Origin: Thuidium tamariscinum
Taxonomy: Eukaryota > Streptophyta > Bryopsida > Hypnales > Thuidiaceae
Length of the DNA: 64,000 nucleotides
Reading direction: 5' to 3'
Assembly: GCA_947034885.2 (NCBI GenBank)
Contig: OX344754.2
Span: 15,642,501 to 15,706,500 of the forward strand
Part shown: piece by piece, positions 1 to 64,000 of the stretch
How the letters are laid out: each line of letters begins with the position of its first letter
Position numbering within the stretch: position 1 is the first letter of the stretch
The notes under the pieces: generated by a model
The model's database searches: none
The model's input: the letters and a program-made list of their open reading frames with translations, nothing else
What the model was told of the DNA's origin: nothing
Program-made: the position numbers and the translations under genes

Positions 1-1151
1 CCGTGTTTCAAGCTTAGAAGTAGCAGACTAATAATCTCCATAGAAATGCATGCTCACAATGCATGTTTGGAAGTACTTGCAAATTTGTTTTCTACAGTGA
101 GGTACGTAGGCATTTTGTCATGCTTCTTGTACTACCAGAAAGGATAAGGTAGTGTAGGAGGAGGCGATAGTGGGGTTTCAAGGATCCTTGACGCATGTTT
201 CATTCAGGAGCCGAATGAAGGCAATGGAAGCACGCCTTGTACAGAAGTTGATGATGTGTACAGCAGGAATGCTGAATAAGAGAAGTACGTCTCAAAATTT
301 TGGGGACGAAGTCCATTTCCTGATAATTGTTTGTGCCCTGTACTGAATGTGCTAGCCGTTAGGGGATGTCTAACATCTATTTTGTGTAGCGTGCTATAGA
401 ACGTGTGCAAACTGAGAACGATTGCACGCAAGCACTATCAGTTAACTTGCATAGGGATTGAATGATCTTTGGAAGTTGGCTATGTCATTGTAACAACACC
501 TTCGGAAAATGCCGTTCGATTTCCTAGTTGCGGCACTTTTTCTTGGCAATTGCTGAATATTCTCTAAGTGGAACAGTGAATGGAATTTAAATTCCACGGA
601 ATTCAAATGGTCCACGTGTCCAGTAGAGTAAAAAAATTCAATAGAAGATGATGAAATCAGCTTCTGTGTTAATCAAATGGAGGTGCACGGGCTTTGAACA
701 CGTATACTCTTCCAGAAGACGAGGAAAAGGACACAGAACAGAGTCGCTAGAAACCACTTTGGATGTAATCAATGCACTCCATATGTTTGTAAAACACGTC
801 AGCTACCAATTTGGAATAGAATTAGCAATCACAGAATTATGGAAAGTAAATAAAGTAATCTCAGAAATAAACCAGAACGTCAACAAATGTCAATTGTTAA
901 GCGGCTGTACATGATTCACCATGCATGAGGCATATCTAAACTGCTGTAATTAGATGATGTGGCGAGATCCATTCCTCCACTTGGCATGTGCAGCAATGGG
1001 GATATATACAGCCGAGGCCATTGAACCAAGAGCAAATGAACAGAAACATGTACAGACTAATTCCTAACCAACAGTTCCTAACCAACAACACTGGTGAACA
1101 CATTTTCTATTAATTTTTTGTTCTTCGGGAACCCAATTCTCCAGTAGTGTA
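1..1151. other. AT-rich sequence, no gene recognised
   Basis: I see no convincing coding exon, RNA gene or repeat boundary here. Two short open frames (204-431 minus, 648-914 plus) have no recognisable domain. The segment ends where a TIR element begins. Confidence 0.5.
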
Positions 1152-1884
1152 GGGTCATTGCAAGAAAGACCGACCGATTTATGTAGCGTTTTCCACAATA
1201 CTGCTGAAATTTTCGGGAGTACTGTATAATTAGAAAAACAATTTCAAAAAAATGTATAAAAAATGTTTTAGGTATATACCTCTAAGAAGAAGGTACCCTA
1301 GGAAGGAAAAGTGTAGGAAAATTCTCTAAGTAGGAGAACTAGAAAAGTGCAAATTTTCGTGAAAATAGGTACTTTGACATTTTAATTTGTGAAAAATAGA
1401 AAAAAGAATTTTAAAAAAAACTAAAATTTGATAATTGGGGAGAACTTTATGATGAAGAGATTTCACCAAAAGAATGATCTCAAAACCATCTTAAATGTTC
1501 AAAAGTATGCGCGCAAGGGAGGCCTGTTTGCGCATATGTAGAAGAAAGAGAATAATGATTTTTAAGATTTCCTTTGGTAGAAACATGCCTACCCAGTATG
1601 GAAATAGGCCACAAAAATTTCAGCTTTAGATCATTAATTTTGGATGCTCCCCAGTACTAAAAACCCCTAAACCGCAAAGTGTGACAAATTAGCTTAATTA
1701 AAATTTAATTATAAGATGATTTTTGAAAATTTCTGAAAAATAATTAATTTGATTGTTGTCATGTCAGAAATCTTTAGTCAAAATTTCAAATTAATATGGT
1801 TCATACTTTAAAAGTTATAATCAATAACAACTCTGTCATTCAAAGTGTGACACAAAATAGTACCAGTCTTTCTTGCAATCACCC
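1152..1884. mobile_element. GGGT-ended TIR element, copy 1 (about 733 bp)
   Basis: The left end reads gggtcattgcaagaaagac and the right end is its near-perfect inverse (gtctttcttgcaatcaccc). The body, read in reverse, is similar to 36396-37139. It has no coding capacity, so it is probably non-autonomous. A target duplication is not clear. It abuts the remnant of a related element that ends at 2215. Confidence 0.7.
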
Positions 1885-2215
1885 AATAGAGATGTTTCTA
1901 ATTTCATAAAAAAATCATCACCATCCCTTGTAATATTAGTCGAACTCTAACTTGTCCAATTTGTGGCTTCAAATTTGGAATTTTGGCTCAAACCCTCCAA
2001 AATGGCCAAAGTAGACACCCAATTGGAGGCAGGTTAAAAATAGTAAAATAATTTTAAGAATTCTGAAAAAATTATTCAACATTTAAAACTTTTGTGTGCA
2101 CCTTCATTCCAAATTTCAAAACAAACTAACCAAGTAGGCAAAAGTTATGTGCAAAAAACTACCTATTGGAGGTCAAGGGGACAAAAAATAGGACAAGTGT
2201 TTCTTGCAATCACCC
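1885..2215. mobile_element. Right-hand remnant of a second GGGT-ended element
   Basis: From aatagagatg onward this matches 55502-55833, the right part of the complete element at 55085-55833. It ends in the same terminus (gtgtttcttgcaatcaccc). The left part is missing in this copy, replaced by the element ending at 1884. Confidence 0.65.
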
Positions 2216-2289
2216 AAGTGTACAAGTTTGACGCATCATCGGATGAAGTAATCATCGTTGCTTTGTAGAGAACAAACTATAGCACATTT

Positions 2290-4078
2290 TCTTCACTTCG
2301 CTCGATGTTCCTCAAAGACTAGTGCGCTCATCACGGAATGCTCAATTGATTGGGCAAAGAAATAATTTTTACAATGCAATTTCAATAATAAATGCTCTAC
2401 TGGACTACTACCGAGGGAGATGAAGTGACTCTTATTAAAAAAAAGGCAATTGCAACTACATTCAACAGCTTCTTGTAGTCCTAAATCTACCTCTGATTTC
2501 AATGAAGAATTCCCAAACTTTTTGGAATAGGAAACAATAACTCTTGCCATAGGGGCACTGCAATGATAAAGCTAAATTAAAACAAATACTCTTGTACTTG
2601 TGCAAATTTATAATACTTTTTATAATTTCCTATTCAATAAATTACAAGAGAGTATGCTTGAGTACTTTTATACAAATTACATGGAGTGTTTCTTTGTTAT
2701 CTAATCCCTACAGCGCAGAACTTTGTCGGAATCCTACCAACAATAGTAGTTTCACTAATGACATCTTTGTTGTGAGCTACTCAATTGCATGGTCTTTCAT
2801 ACGAGGTGGAGAACACCAAATTCTTTGTTTAACTTCTATTGCGGTGGATTCACAAGCAACAACTGTAGTTACTTAAGTGTTTTGTAATTTAGACTTTCAA
2901 ACGGCGTGGCGATAGGGTTGACCAGTTACAATTCACTGTCAGACACGTCCTATACAAATGCACATCACGCCAACAAAATTGACCAGAATCCTTGCTCATT
3001 TGCGTGAAGAATGTACATTTGACATTTTCTTCCTCCAAATTGCAAATGTGTAAAGCTACAATGAATTTTGAAGAGGACGAATAAGTTTCCTTGCTATAGA
3101 GTGAATAATACTCTTTGCAAGGTGCACCAAGTGAACAAAACATAATTTTTGTTTGTTCGGTACAATGTGCAAAGTGTTGCAAATCGTGGACCAACAAAGT
3201 TCATCCAAGTATACATTAGGGTTGCATTAAGGGCTTAAGGCACTTTGCCCAAGATAGTTTCATTGGTTGTTTGTGAAATGCACCAGGGGATGAAGCTCTC
3301 GTGATGCCATGGTGCAAGTAGAAGTTGTAAAGATGCACATGGTCTTGTCTACATTGAGCCATATCCTACACAATCCAGGCACGTGTTCAAAGCTGAAATC
3401 GTCCGATTTTTCTCTGGTGGGACATGTTCTATACTTGACGTGAAGAAAACAAGTTCAATTTTGTAGAAGGACTCTTTTCTAGGCAACGCACTGAAGGAAC
3501 AATCTTAATTTAGAAAGAATGTTCATACAAGGCAATGGGATGGACGGCGGCAGCATCATATAAGTTACAGTAGATGATACCTTGCATTTCTCCCAACGTG
3601 TCGATCAGAAAGATGTTTTAGGGGGCTTGGGGCATTGCATGCATGGAAAAGGAATGGAAAGGAAGAAGGAATTTTTTTCGTACACCTACTCATCAATTTG
3701 TAGATGTTTTGTTTCATAGCAATCAAACCTCTCAAAGCCAGTGTGTGTAAATAGGAATACCTTCGACTACTTATGTTGATCAATAAACTGGCAAGCCATG
3801 CATGGTTTCGTCTTATTTTGCAATGGGCCCAAAAGACAATATGAAGAAGTGAAGAAAGGGAATGGTACATACGTGCTCCAAAGTATACTTTGACGGAGGA
3901 TGTTTTCTTGAACAACAGAGAAGACAACGGTACTTTCGGACAAGTACAAATCGAAATTCAACATTAGTTTAATCTCAATGTGTTGTTGCATTTCTATCAA
4001 TTCTATGTCTGTCATGATGTTATTTGACATTTGACATACTGTGGTGGCAGGGTTTTTTTCTCTAACGATTTGGTGCAA
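2290..4078 (-). pseudogene. Decayed minus-strand gene of unknown function (copy 1)
   Basis: Several minus-strand frames read like real protein and are conserved with copy 2 (55907-57670). From the 5' side: a segment containing the peptide ELIE.QQHIEIKLMLNFDL ends near 3873 at a donor-like GTATGT; a segment with IDTLGEMQGI..YCNLYD lies around 3590-3500; a segment with QFCWRDVHLY lies at 2889-3197; the last is at 2293-2550. Stops and shifts break the frame (for example a TAA just after the YEHSF peptide). I do not recognise the family. Real gaps between segments could be introns. Seen: open frames and similarity between copies. Inferred: a former multi-exon gene. Confidence 0.35.
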
Positions 4079-4335
4079 AATTTTTTTGGCCTGGCACCAA
4101 GCCTATTGGAAAAAAACAGTAAAATTTTGGATGAAATCACCAATAAACTTCAAAATTTTAAAAAATAGTGGATGAAATTGACACATAATGAATGAAAATA
4201 GAATGACAAATATATATTATGTGCTAATATGATATTTTCTATCCAATATATGGATGAGTGTTGAGATTTGGAGCTCCACAATAAAATGAAATATCGCCAC
4301 TTTGGCACTTCACAAGAAATGAAAAAAAAAAACCC
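4049..4335. mobile_element. Short MITE-like repeat, family D (287 bp)
   Basis: The ends form inverted repeats, agggttttttt on the left and its complement aaaaaaaccct on the right. The interior carries the recurring phrase ggatgaaattgcca and the block ctatccaatatatggatga. Related copies lie at 15332-15655, 16764-17361 (interrupted), 35212-35468, 57641-57925 and 63180-63417. No coding capacity and no clear target duplication. Confidence 0.55.
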
Positions 4336-5199
4336 TATATAGTGGATGTGAATTGAATGAATATCCATTAAAATAAAGACAATTGCATTGAATGGAATGT
4401 ATCTGATCCATATTTTGCATTCTTGTTATGAAACTATGGTTCAAAAATCATTTGATATATTTATAAAGTTTTTGGTTACTCTAATGTACAACCTCTCAGC
4501 TTCATTTGATAGTAGGAGTTGGAATTCAAACTCCGAGAATTAGAAACGATTCGAAATAGCTTATTGGAATATCATTTTTGAGGGGATGATCGTATACCTC
4601 GACTTCTTTCACTTTACCCTAGTTGCATGAAAGTAGTGTTTTGCACAATTGAACTCATCTAGTACAACCTGGAATTTTCCATGAGAAAATGAAGATTGTT
4701 TTGAAATTTTAAACCAGACTTGTAGCAATCATTGTACTAGCCGAGGTCCAATAACATGGTTTACAGTGATTGTAGATGACTTGAAGACAACTTGAGAGGA
4801 ATATTGTTGATATTTAAATGAGAAGGGTTCCAATCACATCTCTAATTCCAAGGTGTTAAGCAATTGGTAGCATAAAAGGTTGTTGCTTGTCAACCATTCC
4901 AATCATTCTTTCAACTTTTGTATCTTTGGCCACCATATTGGAAGATATCAAAGGTGCAAGTGTTTGAAGAAAGTCTACACAAGGACTGGCTTCACTCCAA
5001 TGTATTTCCTACTCCCTTTACAGCAAGAGGTTGAAGAAAACCACGAAGAAAACTTTTGTAGTGCCTTGTAACTTCTAAATGCAAATTCTAATAAAAACCT
5101 TAGAATATCATAGGTGTGTTTGAAGTTTTGACTATGTTATGGAATGACAATACTTGTTTTTGGTTTGAATATCAACTACTATTGTCCTATTCATGTTGA

Positions 5200-5449
5200 T
5201 GCATTATACAGTTGTAGGTAGTTTAAATCCAATTTTAAGCTAGAGTTACGTATTCTAGAAGATAAAATGCCTAGATTACGCTTAGTATGTTTAGTAGAGA
5301 TGCTATTGTATCTTACAGAATGCAATGACCTTGTTTTTAAGCTTCTTGAAACCATAACTAATCTTTGGAACAAGCTAGTATGTACCATGCCTTGCCCGCC
5401 CAAGGAGCTTGACATGGCGCATGTCCACAACTTTTTGGTTACATTTTAA
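5200..5449 (+). pseudogene. Coding-like exon in repeat unit, copy 1
   Basis: From about 5224 a frame stays open to 5449. It includes the peptides LRILEDKMPRLRLVCLVEML and KLLETITNLWNKL, and is preceded and followed by in-frame stops. Copy 2 (59800-59990) keeps the same frame until a small insertion near 59977. Function not recognised. It may belong to the plus-strand exon chain downstream (6587 onward). Confidence 0.3.
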
Positions 5450-7156
5450 CACAAACACATGAAAGGTTGCAAACGTTGAAAAACTTTATGGCCGCAGAGT
5501 TTACTACCTATATAGTACACTTTTGTTGATCAATCAAACTTTGGTGGCCGCAATTAGTGCAACTTCGAATACGATTGATAGGCACTTGCTAGTAAGTTCT
5601 TTAGTTAGGTTTGGTTTATTTGGTTGAATTTACAATGAATTTACGACTCAAACCTAGATTGATCTACGGCCAGTTGTGGAACAATAGTGCGTGTTTTTGT
5701 GACTCCAATGTAGTCAAAGCTTGCTCTTGGAGAATTATACATGTTGAGCCACGCAATAAGTAGCAAGATAATGAGTCTTTTGACAATTTTGACTCTTACA
5801 ATTTACTCCGTAAGAATTTGATTCATTTTATGTGCTTAGCTGTAATGTTTTAATTGCAAGCATATTTAAATATAAATATTGGAATTGAGGAAAACAGAAC
5901 AGTGAGTCCTAGCTTTATAGTAATACCTTTTGATTTATTCTAATTATATATTAGGCTTTTCCGGTATCAATATGAAAATGTTTTAGGGCATGAATGTATT
6001 GCTTTTGGGTATAACTGCAATGCAAATTCTATTGGCAATTAATTGGACTTGTTTGTGGTGGACATTTTCTATTGGTTGGTTCAAATAAGTTTATCATCAC
6101 TGTATTATGAACATTACCAACACAATATTTTACAATACACAGTCATATGAAAAAGCTATACATAAGGGCTATATTTAATTCTCCTGCTAATTAAACCATA
6201 CCTCAAGTAAGTCCTGTTTTGGTTTGTTATTTTTGGCTTTTCCTTGAATTTTAATTTGATCCAACGTTTCTTTGACATCTAATTTCTAAAACCTGGTTTT
6301 GTTAATATGCATTAGATCTAAATTTGTCTTTGCTTTGATTTGTGACTTTCCAAATCTTAAATTTACACTAAATGGTGGATTTAATGTTAGCTACCAAGTT
6401 ATATTTTTCTAGTTTTAGTGCTCCTTGTTGCTTAAATAGGTCATTTGTTTTCAATAGTTTGTTTGTTAATGCTTGTTTATTTTGTGACAAAATTATAGGT
6501 TGAGCGATTTTTCCATCTCTGATACACTAAGTTCTATTCTTGTTAGGAAAATATGAATTGAGCTTCTTGTTTGAAAAAAGATTTAGGCTTAGAAGTCAAG
6601 CGCATAGAAATCGCCTTGGTAAACTTATTCTTGGGCCTTAGTTGAAGCCTACTTTTGGATTTCTTTTAGTAGATTTTCAAGAAGAATGTGGAATATATTG
6701 ATGTTAAACTTTATATATATGACCACAAGATATTAAGTGCATACAAGACATCTTCCAAAGGTATTTTTCTTCTTGTACACAAATAACTTTGTGCTTAAAC
6801 TATTGATTGTCATTTTCAACTTATTAAGTTATATATTCTTGAATTGTGGCTACTAATAGAGATGGTTTTTTCTTCTTGAAACAATTATTATAAGATTAAT
6901 TTTATATAAGGTAGGCTTAGAAGTTTGGAAACGGGTTTTGAAAAAGCAATTTGGCTTTTACGATCTTTTGCTTAATACATTATATCTTGAAAATAAAAAC
7001 AAATGATTTTGAAATATCATTTTAAGTTCCATGGTCTATTCTATAGAATTTAATCTAATATAATGTTAGAAATAGAGAATAAAAAATAGAAGTAATTATA
7101 GTTTGAATTCTACTTATATGTTTTTTAATCAATTTGTTTGCATGTACATTGTACAG

Positions 7157-7183
7157 GAAAGATAGAATTAGTATTAAGAAAAG
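7157..7183 (+). other. 5' part of exon split by transposon insertion
   Basis: The exon starts after tacag at 7156 and reads RKDRISIKKR before stopping at the transposon end. Its 3' part is 28863-28954, followed by GTATTT. In copy 2 the same exon is continuous (61934-62052). Confidence 0.45.
7180..7183. repeat. Target site duplication (aaag), left
   Basis: This aaag matches 28859-28862 on the other side of the transposon. Copy 2 keeps one uninterrupted version (ttaaaaaaaggcaaaagg near 61950), so it is a real 4-bp duplication. Confidence 0.85.
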
Positions 7184-7210
7184 AACACCGAATTAGACAT
7201 TTTTGCACTT
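7184..7210 (+). repeat. Left terminal inverted repeat (27 bp)
   Basis: Starts aacaccgaattagacattt and ends tttgcactt; 27/27 identical to the inverse of 28832-28858. The final tgcactt also begins an imperfect hairpin (7204-7220, tgcac...gtgca). Confidence 0.95.
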
Positions 7211-7250
7211 AGAAGGTGCAAAATTGCACTTCATTCGTATGCTATGTGCA
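7204..7250. promoter_or_regulatory. Left subterminal TGCAC/GTGCA motif cluster
   Basis: The 5-mer TGCAC or its inverse GTGCA occurs at 7204, 7216, 7225 and 7246. The right end has the same motif at 28807, 28821 and 28834. Clusters like this near transposon ends are commonly transposase binding sites; that role is inferred. Confidence 0.45.
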
Positions 7251-7493
7251 ATATACAATATCAAACATGGAGGGGGGGCAACTTTTTGGAAAATGCCATT
7301 CAAACTTTGTAAGTGAAATTCACACAATGGATCTTGTCATATTCTTCCCAATGTTTCAATTACTTAAAGAAATCCTTCAACACTTTTCACTCCATGCTAC
7401 TCATTAGGCATTTTCTTTTGCCGTTTTGCTTCAAAGATATAGAGATGCCTACAACTAGACGGTCTAAAATACATTTCATCAATTTATACCTCT

Positions 7494-10400
7494 CTAATAC
7501 ATATTCAAATCACTTCGCAGACGTTCGTCGTCTAGATCCTCCATCTGCATTGCCATGTACTCAAGAAGATGAGGTTTTGCGTCCATTGGAATAATTACTA
7601 CTTCCTCCGTTTGCACACCATGTACTGTAATGCTCGAACGTATGGAGTGTCCACTTCTCCCATGATGGGGGACATCCGTCCATGAATATATCGCTGCTTC
7701 TTTCTCAACCCATGAACATCTCTCTCCAGTTGGTTCCCATGTTGATTCCATGCAATTCACATATCTGACTGTATTGCTTCCTGCTTCTTCTACTCCAGGT
7801 CTCATGCTAGGCCAATACCAAAGGACTTTGATCTTCAAGGCCCACCTCCCTTGACCAAACTCCAACACCTTTCCTAAATAGAAAGGTACTCTTGTCCTTA
7901 CTTCACTTGCTTCTACTGTAAGAGCTACAAAGTGCCCTAAAGCAATGTCATTCTCTGGATTGAACGGAGGAAAAGGATCTTCATTTGCACCTCGTACTAA
8001 TTCAACAACTGCTTCATTTGCTCTATTTCTATTCCTCTTCCCTGTCATTCTTCGGGATATTTCTGGTGGAGGTCTGTCTCTACGGGGTCCGAAATATCCT
8101 CTCCTTTGGGGATTAGGCATTGTTGCCATTATCGCATCAACAGTTGGAAGTCCTGCTACAATTTCATCTGCTCCAATTGATGTAGTCGAATTTGTTCCTC
8201 CCTCTTCGACATTAGGAACAACATTGCCATCTTCATTTTCATGTAAGACTTTAGATGGCCAAAATGGTAAATCACGGATGCCTTCTCGATTTTGTTGTGG
8301 AAAATCTTGTAAGTAATCCTTGAACACCTTTGTTTTCTCTACAACCTCTGAGTTCCTAATTGGATCAAAGCCTCTCAACAATAACTTCTCTTTGTAAGCT
8401 ATGAATTCATCCAAAGCTTTCAACTCCCTTTGATCCGCTGCAAACACCTCAGCAAGATCTGGTTTCTCTGCTGTACTGGGTAGTGAGTGCAAACACAAAT
8501 GTCCTCTTTCCGGGCCCCACTCGTCTGAACTGAAATGTTTGTGTTGTACACGGACCAATCCATTTTCCACATAGAACCTCATATGGTGTGGAAATGTTAT
8601 ACCAGTCACTTGCTCCCCTCCTCGTAGCAAATGTGGTGTGATGAATGCCTTCCAATCGTGAACGTGTTCTAGCTGTCGAGCACTCACAAAAGACTCGGTG
8701 TATGAAGTGCCTTTCTCCACCAACTGTAGCATCTCTTCCAATGTATCTATATCTCTCCTCTTCAATACATTTGAAATCACACTAAACCTCTGATCGATGT
8801 CCTCGTGCATGTGTCCCACAATTAAAAAACAAAGATGCACTTCTTTGAAAAACCCAAGACCTACTAGTGCAGCGCACATTCCAAACATATAGATGTTCTT
8901 GTTCTCCCTTGTAGTGTTATCTGCTTGAATCCTCAACGTTGGTGGCAATAATCCTCGCCTTCGCTTGACGTCGCATATTATGTTCATCACTGACGTTATG
9001 ACTTGATTGCTATCATGCTTGTGGTGAGCATCGATCCAGACATCAGCATACAAGCCAATTCCATGAACTAGTACACCACAAAGATGAGTCTTCACAAATC
9101 GAGATTCAATGTTCTTCACAGTTTGACGCATCTTCGGTATCATAGTTGTATTTTGATCCATCCCATCCACAATCAAGCACATAAAGATATCTGGTGTGAT
9201 CATTGCTGATCTCTTGAATAGCCAATAATCTCGCCTTTCCTCCATTTGAATTCGTATGTGGATGATGTATAACTCTTTTATTTTCTCCTTCGCTACTGCA
9301 TTTGTTGTTGACTCCATTCCGCACTTATACTCCCAACAGTGATAGCACTTTGAGAATCTAGAAAAAGGTGGAATTTGCACGTGGGGAAATTCTTTTCGCC
9401 AAAGTCGACGAAAAGAACTTATTGACAATTCTGACCCATCCACACGTTTCTTCACTTCTTCATTCACATACCGAAACACGTCCAGCTTCGTTGTATTCAT
9501 AGGCAACAAAACCAAAGGTAACACTGCATTGTCCATCTTCCTCCGTATTGATCGATGCGGTTGTTGGCATCCAGCTTCATTCACAAACACATGAAGGCTT
9601 TCCCGAGCTGCCGACAATTTTGTACTTTCTCTCCCCTGATTGGTATTCCCATGAACGGCTGCAACTCTACCATATATTGCATGCGATGTTTTCAGTTGCT
9701 TAAAACGCCTCTGAGAATAACCCAATGCCTCAGCATAACATGCATTGCAAACAACTTTGCCATCCATCTTTGTCACATACTTGTCTCTTCTTCGTCCCTC
9801 TGTACGAGTGAAGAAAGCATTCAGCATTTGCATTATCCATGTAGCCCTTGCTTCATATTTTTGACCCCAAGCCATGTACCGTTGATCCAAAATATGTTTC
9901 GCATCAACATCGCGTAAACAATTTTGTTTACATCCCCCTCTCTCCTTTGCGACTTTGACACTTTCAAGTGTAACCTTCGTAGTCACTGACTCCCCTTGCT
10001 CCCTTGGACTTCTTATCCGAGCCCTTCGATTTGTCATTGAATAACTCCTCCGTGGTACTCCTACTGGCATTCCATCCACTCTTGTTATGTTCAGAACACT
10101 TCCCTCTGATACTGGCGTCAAAGGTGAACTTGGTGCCGTACTCCTATCACTCTGACTTGGCGGTGTTACATTTGAATTGCTTGAATTCTCTTGCGCATCA
10201 TGGAAATCAAATTGAGGTGTAGGGATACTGGGGAAAGAGAAATTCTGCCCTTCTCTCAAAGGAGGAGAATGCCCTAACCTCACTTCCGAAGGACGTGCCC
10301 AACGAATAGAGGATCGGTGCCATCGTATGACCTTCTCCAAACATTCTCCTAGAACCTTTCCCACCACTTCACCAACCCATTTTGCTTCATCTACAACATG

Positions 10401-10703
10401 AGTAACTGAAACTGCAATTTCGAAAGGTCGTAACTTCACTTGGTGGAGTTCAGCACCAGTTGTATAGCTTATATCTACTACACCAACCCCGACAATGTTC
10501 CCATTCTCCCCTAGAAGTTCCACCATCCCATTTCTAACTTCAGGGACTACAGTGGTAGGTGCACTGCTCTCCTCTTGGAATAGTCTCCCTCGTACCACTC
10601 GTGTTAATCTTTCTCCTACTGTTCTTCTCTCTGTTGCAACCACGGTAGCACCTACAGCATTCAAAGCCACCGGACTTCCGAATCCTCCTTCTGCCATTCT
10701 CAT
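7494..10703 (-). CDS. Transposase-like protein with DUF7869-type RNase-H-like core, 1069 aa
   Basis: One uninterrupted reading frame, starting at ATG 10703 (ATGAGAATGGCAGAA; the second ATG two codons on is equally plausible). Regions: residues about 55-130 resemble the DUF8039-type N-terminal domain of plant transposon proteins; 150-240 is Ser/Pro-rich and basic; about 325 has a Cys pair (VCNACYAEALG); about 460 has CYHCWEYKC; the core follows. Core motifs are VDGMDQ (512-517), QADNTTRENKN (D595), and GHMHEDIDQRFS (E634, D635, D637), consistent with an acidic triad of an RNase-H fold. Downstream is an acidic linker, then a C-terminal segment (about 915-1010) with a GKVLEFGQGRWALKIKVLWY pattern resembling a chromo/BAH-like reader. 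Inferred role: mobilising the surrounding element. No intron is needed, and no stop or shift interrupts it. The family name is from memory and needs a profile search. Confidence 0.8.
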   Translation of the reverse strand: MRMAEGGFGSPVALNAVGATVVATERRTVGERLTRVVRGRLFQEESSAPTTVVPEVRNGMVELLGENGNIVGVGVVDISYTTGAELHQVKLRPFEIAVSVTHVVDEAKWVGEVVGKVLGECLEKVIRWHRSSIRWARPSEVRLGHSPPLREGQNFSFPSIPTPQFDFHDAQENSSNSNVTPPSQSDRSTAPSSPLTPVSEGSVLNITRVDGMPVGVPRRSYSMTNRRARIRSPREQGESVTTKVTLESVKVAKERGGCKQNCLRDVDAKHILDQRYMAWGQKYEARATWIMQMLNAFFTRTEGRRRDKYVTKMDGKVVCNACYAEALGYSQRRFKQLKTSHAIYGRVAAVHGNTNQGRESTKLSAARESLHVFVNEAGCQQPHRSIRRKMDNAVLPLVLLPMNTTKLDVFRYVNEEVKKRVDGSELSISSFRRLWRKEFPHVQIPPFSRFSKCYHCWEYKCGMESTTNAVAKEKIKELYIIHIRIQMEERRDYWLFKRSAMITPDIFMCLIVDGMDQNTTMIPKMRQTVKNIESRFVKTHLCGVLVHGIGLYADVWIDAHHKHDSNQVITSVMNIICDVKRRRGLLPPTLRIQADNTTRENKNIYMFGMCAALVGLGFFKEVHLCFLIVGHMHEDIDQRFSVISNVLKRRDIDTLEEMLQLVEKGTSYTESFVSARQLEHVHDWKAFITPHLLRGGEQVTGITFPHHMRFYVENGLVRVQHKHFSSDEWGPERGHLCLHSLPSTAEKPDLAEVFAADQRELKALDEFIAYKEKLLLRGFDPIRNSEVVEKTKVFKDYLQDFPQQNREGIRDLPFWPSKVLHENEDGNVVPNVEEGGTNSTTSIGADEIVAGLPTVDAIMATMPNPQRRGYFGPRRDRPPPEISRRMTGKRNRNRANEAVVELVRGANEDPFPPFNPENDIALGHFVALTVEASEVRTRVPFYLGKVLEFGQGRWALKIKVLWYWPSMRPGVEEAGSNTVRYVNCMESTWEPTGERCSWVEKEAAIYSWTDVPHHGRSGHSIRSSITVHGVQTEEVVIIPMDAKPHLLEYMAMQMEDLDDERLRSDLNMY

Positions 10704-11807
10704 CTCCCAATCACGAATACATGCTCATGTCTTCATTATAGATTCTCCACTTCTGCTATCTTATAGATCCTACTTCATATCCCCTTCCCACAACAAATAC
10801 ACATAATTCAGAAAAAATTAACTACAGTTCTTGAAGAAAACTTATGGAAATTTGTTAAATTTTTATAAGTTCACATCCACGACAACAACAAAATCTTAAT
10901 ATCTTATTCACCTCTTCATTTGTAATTTCTTGTCTACATTCAAAGACACTTGATTGCATCCATTTCAATTTCAAATAAAGAAGCTACAAATGCGTCATCT
11001 TCCCTAAAAAAATTTATACTCTTATTCAACTAAAACTACCACGTTTCTATTCCGAAAACAATTTATACACTTTCCTCAACAAACTAAAATAATACGTGCC
11101 TCATTTTCAATACTAAAAAAAAACTTCTACAATCACACCGTCATGCTTCATGTACTTGAATATCATCTTACATATAATAGTAACTTTTATATGTTTCTTA
11201 TTTTATTCCTACTTCAACTGAAAAATGCATTGAACAATACAAATAGAATTGCTCTTGGTATCTTTTGTTTGTTTTTTCAACTCACTATTCAATTACAAAC
11301 AATAAACAACTGAAGATATTAACTACTTGTTGCTCCCGCATCTAGTTCATTAGGGTGACAATGCATTATAATCTTGTCATGCATGTCCTGTTCAATATTG
11401 CAACATGACAAAGAACACAATGACATCCCCACTACTACTTATACCTTGGTGTTTTATACCTGAATTTACACATACAAACATAATGTGCCAACAAAGTTAG
11501 ACATTATGACATTCAAAAACTTCACCTCATTCTTTAAAACTAATTTCGCATCTAATTTTCTAATTTAAAACTAAATAAACTCACACCTGCATCTGTGTTT
11601 AAAGTAAACATAAATCCCATACTTTTTTCTCTTAACTTTCAAGACTTCCTCTCCAAAATAGCTTTATTTAACCCATTAATAGATGCTTTCAATCTTCTTC
11701 AGGAGTTCTATTTAGTGCTATAGAGTGAACAATGAACATAGGGAGGTAGTCTCCATGCACATGTATACATATGAGTACAATGTAACTAACAATGACCACT
11801 GAAAAAA
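10704..11807. other. Upstream region of the transposase gene, no gene seen
   Basis: AT-rich sequence upstream of the minus-strand gene, expected to hold its promoter. I see no clear TATA assignment, exon or repeat boundary. Confidence 0.4.
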
Positions 11808-11999
11808 CACTAGTAGAAAACGCAGGAATTTTGATAGAATTCTGTTGATTTGGTCGCGTTGTTTCGGTCACTATTTTGTTGATTTCAACAGAAATCTGTT
11901 AATTCTAACAGATTTCTGTTGAAATCAACAAAATAGTGACCGAAACAACGCGACCAAATCAACAGAATTCTGTCAAAATTCCTGCGTTTTCTACTAGTG
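11808..11999. mobile_element. CACTA-type foldback MITE (192 bp) nested in the giant transposon
   Basis: The element starts cactagtagaaaacgcagg and ends with its exact inverse; the arms are about 95 bp and differ at essentially one position near base 28. It is flanked by aaa on both sides (11805-11807, 12000-12002), a 3-bp duplication as expected for CACTA elements. It would fold into one long hairpin if transcribed. Confidence 0.85.
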
Positions 12000-14900
12000 A
12001 AAGGATCAGCTTAAAAACCACATCCCATTTTAGGATTCGTGCAATTCGAATTTGCAACTACTTAGCCAATGCATTAATGCTCCAAATCTCTTGAAATTCT
12101 GTAATGTCTGAAGTGCTTGAAAGCACTGCAATTGCATATTTCTTTTACATTTTTGTAATCCCATGTTCTTTAAAAAACACTAGAACAAGAGTGCAAAGAA
12201 CAACTAATAAGTGGTCAACCGGTCACTAGAGGGTTCACTCGAACACAAAGGTTTCAAAGCTCAAAACAGGAAGGAAATTAATGTCTACACTACTTTCACT
12301 TTGAAATAAATGAAAAAATAATTGTGAAGGAATTGAACTTGAGAACTACTTTACATCATAAATGAATGGGAAGAAACACAAGGTAAGAACTAGACATTCT
12401 TTACAACCTTAAATCTAAAGTGATTGGAAATTAAAAAAAAGCACTACAAAGACCATGTCATTTCAAATTACGTCCAGTCTAGAAAACATTAAAAGGGAAA
12501 AACCCAGAAATGAAATGAAATTGATAAATACCTTCAATTCTAAATCCATGTGAAGGATAGAAATTGAGAAGGTCATTACATTGAAAACTACCTCAACCCC
12601 AAACAAAGAAGTTAAGGGAATAACATGGGAAAGTGAAAAAGTTATGAACCACCTGAAGCCAATGGAATGCGAGGACAACCAAAAAAATTGGTTATGCAAT
12701 GAAATTGAAAACGACCTCAACCCGACATCCATTTGAAGAAATACAAATGGTAGAATGTAATAAGGTCAAAATGAATGGGTGGAAAAATTCAAAGAGCAAT
12801 GAACTATGTTGTAAATTATCTTATGTCTGATTGAACGGCAAGGACAAAACAATTTCAAATTCAAATAATTTTATAAGAAAACAAGAAGAATTCAATTGGA
12901 ACTTCAAATAAACAATAAGATATAAGACATTGTGAACTACCCAAAGCCATCATTAATAGAAAAAAAGAGAAACCATTCACTATAGCAATGTCTACTGAAA
13001 TCTTAAATCCTATAAACAACATGCATAAGAGGCATGAACATATCTCTATAGACTATAGGGAAGCACAACCACGAATTGGATATTAGGGATTCAAGATGTT
13101 CACTATATGTACTAGGATGAAACATATTTCCCATATATTGAGATAAAAAGGAACAAACTTCTTTTGCTTGGTACATAACAGTGTTTTCACTATATCACAT
13201 ATTAATAAAAAAATTATATATTTGAATACAATGCTGGATATTGATTTCAATAAGTCCTTACAATAATTCTTTTATTTATTTTATAAGACTGTTTTCAATC
13301 ATGAATACATGAAAATCTTATTGTCACACAATGTAATATTACAGAAAAGGAGTAGCAATTTGCAATCACTTTTGTAATATCACTTCTTACAAAGAGTGGT
13401 ACTATAAAAATGATGTTGTTGCAATGAAGGTGATATTAAAGAGGATTCACAAAAAGATATGATAGAGGTAGCAAATCCATTGCTTTTCTTGGCTTAATGC
13501 TCCTTTGCGCTTCTATGATCTAGAGCTTTTGTGAATTTTTGAGCTTCCATGATATAAATTTCCTAAATTCTAATGATGATTGCATAGCATAGCAAGCACC
13601 AACCACTAGTTCACCCCTATTAGCCCAAGGATTGCCACTCGTTGGATTTTTTTACACGATGGACTTTGAATTCAACATTTTCTGTGTTTTAGAATTCAGT
13701 TGAAAGTCAAGGAATTTTTTTTTAATGCTTCATTTCCATTTAAAAAAAATATTAAGTAGAGGTACGTCCAAGATTGAAAGAAAAATTAGATCATTAATAG
13801 CTCAAAGATGGAATTCAAACACAATAATTTCAATGGTGAGATTGTTCCAGCAAGCACATTTAACTTTGTCAAGCAAGTTTTCTTGAAAAACCTTGAAAAT
13901 TACATTAAAAAAAAATCCTATAAGTTATTGTTTCAAAAATTGCCCAAAAACAAGAGTGTTTATAACTTCCACAAAACTAATCCAAATGGAATGATCCAAA
14001 GCTTTACACATAGACAGAAATATAAAATATAACACTACATAATAGAAATATAAAAAAATTCAATTCCTTCTGGATTATTTCTCTGCTTGCCGAGTTAAAA
14101 TACGCTCTTTTTGAGGTATACCTTTTCCCCCCACACACCAATTACAGTTACATTTAGTTTTGCACAGAGCTAATCATTTCTCCTATTTCATTTGAAAGTT
14201 TTCCAAAAATTTATTGACAAACTATAGTCTATGGAAGCTGCCTTCACTCGAAATTATCCCCCAGGGGAACAAAGGTTGTCTATGGGTTAAATTTTTGAAA
14301 GGAACACCACCTACTTCTCTATTCCAATTCAAAACAGAAAGAGTATTTAACAACAAACCTATGATTCACACTCTTTGATAAACAAAAACGTGCATTTCTA
14401 AATGTTATATTGGTGTTGTTCATGTCAATATTTATATATGCTTTACATACAAAATCATTCGATTGTACGTATCACATGTACAATTATATGTATCCATTTA
14501 TAATTTTGTACATCTATCCTACTTCTATTGAAATTTTGAAGATCTATGCAAAATAACTTGAATTTCTCTTTCCATTTCCTAAGCCAAATTCTTTTATTAT
14601 GGTCCTTTTAGGCACTCAAAGGGAAAAATGAATTGTGATTGAAGAAATCCATTACAACTTAACCTTACCATAATACCACAATTTGTAAAAACAATAAAAT
14701 GCTACCCTACTATAGAAAAGGGCTATAAAACTTAGTGGGCATTATCAATTGTTTTCACTATTTTCTGACATAGCAAGGAAATTTTAAAAATACAATATCT
14801 CAATTGGATGACGTTTGTTCAAATATAAAGAAGAATCAAATATAATTTAGAATCTATTTTTTAATTTTTTTTATGGAGATTTTAAACAATTAGGTTTCAA

Positions 14901-15331
14901 TAACAAAGCACCTAGAAAACCAGAACAAGACCGCAACATCTACGATTACATTATTAAAGTAGAATGACTTTCACCCAAGCTTTAATGCATCAAATCATCA
15001 ACCTCGATTTCTAACTACACATTGTCTATGAATTAGATGTCAGAACATTGCACAGTTGGTGGTACATGTTTCTAATGGCATTATTTAATGTAATTCATAC
15101 TTAATTAAATAAGAACGTTTCCTACACCTCAACGACTGTACACAAAAAATATGGATACTACTAATACATTATAAGATTTCATCAGAACCTTAAAGTTTCA
15201 TAACATATTATTCAAAGGTCTAACATATTCGTCGCCTACATTGAAAAGATGCAAGATGAATTGAACATGAGTTCTTCGAATATGTTTCTTTAAAATGTCA
15301 AAAGTGCAATGTACAATGTTATCTTCATGGC
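12000..15331. other. AT-rich cargo of the giant transposon, no gene recognised
   Basis: Long AT-rich stretch with only short open frames (for example 12463-12732 minus, 13808-14032 plus) that show no domain. Nothing supports a gene. Confidence 0.45.
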
Positions 15332-15655
15332 TGGGTTTTTTTTCTGGCGATTTGGTGCAAAATTGCACCAACTATTTTGGCCTAGTAGCAAGCCCACGGG
15401 AAAAAAACAGTAAAATTTTGGATGAAATTGCCAATAGGATTCAATTTTTTTGAAATAGTGGATGAAATCGCCAATGGGATTCAATTTTTTTGAAATAGTG
15501 GATGAAATTGCCAAATAATGGATGAAAATAGAATGTTAGATATGTATTATGTGCTAATATGATATTCTCTATCCAATATGTGGATGAATGTTGAGATTTG
15601 GAGCTCCACATTAAAATGACATATCGCCACCTTGACACTTCACAAGAAATGAAAA
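15332..15655. mobile_element. Family D MITE-like repeat inside the transposon
   Basis: Begins tgggttttttttctggcg and ends near gaaatgaaaaaataaac. It carries the same interior as 4049-4335, with a short internal tandem duplication (gattcaatttttttgaaatagtgg twice, period 51) at 15426-15530. Confidence 0.5.
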
Positions 15656-16763
15656 AATAAACTCTGCTTCATGGTGCTATGAAATTCAGCATCCATCAAC
15701 CTATTCTTTGAAGATTGGTACATCTATAACTACTACATGTGTATAAGTACATTGTAATTTTAAATTTACCTTTTTATTCCACATTTCTTTTCAATCTAAT
15801 TTTTTCTTTTAAAGGAGCTTCCTTTTCCTAGCCTACATTGTTAGCACTACATTATTTTCTGTTCCCATAAAAGAGAAACTTGTGAACGTTAGGCTCTCAC
15901 TTAGGTGAATCATGATTACAATAATTCTATAGATGAATTATTTTAATAGGTCCTTAGAAGAAAATTAACACTCAATTATTTTTAAGAGAGAAAGGGAATT
16001 TAACCAAGTTTGCCTTACCAACCTTCCTCAATAGGTTAAAAGTCTGCTTAGGTCCTAAATACCCAAAACCCTTCAACCAATTCTCTATGTCACTTTGTTC
16101 TACATAGAATAGGGTTATAGATAAGATTTGGATTACAGATCCAAAACCCATCATAGTTGATACCATGAACTTTGTCCAAAATAACTTAGCCAATAAATCT
16201 AGTGAAATGCACTAAAAAACGGTTCATTTTGAAAACTTGTCTTAAAACCTATCATGTTCACGTTCTCCCAAAATTTAGAGAATTCCATATTCTTCTTTAT
16301 ACCCTACCGTGGTCATACCTCATGTTCACCATATCATATTTTTTGAAATTGTATCATTGAGACACAATATACTACGCTCACAATACCTTATTCTCTATAT
16401 CTGGACATTGGTAAACATTAACATCGTGGTAAGGTAAAAAGCTCTCAAATGGAGTGGGTTCTAAAATGGTGCTCCACCTTATATATACAATCTTTGTACA
16501 TATTTCTTTCTCATAGCCTTAAGCAGTGTACTGATAGCATACATTTTAACTATGGCTCCGTTTTAGAGACGTATGCTCTTTCAACTTCAAAATTTGAAAA
16601 CTAATTCCACAAAGCTCAAGATAATATGAAATGACTTGGATTAAATGTCAAATATACTTCTCTTTCAAGTAAAATTTAGTGAATAATTTTTCTAGAAATT
16701 TTAACTACCTGAAATTTGGTCTCAGCCCATTACACGTCCTACATGACACCGTCATGTGTGTAC
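15656..16763. other. AT-rich cargo, no gene recognised
   Basis: A short open frame at 15972-16193 (minus) has no recognisable domain. The block at 16575-16735 recurs, diverged, at 17095-17242 (shared phrase atatgaaatgacttgg), an internal duplication about 0.5 kb apart. Confidence 0.4.
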
Positions 16764-17361
16764 TAGCCCTTTTTTTCCGGCACAATGGAGTCAAATTGCA
16801 CCATTTCAAAATAAATGTCTTTTTTTCACCAAATAAAACTAATCTTCCTTCATTAGAAATTTTCCATTCTTTTAAAATTATGGATGAAATCGTCAAATTC
16901 AGATAAAAAGGTTCACGAATATGATGGAAAAGTGTTTTCAATCCTAAGGGAGGAGGCTCAAAAACCACTCAGGCTCCAAAACCGCTCGCCTTCTTAAATG
17001 TATATTTCAGGTACATGATGCTTTTTTATCTTTACAGTAATGTACAACCAGTGAACATTTGAGGAGGTGGGCGGTTTTGGAGCCCTATGCCATATTGACT
17101 TCAAAAATTCATAACTAATTCTACAAAGCTCCAAAAAATATGAAATGACTTGGGTCCGATGCCTATTCAAGCTGTCTTTCAAGAAAAATTCACTGAAAAA
17201 TATTTCAAGATGTTTGTCCTGCCCAAAATTCTGTTCCAGCCCTTAGATGGTTGGTTTATGGACCTCCTCCCTTAAAGGTGGATTACTGTAGACATAGAAC
17301 GCTTCACCAAATTTGAAGTGATCGCCATCTGGGCACTTCTCCCAAAATAAAAAAAGGGCTG
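16764..17361. mobile_element. Family D repeat interrupted by a nested foldback
   Basis: The outer ends are inverse (agcccttttttt at left, aaaaaaagggct at right), with the family phrase atggatgaaatcg near 16880 and tgggcacttctccc at the right. Between about 16938 and 17272 is an insertion whose ends are inverse (ctaagggaggaggctc and gacctcctccctta), with a second inverse pair inside (ccaaaaccgctcgcc / gtgggcggttttgg). Confidence 0.4.
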
Positions 17362-17987
17362 GTGGGTACCCGTCCTTTACCGGTGCCCACCCACTTGCAC
17401 AGCAGGTCACCTGTGTATCAGGGAAACTACGTAGCATCGCACCCGTATACCCGGGAGTGACGTGATCCTGACGTCACTCTTCTCGACGTCGGAGCAGACA
17501 GGAAGAACTTGCTTCCAGAACCCTAATTGGAGCTTGTGAAGATCAGATTTCTCTCACGCTCTGCTTATTCGTGCCCTTTGCTCGCAGACAGGAGCTCATC
17601 TTTGGTAGAAACGAAGGTCACTTCTGCGATGGTGAATCGGGAAAGATTGAGTTAGGCGCTTTCAGATGCTAAAGTATTCCACTGTTAGGTAAGGAACTCC
17701 TAGCTATTGTTTTCATCGGAATGTTCATGTACCTGCTCCTGGACTTTCGAGGCCGCACTGAAGTCGATGTCTTGTCTTGTGCAGCGAGGTATCTCCATCT
17801 TACAGAGCGGGTGGAGCTTCGTGAGGGATCGCAGTGGGAATTCACGAGGGTTCAGACTTTCAAGTAACTCGGCGGTCGGGTAAGCTATCGAAACCTTGGA
17901 TGCAGAAGTTTCGTAATGTTTTTAGGGTTCACCTTGTCCAGCGCAAGGAACGCAGGTCGCAGAACATCAAAATTTGAGTCCCCCTTC

Positions 17988-18023
17988 AAACAGTGACCCT
18001 CCGCACGCGCGGAGGGTCACTGT
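17988..18023. repeat. GC hairpin 1 (cagtgaccctccg arms)
   Basis: Inverted repeat with 15-bp arms aacagtgaccctccg / cggagggtcactgtt around cacgcg. A near copy lies 90 bp downstream. Confidence 0.75.
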
Positions 18024-18077
18024 TCACTCTCTTGTCGGCCTTGGGGCTTCTCCACGAAGGAACAAGGAGGAACAAGT

Positions 18078-18113
18078 GAATAGTGACCCTCCGTGCGCGC
18101 GGAGGGTCACTGT
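18078..18113. repeat. GC hairpin 2, tandem to hairpin 1
   Basis: Arms agtgaccctccg / cggagggtcact around tgcgcg, in the same orientation and spacing pattern as 17988-18023. Together they could be the two ends of a tiny inserted element or paired structural motifs. Confidence 0.7.
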
Positions 18114-18843
18114 TCACATATCTTTTTTTCTTGTCGCTCAAATCTGTTGCCTTGGCTAGGCACGTGGCGGCTCAGGTGGACCTCTGGAACTCGTGCGAGG
18201 AAGAAGAAAAGAGGCGGACACAAACAGCCCAAGAAGTCGGAAAAGGTAGAAGGTGAAGAAGGTTAGAGGTAAGGACTTTCCTTACCTGCTGTTGACTTTC
18301 CAATTTTGTATTTCCTTATTCCGCGCCTACTTGAATTTTGTCGCCATTCTGCAATCTCATTGCCTCCGTTCGCTCCTACCCCACCTGCAAACGGTAGACT
18401 CTCGCTCATGCCCCACCTGCAGTTGGACAGCAGATTTCTTGAATTCGTAGGGTACGCGGAGAGGGAAGAAATTTAGGTCAAGTGCGGAGGTAGAAGACGA
18501 AGGCATTGGAGATTTCCTGTGAATTCAGCTTGCGGAAGGAAATTCTAACCGGTTAGTTAGCAACTCTTGTCACCGTTTCTAAAAAAATTTGAGTTCTCGT
18601 ACCTGCATCGCCTCTTCCCTCTTCTAGTAGTTCAAGCTAGCGGACTTCCTGCGGCCTGTTAATCCATTAACCAAAATTGAACGCCGCAGTTGCTGGTTCT
18701 CTAGGTGAGAGATTCAGGTATCAGAGCCCGCCCTGCCGGCTTGAAGAAAGAAAAGGTAGCCGGGAAGGAGTCCGCTCAGTTCACGTGTCTAGGAGTGTGA
18801 AGTTGCTACATATCTCACTGAATTTTTGAGAACCCAATTCTGG

Positions 18844-19046
18844 CAGGACTGTCTTAGATTAGAATTCGAATCTTCTTTTCAGTTTAAAACCTGCTCCACA
18901 GCTCTCTGCAGGTGATTGACAGAATGGGTGATTAGGAAAACGCTAGACAGGACTGTCCTAGACTAGAATTCGAATCTTCCTTTCAGTTTGCGGTGCTCCA
19001 CAGCTCTCTGCAGGTGATTGACAGAATGGGCGATTAGGAAAACGCT
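18844..19046 (+). repeat. Two-copy tandem repeat, period about 104 bp
   Basis: Both copies contain aggactgtc, gaattcgaatctt, ctccacagctctctgcagg and gattaggaaaacgct. They differ by a few substitutions and a short gap (18844-18947 and 18948-19046). Confidence 0.8.
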
Positions 19047-19485
19047 GATACCGTAATATATCTGTGAAGAAGAATGTGTATGTATTCTTCTTGTTTGTCA
19101 GACAACAAGAGGTTATTAGCAAAGATTACAGGGTTCTTGGTCCTCCGTAGGGTATGCTTAGTTTTGAGTACTCACACAATCGTTATCAGGAAATGATCTT
19201 TGTTTTGACCTTTCAATCAGCAGCTAGTTGTTAATTGAGATGGAGGCAAGCATTTTGACTAAATTAAAGATTTGCACTATAGAGGAGCACTTACATGAGG
19301 TTCAGCAAGTCGTCTTTCTGTGAAATGAATGCCGAGACTCCGAGACTGCTTTCTTCCGAATCCTCGACACTACTGCATTTCGAACCTGTGGTACTGTAGT
19401 ACATTGAGAGGGTGCCCTTAACCAGCCTGTGTGAGGAGCGCGTTAAAGAGGACCATCGGAACCGTCGGGGGAAAACCCTGAAATT

Positions 19486-19772
19486 TTTGCATTTTTGCAT
19501 TTTTGCATTTTTTCAAATTCAGAATTCAGAATCAAAATCAGAAACCCCAAATTAGCTAGGGGAACCTTAAATGTACCAAATAATCCAACACAAACCAAAA
19601 TCCCAAGCCCTCATCAACCAGGGGAACCCTAAATGTATCAAATAACTGAACACAAACCAGAACCCCAAGCCCTCATCAACCCCTAGTAAAATGAGATTTG
19701 CCCCACTGGACCCCCTTTCGATGGTACTCTTCAATGTTCTGCAGACCATTGAGATTTGCCCCGCTGGACCCC
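19486..19772 (+). repeat. Cluster of short tandem repeats
   Basis: It holds tttttgca repeated three times (19486-19512), a 62-bp unit repeated twice (19558-19619, 19620-19681; phrase caagccctcatcaacc), and a gagatttgcccc.ctggacccc unit twice 58 bp apart (19692, 19750). No coding meaning is evident. Confidence 0.7.
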
Positions 19773-19889
19773 TAAAAGATTCATTATATAGAGTTTGCAC
19801 TGCGAGGTTTCTAAAGGACGTTTCTAGAAGCATTTTCCTTTGTCCACAACATTCAATGCATTGCTTCATTTTGGATTCGATCATATAGG

Positions 19890-22800
19890 TTTGTGTCTAT
19901 GTTACATAGCAATTGAAGGGAAAATCACATTTGCAAGGTGTCATTATATGATAATAGCAATATTGAATCAAAGTGGGGTAATAGGTACAAACAGAGTAAG
20001 GAATGTTCATTACCTTTGACCTCGCCAGTGATCATGGTATTAATGGAAATGCCTTTTTTTTTGTGAAAGTGGTCTTCTCCAATGATCTCCAATTCAAGGT
20101 TTAGGGTCCACTGGTCCTTTGTGAAGAAAGTGTTTTTAATGTACGTTGAAGAAAAGAAAAAATTAAGAATAACATGAGTGAAACGTTTGTAGTTGTTTGG
20201 TCTCTGTAGTTTTTGTACTTGTTCTCAAATCAATAGAAAAAGGCATTGATTTCATGGTAACATAGTGAGTGTGTGTTTTTATTTAAGAGAATGATGAAGT
20301 TGTTTGGAAGGCTCCGTAAATATGTACATGACTATAAGGTGCAAAGTTCCTAAATTGAAATTTAGGAATGTAAAGGAATTTGAAATGGACTTAAATGAAT
20401 TTTTTATTAATGGACAATAGGAATGAACTTGTCATGAAAGGTGGCCTGATTAATTTAAAATTAAGTGTATCTTTCAAAAGGTACTTTAGAAGCTCAAATG
20501 TTAAAGCACACCTTAATGGAGAAATTGTTCAAATGTATTCAAATTGTACTTAAATGAAGGCTAGAAGAAAGAACAATGTCCAAGCAATACATATAAAAGG
20601 AGACGCTTCATGTAAAAGTTCTTTCAAATCTATAGTCTCCGACGTTAGTAAGAGTGAAGCTATGTATACAAAATTATTACTTTGCTTGCCCTCTATTTTG
20701 AATTCTTTTAATTAATTTTACGTAATAAAGAAAAGGAGAACACAGTGATTTGAATATGTAAAAACCATGCTCAAAATGAAGTCTATGAAGTTGACAGTGG
20801 AGTTCATAGTTGTTGTATTCCTTGAAAGGGAATGTATGTGTTGATTTTTTTTTAAAGAATTTTGAGATAAATAATAAAGGACTTTACATAGAAGTTCACT
20901 AGTTAGGTGTCAATAGATTTTCTTTTTAAGTGGTTATGAATTCCTGAAGTTGTTATCGTATAGTATCTTTGAATATGCGAGAAATGAATTAAAAAAAATC
21001 AATTTCGTTGGTATTGCAATTGATAGAAGCACTTAATGATTTCCTAATTATTCTTGTTTTGAGGGACTAAACACATGTTAGAAAGTAGTCCTTGTCTAAA
21101 TTGAAGGGAAAGTACACCAAAACAAAGTTTTAGTGTGCTTAATCTTAATTAGTGAATGCAATAAAAGTTTTACAGTTTCATTGATTTATATTATTTATTT
21201 GAGGTATTGGAAACTTCTTTAAGTGATGTCTAGTATGGAGTTTGGGGTTTTTATTTACTTATAATGAAGTGAAAGGTAGTTGATATTCTGAAGGTAGTGT
21301 GGAAAGAGAAGTTCAAGAACAATTTAGTGAAATTGATTTTTTTAAGGACATACTAGAAAAGGATTGTCTAACATACATAGACTTGAGAATTCTTAGAAAG
21401 TCTTCAGGTAAATTATTTGTAGATTTATAATTTATGATTTTGTGAATTTATTTTATTTTAAGTCAATGAAAGGTTCTAGTATGAAATTATCGATTTTAAA
21501 AACATTCTTTACAAGGGAAGTAATACCAAAGATGTTGCTTTGAATGTAGGAAGTGATTAGTCTTTTGAGAAGAGGACGGAATTCAGCATATATTGGAGAA
21601 ATCTAGGTGTACCATTGTTCCAACTCCATAGGAACTCCCAAGGTGAAGTGGCAGTGCGGCTTATTCAAAAGGTAATTGAGTACAAGTTAATATATATATA
21701 TTTTTTTGGTATTGCCAAATTTTGAATTCAGGAGTTGCATGTGTAATTTGGTTTTCAAAATGTTGTCTACAATGTTTTCACGTGTCACGAATGAATTTGT
21801 TCCTTAAAAACAAAGACCGAAATTGCAATTGTAAAAAGAAAATAGTCATTAGGGAAAAATTGAACCCTTAAAGAGGCTTTGAATTTTCTTACTAATTTTA
21901 ATATAAAGTAAATGAGTATGAGAGTGCCCACATCATCATTACTACTTCCATGTAGGATTTCATGTATACACTTGACTTGTAGATATTCGCGGCAGGCGTG
22001 TGCTCCATCTTTCATAATTGAGTCATCATGAGATTTGGGAGATTTTGAAGATGGATTAGATAATGATGACAATTTTTGAGTTTACCATGCAATTCTTGGT
22101 ATAAATAGTGAGATAAGAAGGCTCTTTCTTGCCAAATAGTTATGAAATTATAGAGATGGATTGGGAAATGATGATAAATTTTTGAATTCAATATGATTTT
22201 CTTGGCCCAATTAGGAAGTTGAAAAGGCTCTTCCCATCCAATCTCTTGCATTACAAAGCGGCCTCTTTGGAAGTTCAATTCTCCCCTAATGGAAGTATTT
22301 TGTTAGTCTACCGTTTCATACCAGGGAGATGTGATCAACATTAAGGAATGGACTTAAAATATTTTGAGTAGTACTAATATGTCCCGTACTGGGTACTAGA
22401 AAGTATCTTAATTATTACACGAGTAGGTAAATTGTTAGTTGTTTTGTGTCCTACCATGTTCCATTGGTATTTGATGAAGTGTTTTAGAATAGGGGTCTGT
22501 ATCTTCAATGTACTAATACAAGAGGGTAGTAAATTATGTGCTTTGTAACAAATCTTATATGATTTCATAGAAAATAATTTTTTGGGAGAAGTGAAGTATA
22601 GCAAAGTTCATTAAAATCCAATTGATTATTATGAGTGTAGGATGTAGTTGAGTACTACTTATTTCAGTGGTTTTGTTTTTCCTTGGTGAATGGTATGGAG
22701 TGCCTATAGAACTAAGTGTTTCAGTGAGGTAGTCACCGAAGATGTTGACATAGAATGTTAGGATAGTTTAGGTTAAAGGCTACAAGTGTTGACATTCATT

Positions 22801-23806
22801 TTCATTTTTTTCTAAAGTGTGTTCAAAACTTAAATGATGATAAAATATCAATAATCCATGGGAGTACTTATACTTTTGAGTAATTATATATATAATTTAA
22901 AAAGTGAACACATGCGCATTGTTTAGAAAATATCGAGGTATTGAAATGGTATGTATGAACGTAATAGTGCCTCCTTAGTTGGTTGTAGCTTCACACGTAG
23001 TACAAGTTGTAGGAATTAATCTTAGCATCCCATTAGTGTCTTCAGAATTAATTAATTGAAGGATGAATTAGAGAATTTAATCATGATGAGTGCAAATTAT
23101 TAGCATGAGTACTTGTAGTTCATAGTGTTTTCTTGTAAAGTATGGGGATGACCCCGATGTATGTTAAAATGTTGTAGAATGAAATTTGAAGAAGTAGCCA
23201 TGAATGGGAATGGAACTCATGTTTGAGAATGTAAATTGAAGTGAACCATACCATTCATGAGGCAACCATCTATGAAAACAGAGTTTGCCGTAATTGAAGT
23301 TGAATTATTACATTGTTGTTATGTAAGTACATACACTAATTAAAATGTATACATATTTTGTATTCAAATTAGATTTTAGAATTCAAGCTCTAGAATCTAT
23401 TTTTGGGTTTGAAGTTCAACACTAAAATGTTGGAATGGAGGGTTTTTATGAAGTCATGAGATTTAGAGTCTTAGGATTCTTCTTTGACTTTAGTTTTTAC
23501 CTCCTTTTACTTTGGTTGAAGTGAACTTGAACTTATATTGTTATTCTTTTACTTTGACCAATAGATGTTTGGAGGTCTATTTAAGCATATCCCACTTAAC
23601 TTTATATATATATATATATTGGGTAGGCATGTTAGAAATTGAGAGGAAGAAATCATTTTACTTATAATGAACTCTTCAACATTTTAGCATTTGAAATCCG
23701 TTTGATTTGAAGACAACATTGCACGAAGGTACTTCCATTTGTATTTTCAAGAGTGTCTAATCAAAATACTTATTGTTGAATACTTCTTTAGGTACAATAC
23801 ATCATC
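19890..23806. other. AT-rich cargo, no gene recognised
   Basis: Nearly 4 kb with only short open frames and a (TA)n tract at 23603-23619. It lies directly upstream of the plus-strand accessory gene and probably holds its promoter; no element can be assigned. Confidence 0.4.
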
Positions 23807-24844
23807 ATGGCACCGAAGGTTCACTCCAAGTGGGTGGACCACGGATGGTGGATAGAATCAAACGGCACAGAGAAGTCGAATTTGTGGATTACAGATTTTC
23901 CTATTGAAGAGGGGAGATATTGGGCTCCTCTGGGTACTTTGTATGGAATCATTGAAGGCCTTGCAAGAACAGCTGAGGGGGGATTGACTATATCGATAAC
24001 CAATACTGAAACAGTGCTTGAAAAGTACAAGTTGATAAAGAAGCTTATGATGATGCCCATTCCACCAGAGCTATTTTTAACCGTTTCACCTATACACGGT
24101 TTGAAGACGTTGGTTAAGTTCTGAAAGACGATGCCTGATGATTTGAAGCTTCGAAGAGAAGAATGTGTTCATAAATTCAAGGAGTCAACCCCGGAGCAGC
24201 TTTTTCGAGCCCGCTCTATTTATATGGAGATTTGAAGGTATGAAGACCTTGAGAAAAGCAACCCTGTTGCTGTTGCAGAGTGTATTCTTCCAACGGAACC
24301 TGAAGATACAGATGAATTGTATAGGCTGTATGCAGCTCCTGTGAAGGAGAATTGGATCCCAGTGCCAGAACGGAGTAAGAAGCGTGCATCTACTGAAGAA
24401 AAGAGTGCCGATCATTTGGAAGAAGGAGGTGCTTCACAAAGACAGAGAATCCATCGTCAACGTTTAGTATCTGCAACAGAGAATGTGATGCAGGGGCCGT
24501 TGAGGGAAAGTGACCTCCATGAAGTAGCGGTTGCTGAAGGTAGTGCACCTATTATTCCACCATCAGTGGAGACAGGTGTACAAGAGGTACCTGTGCAACC
24601 AGAGGAAAGGACACATGATGAAGAAAATGTCCCACCTATTCAAAGTCAAAGTGAAGGTGGAGCGCAGACAACTGAAACAGAAGCAAGGACAAGCTCAGGA
24701 GCTGCAACTGTACGCTCCGGTAGTCGTGTGTACAGATCGGAAGTTAGAATGGCCAATGTGAACGTTCGAGGACGTAGTGGTGGGAGAGGGCGAGGTACAG
24801 GAAGAGGACAAGTAGCAAGAAGAGGACGTGGTGCTGGAGGTGGA

Positions 24845-24907
24845 GGACGTGGTGGTGGTGGAGCAGGATGTGGTGGTGGTGGAGCAGGATGTGGTGGTGG
24901 TGGAGCA
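24845..24907 (+). repeat. Three 21-bp repeats coding Gly-rich motifs
   Basis: Unit gga[c/t]gtggtggtggtggagca, three copies in frame, giving Gly-rich repeats in the accessory gene; diverged units flank it (24820-24990). The Arg codon cgt in unit 1 reads tgt (Cys) in units 2 and 3, a C-to-T type change. Confidence 0.8.
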
Positions 24908-25206
24908 GGACGTGGTGTTGGAAGTAAAAGACGTGGTGTTGGAGGTGGAGGACCTAGTGCTAGTGGAGGTCGTGGAGGAGGTGGAGAACTTGGTCAATCT
25001 ACAATTCCACAAGAGTCTGAAGTAGAACACGTTGTTGAAGAGCAACAAATGTCAGAAGCTATGAGAACATTGAATGAGGTAGAGCAAAGTGTACGCACTC
25101 GGAGTACAAGACAAAGAGAACTTGCAAGAGCAATAGTGGAAGGTCCTAGTGAACAACGCAATGATGTTGAAGAGGAAATCTATGATGAGGATTCAGTAGG
25201 GAAGAA

Positions 25207-26307
25207 GTGGAAGAGGGATGGAGGAACGTACCTGCACGAAGTGTTGCAAAAGCACCAGTGGTTTTTCCTACGGAGAATGAGTTCAGAGCTGGATACATCT
25301 GGGGTCAGGAAACTATTTTCAATGCCAATATAGATAGTATCCGTAGTGTTCAAAATGTGGAGACAAACCATAGGACGCTGATGGAATGGCGAGTGACAGA
25401 GATGTATGAGCGTTTGAAGGGATCAGAGGCCGATGGAATCAGTGCAATAACACTTCGTCCAATTGCATATCTTTATGACAGTACCAATGATGAGGGGGAG
25501 ACAGAGGTGGTACAAGTTCCTTTTAGTCAGGAAGGTGCAGCACGGGAATTTGAAGTTGCATACTTGACCCATTGTAAAGTTGATCCAGCTATGCCAAGGG
25601 ATATGGTGAAGCACCATTGGTTGGAGAATCACATTTTGTGGGAGGCAGTGGATGGTCAACACATTGTCGGTGCTTGTAAACGAACCCAACAAGAACACAG
25701 AGATGGAAAAATGTCAGAAGAGGAGTTCCGTTTGCGCTTTCAAAAACGGAGAGCAAAGTTCTTGGTATATAACAGTGCTCAATTCTATATTGAAGCATCA
25801 GTACGAATTAACGCAAAAGAGTTCCAGCGGCCTTTCTACACTTCCTTCTATGAAAACCTAATGAAGCTGCGTGATATATGGAAAGCTTGTGGTTGTCCTA
25901 GTAGTGTTGCTCAAGTTGATGATGCACAGAGAACGAAAGCGATGACGATGGCAACAAGTGCATTGCACTACAGCAAAGGATTGCCGCAACATATGTCGTT
26001 GGAGGAGTTGTCAAAGAGGATGGTTGATTATACAAGACATGCCTGGAATGATGATGAAGAATCTTATAAGGCAGTATTGCAAGTTTGCAAAGATTATGAG
26101 GAAGGAAAGTTATTCTATAGTAAGAAAGCAGAGGACTCTTGGAAGAGAATGGCAAGGGAAAAGAATGCGGTTGAGACTATGGACGAAAATCCTAGAAGGA
26201 AGAGGATGGAAAAAACATGGTGGAGGCCTTTAAGTAGAGTCTCAAACGAGACTTATGCACATGTAGTGAAACAAATGACAGCAAAGGAAGTGGTTGATGG
26301 AAAGTGA
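25207..26307 (+). CDS. Middle fragment of the accessory gene (about 366 codons)
   Basis: An open frame after the shift, with no true ATG at its start (it opens on GTG inside the former frame), ending at TGA 26305. It is rich in charged helices (peptides such as EEFRLRFQKRRAKFLVYNSA and FYTSFYENLMKLRDIWKACG). It reads straight on after the stop into the next fragment in the same frame, so the TGA is best seen as a mutation. I do not recognise a domain. Confidence 0.5.
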   Translation: MEEGWRNVPARSVAKAPVVFPTENEFRAGYIWGQETIFNANIDSIRSVQNVETNHRTLMEWRVTEMYERLKGSEADGISAITLRPIAYLYDSTNDEGETEVVQVPFSQEGAAREFEVAYLTHCKVDPAMPRDMVKHHWLENHILWEAVDGQHIVGACKRTQQEHRDGKMSEEEFRLRFQKRRAKFLVYNSAQFYIEASVRINAKEFQRPFYTSFYENLMKLRDIWKACGCPSSVAQVDDAQRTKAMTMATSALHYSKGLPQHMSLEELSKRMVDYTRHAWNDDEESYKAVLQVCKDYEEGKLFYSKKAEDSWKRMAREKNAVETMDENPRRKRMEKTWWRPLSRVSNETYAHVVKQMTAKEVVDGK

Positions 26308-26352
26308 CCATCACAGCGATACTATTTCAATCATGCTACATCTGCAAATCTT

Positions 26353-28320
26353 ATGAAAGGTACTGTAGCATATGTAGTGGATCATGTGCAACGGAAGGAT
26401 GTTGTGAAGAATCAAGTGCGATTCTTAATGGTACAAGCAGGTGATGAAAATCCTTTATCTCTGGATGATTTCTTTGGTATAAATGTAAGCAAATATGCAA
26501 ATGATGGAGGAAGGCAATTTGTTGTGATGGGGAAGACATTGGATGTTGAATCCAAGAACTTGTGGTGTTCACCTTCTGTAAAGACAATTCAAGCATTGAA
26601 GGGTATTGAGCATGTAATTCCAGCATTTGTAAAGCAACATTTCAACGATATTAGAGGAGGTCGAGGAGGCTATACAGGCTATAGTCGGGAGGTGGAGGAT
26701 GTATCAAATGCACGATGGGATTGGCAAGTAGCTCTCTCTACAATGCAAGGTGAAGAGAGTGAAAGGGTAGTGCATGTGCGATGTAGGGGGGGATTTTTTG
26801 AAGAAGAATACGTGGAATTAGGAAAACCATGTTTATGGGTTTTCGATTGTAGACGAGGAGGTGCAGAAGGGCCAGCCAGAGAATGGACAAATGAGGATTA
26901 CAGTAAGGTAATGCAAAAACTTCAAAATTGGATGTCTTCAATTTTGAGGTGGACTGCCATTTTCCTTTTCCCGGCAGGTATACATTTTGATGAAGCAATG
27001 CAATCGAAGATGGGGTTATTGGAGGCATCTCATTGTTTGCAGGGTTTGTGGATATTTGAAAGAAGAACAGTTCCTTCTTATGTAAATGATCTATACCATG
27101 GAGGACAGAAGCAACGTGGGGTGCAAATAGTGGGAGACATTGCCATCATTATGCATTATCCACCGGAAAGTGGGCCTATGGGGAATGTACCCCGTAGTAC
27201 GAATGATTTGGATGTCATATTTAAAGACAGCTGGAGTACGGAAGTGGTGCCTCGAGTGGAAGACAAATTTAAAAGAACACCTTTGGAGTTGAAGAGAATG
27301 GTGCAAATGTATCTGCCACGGGATTGGGGATTAGTGACTTTGGGCATTACAATGGCCGTTCCAGGGATTTTGGAAACTACTTTTGTAGGCAAGGAAATCA
27401 TCATTATGGAAGGAGCAACAAGTCGTATGCAATTTGTGTACAATACACTGCAGTTGCTGTATGGTGAGAAAATGGTGATGGTTAATGCTGTGAGTACAGC
27501 CGCTGAACACAGAGTTGCAGATGCAGTGAGTACAGGAGATGAATTGCGAGTTAGTGGTCGTCATCCAGGAGATTCAAATGTCGAGCCTCTTGGATTGGAA
27601 AGGCTACCTCGATTAGGGAGTACCTCTTCAAGTGAAGAAGTAACACTTCAGAGGAAGAAACGGAAGAGAAAGGAGACTGGAATTGATTTCGGAGCTTCAT
27701 CATCAAGTGGAGATGATAGAGATTCTGAACGAACTCACTCTGACGATTTACGAAGTGGTGGCATCGATATAGGCTCACAAGATACAGATGATGGACATAC
27801 GGCACATGGAGATCAGGAGAGCTTAATGGAAGTGGAAGAAGATCGTGATTATGTTCCAGCGGAAACTAATGTCTCTGTGAAGAACAAAGAAGCTGAGGTT
27901 GTAGGAGTTGAGGCTGGAGAAATTGAAGGTACAACAACACAAAAGGAACCAATATCAGCATTAGAAGCGTTCAGCACTCGAAATATGGAGAGCTTGACTC
28001 CAGGTGAAGGTGGATATTATTATGACAAGGATCAAGTGAAATATATTCGAACAACAGGAAATGATGGGAATTATGTTTATGAACGTGCTTTTTCAGTTAT
28101 GGAAGAATCTACAGAGTATCCTTCTTTTGTCGAGAGAGTTGCATCACCTATTCTAGATGCAATGGTGGGTAGGGCTTTGGAGTATGCTTCTCCACCTCTA
28201 CTAACTCCAATAGGTGAACAAGCAGTACATGAAGACACTGAGGCAATTGGTGGAGAGGGAGTAGAGGACTTGACGAAATCATCTGCACGAGTATTGGAGA
28301 CTCCTGAAGAAGAAGTGTAG
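26353..28320 (+). CDS. C-terminal fragment of accessory gene, methyltransferase-like (655 codons)
   Basis: The frame in fact continues from 26308; 26353 is the first ATG. Residues 160-200 (CLWVFDCRRGG...EWTNEDYSKVM) have the shape of the DPPY segment of amino-methyltransferases, with DCRR in place of DPPY. There follow the strand ILRWTAIFLFPAGIHF and, at 310-354, RTPLELKRMVQMYLP then LGITMAVPG and GKEIIIMEG, the layout of the Pro-rich helix, SAM loop and 'GR.fIGIE' strand. Both catalytic loops lack the usual residues. After 380 it is acidic and disordered, with a basic RKKRKRK patch (about 433-440). Structural inference only; likely inactive or a binding domain if correct. Confidence 0.4.
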   Translation: MKGTVAYVVDHVQRKDVVKNQVRFLMVQAGDENPLSLDDFFGINVSKYANDGGRQFVVMGKTLDVESKNLWCSPSVKTIQALKGIEHVIPAFVKQHFNDIRGGRGGYTGYSREVEDVSNARWDWQVALSTMQGEESERVVHVRCRGGFFEEEYVELGKPCLWVFDCRRGGAEGPAREWTNEDYSKVMQKLQNWMSSILRWTAIFLFPAGIHFDEAMQSKMGLLEASHCLQGLWIFERRTVPSYVNDLYHGGQKQRGVQIVGDIAIIMHYPPESGPMGNVPRSTNDLDVIFKDSWSTEVVPRVEDKFKRTPLELKRMVQMYLPRDWGLVTLGITMAVPGILETTFVGKEIIIMEGATSRMQFVYNTLQLLYGEKMVMVNAVSTAAEHRVADAVSTGDELRVSGRHPGDSNVEPLGLERLPRLGSTSSSEEVTLQRKKRKRKETGIDFGASSSSGDDRDSERTHSDDLRSGGIDIGSQDTDDGHTAHGDQESLMEVEEDRDYVPAETNVSVKNKEAEVVGVEAGEIEGTTTQKEPISALEAFSTRNMESLTPGEGGYYYDKDQVKYIRTTGNDGNYVYERAFSVMEESTEYPSFVERVASPILDAMVGRALEYASPPLLTPIGEQAVHEDTEAIGGEGVEDLTKSSARVLETPEEEV

Positions 28321-28831
28321 TAGAAGCAATGAAGTTAAAAGTATATGTCATTGTGGTGTAGGATGTGGGAAAGAGTAGAATTTGCGTGTTTGTTTTGGAA
28401 GTGGTTGCAGGTGTTGGGTTTTTCATTCATTATAGCGAAAAATATAGAGTAGAAATGAGAAGACAATGGAATGTACTTTGTATGTCATTCTCTTTCTTTA
28501 AATAAATGTTTTCGTAATTATGGTTATTTTATAGTGTAGGAAATATGAGGGCAATGAAATGGTATGTTTTTGATGAATTTGATGCTCTCAGTGCAATTAG
28601 AATGTAAATTTAAGAAACGAATGTGTAAGGGACATGAGAAAATTAATTAAGTTTGAGCATCTTTTAATGAAAAGTATTGAAAACAATCTATAAAATAGAA
28701 ATTTGCATATAACATTGAAGTTGTAAACAAAAAGATTGAAAATTAGCTCTCATAAAAAATGAAGGGGTACCCAAGTTTTTAGGTAACACATGTTCAATGA
28801 ATAGTAGTGCAAACGGTGATTGCACTTGGCC
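28321..28831. other. Right end region of the transposon, no gene
   Basis: AT-rich sequence between the accessory gene stop and the right terminus. No exon or repeat is recognised apart from the subterminal motifs. Confidence 0.45.
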
Positions 28832-28838
28832 AAGTGCA
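28821..28838. repeat. Perfect 18-bp palindrome at the right end
   Basis: tgcacttggccaagtgca is its own reverse complement and overlaps the inner part of the right TIR. The left end has a looser version (7204-7220). Confidence 0.9.
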
Positions 28839-28858
28839 AAAATGTCTAATTCGGTGTT
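28832..28858 (-). repeat. Right terminal inverted repeat (27 bp)
   Basis: Exact inverse of 7184-7210, ending gtctaattcggtgtt. Confidence 0.95.
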
Positions 28859-28862
28859 AAAG
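28859..28862. repeat. Target site duplication (aaag), right
   Basis: Matches 7180-7183; followed by gcaaaaggagaaag, which continues the interrupted exon and copy 2. Confidence 0.85.
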
Positions 28863-29573
28863 GCAAAAGGAGAAAGATTACATCAAAGCCAAAATCAAAG
28901 CAAAAAGATTAAAAGAATTTGAACTTGTGAAATCTGAATTTGAACAAGTCAAAGGTATTTATATCAAGAACATTCTCTATATATATTTTTAATTTCTATA
29001 TAATTAGAAGGATTAGTTGATATTAGAATATCTTTAAAGATAAAAAGTTTATATTATAATTTTTTTTTAAATTAATATTTATTGATCTTTTATTTTTTTT
29101 TCTTATATTATTATCTTATAGTTTTTTTTTGTTTTAGTTTAAACAAGATTTAAAGTACTTTTTGAATTATTTGAGTTGAATTTTTTAGAAAAGTTATAGT
29201 ATCAAAACTATTTTGAACTACTATTCATTCAAGTATCTATTAATATTAAAAATTTTGAATTCTAGGTGCATATTTCTTTCAAATTGAAAGAAACATTGAA
29301 AATTTTGATAAAAAATACATGAAGTACATTCTTCCAAAATATGTGCATCAACCACAAATTTTTTGTTATCCAAGACAAGACTTCTAAAGAAGTAGTGTTG
29401 GTAGCAAGGTGTTTGACTTTTAAAGACATGTCCAAACTTCGAAGATGAATTTGCGGAATATGAGAAAGTTACTTCAACTTTCATGTATATGATGAAAGGT
29501 GCAAGTGACGTGAACACAAATTCCGCTAAAAGATCTAGCAAAATCTATGCCATGGGATGGAGAGGAGGATGTT
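28863..29573 (+). pseudogene. 3' exons of the transposon-split gene, copy 1
   Basis: Exon remainder 28863-28954 (KRLKEFELVKSEFEQVK) ends in phase 1 at GTATTT. The last exon starts after tctag at 29265, also phase 1, and reads AYFFQIERNIENFDKKYMKY before a 2-bp loss near 29340 and a 7-bp gain near 29435 shift the frame relative to copy 2. The downstream peptides (ACINHKFFVIQDK, SSKIYAMGWKGG in copy 2) are not a family I recognise. This copy is broken by both the transposon and these shifts. Confidence 0.5.
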
Positions 29574-29950
29574 TATAATTTAAAATACTTTTATTATCTT
29601 TTAAAAGTTATTTATATAGTTTATAATATTTAAAAATATCTTCTTTAACCCCTAAAGCCCTAAACTGCGTTTTTTAGCAACATAAGTTTTTTGGGCAGCT
29701 CACTTTGAATGGAGTTGTTATTTTTTTTCTTTGAAATTTTTACACAAGGTGTGACCAAAGAGTAGCTTTAAGGCCCAACAATTTTCGTAACTTTTGACTT
29801 CGTGGTTAAAAAGTTATGGCATGATATGTCGTTTTCTTTACTCAAAGGGCAAGCCGGGCAGTTGAAAAAACTTCTTTAAAAAAAACTTTTTTTTTCAAAA
29901 GTGAAATTTCAAATTGATTTTTTAGGAGTCAAAAGTTATGAGGAATTTTT
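28863..29950. repeat. Large repeat unit, copy 1, middle part
   Basis: Collinear with 61951-63015 in copy 2 up to the phrase caaattgattttt; there copy 2 jumps, and similarity resumes only at 35151. Confidence 0.8.
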
Positions 29951-30338
29951 AGTTTGTGGGTAGGTATGGAATCTTTGAAAACCATTCCCACCCACAAACT
30001 AAAATTCCTCATAACTTTTGACTCCTTAATTCAAATGGAATGAAACAAAGCTTCCTATGCTTGTATAAACCTAAAGAATCAATTTGAAATTTCACTTTTG
30101 AAAAAAAAGTTTTTTAAAGAAGTTTTTTCAGCTGCCCGAGCTGCCCAAGCTGCCCTCTCATATCATGCCATAACTTCTTAACCACAAAAGTCAAAAGTTA
30201 CAAAAATTGTTGGGCTTTAAAGCTACTCCTTGGGCACATCTTGTGTAAAAATTTCAAAGAAAAAGAATAAAAATTCCATTCGTAGTGAACTGCCCCAAAA
30301 ACTTATGCTACCAAAAAATGCAACTCATGGCTTTAGGT
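29651..30338. repeat. Foldback element (688 bp), about 330-bp arms
   Basis: Left end cctaaagccctaaactgc pairs with the right end near 30338 (cctaaagccatgagttgc inverted). The arms share aaaagtgaaatttcaaattg and acaaactaaaattcctcat and meet near 29985. A left-arm-only copy lies at 62743-63015 and a third copy at 44355-45457. No coding capacity. Confidence 0.8.
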
Positions 30339-33300
30339 CAAAATATGTAAGTGTACGTGATTGATGTTTTTTGCTTACATAAATTGTAGGTACAAATAGT
30401 GGTCTAACTATTGGCCATTACGTTCTTGATGGGTCTATTCAAAGAAATGAATTTGAACTTCAAAGGTGGAAGTAGTAACAAACACTTTAATCCAAAATGG
30501 AAAAAATTTATGGCAAAAAATTTTCCACACCTACACCAACTTTATTTTAGAACACAAGACTTGAAGCAGTGAAAACTCAAGTACCTACATTGGCTGAAAC
30601 ATAGTTTGATTTGCTACATGTTCAAGATAAGGCTTTCTGTAGTAACCTTACCTATACTATTAAAGATTTTAGTAATTCCTTTCGTAGAGATAATGATTTC
30701 AATGCTTACTCCTTTGGAAATATGGGCTCTAATTTGCTTAGAAGTTGGAAAACTACTAGGTAGATAAAATGATTTTTGTAGTATAGGAGGTTAGTTTTTA
30801 TTAGGGTCTCATGAAGCATATGTAGACTTTAATTTATGTGATGGCATTGTAAAAATTATATGGAGGGGTAAAATAAATTTTTATAATACCTTGCCAAGTA
30901 CAACTAGTGAAAACTATACATGACTTGGCTCATCTATACAAATTAGCAAATCATTAGAGCAAAGGATAAAAACATTGTATGAAATGAATGCAAAGGAAGA
31001 TGATATAAGCAAGAAAATATGTGGCGCTAATGAAATTATAGAGACCAAATTGAAGGGTTTGAACTGTTTACAAAAGTAGGTATTTCTGTTGTAATTAGAT
31101 TTTTAAGTTTTGATGCACTTATTTTTAATTATGTAAAAATTTTCTTCTAGAAAATAGTATTTTAAAAATCCATGGGTTTTTTTTTACTTTCCAACTTTGT
31201 AATTTTGTAATAAAATTTGATTTTGGATTGGTATTGGATAGGATTTCAAATTTTTGTCATTTATGTCACAAAATCACAAAGATGATCAACAATGATCACA
31301 AACATGGTATCAAAAGATGGTAAGTTCTTATTTTTGATAGTCTTTAATATAATGGTAGTTTTAATATTTTTTTATACTTGATTAATTAATTTTTGTTTTA
31401 CACTAAGTACAAGAGAATTTAATAGAAAAATATTGGATTGGTAAATCTTCCATTTGGATTTTAGGCCTTAGAGGAAGATTTTAAAGAGATTTGTAGCTTT
31501 TATGTGTACAAAATGATGTAAAAGATGTAAAGCTAAGCTAAGGAAAGAAAGCTCAGGAGCTTGTAGTTCAAGAAGGTATTCATTGCCGTGGTATAAACAA
31601 AAAGAAGTGCAAGTTTACCAACGAAGAAAGCGAGCAACAAAAGAAAACAAGTGAAGAGAAGCCACAAGACAAAGATGTTGGGAATAGAGACATTGCAACA
31701 ATGAATAAGCTTGATTTTTTGTTTTCAATGTAGAATTGCTTTGACTTTAGGCCTTTCTTTGTAGCCATTAACAACAACAGTGTTCTCCTAGAACCATGTT
31801 GATGTAGGGATCAACCACAACTTTGTATATCACTCTTGCATTGTACTTGGCCACCATTTGGTGAGCCATGCTTTTTGTTTGTTATTTGAATCTTTGAAAA
31901 AATTCATTTATTCAATAGAGATGTTGTAAGGCTTCTTTCTATCTTTTGGATCTATAGTTATTGTAAATGTCTAAGTTGAATATTTTCTTCCAAATTTGTT
32001 CATATAGATGATCAACTATATTATAAAATAGAAAGGAAAATGTGTTGTTCCTTTAGTCTTATACTCTTCCCACAACAAGCTCATTTCTAACTTTATAAGT
32101 TTAAATGCTATATGAATTAAGTTGTTGAAATTACGCTAGTGTTATCTGAATTTCTATAGAATTAGTAAGAATGAGATATTATGGACTATATACTAACCAT
32201 ACTTTGCCTTAGATTAGGCAATTCTCTAGTAATATTATTTTTTATACTTCAATTCTAACTTTCTATTAGAGAGAAGTCAATCCTCTGTTTCTATTGCATT
32301 ATTTAAAGAGTATTCTAAACTTTAGGGTTTGTAGATTGATAGTTGTTTACATCCTTTGTACCATTTTGTAGTGATTGAACCTTTAAAACTTGCTTCCATC
32401 TGTGGCATTATTAGGTAATCTACTTAGTTATTGATGAAATTAAGAATCTTTTTCCAATAGCACATGAAGCTATGAAACTACTACCATTGTACATGTCTAG
32501 GGGACTTGAGAAGATAACATTGCTTGATAAATCACACTACATTTGGTCCATTTGTGTTTTGTTAATCATGATTAGTATATCATTGAAGTTATCCTATATC
32601 TTTGGTGCCTACTACACAGATAAAGAAATTGATTTTTTTTTATTGTCATGTTATTCACAAGTGTCTATTTTCAAGACAAGGCTATACTTGGCTTGTCAAA
32701 ATGGTTCTCTAACCTAGTTTTATCTACCATCACTTTAATATTGCTCATTGCCAACATTGTCTACACATACAAATAGAATTGCAATAAATCTATTAAGCAC
32801 ACTCACATATGTGGCATTCTTAATTTATATCTCCTAAAGCAATAGCATTTGATACTCAAGTCTTTAACCCTTCCAATTATTTTGTAATGCTTTCATTCAA
32901 AATTGACTTTAGTACTATCATTTTTTGTAGGAGTAGCAAATTTTCTTGGAAAAAATAATTCTCGCCATATAAAACTAAATAATCTTGTGGTATGATATTT
33001 TGAAAAGATAAGGCAAAAGTTTTACAATTCCTATTGTATACATTGTAGGATATTGACTTTTCAATTTAGAAACTTTGTTTTTTGGGTATTGCAAAAAATC
33101 AAGTAGCTACTCTTTTTAAAGTGACATTTGAGTGGACAAATATCCAATATAATGGTGCTTCTTTGGATTTATTTATCAACAAAAGTTAGTTATTTGCTTG
33201 AAAATTTTTAAAATCACTCAATTTCTACAATAGAAAGTTAAAAAGTTGTATATAGAAATTAATAAAAGATTCAAAATATTAGATTGTGAAGAATTTATTT

Positions 33301-34469
33301 AGAAATGTCAAAATTTATCATTTCAATGGTTGTAATGTAAGAAAAATAGTTTGAATTCTCTGTTTTAATTTTTCTAAAATATATTAGAAAATGAGTTCAA
33401 CAAGGAATTATAATGTTTATTTTAAAGTAGGAATCAATAAATGCCTACAATCTGAAAACCCTCATAACTTTAATATTATTAATTTATAAATGGATTTCAA
33501 GCAAGTTTGTATAACTTCATTTTTTAGTAAAACTTTATGAAATTTTCTCATAAGATTAAAAAACTTATTTGCTTTGTATGAATTTAATTTTCATTTTAAG
33601 TAGTGCCTAAGGAGAAAAAGTTATGCCATTTGAAAGATAATATTTGAGGCTTGGGAAAGAAAAATAAATCTACAAAAATTTGAATTTGAATTTAAAGTTT
33701 TTTAATAAACTATATTTTTTCCTACATGTCAAGATTAAATTCATTTCATTTGGATATGTGATCTCAGACTTATGAACAATCTTGTTTTAGAAGTAAAATA
33801 AGCATCTTTTTGAAAAAACAACTTGTAGGGTTTATTTTTATATATTCAAATATACAAGTTGCATATTCAAGTTGCATATTCAAATATGGCCTCCTTCAAT
33901 TCAAGTTTCCAAAATGAAGGAGCCAAGAAACTCATAACCTTCTAGAAAGAAAGTCCACATAACAATTGGTCCAAAAACTAAAAGAAAAACATTGCTTTTA
34001 AAAATAATAATTTATACCTTTTCCATATGGGTAGAGAACACATACAGGTTTATTACTTCATAGAGGTTAGAAGTTCTATTGTTTAAATCTTTTGTTGCAC
34101 AAGAATCATGAAGCACCAAGTGACTACTAATTGCATTGTTTAAAAACTACTTTTTCTACATACTTGGATATACTTCATCCATTTCTTGAAGCTCACTTAG
34201 TAGTGATTGTCTTGAAACTTTCATAATCCACGTAGTAGATGCTATCTCTCTTATATGATTAAGCCCAATGTTAATTTGGGATACCTATAATACAATTCAA
34301 GTTGCAAAATATAATATCATTGTTAGATGACAAAAATTCAACAAACAAGTCCATAATGAAGACACCAAGACATTGATAATTACAATTCAAAAGAAATGAA
34401 AAGAAGTGACCACAATATTCTTGACCTCTAAAGGGTTCCCTTTGCCTCCATGACATATTTGATGCCAAT
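30339..34469. other. AT-rich segment absent from copy 2, no gene recognised
   Basis: Copy 2 has no counterpart of this stretch: it jumps from the foldback left arm to the sequence equivalent of 35151. The stretch is AT-rich with short open frames only (for example 32472-32717). Either copy 2 lost it or it was inserted in copy 1. Confidence 0.5.
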
Positions 34470-34537
34470 GATTAGTAGAAATTTGTTGATCATCAACACG
34501 ACCAAAACAACAAAACCGGGCAAATTTTCTACTAGTG
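34470..34537. mobile_element. Short CACTA-like MITE remnant (68 bp)
   Basis: The right end ...aaattttctactagtg is a good CACTAGTAGAAAA terminus. The left end attagtagaaatttg is its decayed inverse. No matching 3-bp duplication. Confidence 0.35.
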
Positions 34538-35211
34538 CTTGTAGGGTCACCTACATAATTGTGAATCTTAACCTTTAAAGGATGGGCTAGTGACCATAGA
34601 AATCATCTCTTTGGTTGCTCTATTAATCATTGGTATAAGAAATTGCAAAAAACATTTATTAGAAGTCAAACTATTGTAGAAGACCTCCCTTTTTCACCAC
34701 AAAATCTTTAAGATGAATAGTTGAACTTTTGTCCTAGTACTAAAAGGATTCTTTGTCATCCATCGGAAAAAAAGTCTCCTTGTTGGCATTTAAGCATGAC
34801 ATTAAATCTTGCCACCAAAGGTGAGCCACCATGATAATTTTGGATTATCCAGGGTAAAAGTGAAAAAAAGCCCCCTATTTTGTCATGTGTCTTGAGTATG
34901 TTCTAAACCTATTCTAGCCAATTTGGAGTCTTTGATTGCAAATATGAATTCAGAATTTGCAACAAAAAAACTTTGTGCAAGAAATAAAAAATTTCAGCGT
35001 TTACCCTGGGGTAAATCCAGCCTGCTAGGCCCACCTTTGATGGTAGGATTTAATGTCCTCCGGCATTTCAGGGTAAGGTTTCCAATTGACCTGGTACACC
35101 TCCAATTGACAAGGCATCAGGGGAGATGTCCTTCTCTTTCCAAATCCAAGGGGAGGCTGCAAACTGCAGACTGCAGAGAAGCCAATGAAATAAGAATGCT
35201 TCCGACCAGTG

Positions 35212-35468
35212 TTTCTTTTTTGCCTTTTTGTTGCCAGATTGCACCTAAAAAAATCTGGCTAAAAAAGGTTATAAAAATGTCAAAAAAATTGGATGAAATT
35301 GCCAGTCAACTTCGAAATTTGAAAAAATATTAAATGAAATTGCTTAATTGTAGATGAAAACCATATTATACATCCAATAAGTCGATGAATGTTGCAATTT
35401 GGAGCACTATTATAACATTTTATATCACCACTATGGCACTTATTCAAAAATGAAAGAAAAAATCTGGT
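35212..35468. mobile_element. Family D repeat, diverged copy
   Basis: Contains ggatgaaattgcca, catccaataagtcgatgaatg and ccactatggcact like other members; ends near aaagaaaaaatctgg. The counterpart in copy 2 is 63180-63417. Confidence 0.45.
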
Positions 35469-35596
35469 TCCCACTTGTTGGACCATATTATAATCTTGTG
35501 CAAGTTGATGAATCAATTCATTAAATTTTCGGTTTCTTCATAGACTCCAGCGACACCCCTGTTCGGATTCATTGTTGAAAAATTTCAAAGAGATTA

Positions 35597-35789
35597 CAGG
35601 AGAACCTCTCTAACTCAATCGGTCCCGGCCCAATTTGATATATTGAGCTACAAAGGTTTATTCACTTAGAGAGGGCTAGATTTATTCACATCCTTAATTA
35701 GTAATTTGGCTCAGTCCAAGACTAGTCTGACACATTCACTTACAGAGGTTTATCAGGCTAGAGAGGGTTTAATAAGAGAGGTTCTATTG
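35597..35789. mobile_element. Emigrant/pogo-like MITE, copy 1 (193 bp)
   Basis: Ends cag(g)agaacctctctaa and its inverse ...agagaggttctattg, flanked by TA on both sides (35595-35596, 35790-35791). Its terminus is like the plant Emigrant family (CAGTA.AACCTCT...). The same element is at the same place in copy 2, so it predates the duplication. Confidence 0.7.
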
Positions 35790-36119
35790 TACTTTTGCTC
35801 GGCAAAGGAAGGGCTTTGTAGAGGGCAATATTACACTCACGCTAAGTTAGTCAACATAGACTATGGCCACAATGGATGTCAATGTGGATGTAATGGAGGG
35901 TTTTGAGGGGTGCAGAAAGGAAAAGAACTAATTCAAGGCTATAGATATGTAGTTATACTATTTCTTTTTAGTAGGTGTGCTTTTATCTATTCGTTAAATT
36001 GATTAAACAACTACATATGCAAAACAAATTTCATTTTATTTTCAAAGGATTCAATGCTTGTATGTCTACTATAAGTTTTTCTAAATTCATAAGTTTTGAA
36101 AAAAAATGTGAAGACTAAA

Positions 36120-36395
36120 AACATTTTAAGGAAAATAATAATTAAAATTAAAATTAAAATTAAAAAACCTTCTCCTAACATATAATCTCTAAGAATATGG
36201 TGATGCTTTACAACCCATTGTTCACAATGCAAAGCTTATATTCTTAAAGGGAGGAGAGAAACTTTAACAAAAAATAATGAATGAATATACACACAAGAGT
36301 AGAAGATAATATAAGAATTCAAATAAAAAATAAAAGTGAAGATTCTATAAATATTAACAAGTATATCTATATGTAATATATATATATATATATAT
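36120..36395. repeat. Simple and short tandem repeats
   Basis: A taaaat-type tract lies at 36141-36166, and a block (gattctataaatatt..caagtatatctatatgtaata) at 36338-36380 recurs at 37183-37220, on the other side of a TIR element. The insertion therefore split or sits between two copies of it. A (TA)n tract abuts the element. Confidence 0.6.
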
Positions 36396-37139
36396 GGGTG
36401 AATGCAAGAAAGACTTGTACTATTTGGCGTCACACTTTGAGTGACGGAGTTGTCATGAGCTATAACTTTTGAATCATTAATTCTTTGAATTTGAAATTTT
36501 TATTGAAGATGGATGACTTGATAGTTATCAAAACACTTATTTTTCAGAATTTTTCAAAAATTATTTTATATTTTAATTCTAATTTCTCTAATTTGTCACA
36601 CTTTGCAATTTAGGGTTTTTTAGTATTGGGGAGTACTTTAAATTAATAATTTAGAGCTGAGATTTCTAGGGTCTATTCCTACGCTAAGTAGGCACGTTTA
36701 CATCGAAGGAAATTTAAAAAATCATTATTCTCTTTCCTCTACACGTGTGCTAACAGACTTCCTTTGAGCACACATTTTTGAACAATCAAGATAGTTTTCG
36801 GATCATTATTTTGCTGAAATACCTTTACCATAAAGTCTTCCCAAATGGAAAATTTTTAGTTTTAAGAAAAATTACTTTCCCTATTTTTTACAAATTAAAA
36901 TGTGAAACTATAGTGAAAGTTACAATTTTTACGAAATTCAACACTTTTCTAGTTCTCCTACTTAGAGAATTTTTCTATGCTTTTCCTTCTTAGCGTATCT
37001 TCTTCTTAAAGGTATATACATCAAACATATTTTTCACTTTTTTAAAAATTGATTTACTATTTATATAGTACACCCAAAGAAAAAAGTGAGTACTATGCAA
37101 AACGCTATGCTTTTTAGTAGGTCTTTCTTGCAATGACCC
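36396..37139. mobile_element. GGGT-ended TIR element (744 bp)
   Basis: Ends gggtgaatgcaagaaagac and gtctttcttgcaatgaccc. The body is homologous to 1152-1884 in the opposite orientation. The flanks are TA-rich, so any duplication (atat) is not conclusive. Confidence 0.75.
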
Positions 37140-37562
37140 ATATAATATGAAAGGTATTTATAGTAAAAATAAAAATAAAGATTCTATAAATATTTACAAG
37201 TATATCTATATGTAATAGATATGCATAATATTTTTATATAAAAGATAAAAATAAAGATCCTAAGTAATGTGTTAATTAAAAAATTAATTAAAAATTCATC
37301 ACAATACACCATAATTGCATTTCTCTGAAACTTGAAAAATGATAATCAATTTAATTCTAGCGGATTGTTGGTAGGGCTAGTTGGGTGGCCACGGCACCAC
37401 CTCATGTAACGAGGCAATAAGTTATCTCACACGCCACTTGGTAATGCCGTGATAACATAGAGAGCAACTCGTGGCAATGCTCTCGTAACTATCAAAACTA
37501 TAGCAATCGATTCAGTTTATTTAACCCCTAATTGCCGGCGGAGCCATTTCGTGGCTTTTAGG

Positions 37563-37859
37563 CCCGGGTAGGACACTTCTTGTATATTTGGGGGACCCAC
37601 GTGCGGCGGTGGGGTATTTTTAGGGGGGCTATCAATTACTTGTAATCATTACTTGGCAACATTAAAAGAGTCCCTATTTTACCATAAAGCAGAAAAATCA
37701 GCCATATTATCATCTCTATTTTATTTTTAAAACACTTTGCCTTTTTAATGTCCCCTATTTTATATGTAAATTTCTTATAAATTTTACCTAATATTATTTA
37801 AATGTACCCTATATTCCGCCGTACGTAGGTTATTAAAAAATGGGAAGTGTCCTCCCCTA
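37563..37859. mobile_element. Mutator-like MITE (297 bp) with 9-bp duplication
   Basis: Ends cccgggtaggacacttc and inverse gaagtgtcctccccta; flanked by a perfect 9-bp direct repeat gcttttagg (37554-37562 and 37860-37868), as for Mutator-type insertions. No coding capacity. Confidence 0.8.
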
Positions 37860-37868
37860 GCTTTTAGG

Positions 37869-39055
37869 TGACTTTGCCAGGCCACCAAAGGGCCTCAACA
37901 GTAGTTTTTTCACCCATTTTTTTTTGTGACCCTTCATGTTGAGTTACGAAGAGTGCCCAACTGAATTCTTAGTCTAGTTGATGTTTTTTTTCATGAAGTT
38001 GAGAAATAAGTAAGAAAAATGGATGGCAAAATTTGCCATTTTAGTGTATCTTGAGAAACTGAGTAAATCTGAAATTTCTCCTTGAAAACGACATTTTTTG
38101 AATTTGAACCCAACTAATGAAATGGAGTTCCCCCACTCTACTTTCTTCTCCAATTGGAATTTTGGAAAAATTAGTAAAATTGAATATTTTATTGCAATTT
38201 GAACTTTGGCTGTATTTTGAATATGCACTGCAATCTAACTACAGATGTACACGGCAAATCAGTTTACATCATGATGTTTTTCATTGTAATGTTCACACAT
38301 GACGAAATTTTCATATTTTTTGAGGCTATTTTCTATTCGATATGATTTTTTCTTCAGTTTTACTTCAGAAAATTTCAGAAAATACAATTTCCTTCAAAAA
38401 AATCTGAAATTTCTGTGACATACAGAAGACATGTAGTTTCATCTCTGAAAAATAAAAATAAAAATTTTCATGCACATCTGGTTACAAAATGGCAACAAAT
38501 TGAGGGACGGACGGTGAGGCCTGAAACCAGTGGTCATAGGCCCGGCATTTCAGGGTTAAGACCTCTGGACAATCGCACTCACATCAAAAGAGTTCATTTC
38601 ACAATCCAAAACGTCGAGTGCTGTGTGATTTCTTCAACACAGGAAGATCATTTCCGTGATTGTCATTTCTGCTTTCCAGGGTTGCCAATAGGGAAAATCA
38701 ATCTGTGTCTCCGCTCGCTTCTTTACTCTGGATTTCCCCTGTTCCAAGTGCAAAATTCTCTGCGAAACTTCTGCAATTTCTGGAAGAGAAACGAGGGTAA
38801 TCTCCCTGTGTATGAAAGTGGTAATCACGACCGCAATAGATCAGAGAAAGGAGAGAGAATTGGAGAGGAGACTTGTCGGTGAGAGGGACAAGCCGCAATT
38901 TCAGTGCGATGCAAGGGTTAGCTTCGTTTCCAAAGTCTGAACGATTCCAGAGAGGGGCCGGTGTGTCACTCACTGCAATTCGTTGAAGGAGAATTCGATC
39001 AAAAACTTCGAGCTCGAGGTGAGAGGGGGACGGCACGACCCAAGCTGTTTATGAA
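37869..39055. other. Region upstream of the P450 gene
   Basis: AT-rich to about 38500, then rising G+C toward the gene. It probably includes the P450 promoter and 5'UTR. The open frame at 38415-38882 shows no domain and lies across this transition, so I do not call it a gene. No TATA box is assigned. Confidence 0.4.
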
Positions 39056-41240
39056 ATGATTCCTCCTTTGCTCGATCGGCTCAACCGAACTGACCTTGTG
39101 GCCAGATTCAACCAAATGGACGGGAACCAGGTGCACCTGGAGTATTGGATGGTGGTTGCGCTTGTTGGAATTCTGACCTGGGGAATTGTGCTCCGCCGCA
39201 TGAAGAGCAAGATGGGTTGGAAGCTGCCGCCTGGGCCACGGACATGGCCGATTGTCGGATGTCTTCCGTTTCTGCCGAAGGTGGTCCCGCGAGAACTCAT
39301 GCTGGCGAAGCTCACGGAGAAGCACGGCGAATTGATGCTGCTGCGCTTGGGGGTGCAGAAGTTGGTGGTGGCGTCCAGTGCGAGAATGGCCAAGGAGATT
39401 CTCAAAACGCATGACCAGGTGTTCGCCAATCGCCCCAGTCCCATCGCCCTCCAGTACATCGGGTTCCACGACACTGGGTTGACGTCGATGTCGAACAAAA
39501 GTCCGCTTTTCAAACCCACGCGCCGCATGTTCGCTACCGAAATCGTGCCGCGACATAAGGAGGCGTCGACCAGTCACGTTCGGAAGGAGAAGCTGCTCCA
39601 TTTCTTGCGTTCCGCTAACCACGACTTGGACGCCGGACGACACGTGAATGTCTCGAAGGCCATGTCGTCCCTGGCTATGAACATGGCTCTGAGCCAATGT
39701 TTCGGACGAGACTTCGACGCTGAGGACACCAAAGACCTTGTCCGCACATTCAACGAGGTAGATAGTCGCACCACACTCGAGGATGCAATCAATTCTCTCA
39801 ATCCATATACAGTATTTCTCAGCGCCACCTCATGATAAACATATGAGAGAAGAAATTTCAGTTGCATTAATAATTTTCGTTAGAATGGCAAGCATTTGGG
39901 CCGCTGTCCAAAACCAGCTGGATTCTCGTTACAATTTCCTTTTCCAGGCAGAGCGCCGAGGGCATATCAGATTGGTGATTGGAAATTTGCTGAAGTAACG
40001 AATATTAATTGCCTTGAGAACCCTGTTGTCCAGATGGTGCTCCTCATCCAGAGAAGAAACATCGGAGATTCCTTTCCCGCCATTCGACGATTCGACCTCC
40101 AAGGCATTGAAGCTGGATTCAAGGAAGTGGAGGTTCAACTGCGCCAGAGTATCGCAACTCTCATCGACAAGAAGAAACTCGAGATGAGCACGTGGTCACC
40201 CGAAAAGATCCGACACGGAGTCAGCGATGCGGGAGTCGTGAGCAAGCTCTTGTCTGTACAAGCCGAAGATCGTTTCAGCGACGAGCAGCTCATGTCTGTT
40301 GTATTTGTACGACCCCTCACCTTCCAGCCATGCACACGTCAGTCTGCATTTCAAACAACTCTAGATTTTCGTGTTGCTGCTTTCTTGGCAGAGACGCATA
40401 ACAGTCAACTCTAGACGAGGCAAATAGAGAGTAAAGCGTAATCAAAGAGCTTTGAGCAACAGTAACTGTGTGAGGAAGAGCAGGAACCATAGCCTGCTAG
40501 ATTTGGGCATTCCACGCCCTGGCAATAAGTCATATAAATTACTTGAAGCTACACTTTTCGATTTCCAAGAATCCGCTTAAAACCAACGCTAAAGAGAGTC
40601 TTCCTTGCAGACTCTGCTGATCGCAGGCACCGAATCCGTAGCCAGAGTCGTCACCGACACGATGCACGAAGTGGTCCGCAATCCGCACATTTACAAACAA
40701 ACAATCGCCGAGATTGATGCTGTCATCGGAAACGAACGTGTCTTGGAAGAAACCGACATCCCCCGCCTGCCCATGATTCAGAACATCACCAAGGAGACGC
40801 TTCGGTTGCATCCCCCGGCGCCTACGTTGGTTCCGCACAAGAATTTCGAAGCCTGTGAAGTGGGTGGGTACCACATCCCCGCCGGCAGCACCGTCATCAT
40901 CAACTTGTACTGCATAATGCGCGACCCAGAGTTTTGGGATTCCCCGACGGAGTTTTCGCCCGACCGATGGAACGACCTGACCCACCTCAAGATGCAGGGC
41001 ACGGATTTCCATTACATTCCGTTCGGCTTTGGTGAGCGGCAATGCCCTGCCGTCGTCCTCGGCACCACCAGGGTGCAGCACACGTTGGCGGTGTGTTTGC
41101 AGTGCTTCGACTGGGAGGTTCCTGTTGGAATGGAGAGGCGGGAGAATGTGGCCACTGCGCAGCAACCGCGCAAGAAGGACGATCTGATTTTGGCTGGGAA
41201 ACTTCGAGTGGACCGTCGTCTCCTCGATGTTGATGCATAG
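39056..41240 (+). CDS. Plant A-type cytochrome P450 mono-oxygenase, three exons, about 534 aa
   Basis: The start is ATG 39056. Proposed exons: 39056-39757, 40034-40306 and 40611-41240; introns are GT-AG and phase 0, so the frame joins cleanly to a stop at 41238. Domains: membrane anchor at about 30-46, PPGP hinge 58-61, helix region with NIGDSFPAI (243-251), I-helix AGTES (330-334), ExxR as KETLRLHPP (E387, R390), PERF-type FSPDRW, and the haem loop FGFGERQCPA with the ligand Cys470. The length fits the family's 500-550. These enzymes use NADPH-P450 reductase at the ER to oxidise small molecules; the substrate cannot be told. The position after the Cys is Pro-Ala, where Gly is most usual. It looks intact and is the only clear host gene. 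I give no CYP number. Confidence 0.9.
39758..40033 (+). other. P450 intron 1 (276 bp)
   Basis: Starts gtagatag after FNE and ends tgtccag before MVLLI. A later acceptor at 40051 would also keep frame, but the spacing between FNE and NIGD fits 40033 better. In-frame stops inside support splicing. Confidence 0.65.
40307..40610 (+). other. P450 intron 2 (304 bp)
   Basis: Starts gtacgacc after MSVVF and ends ccttgcag before TLLIAGTES. It removes several in-frame stops and restores the I-helix. Confidence 0.75.
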
Positions 41241-42085
41241 TCTCAAGCACTGAATTGTATGAAGTTAGGTTTGTAGGCATGGGTCACGCCATCAATTAGC
41301 TTGTTGTATTCTTTTCCGCTTCATGGCTTGGATTTGCCATTGTGTACAGTCAGAATCGCAGAGAATCCATATCCGTAGCCTTGATTCTATTGCGGTAAGA
41401 ATTGAATTGTATGAGACTGAGGAGCAAGTTAATTTTGTAATACAAATGGAGCTGGGAAGATTACTATAACGAGAAATCAGAGAACTGAATATATGGATCA
41501 AATCCGCTTACCGGTAACCTTGATCATCATACTTAGTCGACTTCAGCGATTGCCACCGATTGCAGCAATCCACGGTTACCAAAAAGGAATCTGTTCGTTT
41601 ATGCCATGTTTTCAATTGCGGTTCTGATTGCCGAATACAGCGGTTTAAGAAACTCTGTTCTTAAAGCTGTTCTTATACGAACAAAGATTGTAAACCGTTC
41701 AAATATAACTGAATTAGTAATCGGAAACCGCTTAATTCCGGTTTCCCATCAACTTAGTTTGAAATTGTTTTTCAATTGCAGCAATCCATCCAAGAATGAC
41801 AAATTCCTTGCCCAAACAAATGCTGCCAAAGTCCATCAGAATTTCGGAAACTCACCACGTAAACGGACAAGCCACATGAAATGCCATATTTTCTCGCGCG
41901 TCACCCCCTTCGCGTCACCCCCTTGTGATCAGCACCAACCAGGTTCACGTCCTCCTAATTAAGTATAAATGAAAGAAACGCACGATACAGACACCGTCTT
42001 CCAATGCAAATTGCGGAACCGCAACACCACTTGTGAAAGAACAAATCAAATTCAGCGATCCGATCCTTGAGCTTCACGTCGGTCG
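41241..42085. other. P450 3' flank, no further gene
   Basis: It presumably includes the P450 3'UTR. The part 41500-41780 has several ccggtt/aaccg-type short inverted phrases (for example ggaaaccgcttaattccggtttcc arms near 41732-41755), perhaps a small decayed repeat. No other gene is recognised. Confidence 0.4.
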
Positions 42086-42184
42086 ATGGCTCTGAGCAGC
42101 TCCGACAGGGACCCTGAGGAAACCCTAATTTGGTGGCAGAAGCAACGTAATACGAAGACGGGCGATGCTTGCATTCAATTCTGA
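42086..42184 (+). pseudogene. Possible orphan first exon (32 codons)
   Basis: ATG 42086 in good context (gtcgATGGC) opens a frame MALSSSDRDPEETLIWWQKQ... ending in a stop at 42182. It carries a telo-box-like aaaccctaa at 42119. Base composition is gene-like, then drops sharply after about 42195, as if the rest of a gene were cut away. Not recognised; may be chance. Confidence 0.25.
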
Positions 42185-42199
42185 AGTTAGGGTTTTAAA

Positions 42200-44354
42200 C
42201 TTTAAGAGAAAATGAAACCCTTATTTATTTTTATTTTTTTCAATTTGTGCCTAAACAAGATGGGTGAATTGATTTGGGAGGTATGTATAAGTTAATAGTA
42301 AACAAGATGAGTTAATTGATTTGGCAAATGGGAGAGAATTTAGAAGGTGGTTTTGATTTTCAAATTAGACTAATCGAGTGATTGGACTTCTAGACTTAGA
42401 TTACGACTATTCACTAATCTTCTAACTAGAATGTTCTAAAGTTGAGTATTTACTCCAAATGATCAACCTTACTTCCTTCAAATATACTTGAAACACTCTT
42501 TTAATTTTGGAGGAAAAAATCTTTTGAATCCACATTAGATATACAAATATAGATATGTATTATACATGTTGGTTTGGGAGGGGGGATTGACATTTAGAAA
42601 ATCTTCAATTTAGAAATTCAAATTTGGTTTTCTTTTTAATGACTCTTTATTCAAAAGGACCATTACGTATATTGAATCCTAATGAGAAAAACGTGTACTT
42701 GCATTCTATTCTCACCTTTTGCCTATACTCACATCAAATCATGCATTTTGTCACATTCTATCTTTCATTACATTCACCTTTTATAGATAGTGTCATTGCA
42801 CATATTGTATGTGATTTTGGTTTTTATATTTTGTTGCTCTTCAAATTAATAAAATCGGTATATTCTTTCTTTCCGTTGAAACATTTTGCTCATAAACTAT
42901 TATTCTATGTTTTATCAATTAATCCATTAGACTCAATATTTTTGTTGGCTTCATAGAACATATAATAGAATAAAGTGGGATTTTCCACCTAAATCAAAGT
43001 TGAATGAAAAATGATATTTTTTAATTTTAAAAGAGGACAATAGCAAGTCGTTGCTTGTAAATGAACAAGACTCCATTTCTTAGTAGAAGACTTACAATTT
43101 TTAATTTTTTATCCCTTATTTTTGACATATCCATGATTTCAACATTGACTAGAAATAGCATGGATGTAATATAGGAATACCTTCTATATCATGTTTTTCT
43201 AACTATTTATAGATGGAATTTAGTGCAAATTTTATTTGTGGCATTTGACACTTGGAGAATATAAAGGCACATAATGCAATTGCAGCTTGTAGTCATCACT
43301 ATATAAATTACAGTATCAACAGTGTACTTTGGTTAATTAGTTCACTATGAAATCCATTCACTTCTACTACTACAAGGTATGAAAGTACATCAAAGTTGTA
43401 TGTAGATGTTGGCTATCTTTTGAGATCATGTCAGACTTGAACCAATTTTATATTACATAGTTCAAAGCAACAAGCTTCAAATTATAAGTTTACAACTTGA
43501 ACCAAAATCCGAGTCAAAATCATGAGTATATAGGTGTATGATGACAAGCTTAAAGTATTCTATAGGGTTTATGACACCTTGTGCTACTTTTGAAATAACA
43601 AGTGTTTAATCTACTTCTATCTCAAATATTTGGTTTCCCTCATTTGAATCATGTATGTACCATTTTCATGGTCATCTTTATTACTTGTATAATTGTCTTG
43701 TAAACTTGACATAGAACATATGAGGTAAAATGAATCAAAAGTCAATATTACAACAATCAAAGTGAAGGATTTCTTGTTATTTCAAACTTATTACTTTATC
43801 CTATGTATTTTGTAGTGCAAAGCTCTTTGAACTTGATTTTTGTATATATTGTTGCTCTTGCTATTATTTTGAATATAAATCTTTTTATTTGTTTAATTAT
43901 ATATTGGCTTATCTTTTCTATGTTGAATATTCTTCTATTCAAGAGGATTTGAACTACTACTCAAATGAAGCTACAAAAGGTATTAAACGCTACTATCCAT
44001 TTAATCTTAGATGTTAAAAGTTGTAGAGATGGAATGTAATTTCATCATTTCATTGAATGAAGTGAATTGTTTCTATAGTAATACATCTCTTGCAATGGAG
44101 CCAAAAGAAAATGGCTCCAAACTTCAATTTTTGCTATCATGTTTTTAAATTTTTGATGTTGTATTTCTTATTTTATATTATAATTAGAAACTTTTGTAGG
44201 ATAAAGTCTCATTTGCTCATATCCTATTCTTTTGTTGTTTGAATCCTTCTCTTTCAAAACTTGTATCCTCGTTTCTTGTATTGAGAAAGGCCTCTAGTAG
44301 TGTGACTTTCTTCAAGGAATCTTCTATTGCTAGCACATGAAAACTTGTTTTTAA
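42200..44354. other. AT-rich intergenic sequence, no gene recognised
   Basis: Only short open frames (for example 42624-42956) without domains. No clear repeat boundary. Confidence 0.45.
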
Positions 44355-45457
44355 CCCTAAAGCCCTAAATTGCATTTTTTGGCAACAGAGTCATTTTGGA
44401 CAACTCATTACAAATGGAGGTGTTTTTTTTCATTGAAATTTTCACAAAAAAAATCTCCCCCTAAGAGTAGCTTTAAGGTGGGTGATTGCAAGAAACACTT
44501 GTCCTTTTTTTTGTCCCCTTGACCTTTAGGAGGTCGTTTTTTTGCTCATAACTTTTACATCTTTTGTTCATTTGACTTGAAACTTGAAATGAAGGTGCCT
44601 ACAAAAGTTTTACATTTTGTGTAATTTTTTCAATTTTTTCAAAATTAGTTTACTATTTTTGAATTGCCCCTGATTGGGAGTATACTTTGGCCATTTTGGG
44701 GGGTTTTAGTCCTATTTTTGACCCAAAAATGCAAATTTTGAGCTGAAAATTGGCATGAAAGGACTTCACTTACAATTACACAAGACCACAAAGAGATTTT
44801 TTGAAAATACTATACTGTTTTACCTCCACATGTTGTCAAAGTGGTTGACTTTGTGCAAGTGTGGAGAATAAAATTTATTTTGTCCAACGATGAAATTTAT
44901 TGGAAAAGAAAGACCTTTACTTGGAGAAAAAAATGAATTTTTCATTTTTTGAATTTAGTGAAAAAGAGCTATTTTCATTGTATTTTCCATTGTCTATAAC
45001 ATTTAGAGAAAAAATTTCTTAGGTCTGAATTTCAAGAGACATAATATTCTCATTGCTCTTCAAATTATCCATATTTTTCATAATTTAAAAGAAATTTATT
45101 CTAAAAGTCACAGGACTCACATGACTCACTGATTTTGAGCCATTTTGACACAAAATCAGTAAGTGTTTCTTGCAACAACCTAGGCCAATAATTTTCATAA
45201 TTTTTGACATTATGGTTCAAAAGTTATGGCATAACATATCGTTTCTTTTACATGGCAGGTAGCCTAGGCAACTAAAAAACTTCTTCAAAAATTATTTTTT
45301 TAAGAAATAATAATTTGAAATTGATTCATTAAATTTATGTCTAAATGGAAAGATTTGAATCATTCCATTTGATCAATGAGTAAGAAGTTATGAAGAATTT
45401 TAGTTTGGAGTAGTTTGTAGGTAGTTATAGAATCACTACTCTACAAAAAAAAACTTT
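44355..45457. repeat. Third foldback copy, split by a nested element
   Basis: Starts ccctaaagccctaaattgc, like 29651 and 62743. At agtagctttaagg it is interrupted by a GGGT-ended element (44480-45180) and then resumes with ccaataattttcataat. Only the left arm and centre are recognisable. Confidence 0.65.
44480..45180. mobile_element. GGGT-ended TIR element (701 bp) nested in a foldback
   Basis: Ends gggtgattgcaagaaacactt and its near inverse aagtgtttcttgcaacaacc. It interrupts a phrase that is continuous at 29765-29785 (agtagctttaaggcccaac), which gives the empty-site state. An agg on each side may be the duplication. Confidence 0.75.
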
Positions 45458-48400
45458 GAAATCCTTTATTTAATTCAATTTTTAACATTTTTGAAAAAAA
45501 GTTAAAACATTAGATGAAGATTGTTTATTAAAATATCACAACCATTGGGATTGGCATTTTTCATTTTTATAAATAAATTGTTCACAATTTGGTATTTTGA
45601 AGCATTTTCTACACCTTCTATTAACTATTTTTTTCCTACATGTTGTATTAAATTCCAAATGGTTTGAATTTTTTTTGAGAATTTAGCCAACTTGAATTGA
45701 AGAATGAATTCAAAGAATAACCACCATTTTGAACATTTTTTCATACAAATTTGACCTTGTGAAGTACAACTGCCTAGATTTTTGTAAAGATATAAAAAGG
45801 ATTTTTGCCAATTCAAATGGTAACATATGGCAATCTAAAAAGTGGAAATTTTTGAAATTTCTCCTACATCTTTTCAAACCACTTTACTACAAGATCCTAG
45901 GTTTTATATGTCAAAGAATGTTCTTTTTTCATAAATTTCACACTTATATTAAAAATTACACTTTTGAAGCATTTTTGGTGAAAATATAATCAGAAACCTT
46001 TCAGGGTTAATATCACACTCTAAAATCACTTTTATATTACATAGTCTTTCACAAAACCTTGAAAAATGGATGTAAGTATGATTCAAAGTCAACTATTTTC
46101 ACTAAATTGTACTCTCTACATTTTAAATAATGTGGATATGATCACAATACAATGTTTAATCTACATTTATTGAAAATAAAGCTTTGAATTAAAGCTTGAA
46201 CTTTACAACTTTTGTATGCAATGTCCAAGTTTCACTTTCAAATTTTTAAGATCATTGCTTTTTTTACAAAATTTGACAAAATCTAAAAAATAGAAATAAC
46301 CATATAAGTGGTAAGATGATTTTGTGCAATTGTACACATAATCCAAAAAACAATGTATGTAATCTCTAAGGAAGGGATATAGCTAAAATTGCCACTTTTT
46401 TGACCTTGAACTCTTTCAATTATTAGATTGGTGAAATATTGCGACTAAACAATTTGGGTATTAAACTAAAAAGAACTATTCAATACTAAAAGTATTCAAC
46501 AAAAGTTATATTGCATTAAATAATCTTATTTCTCAAATTTTTTTATCAACCAGTCTATATTCAAGAGTGTAATGATTAGATGCAATTATATAATATATCT
46601 ATATTTTAATATCTAACTTCTATATTTGATATTAAATAACTCAATACATATATCGATAAATTGTTATGCAATCACTTCAAATTATTTTTATTAAATTTAC
46701 TATAAAATGATCAAAGTGACTTCTTGTACATTTTTCAAAAATTAAAGGAATAATTTCGAATGCTTCAAAAATGTAGCAAACTATACCAACCAAAAAAAAT
46801 GTGAACATTGCACCCCTACCCCAATGTTGCAACAAATGTACACCCGATAAATATATGTTGTTTTGCAAACATTATCAACAACAAAACCTTCATAAGACAT
46901 TAACATTTTATTTTCTTATGTTGCCAAAAGTGTATTTTAAACTTAGAAAGTGCTTCCAAATTTTGGATGAATTATTCAAATGGATGAAATCACAACAACT
47001 GTTGTATAAGAAAATAATTTTCACATGAAAATTTGTGAGAATAAAAAATGACTATCCATTGACCATCCATTCAAATGCACTCAATGGTTACAATAGATTG
47101 TGAAACTATGCATCCCTTCATCCATAGACATTCATTTTGACCAATGTTAGGGAAGAATCAGCAAGTAAGGTAAACTAGCCTATGACACGCAAATTGACTG
47201 GTTTGCCATCTTTACACTTTTGAAAATACAAATTCTTTTTTCATAGAAAGACAAACATGAGAAATGGACAAAACAATTGAAATTTCATTTTTTTGATGAA
47301 ATATGAATTTGTTATGGATTTTTGAAGTATGCAACCCAAATGTTTCAAGATAGTAACTATGTAGACTATCCCAAAACCATCAAAAAGAGTATCCATAATG
47401 GTCATCAAATCACCTAAAACAGTCCCAATATTTTCTTTCATAGTTGTGAAGTTTTCTAACATGGACATGACATGATGGAAGAAAAAAATTAGTTTTTATA
47501 ATGACTTCACACTAAAAAGGTAGAAGTTCCTAAATCAGTCTTTAATAACTGCATTACCATTACTAAAATCATTTAATTCAGCCATTAATTTTTCTAATGA
47601 AGTCCTAATCTCATTAATTAGAAAAAACTTGCCATGGATTGATAATAAACTATAATGAGTCGTTTTGTAGATGTTTGTATTAGGTGGTTGGCTTGTCATG
47701 GGCTAGTTTACCCTAGTTCAAAGTTTGGTAGTGGAATTGGGAAAAAATTCCAATTGTAGATTGGAAACAACAACAATTTTTTTTTAATATTTTGGATATA
47801 AAATGGTGAAAATAACTAGACTTTGAACTTGAAAAAATGGTTCAATCTAGGAATTGGAGGAAAATAGCTGGTAAAACTCAAAAAAATCTTCAAGCGTTGC
47901 TTTTGATGAAAGCTTCTTCTTGCTCCCTACCAAATCCAAAGAAAAATGTCGTTACAACTAGAAGAACCCAAAGTCCTATACCAAATGTGAGAAATGGCAT
48001 GTAAATTTGAATTTCAAATTGAGTTTTGTGTCATCTTCTTTTCAAGAGCTCCTAGGCCATTCCAATCTACATTGCAACAACACATATTGTACCTCCATTG
48101 CCACTTCACTGTGCGCATTTCATATTGCCTTGTTGAATACTTGAATTGGATCTTGAGCAATGAGGTTTTGAGCTCTCGGACATCTTTCATGAGGTGAAAC
48201 TAGTTGTTGCATTGGTGCACTGGGAGATGCATGCTTAGAGCTCGGAATTGGAAACCTCGAGAGTGTTCAATGAGAGTGGTGGTGTAGCTTATGAGCATCT
48301 CTGTTTTTGGATTTACAGGTTTTGGGGAATTTTTTTTGCAAAATTAGATTGGACTATTTGGGCTATTATTGGATGTTGGGTGCAATCCCTTGAAATTTAC

Positions 48401-49983
48401 TCTGAGTTGGCATCTAAGTGGATTGAAATATTTGTTGTAAGATATCTATTCAACTTTGGGATTTACTTGTAGGAATTGTTGATTGTGGTGAATATTAGCC
48501 ATGATTTCCTTTGGATGCCATTTTGAGCCAAGTGCATCAATGTTGTGGTCTTCATTTGACTCTTAGGGATTCAGACTTGAGATTTATGTGACATAATCCA
48601 AGATTGGTTTAGTGTCATACATGTGCTTTTGATGTTTTAATTGTACGTAATTTGTGCTAGGGGCTGTTGCACCTAGTGTTTTTTTTAAATATTCTTGAAA
48701 GTGTATTCTTGAAAGTGTATGTGCATTGCTGTCATTTGGTTAAGTAATTTGGTTGTAGGATTTCTTAGTCTTCTACTTTTTGATGTAGCCATCCTTGTTA
48801 TGTAATGCTCTTGATTGTGATTGATGGCCATTTTGACCATTGGTACTCAAAAAATTCATAAGGCTCATCAATGTATAATATCGTGTTGAGTAATGTGATC
48901 GTTATTTTAGTAGTTACATACATTGAACTTTCTTTCAAGACTATAAGGGAGAGTGAATTACTCAAGAGTGGCTTGGGTGGGTTTGTGAGATGGTAATGTA
49001 TGTTGTATATCCAAATAAAAAATGAGTGAGAGGCAACTACAATTGCTATTGAAAGAGAGAAAGGTAGTCTGGAAACTATCATCAATTGATGACTCTTCTA
49101 GGAGTTGAGCATCTTCAATGTGAGGAGACAATCTAGAAGGTTGTGAGGGACAAAATAATGTGTCTAGATAATAGCGTATCTGTTGAGATTGTGGATGACA
49201 ACTAATTGGATGCCATGGAGACAACCTTTCTTGAAGTTTCTTTTGATGGACGCTTGAAAGTGTGCTTCCTCCTTAGTTGTACTCTGCTATTACAATGTTG
49301 GTGTTCATTAGCTGAGTTTGCAAACTATTGGCTGAAGCAAAGTTCAAACGTTTGAAAAACACGTTCAAAATTGAAGTAGTGGAACTTGCTTTGTATCTCC
49401 TGTTTGTATTCACAACAACTATTTCATATCAAAGTCTTTAACTTCCAACACATACAAGGAAGCTCCAATCTAAGTTTCTTGGAAGGTTCTACCTACTCAA
49501 TTAATCGAACTGCCCTATAGATTTGTAACCATGATGAACTTTATGAATATTCTATGACATACAACTCGACAAAAATAAACATTGGACCAAAATATTGAGC
49601 TACATCCACCTACAATAATGATGATAAATGAAGTTATGAAAAGGATCCTGAATTATATTAAGTGTGACAATTGTTGTGACATCATCAATTGCTGTAGCCA
49701 CGACATTGTACACTGATCACATGGCTACTTAAAGACTAGAAGAAGAGAAGCCCATGTAACTCAAACATATAATAAGCTAGAAGCAAAAGTGGCAATTGTG
49801 AGTCACAAGTTAATTGACGTTGAGGTGAAAGTAAATGACATACATGCAAGGAAAATCAAGGCAAATGTTGAGGGCCCAGTAGTGACCGATAAAACTAGTA
49901 TGTATCAAGGATAAAATATAATCTCTCATTTGTTTCAAAAGAAAATATAAACAAAATCATGGAACACTTTTAGAATTTTAGTA
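45458..49983. other. AT-rich sequence with weak coding-like fragments
   Basis: No firm gene. The minus frame 47241-47468 (peptide MKENIGTVLGDLMTIMDTLF) and a plus frame about 49726-49914 (peptides TQTYNKLEAKVAIVSHKLID, KVNDIHARKIKANVEG) look helical and protein-like but match nothing I know. A 15-bp unit (attcttgaaagtgt) is doubled near 48690. Confidence 0.35.
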
Positions 49984-50114
49984 AACTATAAGAAACTTGT
50001 GTTTTAGCTAACAAATTTTAGATGACATGCAATGTAGCAACCTATGTTTTTATGTCCAAACTAACGTCCGCCATAACATCAAGATGTTAGCTAAAACACA
50101 AGTTTCTTATAGTG
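49984..50114. mobile_element. CACTA-type MITE (131 bp)
   Basis: Ends (a)actataagaaacttgtg and inverse ...cacaagtttcttatagtg, close to the classic CACTA terminus (CACTACAAGAAA). Flanked by a perfect 3-bp duplication gta (49981-49983, 50115-50117). Arms are about 30 bp. Confidence 0.8.
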
Positions 50115-50751
50115 GTACCTAGCTATAACTAAGTGGACATGCAAAGCCCAAAGTTCTAATATTGAAGTTGTGTGTTTCTCTAGTCACGCCATGCAATAAA
50201 ATGAATCATTGCTTGTTGCTCTTCAGGTGTATACAACAGTACGTTGCTATAGCATGGTTTACAACTACTTTAGAAAATCAACTTGAAGGAGTCAAGGCCT
50301 ATGCATTTTGAGTACCCATTGGAGTTTGATGTCTGTCTAGTTCTATGCATAAGGCGGGCTAGTTTATTGTAATAGACTATGTTTGAATTTGTTTTACTAA
50401 ATTTGACGTTTGTCTTCGTGCCTTGTTTTTCTTTCTCTCTACATCATCATTGCAATGGCACATAGTGTAGCTCTAGAAGTTTTTCCCAATCAGCTTGTTT
50501 ATAAGCTATTGGTTTTACTGTTTTTGGAGACAAATTATGGGGGTTGATTTTTCTTGGTTTTGATTGCACGGTTACATCCAGGCTGATTCTATGTGTTTGT
50601 CTACTATGACTTGTATTTTATTTTTCTACTAATAAACTCTAATCACCGTGACTAAGCTAAAAATTGAATTAGACAACAAGAATGGCATGTCCAAAATCTA
50701 TCGTCAATGAAATTCAAATCTCTCACTATCGATTCTAGTACACAAGATGTC

Positions 50752-52148
50752 TACAGTGGGGTACCAATCAAAATGTCGTTTTTGAATTTGCAATGAGAAA
50801 AATTTCAAGACTGTCAACTTTGAAAGCCTCCCGAGAGCTCAAAAATTGGTATTTTATCACGAAAGTTTTTGCAAAGCATAATCTTTAAGTTAATTATATG
50901 TACAACAAATTTCAAGGCCAAAAGATTCACTGAGAAAAAGTTATTCAAAATCTACCAACATGGGTAGTGGTGAGAAACATTTCACTACTTTCAACTTTGA
51001 CACCTTCCTAAGGATTGAGTTTTCTTTCTTTTGCCATGAATTTTTTTTCATGAAACAGTTTCTATGTTTTCAATATGTATAAGAAATTTCAAGGTAAAAG
51101 AATTTTTTTTAAGAAGATATTTGAAATCTCCCAACAGGTGTATTTTTGAGAAAAGTTTCACAATTGTCAACTTTGACACCCTCCCAAGGGCTGAAAAATG
51201 GTTTCTTACCATGAATGTTTTTTTTGTGAAGTCATCTCTATGTTGATAATATGTGCTACAAATTTCAAGTTCAAATAAATTACCAAAAAAAAGATATACA
51301 AAATCTCCCAACATGTGTAGTTGTGAGGAGGAGTTTTTGAGCCCTCAGTATAGTGTTATTTTGTGGAGCAAAGTTTGACTCGAATGTAAAAACTCAACCT
51401 CACAACTACACATATTGAGAGATTTTGAATATCTTTTTTTGGGTAAGTGTTTTGAACTTGAAATTTGGAACATATATTATCAACATAAAGTTGATCTTAT
51501 TCAAAAATATTCATGCTAAATAGACAAATTTTCAGCCCTTGGGAGGGTGTCAAAGTCGGCAATAGTGAAAATTTTCTCACAACTATACATGTTGGGAGAT
51601 TTTGTATATCTTTTTCTTGGTAATTCATTTGAACTTGAAATTTGTAGCACATATTATCAACATAGATATGACTTCACAAAAAAACATTCATGTTAAGAAA
51701 CCATTTTTTCAGCCCTTGGGAGGGTGTCAAAGTTGACAATTGTGAAAATTTTCTCAAAAATACACATGTTGGGAGATTTCAAATATCTTCTTAAAAAAAC
51801 ATTTACCTTGAAATTTCTTATACATATTTAAAACATAGAGATTGTTTCATGACAAAAATTTCATGGCAAAAGAAAGAAAACTCAATCCTTAGGAAGGTGT
51901 CAAAGTTGAAAGTAGTGAAATGTTTCTCTCCACTACCCATGTTGGTAGATTTTGAATAACTTTTTTTCAGTGAATATTTTGGCCTTGAAATTTGTTGAAC
52001 ATATATTTAACTTAAAGATGATGCTTTGGAAAAAATTTCGTGATAAAATACCAATTTTTGAGCTCTTGGGAGGCTTTCAAAGTTGACAGTACTGAAATTT
52101 TTCTCACTGCGAATTCAAAAACGACATTTTGATTGGTACCCCACTGTA
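50752..52148. repeat. Large foldback element (about 1.4 kb) with internal repeats
   Basis: Left end tacagtggggtaccaatca is exactly inverse to the right end near 52148. Left arm to about 51325, right arm from about 51395. Within each arm the phrase tgtcaactttgacac..tccc recurs about every 190 bp (50815, 50990, 51167 on the left), so the arms are themselves tandem repeats. The TA at both edges would fit a mariner-type duplication; the inverse phrase agatgt outside it leaves the true edge uncertain. Confidence 0.8.
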
Positions 52149-53168
52149 CATCTATTAGTCACCTTAGCTAGCATGTGTGGTTGAACACCACTACAAAAAT
52201 GAATCTTTGAATGTATTTATAAATGCCATCCAAAATCTCATTGTTGCAAAGTCTATTCTTGAAAGTTTATATGTCCTAAAAAGTTTGTTTCCTAATGTTC
52301 GTGCAAGAAGGGTCCAAACAAATGGCCAACTTATTTATCTTAGCTATCCATGCTGGCTTACCAATGCCATAAGGTCTTCCTTTACAATTGAGTATCAAAT
52401 AAAATGGTTTGTTTCCATTTCTCTCTTGCTTGGTCTTCTCTGTGTCAAAGAGTGCTTATTGACGACACTGTTGTCTTTTGTCATTGGTTGCTAACATTTG
52501 CACATTACCACCTACCTTCATAGCAGCAAAGTCTATCCACTCCATTGTCATGTCATTCCTTGAGGTCATAGAGTTTTGTGGAGGTGACTTGGAATAGTAA
52601 GATATATTCCATCTTTGAGAACTGCTACCATGTTCAGTAAAACGTCTCATGTGTCGACGTAAATTTTCAAGTGATGAGGACTCATAGCTTCAATGACACC
52701 AACATCTCCAACTATACGAGTCCTCACAATTCTGGTACTTTGTCCACCCATAATCCAAATTTCATTTTGTCAAACAAGGAGTGGACCAATGAACCTACAA
52801 ATGTGCCAACTCATGCAAACATCACCTGACTAATGAAGTGACATTTGCTTCATAAGAGATTAACATGTTCATAAACCTATCTTGGAGTCACACTACATAC
52901 TCTAGAGCGCGAGGGACTTGCCACTGAACTTACCTTCTCACAGATGATGATCAAAAAAATAGTTGTGGAATTTCTCTACATCCCTTCTACTCCTCTCTAA
53001 ACGACCTAAACTATGACTAACTAGGCTTTGAGATTAAGGTCAATGGTAGCTACGTCTTTGAGGGAAGAAACTGTTTGATCTAAAATTCCTTTGACAATTT
53101 GGAGAGACAAATTCTCCATTATTTGATGACGTAACTGAAGTTTTCCATCGCTTAACTTACTAAGCTCG
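52149..53168 (-). pseudogene. Fragment of an unknown minus-strand gene
   Basis: A minus-strand frame about 52525-52685 reads LENLRRHMRRFTEHGSSSQR and ends WIDFAAMK at a donor-like GTAGGT. The preceding segment (peptide IVRTRIVGDVGVIEAMSPHH) is in another frame and could be a separate exon. No family recognised. The rest of this stretch shows nothing. Confidence 0.25.
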
Positions 53169-53386
53169 CACTAGTAGAAACCCCCGTTTAATGTGACAAG
53201 GCCTAATTTTTCTTGACGGATTTTGCTAGGCATCAAAAGTAACAACCCGTGATTTTATATGACAGCATTGATGTTGTATTGAACATTTTTGTTGACATAA
53301 AAACACGGATTGCTACTTTTGATGCCTAGCAAAATCCGTCAAGAAAAATTAGACCTTGTCACATTAAACGGGGGGTTCTACTAGTG
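53169..53386. mobile_element. CACTA-type foldback MITE (218 bp)
   Basis: Ends cactagtagaaac and inverse ttctactagtg with arms over 80 bp. Same family as 61680-61890 (shared phrase ttttgctaggcatcaaaagt). Flanks tcg and tca suggest a 3-bp duplication with one transition. Confidence 0.8.
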
Positions 53387-55084
53387 TCAATTTCACTACC
53401 TTTGCAGCATTGTACATCGACTTTCATAGCATCATTTAATCTTGAAACCTACTAAATATGAAAACTATCAACTAAACTTATTCATTTCAACTACAACGAA
53501 TTGGATCAACAACACTCTAAAATAGTTTAAATAGTTCATTGATCCACTACACCATTGGCTCATCAAATTTCTTCAACTATATATGTTTATTGGAAGTCTA
53601 TATGATAGGTTGTCAAATTCACTCTAATGTACATGTAATGCCTTACTTACCTTTCTTGAATATGCCTTGGTCTTGTAGGAAACTTGGCATGTTTGCCCAA
53701 TATGCTCTCCTATTGTGTTCTGCTTAAATTCACTATTAGTTTTCACTTCGCAAAGTGGGCTACTATCATTTAAAAAAACTTTAACCACCTCCTTCCCGGC
53801 ATGACGTGAAGACATTGGTTCTTTTCCCTTCTTTGCTTCCTTCAATACCAGCATACAGTTCTCTTCTCCTCTACGATAAGTATAAAATTAATGATTTGAA
53901 AGTATGGACTCATTGTGTATAGAGAAAAATTTAGACATGAAATTCTGGAACAAGTAGAAGGAAGTTTCAATAGTTTCAACACTTTCAACATCTAGTCTAA
54001 CTAATACTTATTTAGGAACAACACCACGCAAGTTCATAACACAATTCCCTTGAAGTAGTTTCTTAGCATATGACACTCTACATCACCATCGATATAAATG
54101 TCCACACATCATCCCACTTGGAATAGAAGGATTCAAGATCACATTCGACTAAAGCTTTATTACGGATTGCAATACATAGCATTCTCATTTCATTGTTCCT
54201 AGAAAACCACGAACTCATGTTGCTAGATATTTGAACGTTGTGCATTTTTTACTACTCATAATAAAGATACTCCATATTTTTTTTTCTTCATGCAAAAAAA
54301 GCTACTAAAAATGTCATATATTGCAAGGCAAAGAACTAATAAATACATGGGATCAAACCACTCAATTGATGTTTTTTTGAATTTGACATGGAGTTTTAAG
54401 CTAATCAAATTAGTGCTATCTGATGTCATATTCAATAGTACTCAAAATATTGTCAAGATTCCCATACTCCAAATGAATATTTGCACTCCTACTCTTTGCC
54501 AGAACATCTAACCAGCTGAGTTATATTTCGTTCAAAGGAAAAAAATTACAAACACTATTTTCATAATTTTCATATCAAATGATGTTGTTCACTTACATGA
54601 CACATTCAACCATGTAAAAGTAGTGAGAAACTCAGAATTATGCCGTTGCTATAAAATTTGAAAGTAAATTATGTTAACTCATTAGTTTGTTTCCTTCATA
54701 GCCATCACAAAAAAGAATGGCAGCGGCCAAAGACGGATAAAAGTGGCACTATAAACACGCATTCTCTCTTCTTTTGTCACTCTCAAAATCAAGGAAGCAA
54801 GGATGTACCATAGGCCTCGTCTTGTGCAAAATTAATTGTTTTATAAAAAAAACAGTCAAGTAAAACTAGTTGACACTTAGAAGTGCTTTCACATTCAATT
54901 CCATGATGCACTAGCTTTCATCACTATGCGTTTCTTTCTAAGGCAATTACAAATTTATCGGTGAAGGAATCCTCATTGCTACAATGACTGCCATGAAGTG
55001 CAAGAGATTTTATGATACTAATTCCGCAAAAAATCTAGAAATGCAAAACTAAGACTTTGAAGCCTATTCTAAACACAAATAGGT
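53387..55084. other. AT-rich sequence, no gene recognised
   Basis: Short open frames only (53539-53727, 53624-53854, 54290-54511) without domains. Confidence 0.45.
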
Positions 55085-55833
55085 GGGTCATTGTAAGAAA
55101 CACTTCACGTTTTTGTTTCAAAAACGTAGTTTTGGGGCGTAGGACCTACAATCCTGTGCGATCTTGGCAGTAATGCACGTTTGCACTGTGCCTGTCAATG
55201 TCAGCCGTTAATTTCGGGCACCTATAAATCTGAGCCATTAATTTAGTACTATGTAGTACTATGCAATACTACAGAGTGCTACAAAGTACTACTCAGGCCA
55301 CTAGGAGTAGAAAATAGTAGAAAAGGGGTCTGTGGACCTAATCATTTTTAATAATTCAAAAAAAATTCAAAAAATTATTTTGAAGAAACTCTTTTTTCTA
55401 AACAAAATTGTGCTCACATTGCAATAAAAAATTCCTTTAGGAATTTTTTTCCCTCTTCATAGCTTTTGTACCTAGGAAAGTTACTTTAACCCCATATGTG
55501 CAATAGAGATGTTTCTTATTTCATAAAAAAATCATCACCATCCCTTGTAATATTAGTTGAACTCTAACCTGTCCAATTTGTGGCTTCAAATTTGGAATTT
55601 TGACTCACAACCCTCCAAAATGGCGAAAGTAGACATCCAATTGGAGGCAGGTTAAAAATAGTAAAATAATTTTAAGAATTCTGAAAAAATTACTCAACAT
55701 TTAAAAAAAAATTGTGCACCTTCATTCCAAATTTCAAAACAAAATATTCAAGTAGGCAAAAGTTATGTGCAAAAAACTACCTATTGGAGGTCAAGGGGAC
55801 AAAAAATAGGACAAGTGTTTCTTGCAATCACCC
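55085..55833. mobile_element. GGGT-ended TIR element (749 bp), complete
   Basis: Ends gggtcattgtaagaaacac and inverse gtgtttcttgcaatcaccc. The right portion from 55502 matches copy 1 (1886-2215). Its left part contains tandem tagtactatg-like phrases (55240-55290). Confidence 0.7.
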
Positions 55834-55906
55834 AAGTGTACAAGTTTGATGCATCATCGGATGAAGTAATCATTGTTGCTTTGTAGAGAACAAACTATAG
55901 CACATT

Positions 55907-57670
55907 TTCTTCACTTCGCTTGATGTTCCTCAAAGACTAGTGCGCTCATCACAGAATGCTCAATTGATTGGGCAAAGAAATAATTTTTACAATGCAATAA
56001 ATGCTCTACTAGACTACTACCAAGGGAGACGAAGTTACTCTTATTAAAAAAAAAGGCAATTGCAACTACATTCAACATCTTCTTGTAGTCCTAAGCCTAC
56101 CTCTGATTTTAATGAGGAATTCCCAAACTTTTTGGGATAGGAAACAACAACTCTTGCCGTAGGGGCACTGCAATGATAAAGCTAAACTAAAACAAACACT
56201 CTCGTACTTGTGCAAATTTATAATACTTTTTATAATTCCCTATTCAATAAATTACAAGAGAGTATGCTTGAGTACTTTTATACAAATTACATGGAGTGTT
56301 TCTTTGTTATCTAATCCCATAACTTTGTCGGAATCCTACTAGCAATAGCAGTTTCACTAATGACATCTTTGTTGTCAGCTATTCAATTGCGTGGTCTCTC
56401 ATACGAGGTGAAAAACACCTAATTCTTTGTTTAACTTCTATACCGTTGGATTCACAAGCAACAACTACAATTACTTAAGTGTTTTGTAATTTAGACTTCT
56501 AAATGGCACCGTGGTAGGGTTGACCAGTTACAATTCACTGTCAGACATGTCCCATACAAATGCACATCACGCCAACAAAATTGACGAGAATCCTTGCTCA
56601 TTTGCATGAAGAATGTACATTTGACATTTTCTTCCTCCACATTGCAAATGTGTAAAGCTACAATGAATTTTGAAGAGGACGAATAAGTTTTCCTTGCCAT
56701 AGAGTGAATAATACTCTTTGCAAGGTGCACCAGGTGAACAAAACATGATTTTTGTTTGTTCAGTACAGTGTGCAAAGTGTTGCAAATTGTGGACCAACAA
56801 AGTTCATCCAAGTATACATTAGGGTTGCATTAAGGCACTTTGCCCAAAATAGTTTCATTGGTTGTTTGTGAAATGCACCAAGGGATGAAGCTCTCGTGAT
56901 GCCATGGTGCAAGTAGAAGTTGTAAAGACGTACATGGTCTTGTCCACATTGAGCCATATCCTACACAATCCAGGCACTTGCTCAAAGCTGAAATTGTCCG
57001 ATTTTTCTCTAGTGGAACATGTTCTATACTTGACGTGAAGAAACAAGCTCAATTTTGTAGAAGGACTCTTTTCTAGGCAACGCATTGAAGGAACAACCTT
57101 AATTTGAAAAGAATGTTCATACAAGGCAATGGGATGGACGGCGGCAACATCATATAAGTTACAATAGACGATACCTTGCATTTCTCCCAACGTGTCGATC
57201 AAAAAGATGTTTTAGGGGGCTTGGGGCATTGCATGCATGGAAAGGGATGGAAAGGAAGAAGGAATTTTTTCTGCACACCTGCTCATCAATTTATAGATGT
57301 TTTGCTTCATAGCAATCAAACCTCTCAAAGCTAGTGTGTGTAAATAGGAATACCTTCAACTACTTATGTTGATCTATAATTGGCAAGCCATGCATGGTTT
57401 CGTCTTACTTTGCAATTGGCCCAAAAGACACTATGAAGAAGTGAAGAAAGGGAATGGTACATACGTGCTTTAAAGTATACTTTGACGGAGGATGTTTTCT
57501 TGAACAACAGAGAAGACAATGGTACTTTCGGACAATTGCAAATCGAAGTTCAACATTAGTTTAATCTCAATGTGTTGTTGCGTTTCTATCAATTCTATGT
57601 GTGTCATGATGTTACTTGACATTTGATATACTAAAGTGGCAGGGTTTTTTTCTCTAGTGATTTGGTGCAA
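55907..57670 (-). pseudogene. Decayed minus-strand gene of unknown function (copy 2)
   Basis: Counterpart of 2290-4078. The segment 56855-57202 stays open for 115 codons here (IDTLGEMQGIVYCNLYD, NFSFEQVPGLCRIWLNVDK) where copy 1 has a stop, followed by 56491-56811 (QFCWRDVHLYGTCLTVN). The N-terminal block 57470-57670 keeps ELIETQQHIEIKLMLNFDL. The comparison between copies shows a once-longer protein; the family is not recognised. Confidence 0.4.
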
Positions 57671-57925
57671 AAAAATTTTGGCTTGGCACCAAGCCTATAG
57701 GAAAAAAATAGTAAAATTTTGGATGAAATTGCCAATAAACTTCAAACTTTTAAAAAATAGTAGATGAAATTTCCACATAATGAATGAAAATAGAATGATA
57801 AATATATATTATGTGCTAATATGATATTTTCTATCCAATATATGGATGACTGTTGAGATTTGAAGTTCCACAATAAAATGAAATATTGCCACTTTGGCAC
57901 TTCACAAGAAATGAAAAAAAAAACT
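57641..57925. mobile_element. Family D repeat, copy 2 partner of 4049-4335
   Basis: Same position and content in the duplicated unit (agggtttttttctctag ... cacttcacaagaaatg), so it predates the duplication. Confidence 0.55.
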
Positions 57926-58355
57926 TGTGTAGTGGGTGTGAATTGAATGAATATCCATTAAAATAAAGACAGTTGCATTGAATGGAATGTATCCAATCCA
58001 TATTTTGCATTTTTGTTATAAAACTGTGGTTCAAAAATCATTTGATATATTTATAAAGTTTTTGGTAACTCTAATGTACAACCTCTCAGCTTCATTTGAT
58101 AGTAGGAGTTGGAATTCAAACTCTAAGAATTGGAAAAGATTTGAAATAGCTTATCGGAATATCATTTTTGAGGGGATGACCGTATACCTCGACTTCTTTT
58201 CACTTTACCCTAGTTGCACGAAAGTAGTGTTTTGCACAATTGAACTCATCTAGTACAAGCTGGAATTTTCCATGAGAAAATGAAGATTGTTTTGAAATTT
58301 TAAACCAGACTTATAGCAATCATTGTAATAGATGAGGTCCAATAACATGGTTTAA

Positions 58356-59318
58356 TCCTAGACCGCCCAAGGGGCCCAAAAGTGGCCTCTCATAGAATTC
58401 AAAGTGCTGTAACTTTTGCATCCAATGTCCAAATTCAATTAAACTTGTTGGTAAATTTGCACCTATTATTCTAGTTCATGTGGTAAATTTTTCAAATCAA
58501 TCTAAGGGGTGATGATTGTGTGGAAGCCAATCGAAGTTCACAGAGGTTCAATGTGATCCACCAAAGTGCACTTCATGGCTGCAACTTTGGGGGCTTCTAT
58601 CTCCTTCATCCAATGTTTGATTTGAATAAAATTTGTTGGGTTCTACTCCCCTTGAAGTCTAGTTATAGTGGTGAACTTTTCAAGTCAATCCAAGTTGTTT
58701 AGATTGTTTGGGAGCAATTCAAAATTCAAAATCCCACCATTTTGCAACTTCAGTGAACTTTGGCATCTTGTATCTTCTTCATACAGTGTCCAATTCCAAT
58801 AATGTTTTTTGGGAAAGTTGCGCATATTAATCTAGTTTGTGTCACTAAAATTTCACATCAATCCAAGAAGTTCTCAATGACTGAGGTGCATTCTAGTAGA
58901 AGGAGGTTCTGCCCTAGATGTGTTTTTTGCAACTTTTCTTACCTATGTTCTGACATTTGCAAGCCATTTTGCAAACGCATTGACTCAATTGAATGATATT
59001 TTTTTTCACCAATGTGTTTGTATGCTGCTTTTGAATCACTTTGTAGTTTAAATTTTTTTCATTTGCTTAGGTTTAGAAGTCAAATTTCACCTCTAAATGA
59101 GTTTTTAGGAAAATTTCAGCATTCTTTTTCAACACTAAAACATTTTAATCTTGCAATCTATGTGGTCAAATAACTTCAAATTTGATTCATGCCACCTACA
59201 ACATGCTCACTACAAGATTGTACGGTTAAGATGTGTATTACTTAGTCACATTAAGATTTATAGCACTTCAAAAGCTACAATTTTTTTGAACCCAAAATGG
59301 TTGTGGGCCTTCTAGAGT
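58356..59318. mobile_element. 963-bp insertion present only in copy 2
   Basis: Copy 1 reads acatggtttacagtgattg near 4754-4772, where copy 2 has 963 extra bases. The inserted ends are loosely inverse (tcctagaccgccca / gggccttctagag), with taa on both sides (58353-58355, 59319-59321). It includes diverged internal repeats of the phrase caatgtcca..tt..aat. No coding capacity seen (short frames 58520-58702, 58760-58996). Confidence 0.65.
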
Positions 59319-59799
59319 TAAAGTGATTGTAGATCACTTGAAGACAACTTGAGAGGAACATTGTTGATATTTAAATGAGAAGGGTTTTAATCACATCTCT
59401 AATTTCAAGGTGTTAAGCAATTGGTAGCATAAAAGGTTGTTGCTTGTCAACCATTCCAATCATTCTTTCAACTTTTGTATCTTTGGCCACCTTATTGGAA
59501 GATATCAAAGGTGCAAGTGTTTGAAGAAAGTCTACACAAGAACTGGTTTCACTCCAAGGTATTTCCTACTCTCTTTATAGCAAGAGATTGAAGAAAACCA
59601 CGAAGAAAACTTTTGTAGTGCCTTGTAACTTCTAAATGCAGGTTCTAATAAAAACCTTGGTATATCATAGGTGTGTTTGAAGTTTTGACTATGTTATGGA
59701 ATGACACTACTTATTTTTGACACTACTTGTTTTTGGTTTGAATATCAACTACTATTGTCCTATTCATGTTGATGCATTATACAGTTGTAGGTAGTTTAA

Positions 59800-59990
59800 A
59801 TCCAATTTTGAGTTGGAGTTACGTATCTTAGAAGATAAAATGCCTAGATTACGCTTAGTATGTTTAGTGGAGATGCTATTGTATCTTACAGAATGCAATG
59901 ACCTTGTTTTTAAGCTTCTTGAAACCATTACTAATCTTTTGAACAAGCTAGCATGTACCATGCCTTGCCCACCCAATTAAGGAGCTTGAC
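59800..59990 (+). pseudogene. Coding-like exon in repeat unit, copy 2
   Basis: Counterpart of 5200-5449 with the same peptide LRILEDKMPRLRLVCLVEML; an extra aatta near 59977 breaks the frame. Confidence 0.3.
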
Positions 59991-61154
59991 ATGGCGCATG
60001 TCCACAACTTTTTGGTTACATTTTGACACAAACACATGAAAGATTGCAAACGTTGAAAAACTTTATGGCCACAGAGTTTACTACCTATGTACACTTTCGT
60101 TGATCAATCAAACTTTGGTGGCCGCAATTAGTGCAACTTCAAATACGATCGATAGGCACTTGCTAGTAAGTTCTTTAGTCAATTTTGGTTTATTTGGTTG
60201 AATTTACAATGAATTGACGACTCACACCTAGATTGCTCTACGGCCAATTGTGGAATAGTAGTGCGTGTTTTTGTCACTCCAATGTACTCAAAGCTTGCTC
60301 TTGGAGAATTATACATGCTGGGCCATGCAATAAGTAGCGAGATAATGAGTCTTTTGACAATTTTGACTCTTACAATTTACTCCGTAAGAATTTGATTCAT
60401 TTTGTGTACTTAGCTATGATGTTTTAATTGCAAGCATATTTAAATATAAATATTGGAATTGAAAAAAATGGAATAGTGAGTCCTAGATTTATAGTAATAC
60501 CTTTTGATTTATTCTAATTATATATTAGGCTTTTTTGGTATCAATATGAAAATGTTTTAGGGCATGAATGTATTACTTTTGGGTATAACTGCAATGCAAA
60601 TTTTATTGGCAATTAATTGGACTTGTTTGTGGTGGACATTTTCTATTGGTTGGTTCAAATAAGTTCATCATCACTGTATTATAAACATTACAAACACAAC
60701 ATTTTACAATACACATATGAAAAAGCTATACTTAAGGGCTATATTTAGTTTTCTTGCTAATCAAACTATACCTCAAGTAAGTCCCGTTTTGGTTTGTTAT
60801 TTTTGGCTTTTACTTGAATTTTAACTTGATCCAACATTTCTTTGACATCTAATTTCTAAAACCTAGTTTTATTAATATGCATTAGATCTAAATTTGTCTT
60901 TGCTTTGATTTGTGACTTTCCAAATCTTAAATTTACACTAAATGGTGGATTTAATGTTAGCTACCAAGTTATATTTTTCTAGTTTTAGTGCGCCTTGTTG
61001 CTTAAATAGGTCATTTGTTTTCAATAGTTTGTTTGTTAATGCTTGTTTATTTTGTGACAAAATTATAGGTTGAGCAATTTTTCCATCTCTGATACACTAA
61101 GTGCTATTCTTGTTAGGAAAATATGAATTGAGCTTCTTGTTTGAAAAAGATTTA

Positions 61155-61679
61155 GGCTTAGAAGTCAAGTGCATAGGAATCGCCTTGGTAAACTTATTCT
61201 TGGGCCTTAGTTGAAGCCTACTTCTGGATTTCTTTTAGTAGATTTTCAAGAAGAATGTGGAATATATTGATGTTAAACTTTATATATATGACCACAAGAT
61301 ATTGAGTGCATACAAGACATCTTCCAAAGGTATTTTTCTTCCTATACACAAATAACTTTGTGCTTAATCTATTGATTGTCATTTGCAACTTATTAAGTTA
61401 TATATTCTTGAGTTGTGGCTACTAATAGAGATGGTTTTTTCTTCTTGAAACAGTTATTATAAGATTAATTTTATTTCGAGGTAGGCTTAGAAGTTTGGAA
61501 ACGGGTTTTGAAAAAGCAATTCAACTTTTATGATCTTTTGCTTAATACATTATATCTTGAAAATTAAAACAAATGATTTTGAAATATCATTTTAAGTTCC
61601 ATGGTCTATTCTATACAATGTAATCTGATATAATATTAGAAATAGAGAATAAAAAATAGAAGTAATTATAGTTTGAATT
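61155..61679 (+). pseudogene. Exon chain of the repeat-unit gene, copy 2 (5' part)
   Basis: Equivalent blocks to 6587-7010: LEVK-type block near 61155, exon 61242-61329 (KNVEYIDVKLYIYDHKIL, 88 bp, GT donor at 61330) and LEVWKRVLKKQF near 61488. The conserved lengths and a synonymous change support former coding function. Confidence 0.35.
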
Positions 61680-61890
61680 CACTAGTAGAACCCCCCGTTT
61701 AATATGACAAGGCCTAATTGACAAGTTTTGCTAAGCATCAAAAGTAACAACTCGTGTTTTTATGTCAGCAATGATGTTGTGTTGAACGTTTTTGTTGACA
61801 TAAAGACACGAGTTGTTACTTTTGATGCCTAGCAAAATCCGTCAAGAAAAATTAAGCCTTGTCACATTAAACATGGGGTTCTTTCTAGTG
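61680..61890. mobile_element. CACTA-type MITE (211 bp) with documented empty site
   Basis: Ends cactagtagaac and inverse ggttctttctagtg; flanked by att on both sides (61677-61679, 61891-61893). Copy 1 has a single att (7107-7109) at the same point, proving insertion with a 3-bp duplication. Same family as 53169-53386. The open frame across 61813-62010 is an artefact of this insertion. Confidence 0.92.
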
Positions 61891-61933
61891 ATTCTACTTA
61901 TATGTTTTTTAATCAATTTGTTTGCATATACAG

Positions 61934-62670
61934 GAAAGATAGAATTAGTGTTAAAAAAAGGCAAAAGGAGAAAGATTACATCAAAGCAAAAATCAAAGCA
62001 AAAAGATTAAAAGAATTTGAACTTGTGAGATTAGAATTTGAATAAGTCAAAGGTATTTATATCAAGAACATTCTCTATATATTTTTAAATTTCTATTTAA
62101 TTAGAAGGATTGGTTGATATTAGAATATATATAAAGATAAAAAATTTATATTAAAAGTTTTTTTTAAATTACTATTTATTGATCTTTTATATTTGTTCTT
62201 ATATTATTATCTTATAGTTTTTTGTTTGTTTTAGTTTAAACAAGATTTAAAGTACTTTTTGAATTATTTGAGTTGAATTTTTTAGGAAAGTTATAGTATC
62301 AAAACTATTTTGAACTATTTTTCATTCAAGTATCTATTAATATTAAAATTTTTGAATTCTAGGTGCATATTTCTTTCAAATAGAAAGAAACATTGAAAAT
62401 TTTGATAAAAAATACATGAAGTACATTCCTCCAAAATATGCATGTATCAACCACAAATTTTTTGTTATCCAAGACAAGACTTTTAAAGAAGTAGTGTTGG
62501 TAGCAAGGTGTTTGCCTTTCAAAGACATGTCCAAAGATGAATTTGCGGAATATGAGAAAGTTACTTCAACTTTCATGTATATGATGAAAGGTGCAAGTGA
62601 CGTGAACACAAATTCCGCTAAAAGATCTAGCAAAATCTATGCCATGGGATGGAAAGGAGGATGTTTATAA
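61934..62670 (+). pseudogene. 3' exons of the repeat-unit gene, copy 2
   Basis: Exon 61934-62052 follows tacag and ends in phase 1 at GTATTT; one codon is TAA where copy 1 has CAA (Gln). Last exon 62363-62670 follows tctag, also phase 1, and stays open to the stop at 62668 (peptides ACINHKFFVIQDKTFKEVVL, SSKIYAMGWKGG). Here the giant transposon is absent, so this copy shows the uninterrupted exon. No family recognised. Confidence 0.5.
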
Positions 62671-62742
62671 TTTAAAATATTTTTATTATCTTTTAAAAGT
62701 TATTTATATAGTTTATAATATTTAAAAATATCTTATTTAACC

Positions 62743-63015
62743 CCTAAAGCCCTAAGCTGCATTTTTTGGCAACATAAGTTTTTTGGGCAACTCACTTTGA
62801 ATGGAGTTGTTATTTTTTTTCTTTGAAATTTTTACACAAGGTGTGCCCAAGGAGTAGCTTTAAGGCCCAACAATTTTTGTAACTTTTGACTTTGTGGTTA
62901 AAAAGTTATGGCATGATATGTCGTTTTCTTTACTTAGAGGGCAACCCGGGCAGCTGAAAAAACTTCTTTAAAAAAAACTTTTTTTTCAAAAGTGAAATTT
63001 CAAATTGATTTTTTA
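62743..63015. repeat. Left arm of a foldback element, truncated
   Basis: Matches 29651-29930, then stops at caaattgattttt. The following 63016-63121 has no counterpart in copy 1, and similarity resumes at 63122 with 35151. Confidence 0.75.
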
Positions 63016-63179
63016 TTCAATCTCACATTTCAGTATTGGCTAATTTGCTGCTTTGCAGCCATCGAGAATAAGTGTGTAACTTTGGAAACTGTCACATGAA
63101 CGCAAGAGATTATTAGCATCTGGGAGGCTGCAGACTGCAGAGAAGCCAATGAATTCCGACCAGTGTTTTCTTTTTCCTT

Positions 63180-63417
63180 TTTGTTGCCAGATTGCACCTA
63201 AAAATATCTGGCTAAAAAAGGTTATAAAAAATGTCAAAAAAATTGGATGAAATTGCCAAACAACTTTGAAATTTGAACAAATATTAGATGAAATTGCTTA
63301 ATTGTGGATGAAAACCATATTATACATCCAATAAGTGGATGAATGTTGCAATTTGGAGCAATACTACAACATTTTATATCACCACTATGGCACTTCTTCA
63401 AAAATGAAAGAAAAAAC
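63180..63417. mobile_element. Family D repeat, copy 2
   Basis: Partner of 35212-35468 in the duplicated unit. Confidence 0.45.
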
Positions 63418-63550
63418 CTAGTTCCCATTCGTTGGACCATATTATAATTTTGTGCAAGTTGATGAATCAACTCATTAAATTTTCTGTTTCTTCATGGACT
63501 CCACCAACACCCCTGCTCCAATCCAATATTGAAAACTTCCAGAGAGATTA

Positions 63551-63738
63551 CAGTAGAACCTCTCTAACTCAATTGGTCTCAACCCAATTTGACATATTGA
63601 GCTACAAAGGTTATTCACTTAGAGAGGGCTAGATTTATTCACATCCTTTGTAATTTGGCTCAGTTTGAGACTAATCTAACACATTCACTTATAGAGGTTT
63701 ATCAGGCTAGAGAAGGTTTAATAAGAGAGGTTCTACTG
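63551..63738. mobile_element. Emigrant/pogo-like MITE, copy 2 (188 bp)
   Basis: Ends cagtagaacctctctaa and inverse agagaggttctactg, with TA on both sides (63549-63550, 63739-63740). Better preserved than its partner at 35597-35789. Confidence 0.75.
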
Positions 63739-64000
63739 TACTTTTGCTTGGCAAAGGAGGGGCTTTGTAGAGGTCAATATTACACTCACGCTAAGTTGGT
63801 CGACATAGATTGTGGCCACAGTGGATGTCAACGTGGATGTAATGGAGAATTTTGAGGGGTGCTAAAAGGAGAAGAACTTATTCAAGGCTATAGATATGCA
63901 GTTATACTATTTTTTTTAGTAGGTGTGCTTTTATCTATTCATCAAATTGATTAAACAACTACATATGCAAAACAAATTTTATTTTATTTTCAAAGGATTC

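Follow-up and report, generated by a model that had tools for sequence, protein, structure and literature searches.

A 21.7-kb terminal-inverted-repeat transposon in the moss Thuidium tamariscinum with a DUF7869 gene, probably its transposase, and a conserved second gene

We analysed a window of 64,000 nucleotides from Thuidium tamariscinum (assembly GCA_947034885.2, contig OX344754.2, positions 15,642,501 to 15,706,500 of the forward strand); positions below count from its first letter. It contains a transposon of 21,675 bp (7184–28858), delimited by its terminal inverted repeats (TIRs), its target-site duplication (TSD), an empty paralogue and sister copies. An earlier note on the same DNA had proposed identical 27-bp inverted ends, an exact 4-bp aaag duplication and a second host copy without the insertion; all three were upheld, the last with a qualification given below. 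The left TIR (7184–7210, + strand) and the right TIR (28832–28858, − strand) both read AACACCGAATTAGACATTTTTGCACTT and agree at 27/27 positions. With up to three mismatches allowed, this sequence has only these two matches in the window, and none in 100 shuffles. AAAG is read on both sides of the element (7180–7183 and 28859–28862), and the duplication is exactly 4 bp, since a fifth base would mismatch. Clusters of the motif TTGCAC(T)/GTGCAA, recognized by their density, lie at 7203–7251 and 28806–28839. TGCAC occurs 8.3 times per kb in the outermost 600 bp at either end, compared with 2.45 times per kb over the element as a whole, and the clusters are possible transposase-binding repeats.

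Host sequence on either side of the element aligns with a second region of the same window, on the left (4761–7110 with 59318–61680) at 94.4% identity and on the right (28859–29924 with 61957–63015) at 94.9%. This uninserted paralogue (~95%) is continuous across the insertion point and has a single AAAG at ~61957–61960, defining an empty site at 61929–61982 (+ strand). The qualification is that the empty site is paralogous and diverged rather than allelic, and that the paralogue has its own ~210-bp CACTA-ended hairpin (61680–61890) nearby. Sister copies of the element were found at C3:36586971–36611529 (24,559 bp) and C1:14607160–14628288 (21,129 bp); a sister on another contig is 93–97% identical over the shared length, with both ends present, the same order and its own TSD, CTTA. 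That sister and the paralogous empty site leave a negligible chance that the element is an assembly join or a union of unrelated ends. The 7184–28858 element is confirmed as genuine and bounded to the base.

Gene 1 (7494–10724, − strand) is an open frame of 1,076 codons from stop to stop, or 1,069 aa from the first ATG; 50 shuffles of the element produced no frame longer than 211 codons. Its DUF7869 domain, which the earlier note had suspected, matches PF25273 at E = 4.8e-50 (170.3 bits; curated cut-off 26 bits), the modelled stretch being residues 541–733. From this match, selection and conservation we take gene 1 to be the probable transposase. PF25273 was its sole Pfam match at E up to 10, a scan less deep than that figure implies, as HMMER filters remove most matches above E 0.1; no CACTA/EnSpm or Mutator transposase was matched. 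PDB sequences gave no match at E up to 1, and scans of viral and prokaryote contigs gave no relatives; a degenerate-motif match in a phage contig was rejected as chance, as it lies antisense to a recombinase-like frame. Genome matches to gene 1 (48 rows) merge into 34 loci, and the DUF7869 protein of the two-gene copies is ~1,070 aa long.

Compared with five subfamily-B copies, gene 1 of the window has dN/dS of 0.15–0.17, and with two subfamily-C copies 0.11 and 0.13, three further C comparisons being saturated; inside subfamily B and inside subfamily C, pairwise values are 0.13–0.29. Several of the synonymous distances exceed 1, where the dN/dS method is rough. Against the young sister the ratio is 0.94 (dS 0.026). 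The pattern reads as selection during transposition and neutrality once inserted. For gene 2 (below), the ratio is 0.19–0.35 in five of six comparisons among four sequences, the sixth being saturated, and as judged from these ratios purifying selection acts on both genes.

Five acids (D520, D523, E641, D642 and D644, numbered along the stop-to-stop frame) are invariant in 12/12 gene 1 copies. D602 is kept in 11/12; the copy at C9:21.5 has N there, and its frame is otherwise uninterrupted until no more than two codons before the end of the alignment. The copy in the window reads GHMHEDID where the family has HTHEDID, with M in place of the T of the other 11 copies. Candidate catalytic acids would be D520, D602 and one of E641, D642 or D644, with D520 a guess for the first of them because it lies upstream of the Pfam-modelled stretch. 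AlphaFold without an alignment gave mean pLDDT of 31.8 for the whole frame and 35.9 for a 260-aa core, too low for fold assignment; the RNase H-like DDD/E nuclease fold is putative.

Gene 2 (~23807–28320, + strand) is a decayed copy of a gene of ~1,500 aa, recognized from its frames, its interruptions and its genomic relatives. The second large gene of the earlier note is thus present, though not intact: three in-frame TGA codons, one of them near 24110–24125, and one change of frame interrupt it. An uninterrupted relative (L082) has a frame of 1,510 aa, and the last 670 codons of gene 2 gave 69 genomic match rows. Pieces of gene 2 found nothing over cut-off in Pfam, NCBIfam or PHROGs; the best match, in a stretch rich in glycine and arginine, was phrog_10432 (E = 3.7e-5, unknown function). 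The uninterrupted relative matched CDC45 below its cut-off (E = 9.1e-4), over an acidic stretch, and had 0 matches in NCBIfam; by sequence, the best PDB match to gene 2 was E 0.33. A VDGQH...ACK motif, which we took as suggestive of a ParB/DGQHR-like domain, drew no support from any profile. By its conservation, the product appears to be a conserved partner of no known family. By analogy with other two-gene plant elements, it probably serves in DNA binding, assembly or regulation.

The search for other insertions that the earlier note had suggested covered the window's own 363-Mb genome, with the TIR pattern at up to three mismatches and the reversed pattern as control. It found 149 TIR matches (75 + 74) in three subfamilies, against 0 + 0 for the control, so that terminal inverted repeats are present family-wide. 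An exact 4-bp duplication flanks 28/38 paired ends, and 5 bp or more are shared in 0/38; re-dealt pairings gave a mean of 1.13 duplications and a maximum of 7 in 2000. Ten of the 38 pairs have no exact duplication, nor does one further pair outside that table. The duplicated 4-mers vary without evident motif, so the 'aaag-like' target preference, also proposed earlier, is rejected. Gene 2 lies within 32 kb at 21 of the 34 transposase loci, always (21/21) divergent from gene 1. Because 13/34 have no detected gene 2 within that distance, it may be dispensable, decayed or displaced there. Two-gene copies are mostly 16–29 kb. The family thus consists of multicopy large units with recurring exact ends and both genes, and both genes are coupled to those ends, which bears out the tie between DUF7869 and defined ends that the earlier note had drawn. 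That note had also listed a lack of other copies, unrelated ends or an assembly join as outcomes that would speak against it; the family copies and the sister exclude them, because there are many related insertions with 4-bp duplications and both genes together. DNA transposons can therefore reach 20 kb or more as genuine multicopy units, not composites, and it can now be asked directly what the second gene, conserved but belonging to no known family, does in transposition.

A second DUF7869 lineage has a 28-bp TIR different from the ends above, with 564 end matches genome-wide, 4-bp duplications in 10/10 tested pairs and elements of 17–23 kb; 33 of its DUF7869 matches sit 1,376–1,460 bp inside a TIR end. 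Extrapolation from the end matches puts this lineage at perhaps ~280 copies, each about 19 kb long, many on one small chromosome. Because two lineages with different ends both tie DUF7869 to 4-bp duplications, the protein is very probably a transposase of the DDD/E cut-and-paste group. This suggests a DNA-moving role for a Pfam family listed without function; a 'domain of unknown function' becomes a testable transposase, for which the ends and the stagger of the cut are defined and open copies exist.

Gene 1 and gene 2 might instead be captured passengers, the real transposase being elsewhere, a reading that would suit an inter-gene stretch largely without assigned content in the 7184–28858 copy and a middle of ~14 kb that has little in common with the C10 copy of subfamily B. 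We find it very improbable: the DUF7869 gene is close to one end in two lineages with unrelated ends, the two genes are the best-shared parts between the 7184–28858 copy and two B copies, and a Pfam scan covering 45 of the 52 interior frames found no other transposase domain.

We therefore read the element as a large class II TIR transposon, with gene 1 as transposase and gene 2 as conserved partner (probability roughly 0.9), its own gene 1 open and its gene 2 broken. The DUF7869 protein, taken as an RNase H-like DDD/E nuclease, would bind the 27-bp TIR and the subterminal TTGCAC repeats, cut the element out and integrate it through cuts staggered by 4 bp, and filling of the staggered gaps would leave the 4-bp duplication. 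Gene 2 would be transcribed divergently, towards the other end, and its product would assist as partner. The chemistry of these steps is presumed.

CACTA/EnSpm and Mutator transposons of plants carry a transposase gene and a second gene, and resemble the present element also in TIRs and subterminal repeats. CACTA/EnSpm elements differ, however, in their CAC..GTG ends and 3-bp TSD (excerpts of PMC12730594), against AACAC and 4 bp here, and Mutator in a TSD of 7–12 bp (excerpts of PMC10741241), where 0/38 pairs here share 5 bp or more; membership of either was rejected. Zisupton/KDZ, hAT, IS3EU and Harbinger are likewise cut-and-paste TIR elements, but their TSDs, as given in the same excerpts of PMC12730594, are 8 bp, usually 8 (also 5, 6 or 7), 6 bp, and 0, 2 or 3 bp, respectively.

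Of the published superfamilies, Sola, catalogued in Repbase (PMC4455052), fits best, judged by its published description and not by transposase sequence. In the excerpted account of PMC10741241, Sola has a DDD transposase, 4-bp TSDs and very variable ends, is found in the moss Physcomitrella, and includes some elements >15 kb, most being 2–9 kb; Sola2 has AT-rich 4-bp TSDs (excerpts of PMC3627910). We lean slightly towards placing the element in Sola (Sola1 or Sola2), in which case what Pfam calls DUF7869 would be the DDD transposase domain of Sola-type elements; this refines and does not contradict the cut-and-paste explanation. The TSD length, the very different ends of the two lineages, the large sizes of both and the moss host all fit, and D520, D602 and D642 or D644 could form a DDD triad. 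Most Sola elements are nevertheless far below the 16–29 kb of our two-gene copies, and the excerpts of PMC10741241 and PMC3627910 mention no ~1,500-aa second gene such as the conserved, divergent one here. Neither the size that the earlier note called unusual nor the length of the duplication is a novelty by itself, because large DNA transposons with 4-bp duplications are known from Sola (excerpts of PMC10741241).

Tentatively, the DUF7869 elements could form a separate, undescribed DDD/E superfamily, marked by two genes and TSDs of 4 bp. Each lineage has its own ends in many copies, and PF25273, which strongly matches gene 1 under a name that gives no function, is tied here to defined ends and TSDs in both. 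It is the sole Pfam match (with the filter limit above), but to our knowledge there is no Sola-named Pfam model, so the absence of others does not exclude Sola. No mention of DUF7869, PF25273, PTHR34415 or PTHR33153 was found in the open literature searched. Against separation, TSDs of this length, large elements and occurrence in a moss are all already on record for Sola (excerpts of PMC10741241). Doubtful in the same degree is the wider claim of an undescribed giant cut-and-paste superfamily, joined here to a divergent partner of a wholly new family and including the abundant second lineage as extrapolated above. Should DUF7869 be of the Sola type, a Pfam name would be linked to a transposon superfamily; otherwise the catalogues lack a superfamily.

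The sister copy lacks two stretches of the element. One (11808–11999) is a nested hairpin MITE of 192 bp that has CACTA ends and a 3-bp AAA duplication; the other, ~320 bp long (16954–17273), is a probable nested insertion, the junction alignment showing the right flank only. Among the interior frames one weak Pfam match, Spo0A_C (E = 0.0012), was judged chance, and Rfam at gathering scores gave 0 matches over the window. The interior is GC-rich at 17300–19800.

The element at 7184-28858 of the window (21,675 bp) is real and is placed to the base, as an earlier note had claimed from the sequence alone. Its left 27-bp terminal inverted repeat (TIR), AACACCGAATTAGACATTTTTGCACTT at 7184-7210, is identical at 27/27 positions to the inverted copy at 28832-28858; allowing up to three mismatches, the window contains no further match, and 100 shuffles yielded none. 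AAAG flanks the element on either side, and the match fails at the fifth base, leaving a 4-bp target site duplication (TSD). The host sequence is present twice in the window (55501-64000 versus 1884-36052, main pieces 90-95% identical), and in the second copy the insertion point is uninterrupted, with a single AAAG. The second host copy that supplies this empty site is a paralogue that has diverged rather than an allele, and it carries a separate small hairpin with CACTA ends (61680-61890). TTGCAC motifs are enriched directly inside the TIR at both ends, and TGCAC reaches 8.3 per kb in the outermost 600 bp of either end versus 2.45 in the entire element.

Further insertions were sought in the window's own genome assembly (363 Mb in 19 contigs, denoted by C and a number). 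The left and right 301 bp of the element matched 36 and 40 times, and three subfamilies of ends were recognized: A, that of the window's element, B (AACACCCAATTAGACATTCTTGCACTT) and C (AACACGGAATTCGTTATTTTTGCACTT). At up to three mismatches, one pattern spanning all three matched 75 times forward and 74 times in reverse (149 in all, 100 of them listed), and the same pattern read backwards gave 0 + 0. An exact 4-bp duplication bounds 28 of the 38 end pairs tested and none has a duplication of 5 bp or more; in 2000 trials with re-dealt right flanks, the number of pairs with an exact duplication averaged 1.13 and never exceeded 7. Some of the other ten pairs have clearly degraded ends, and some, such as CTTG/CTTC, narrowly miss a match; a pair at C1:23.37, outside the 38, also lacks a duplication. 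End-to-end sizes run from about 8 kb to 29 kb, with a single 40-kb pair that has another element nested within it, and the ~8-kb pairs are copies missing one or both genes. A sister copy (C3:36586971-36611529, 24,559 bp, duplication CTTA) is 93-97% identical to the window's element over the shared length, and a further copy lies at C1:14607160-14628288 (21,129 bp, duplication AATT). The genome-wide end search upholds the interpretation as a TIR transposon family with defined ends, and a giant, two-gene, cut-and-paste TIR transposon is the supported reading.

Gene 1 (7494-10724, minus strand) is an uninterrupted frame of 1,076 codons from stop to stop; the longest frame among 50 shuffles of the element has 211. 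The DUF7869-like gene proposed earlier is borne out by a Pfam match to DUF7869 (PF25273) at E = 4.8e-50, and no second Pfam family appeared at E up to 10, where HMMER filters discard most matches above 0.1. The second large gene of the earlier note was located on the plus strand at about 23807-28320, but three in-frame TGA codons and one frame change interrupt it in the window's copy. An uninterrupted gene 2 of 1,510 codons was found in a C-subfamily copy and has no convincing match in Pfam, NCBIfam or PDB. The two genes are divergent, the 3′ end of each lying close to one end of the element.

Genome-wide, gene 1 gave at least 48 match rows that merge into 34 loci (43 of 749 candidates scored) and the 3′-terminal 670 codons of gene 2 at least 69 that merge into 44 (66 of 136 scored), both locus counts being lower bounds. 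The same two genes do recur at other insertions: gene 2 lies at most 32 kb from the transposase at 21 of the 34 transposase loci, on the opposite strand and the upstream side in all 21, and was not detected within 32 kb at the other 13. The most diverged gene 1 relative (C1:37954211-37957072, 40-51% identity), with no convincing TIR within 3 kb past its stop, is possibly of another lineage or a tamed copy.

For dN/dS of gene 1 we used 12 near-complete, frame-consistent transposase copies; several of the dS values are above 1, where estimates are rough. The window's copy gave 0.15-0.17 against five B copies, 0.11 and 0.13 against two C copies (three other C comparisons were saturated) and 0.94, at dS 0.026, against the young sister, while pairs inside B or inside C gave 0.13-0.29. 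Gene 2 gave 0.19-0.35 in five computable comparisons of four sequences. The gene 1 pattern is the usual mark of a transposase selected while moving and drifting after insertion, and the ratios, together with the divergent pairing of the two genes, indicate that both are under selection as a unit.

D520, D523, E641, D642 and D644 are invariant in 12/12 transposase copies. D602 is conserved in 11; the twelfth copy, C9:21.5, otherwise keeps its frame open until at most two codons before the alignment stops. The candidate acids D520, D602 and E641/D642/D644 have spacings of 81 and 38-41 residues, which we take to suit a DDD/E nuclease. In sequence order, a putative strand ending in DG, a later one ending in DN and a putative helix after GHTHEDID look like an RNase H fold, with D520 outside the Pfam-modelled stretch. 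The HTHEDID motif has T in 11 copies and M in the window's copy, which may thus be impaired. Judging by the 4-bp duplications, the predicted nuclease would make a 4-bp staggered cut. From what two-gene plant elements do, the likeliest guess is that the gene 2 product would act as a DNA-binding or assembly partner.

The PF25273 profile gave 150 scored matches in the window's genome (853 candidates in an initial scan); 14 control genomes had no match. Matched by eye, 27 of the 150 coincide with gene 1 loci; the remaining 123, most of which align to the profile from position ~35-55 up to 192, look like another group. An element of this second lineage at C3:21104357-21123323 (18,967 bp, TIR AAGGCCTTATTCGTTAAAATGAGACAAA, duplication ATCA), with boundaries set by hand against known gene sequence, is nested in the transposase gene of a B element (C3:21085291-21125153, duplication CTTA), so that the broken gene serves as its empty site. 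With as many as three mismatches allowed, 289 + 275 sites in the genome match its TIR (100 of the 564 were listed), and 0 + 0 match the reversed pattern. Nine further pairs, picked for two perfect listed ends separated by 17-23 kb (one more pair of this kind was left out), have an exact 4-bp duplication in 9/9 cases, and at least 33 DUF7869 matches sit, by eye and among the ends listed, 1,376-1,460 bp inside an end of this type. DUF7869 and a 4-bp duplication are common to two lineages whose ends are unrelated, and this is the strongest evidence for DUF7869 as, very probably, the transposase. Contig C11 (17.5 Mb of 363 Mb) carries 44 of the 100 listed second-lineage ends (564 in total), far exceeding its 4.8% of the genome; we guess that this contig may represent a sex chromosome or a heterochromatic one.

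No paper in the open-access literature searched contained DUF7869, PF25273, PTHR34415 or PTHR33153; in that literature this transposase family had no earlier link to defined ends. Judged by its described features, Sola is the best-fitting candidate home of the element, a placement that transposase homology would define. According to a review (PMC10741241), Sola elements have DDD transposases, variable ends and, like our element, 4-bp TSDs, are present in the moss Physcomitrella, and are mostly 2-9 kb with some above 15 kb; PMC3627910 gives Sola2 4-bp, AT-rich TSDs. In contrast, the TSD lengths given in PMC12730594 for other superfamilies differ from 4 bp: Zisupton 8, IS3EU 6, EnSpm 3 and hAT usually 8, also 5, 6 or 7.

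Two stretches of the window's element, a 192-bp CACTA-ended hairpin (11808-11999) and one of ~320 bp (16954-17273), are missing from the sister copy, which makes both probably later nested insertions. Direct junction alignment against that copy resolved the former, confirming its empty site and 3-bp duplication, and not the latter. The hairpin at 11808-11999 is one of three short elements, the others at 53169-53386 and 61680-61890, whose ends resemble CACTAGTAG..CTAGTG. A GC-richer region inside the element (17200-19900, 41-49% by kb) contains hairpins as well as a tandem repeat of 102 bp and is possibly organelle-derived or a nested insert. A dispersed repeat of ~180-330 bp (4045-4331, 15328-15661, 35283-35462, 57637-57925 and 63237-63416) occurs in the host duplication and within the transposon alike. 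A cytochrome P450-like gene spans 39023-41240 in several frames, with a PF00067 match for 39023-39835, the sole part tested. Read together with genome size and contig number, it suggests a plant host, perhaps a moss. An array of ~177-bp units at 50745-52153 forms a 1.4-kb inverted structure, with 363-nt arms 93% complementary, and is perhaps a fold-back element.
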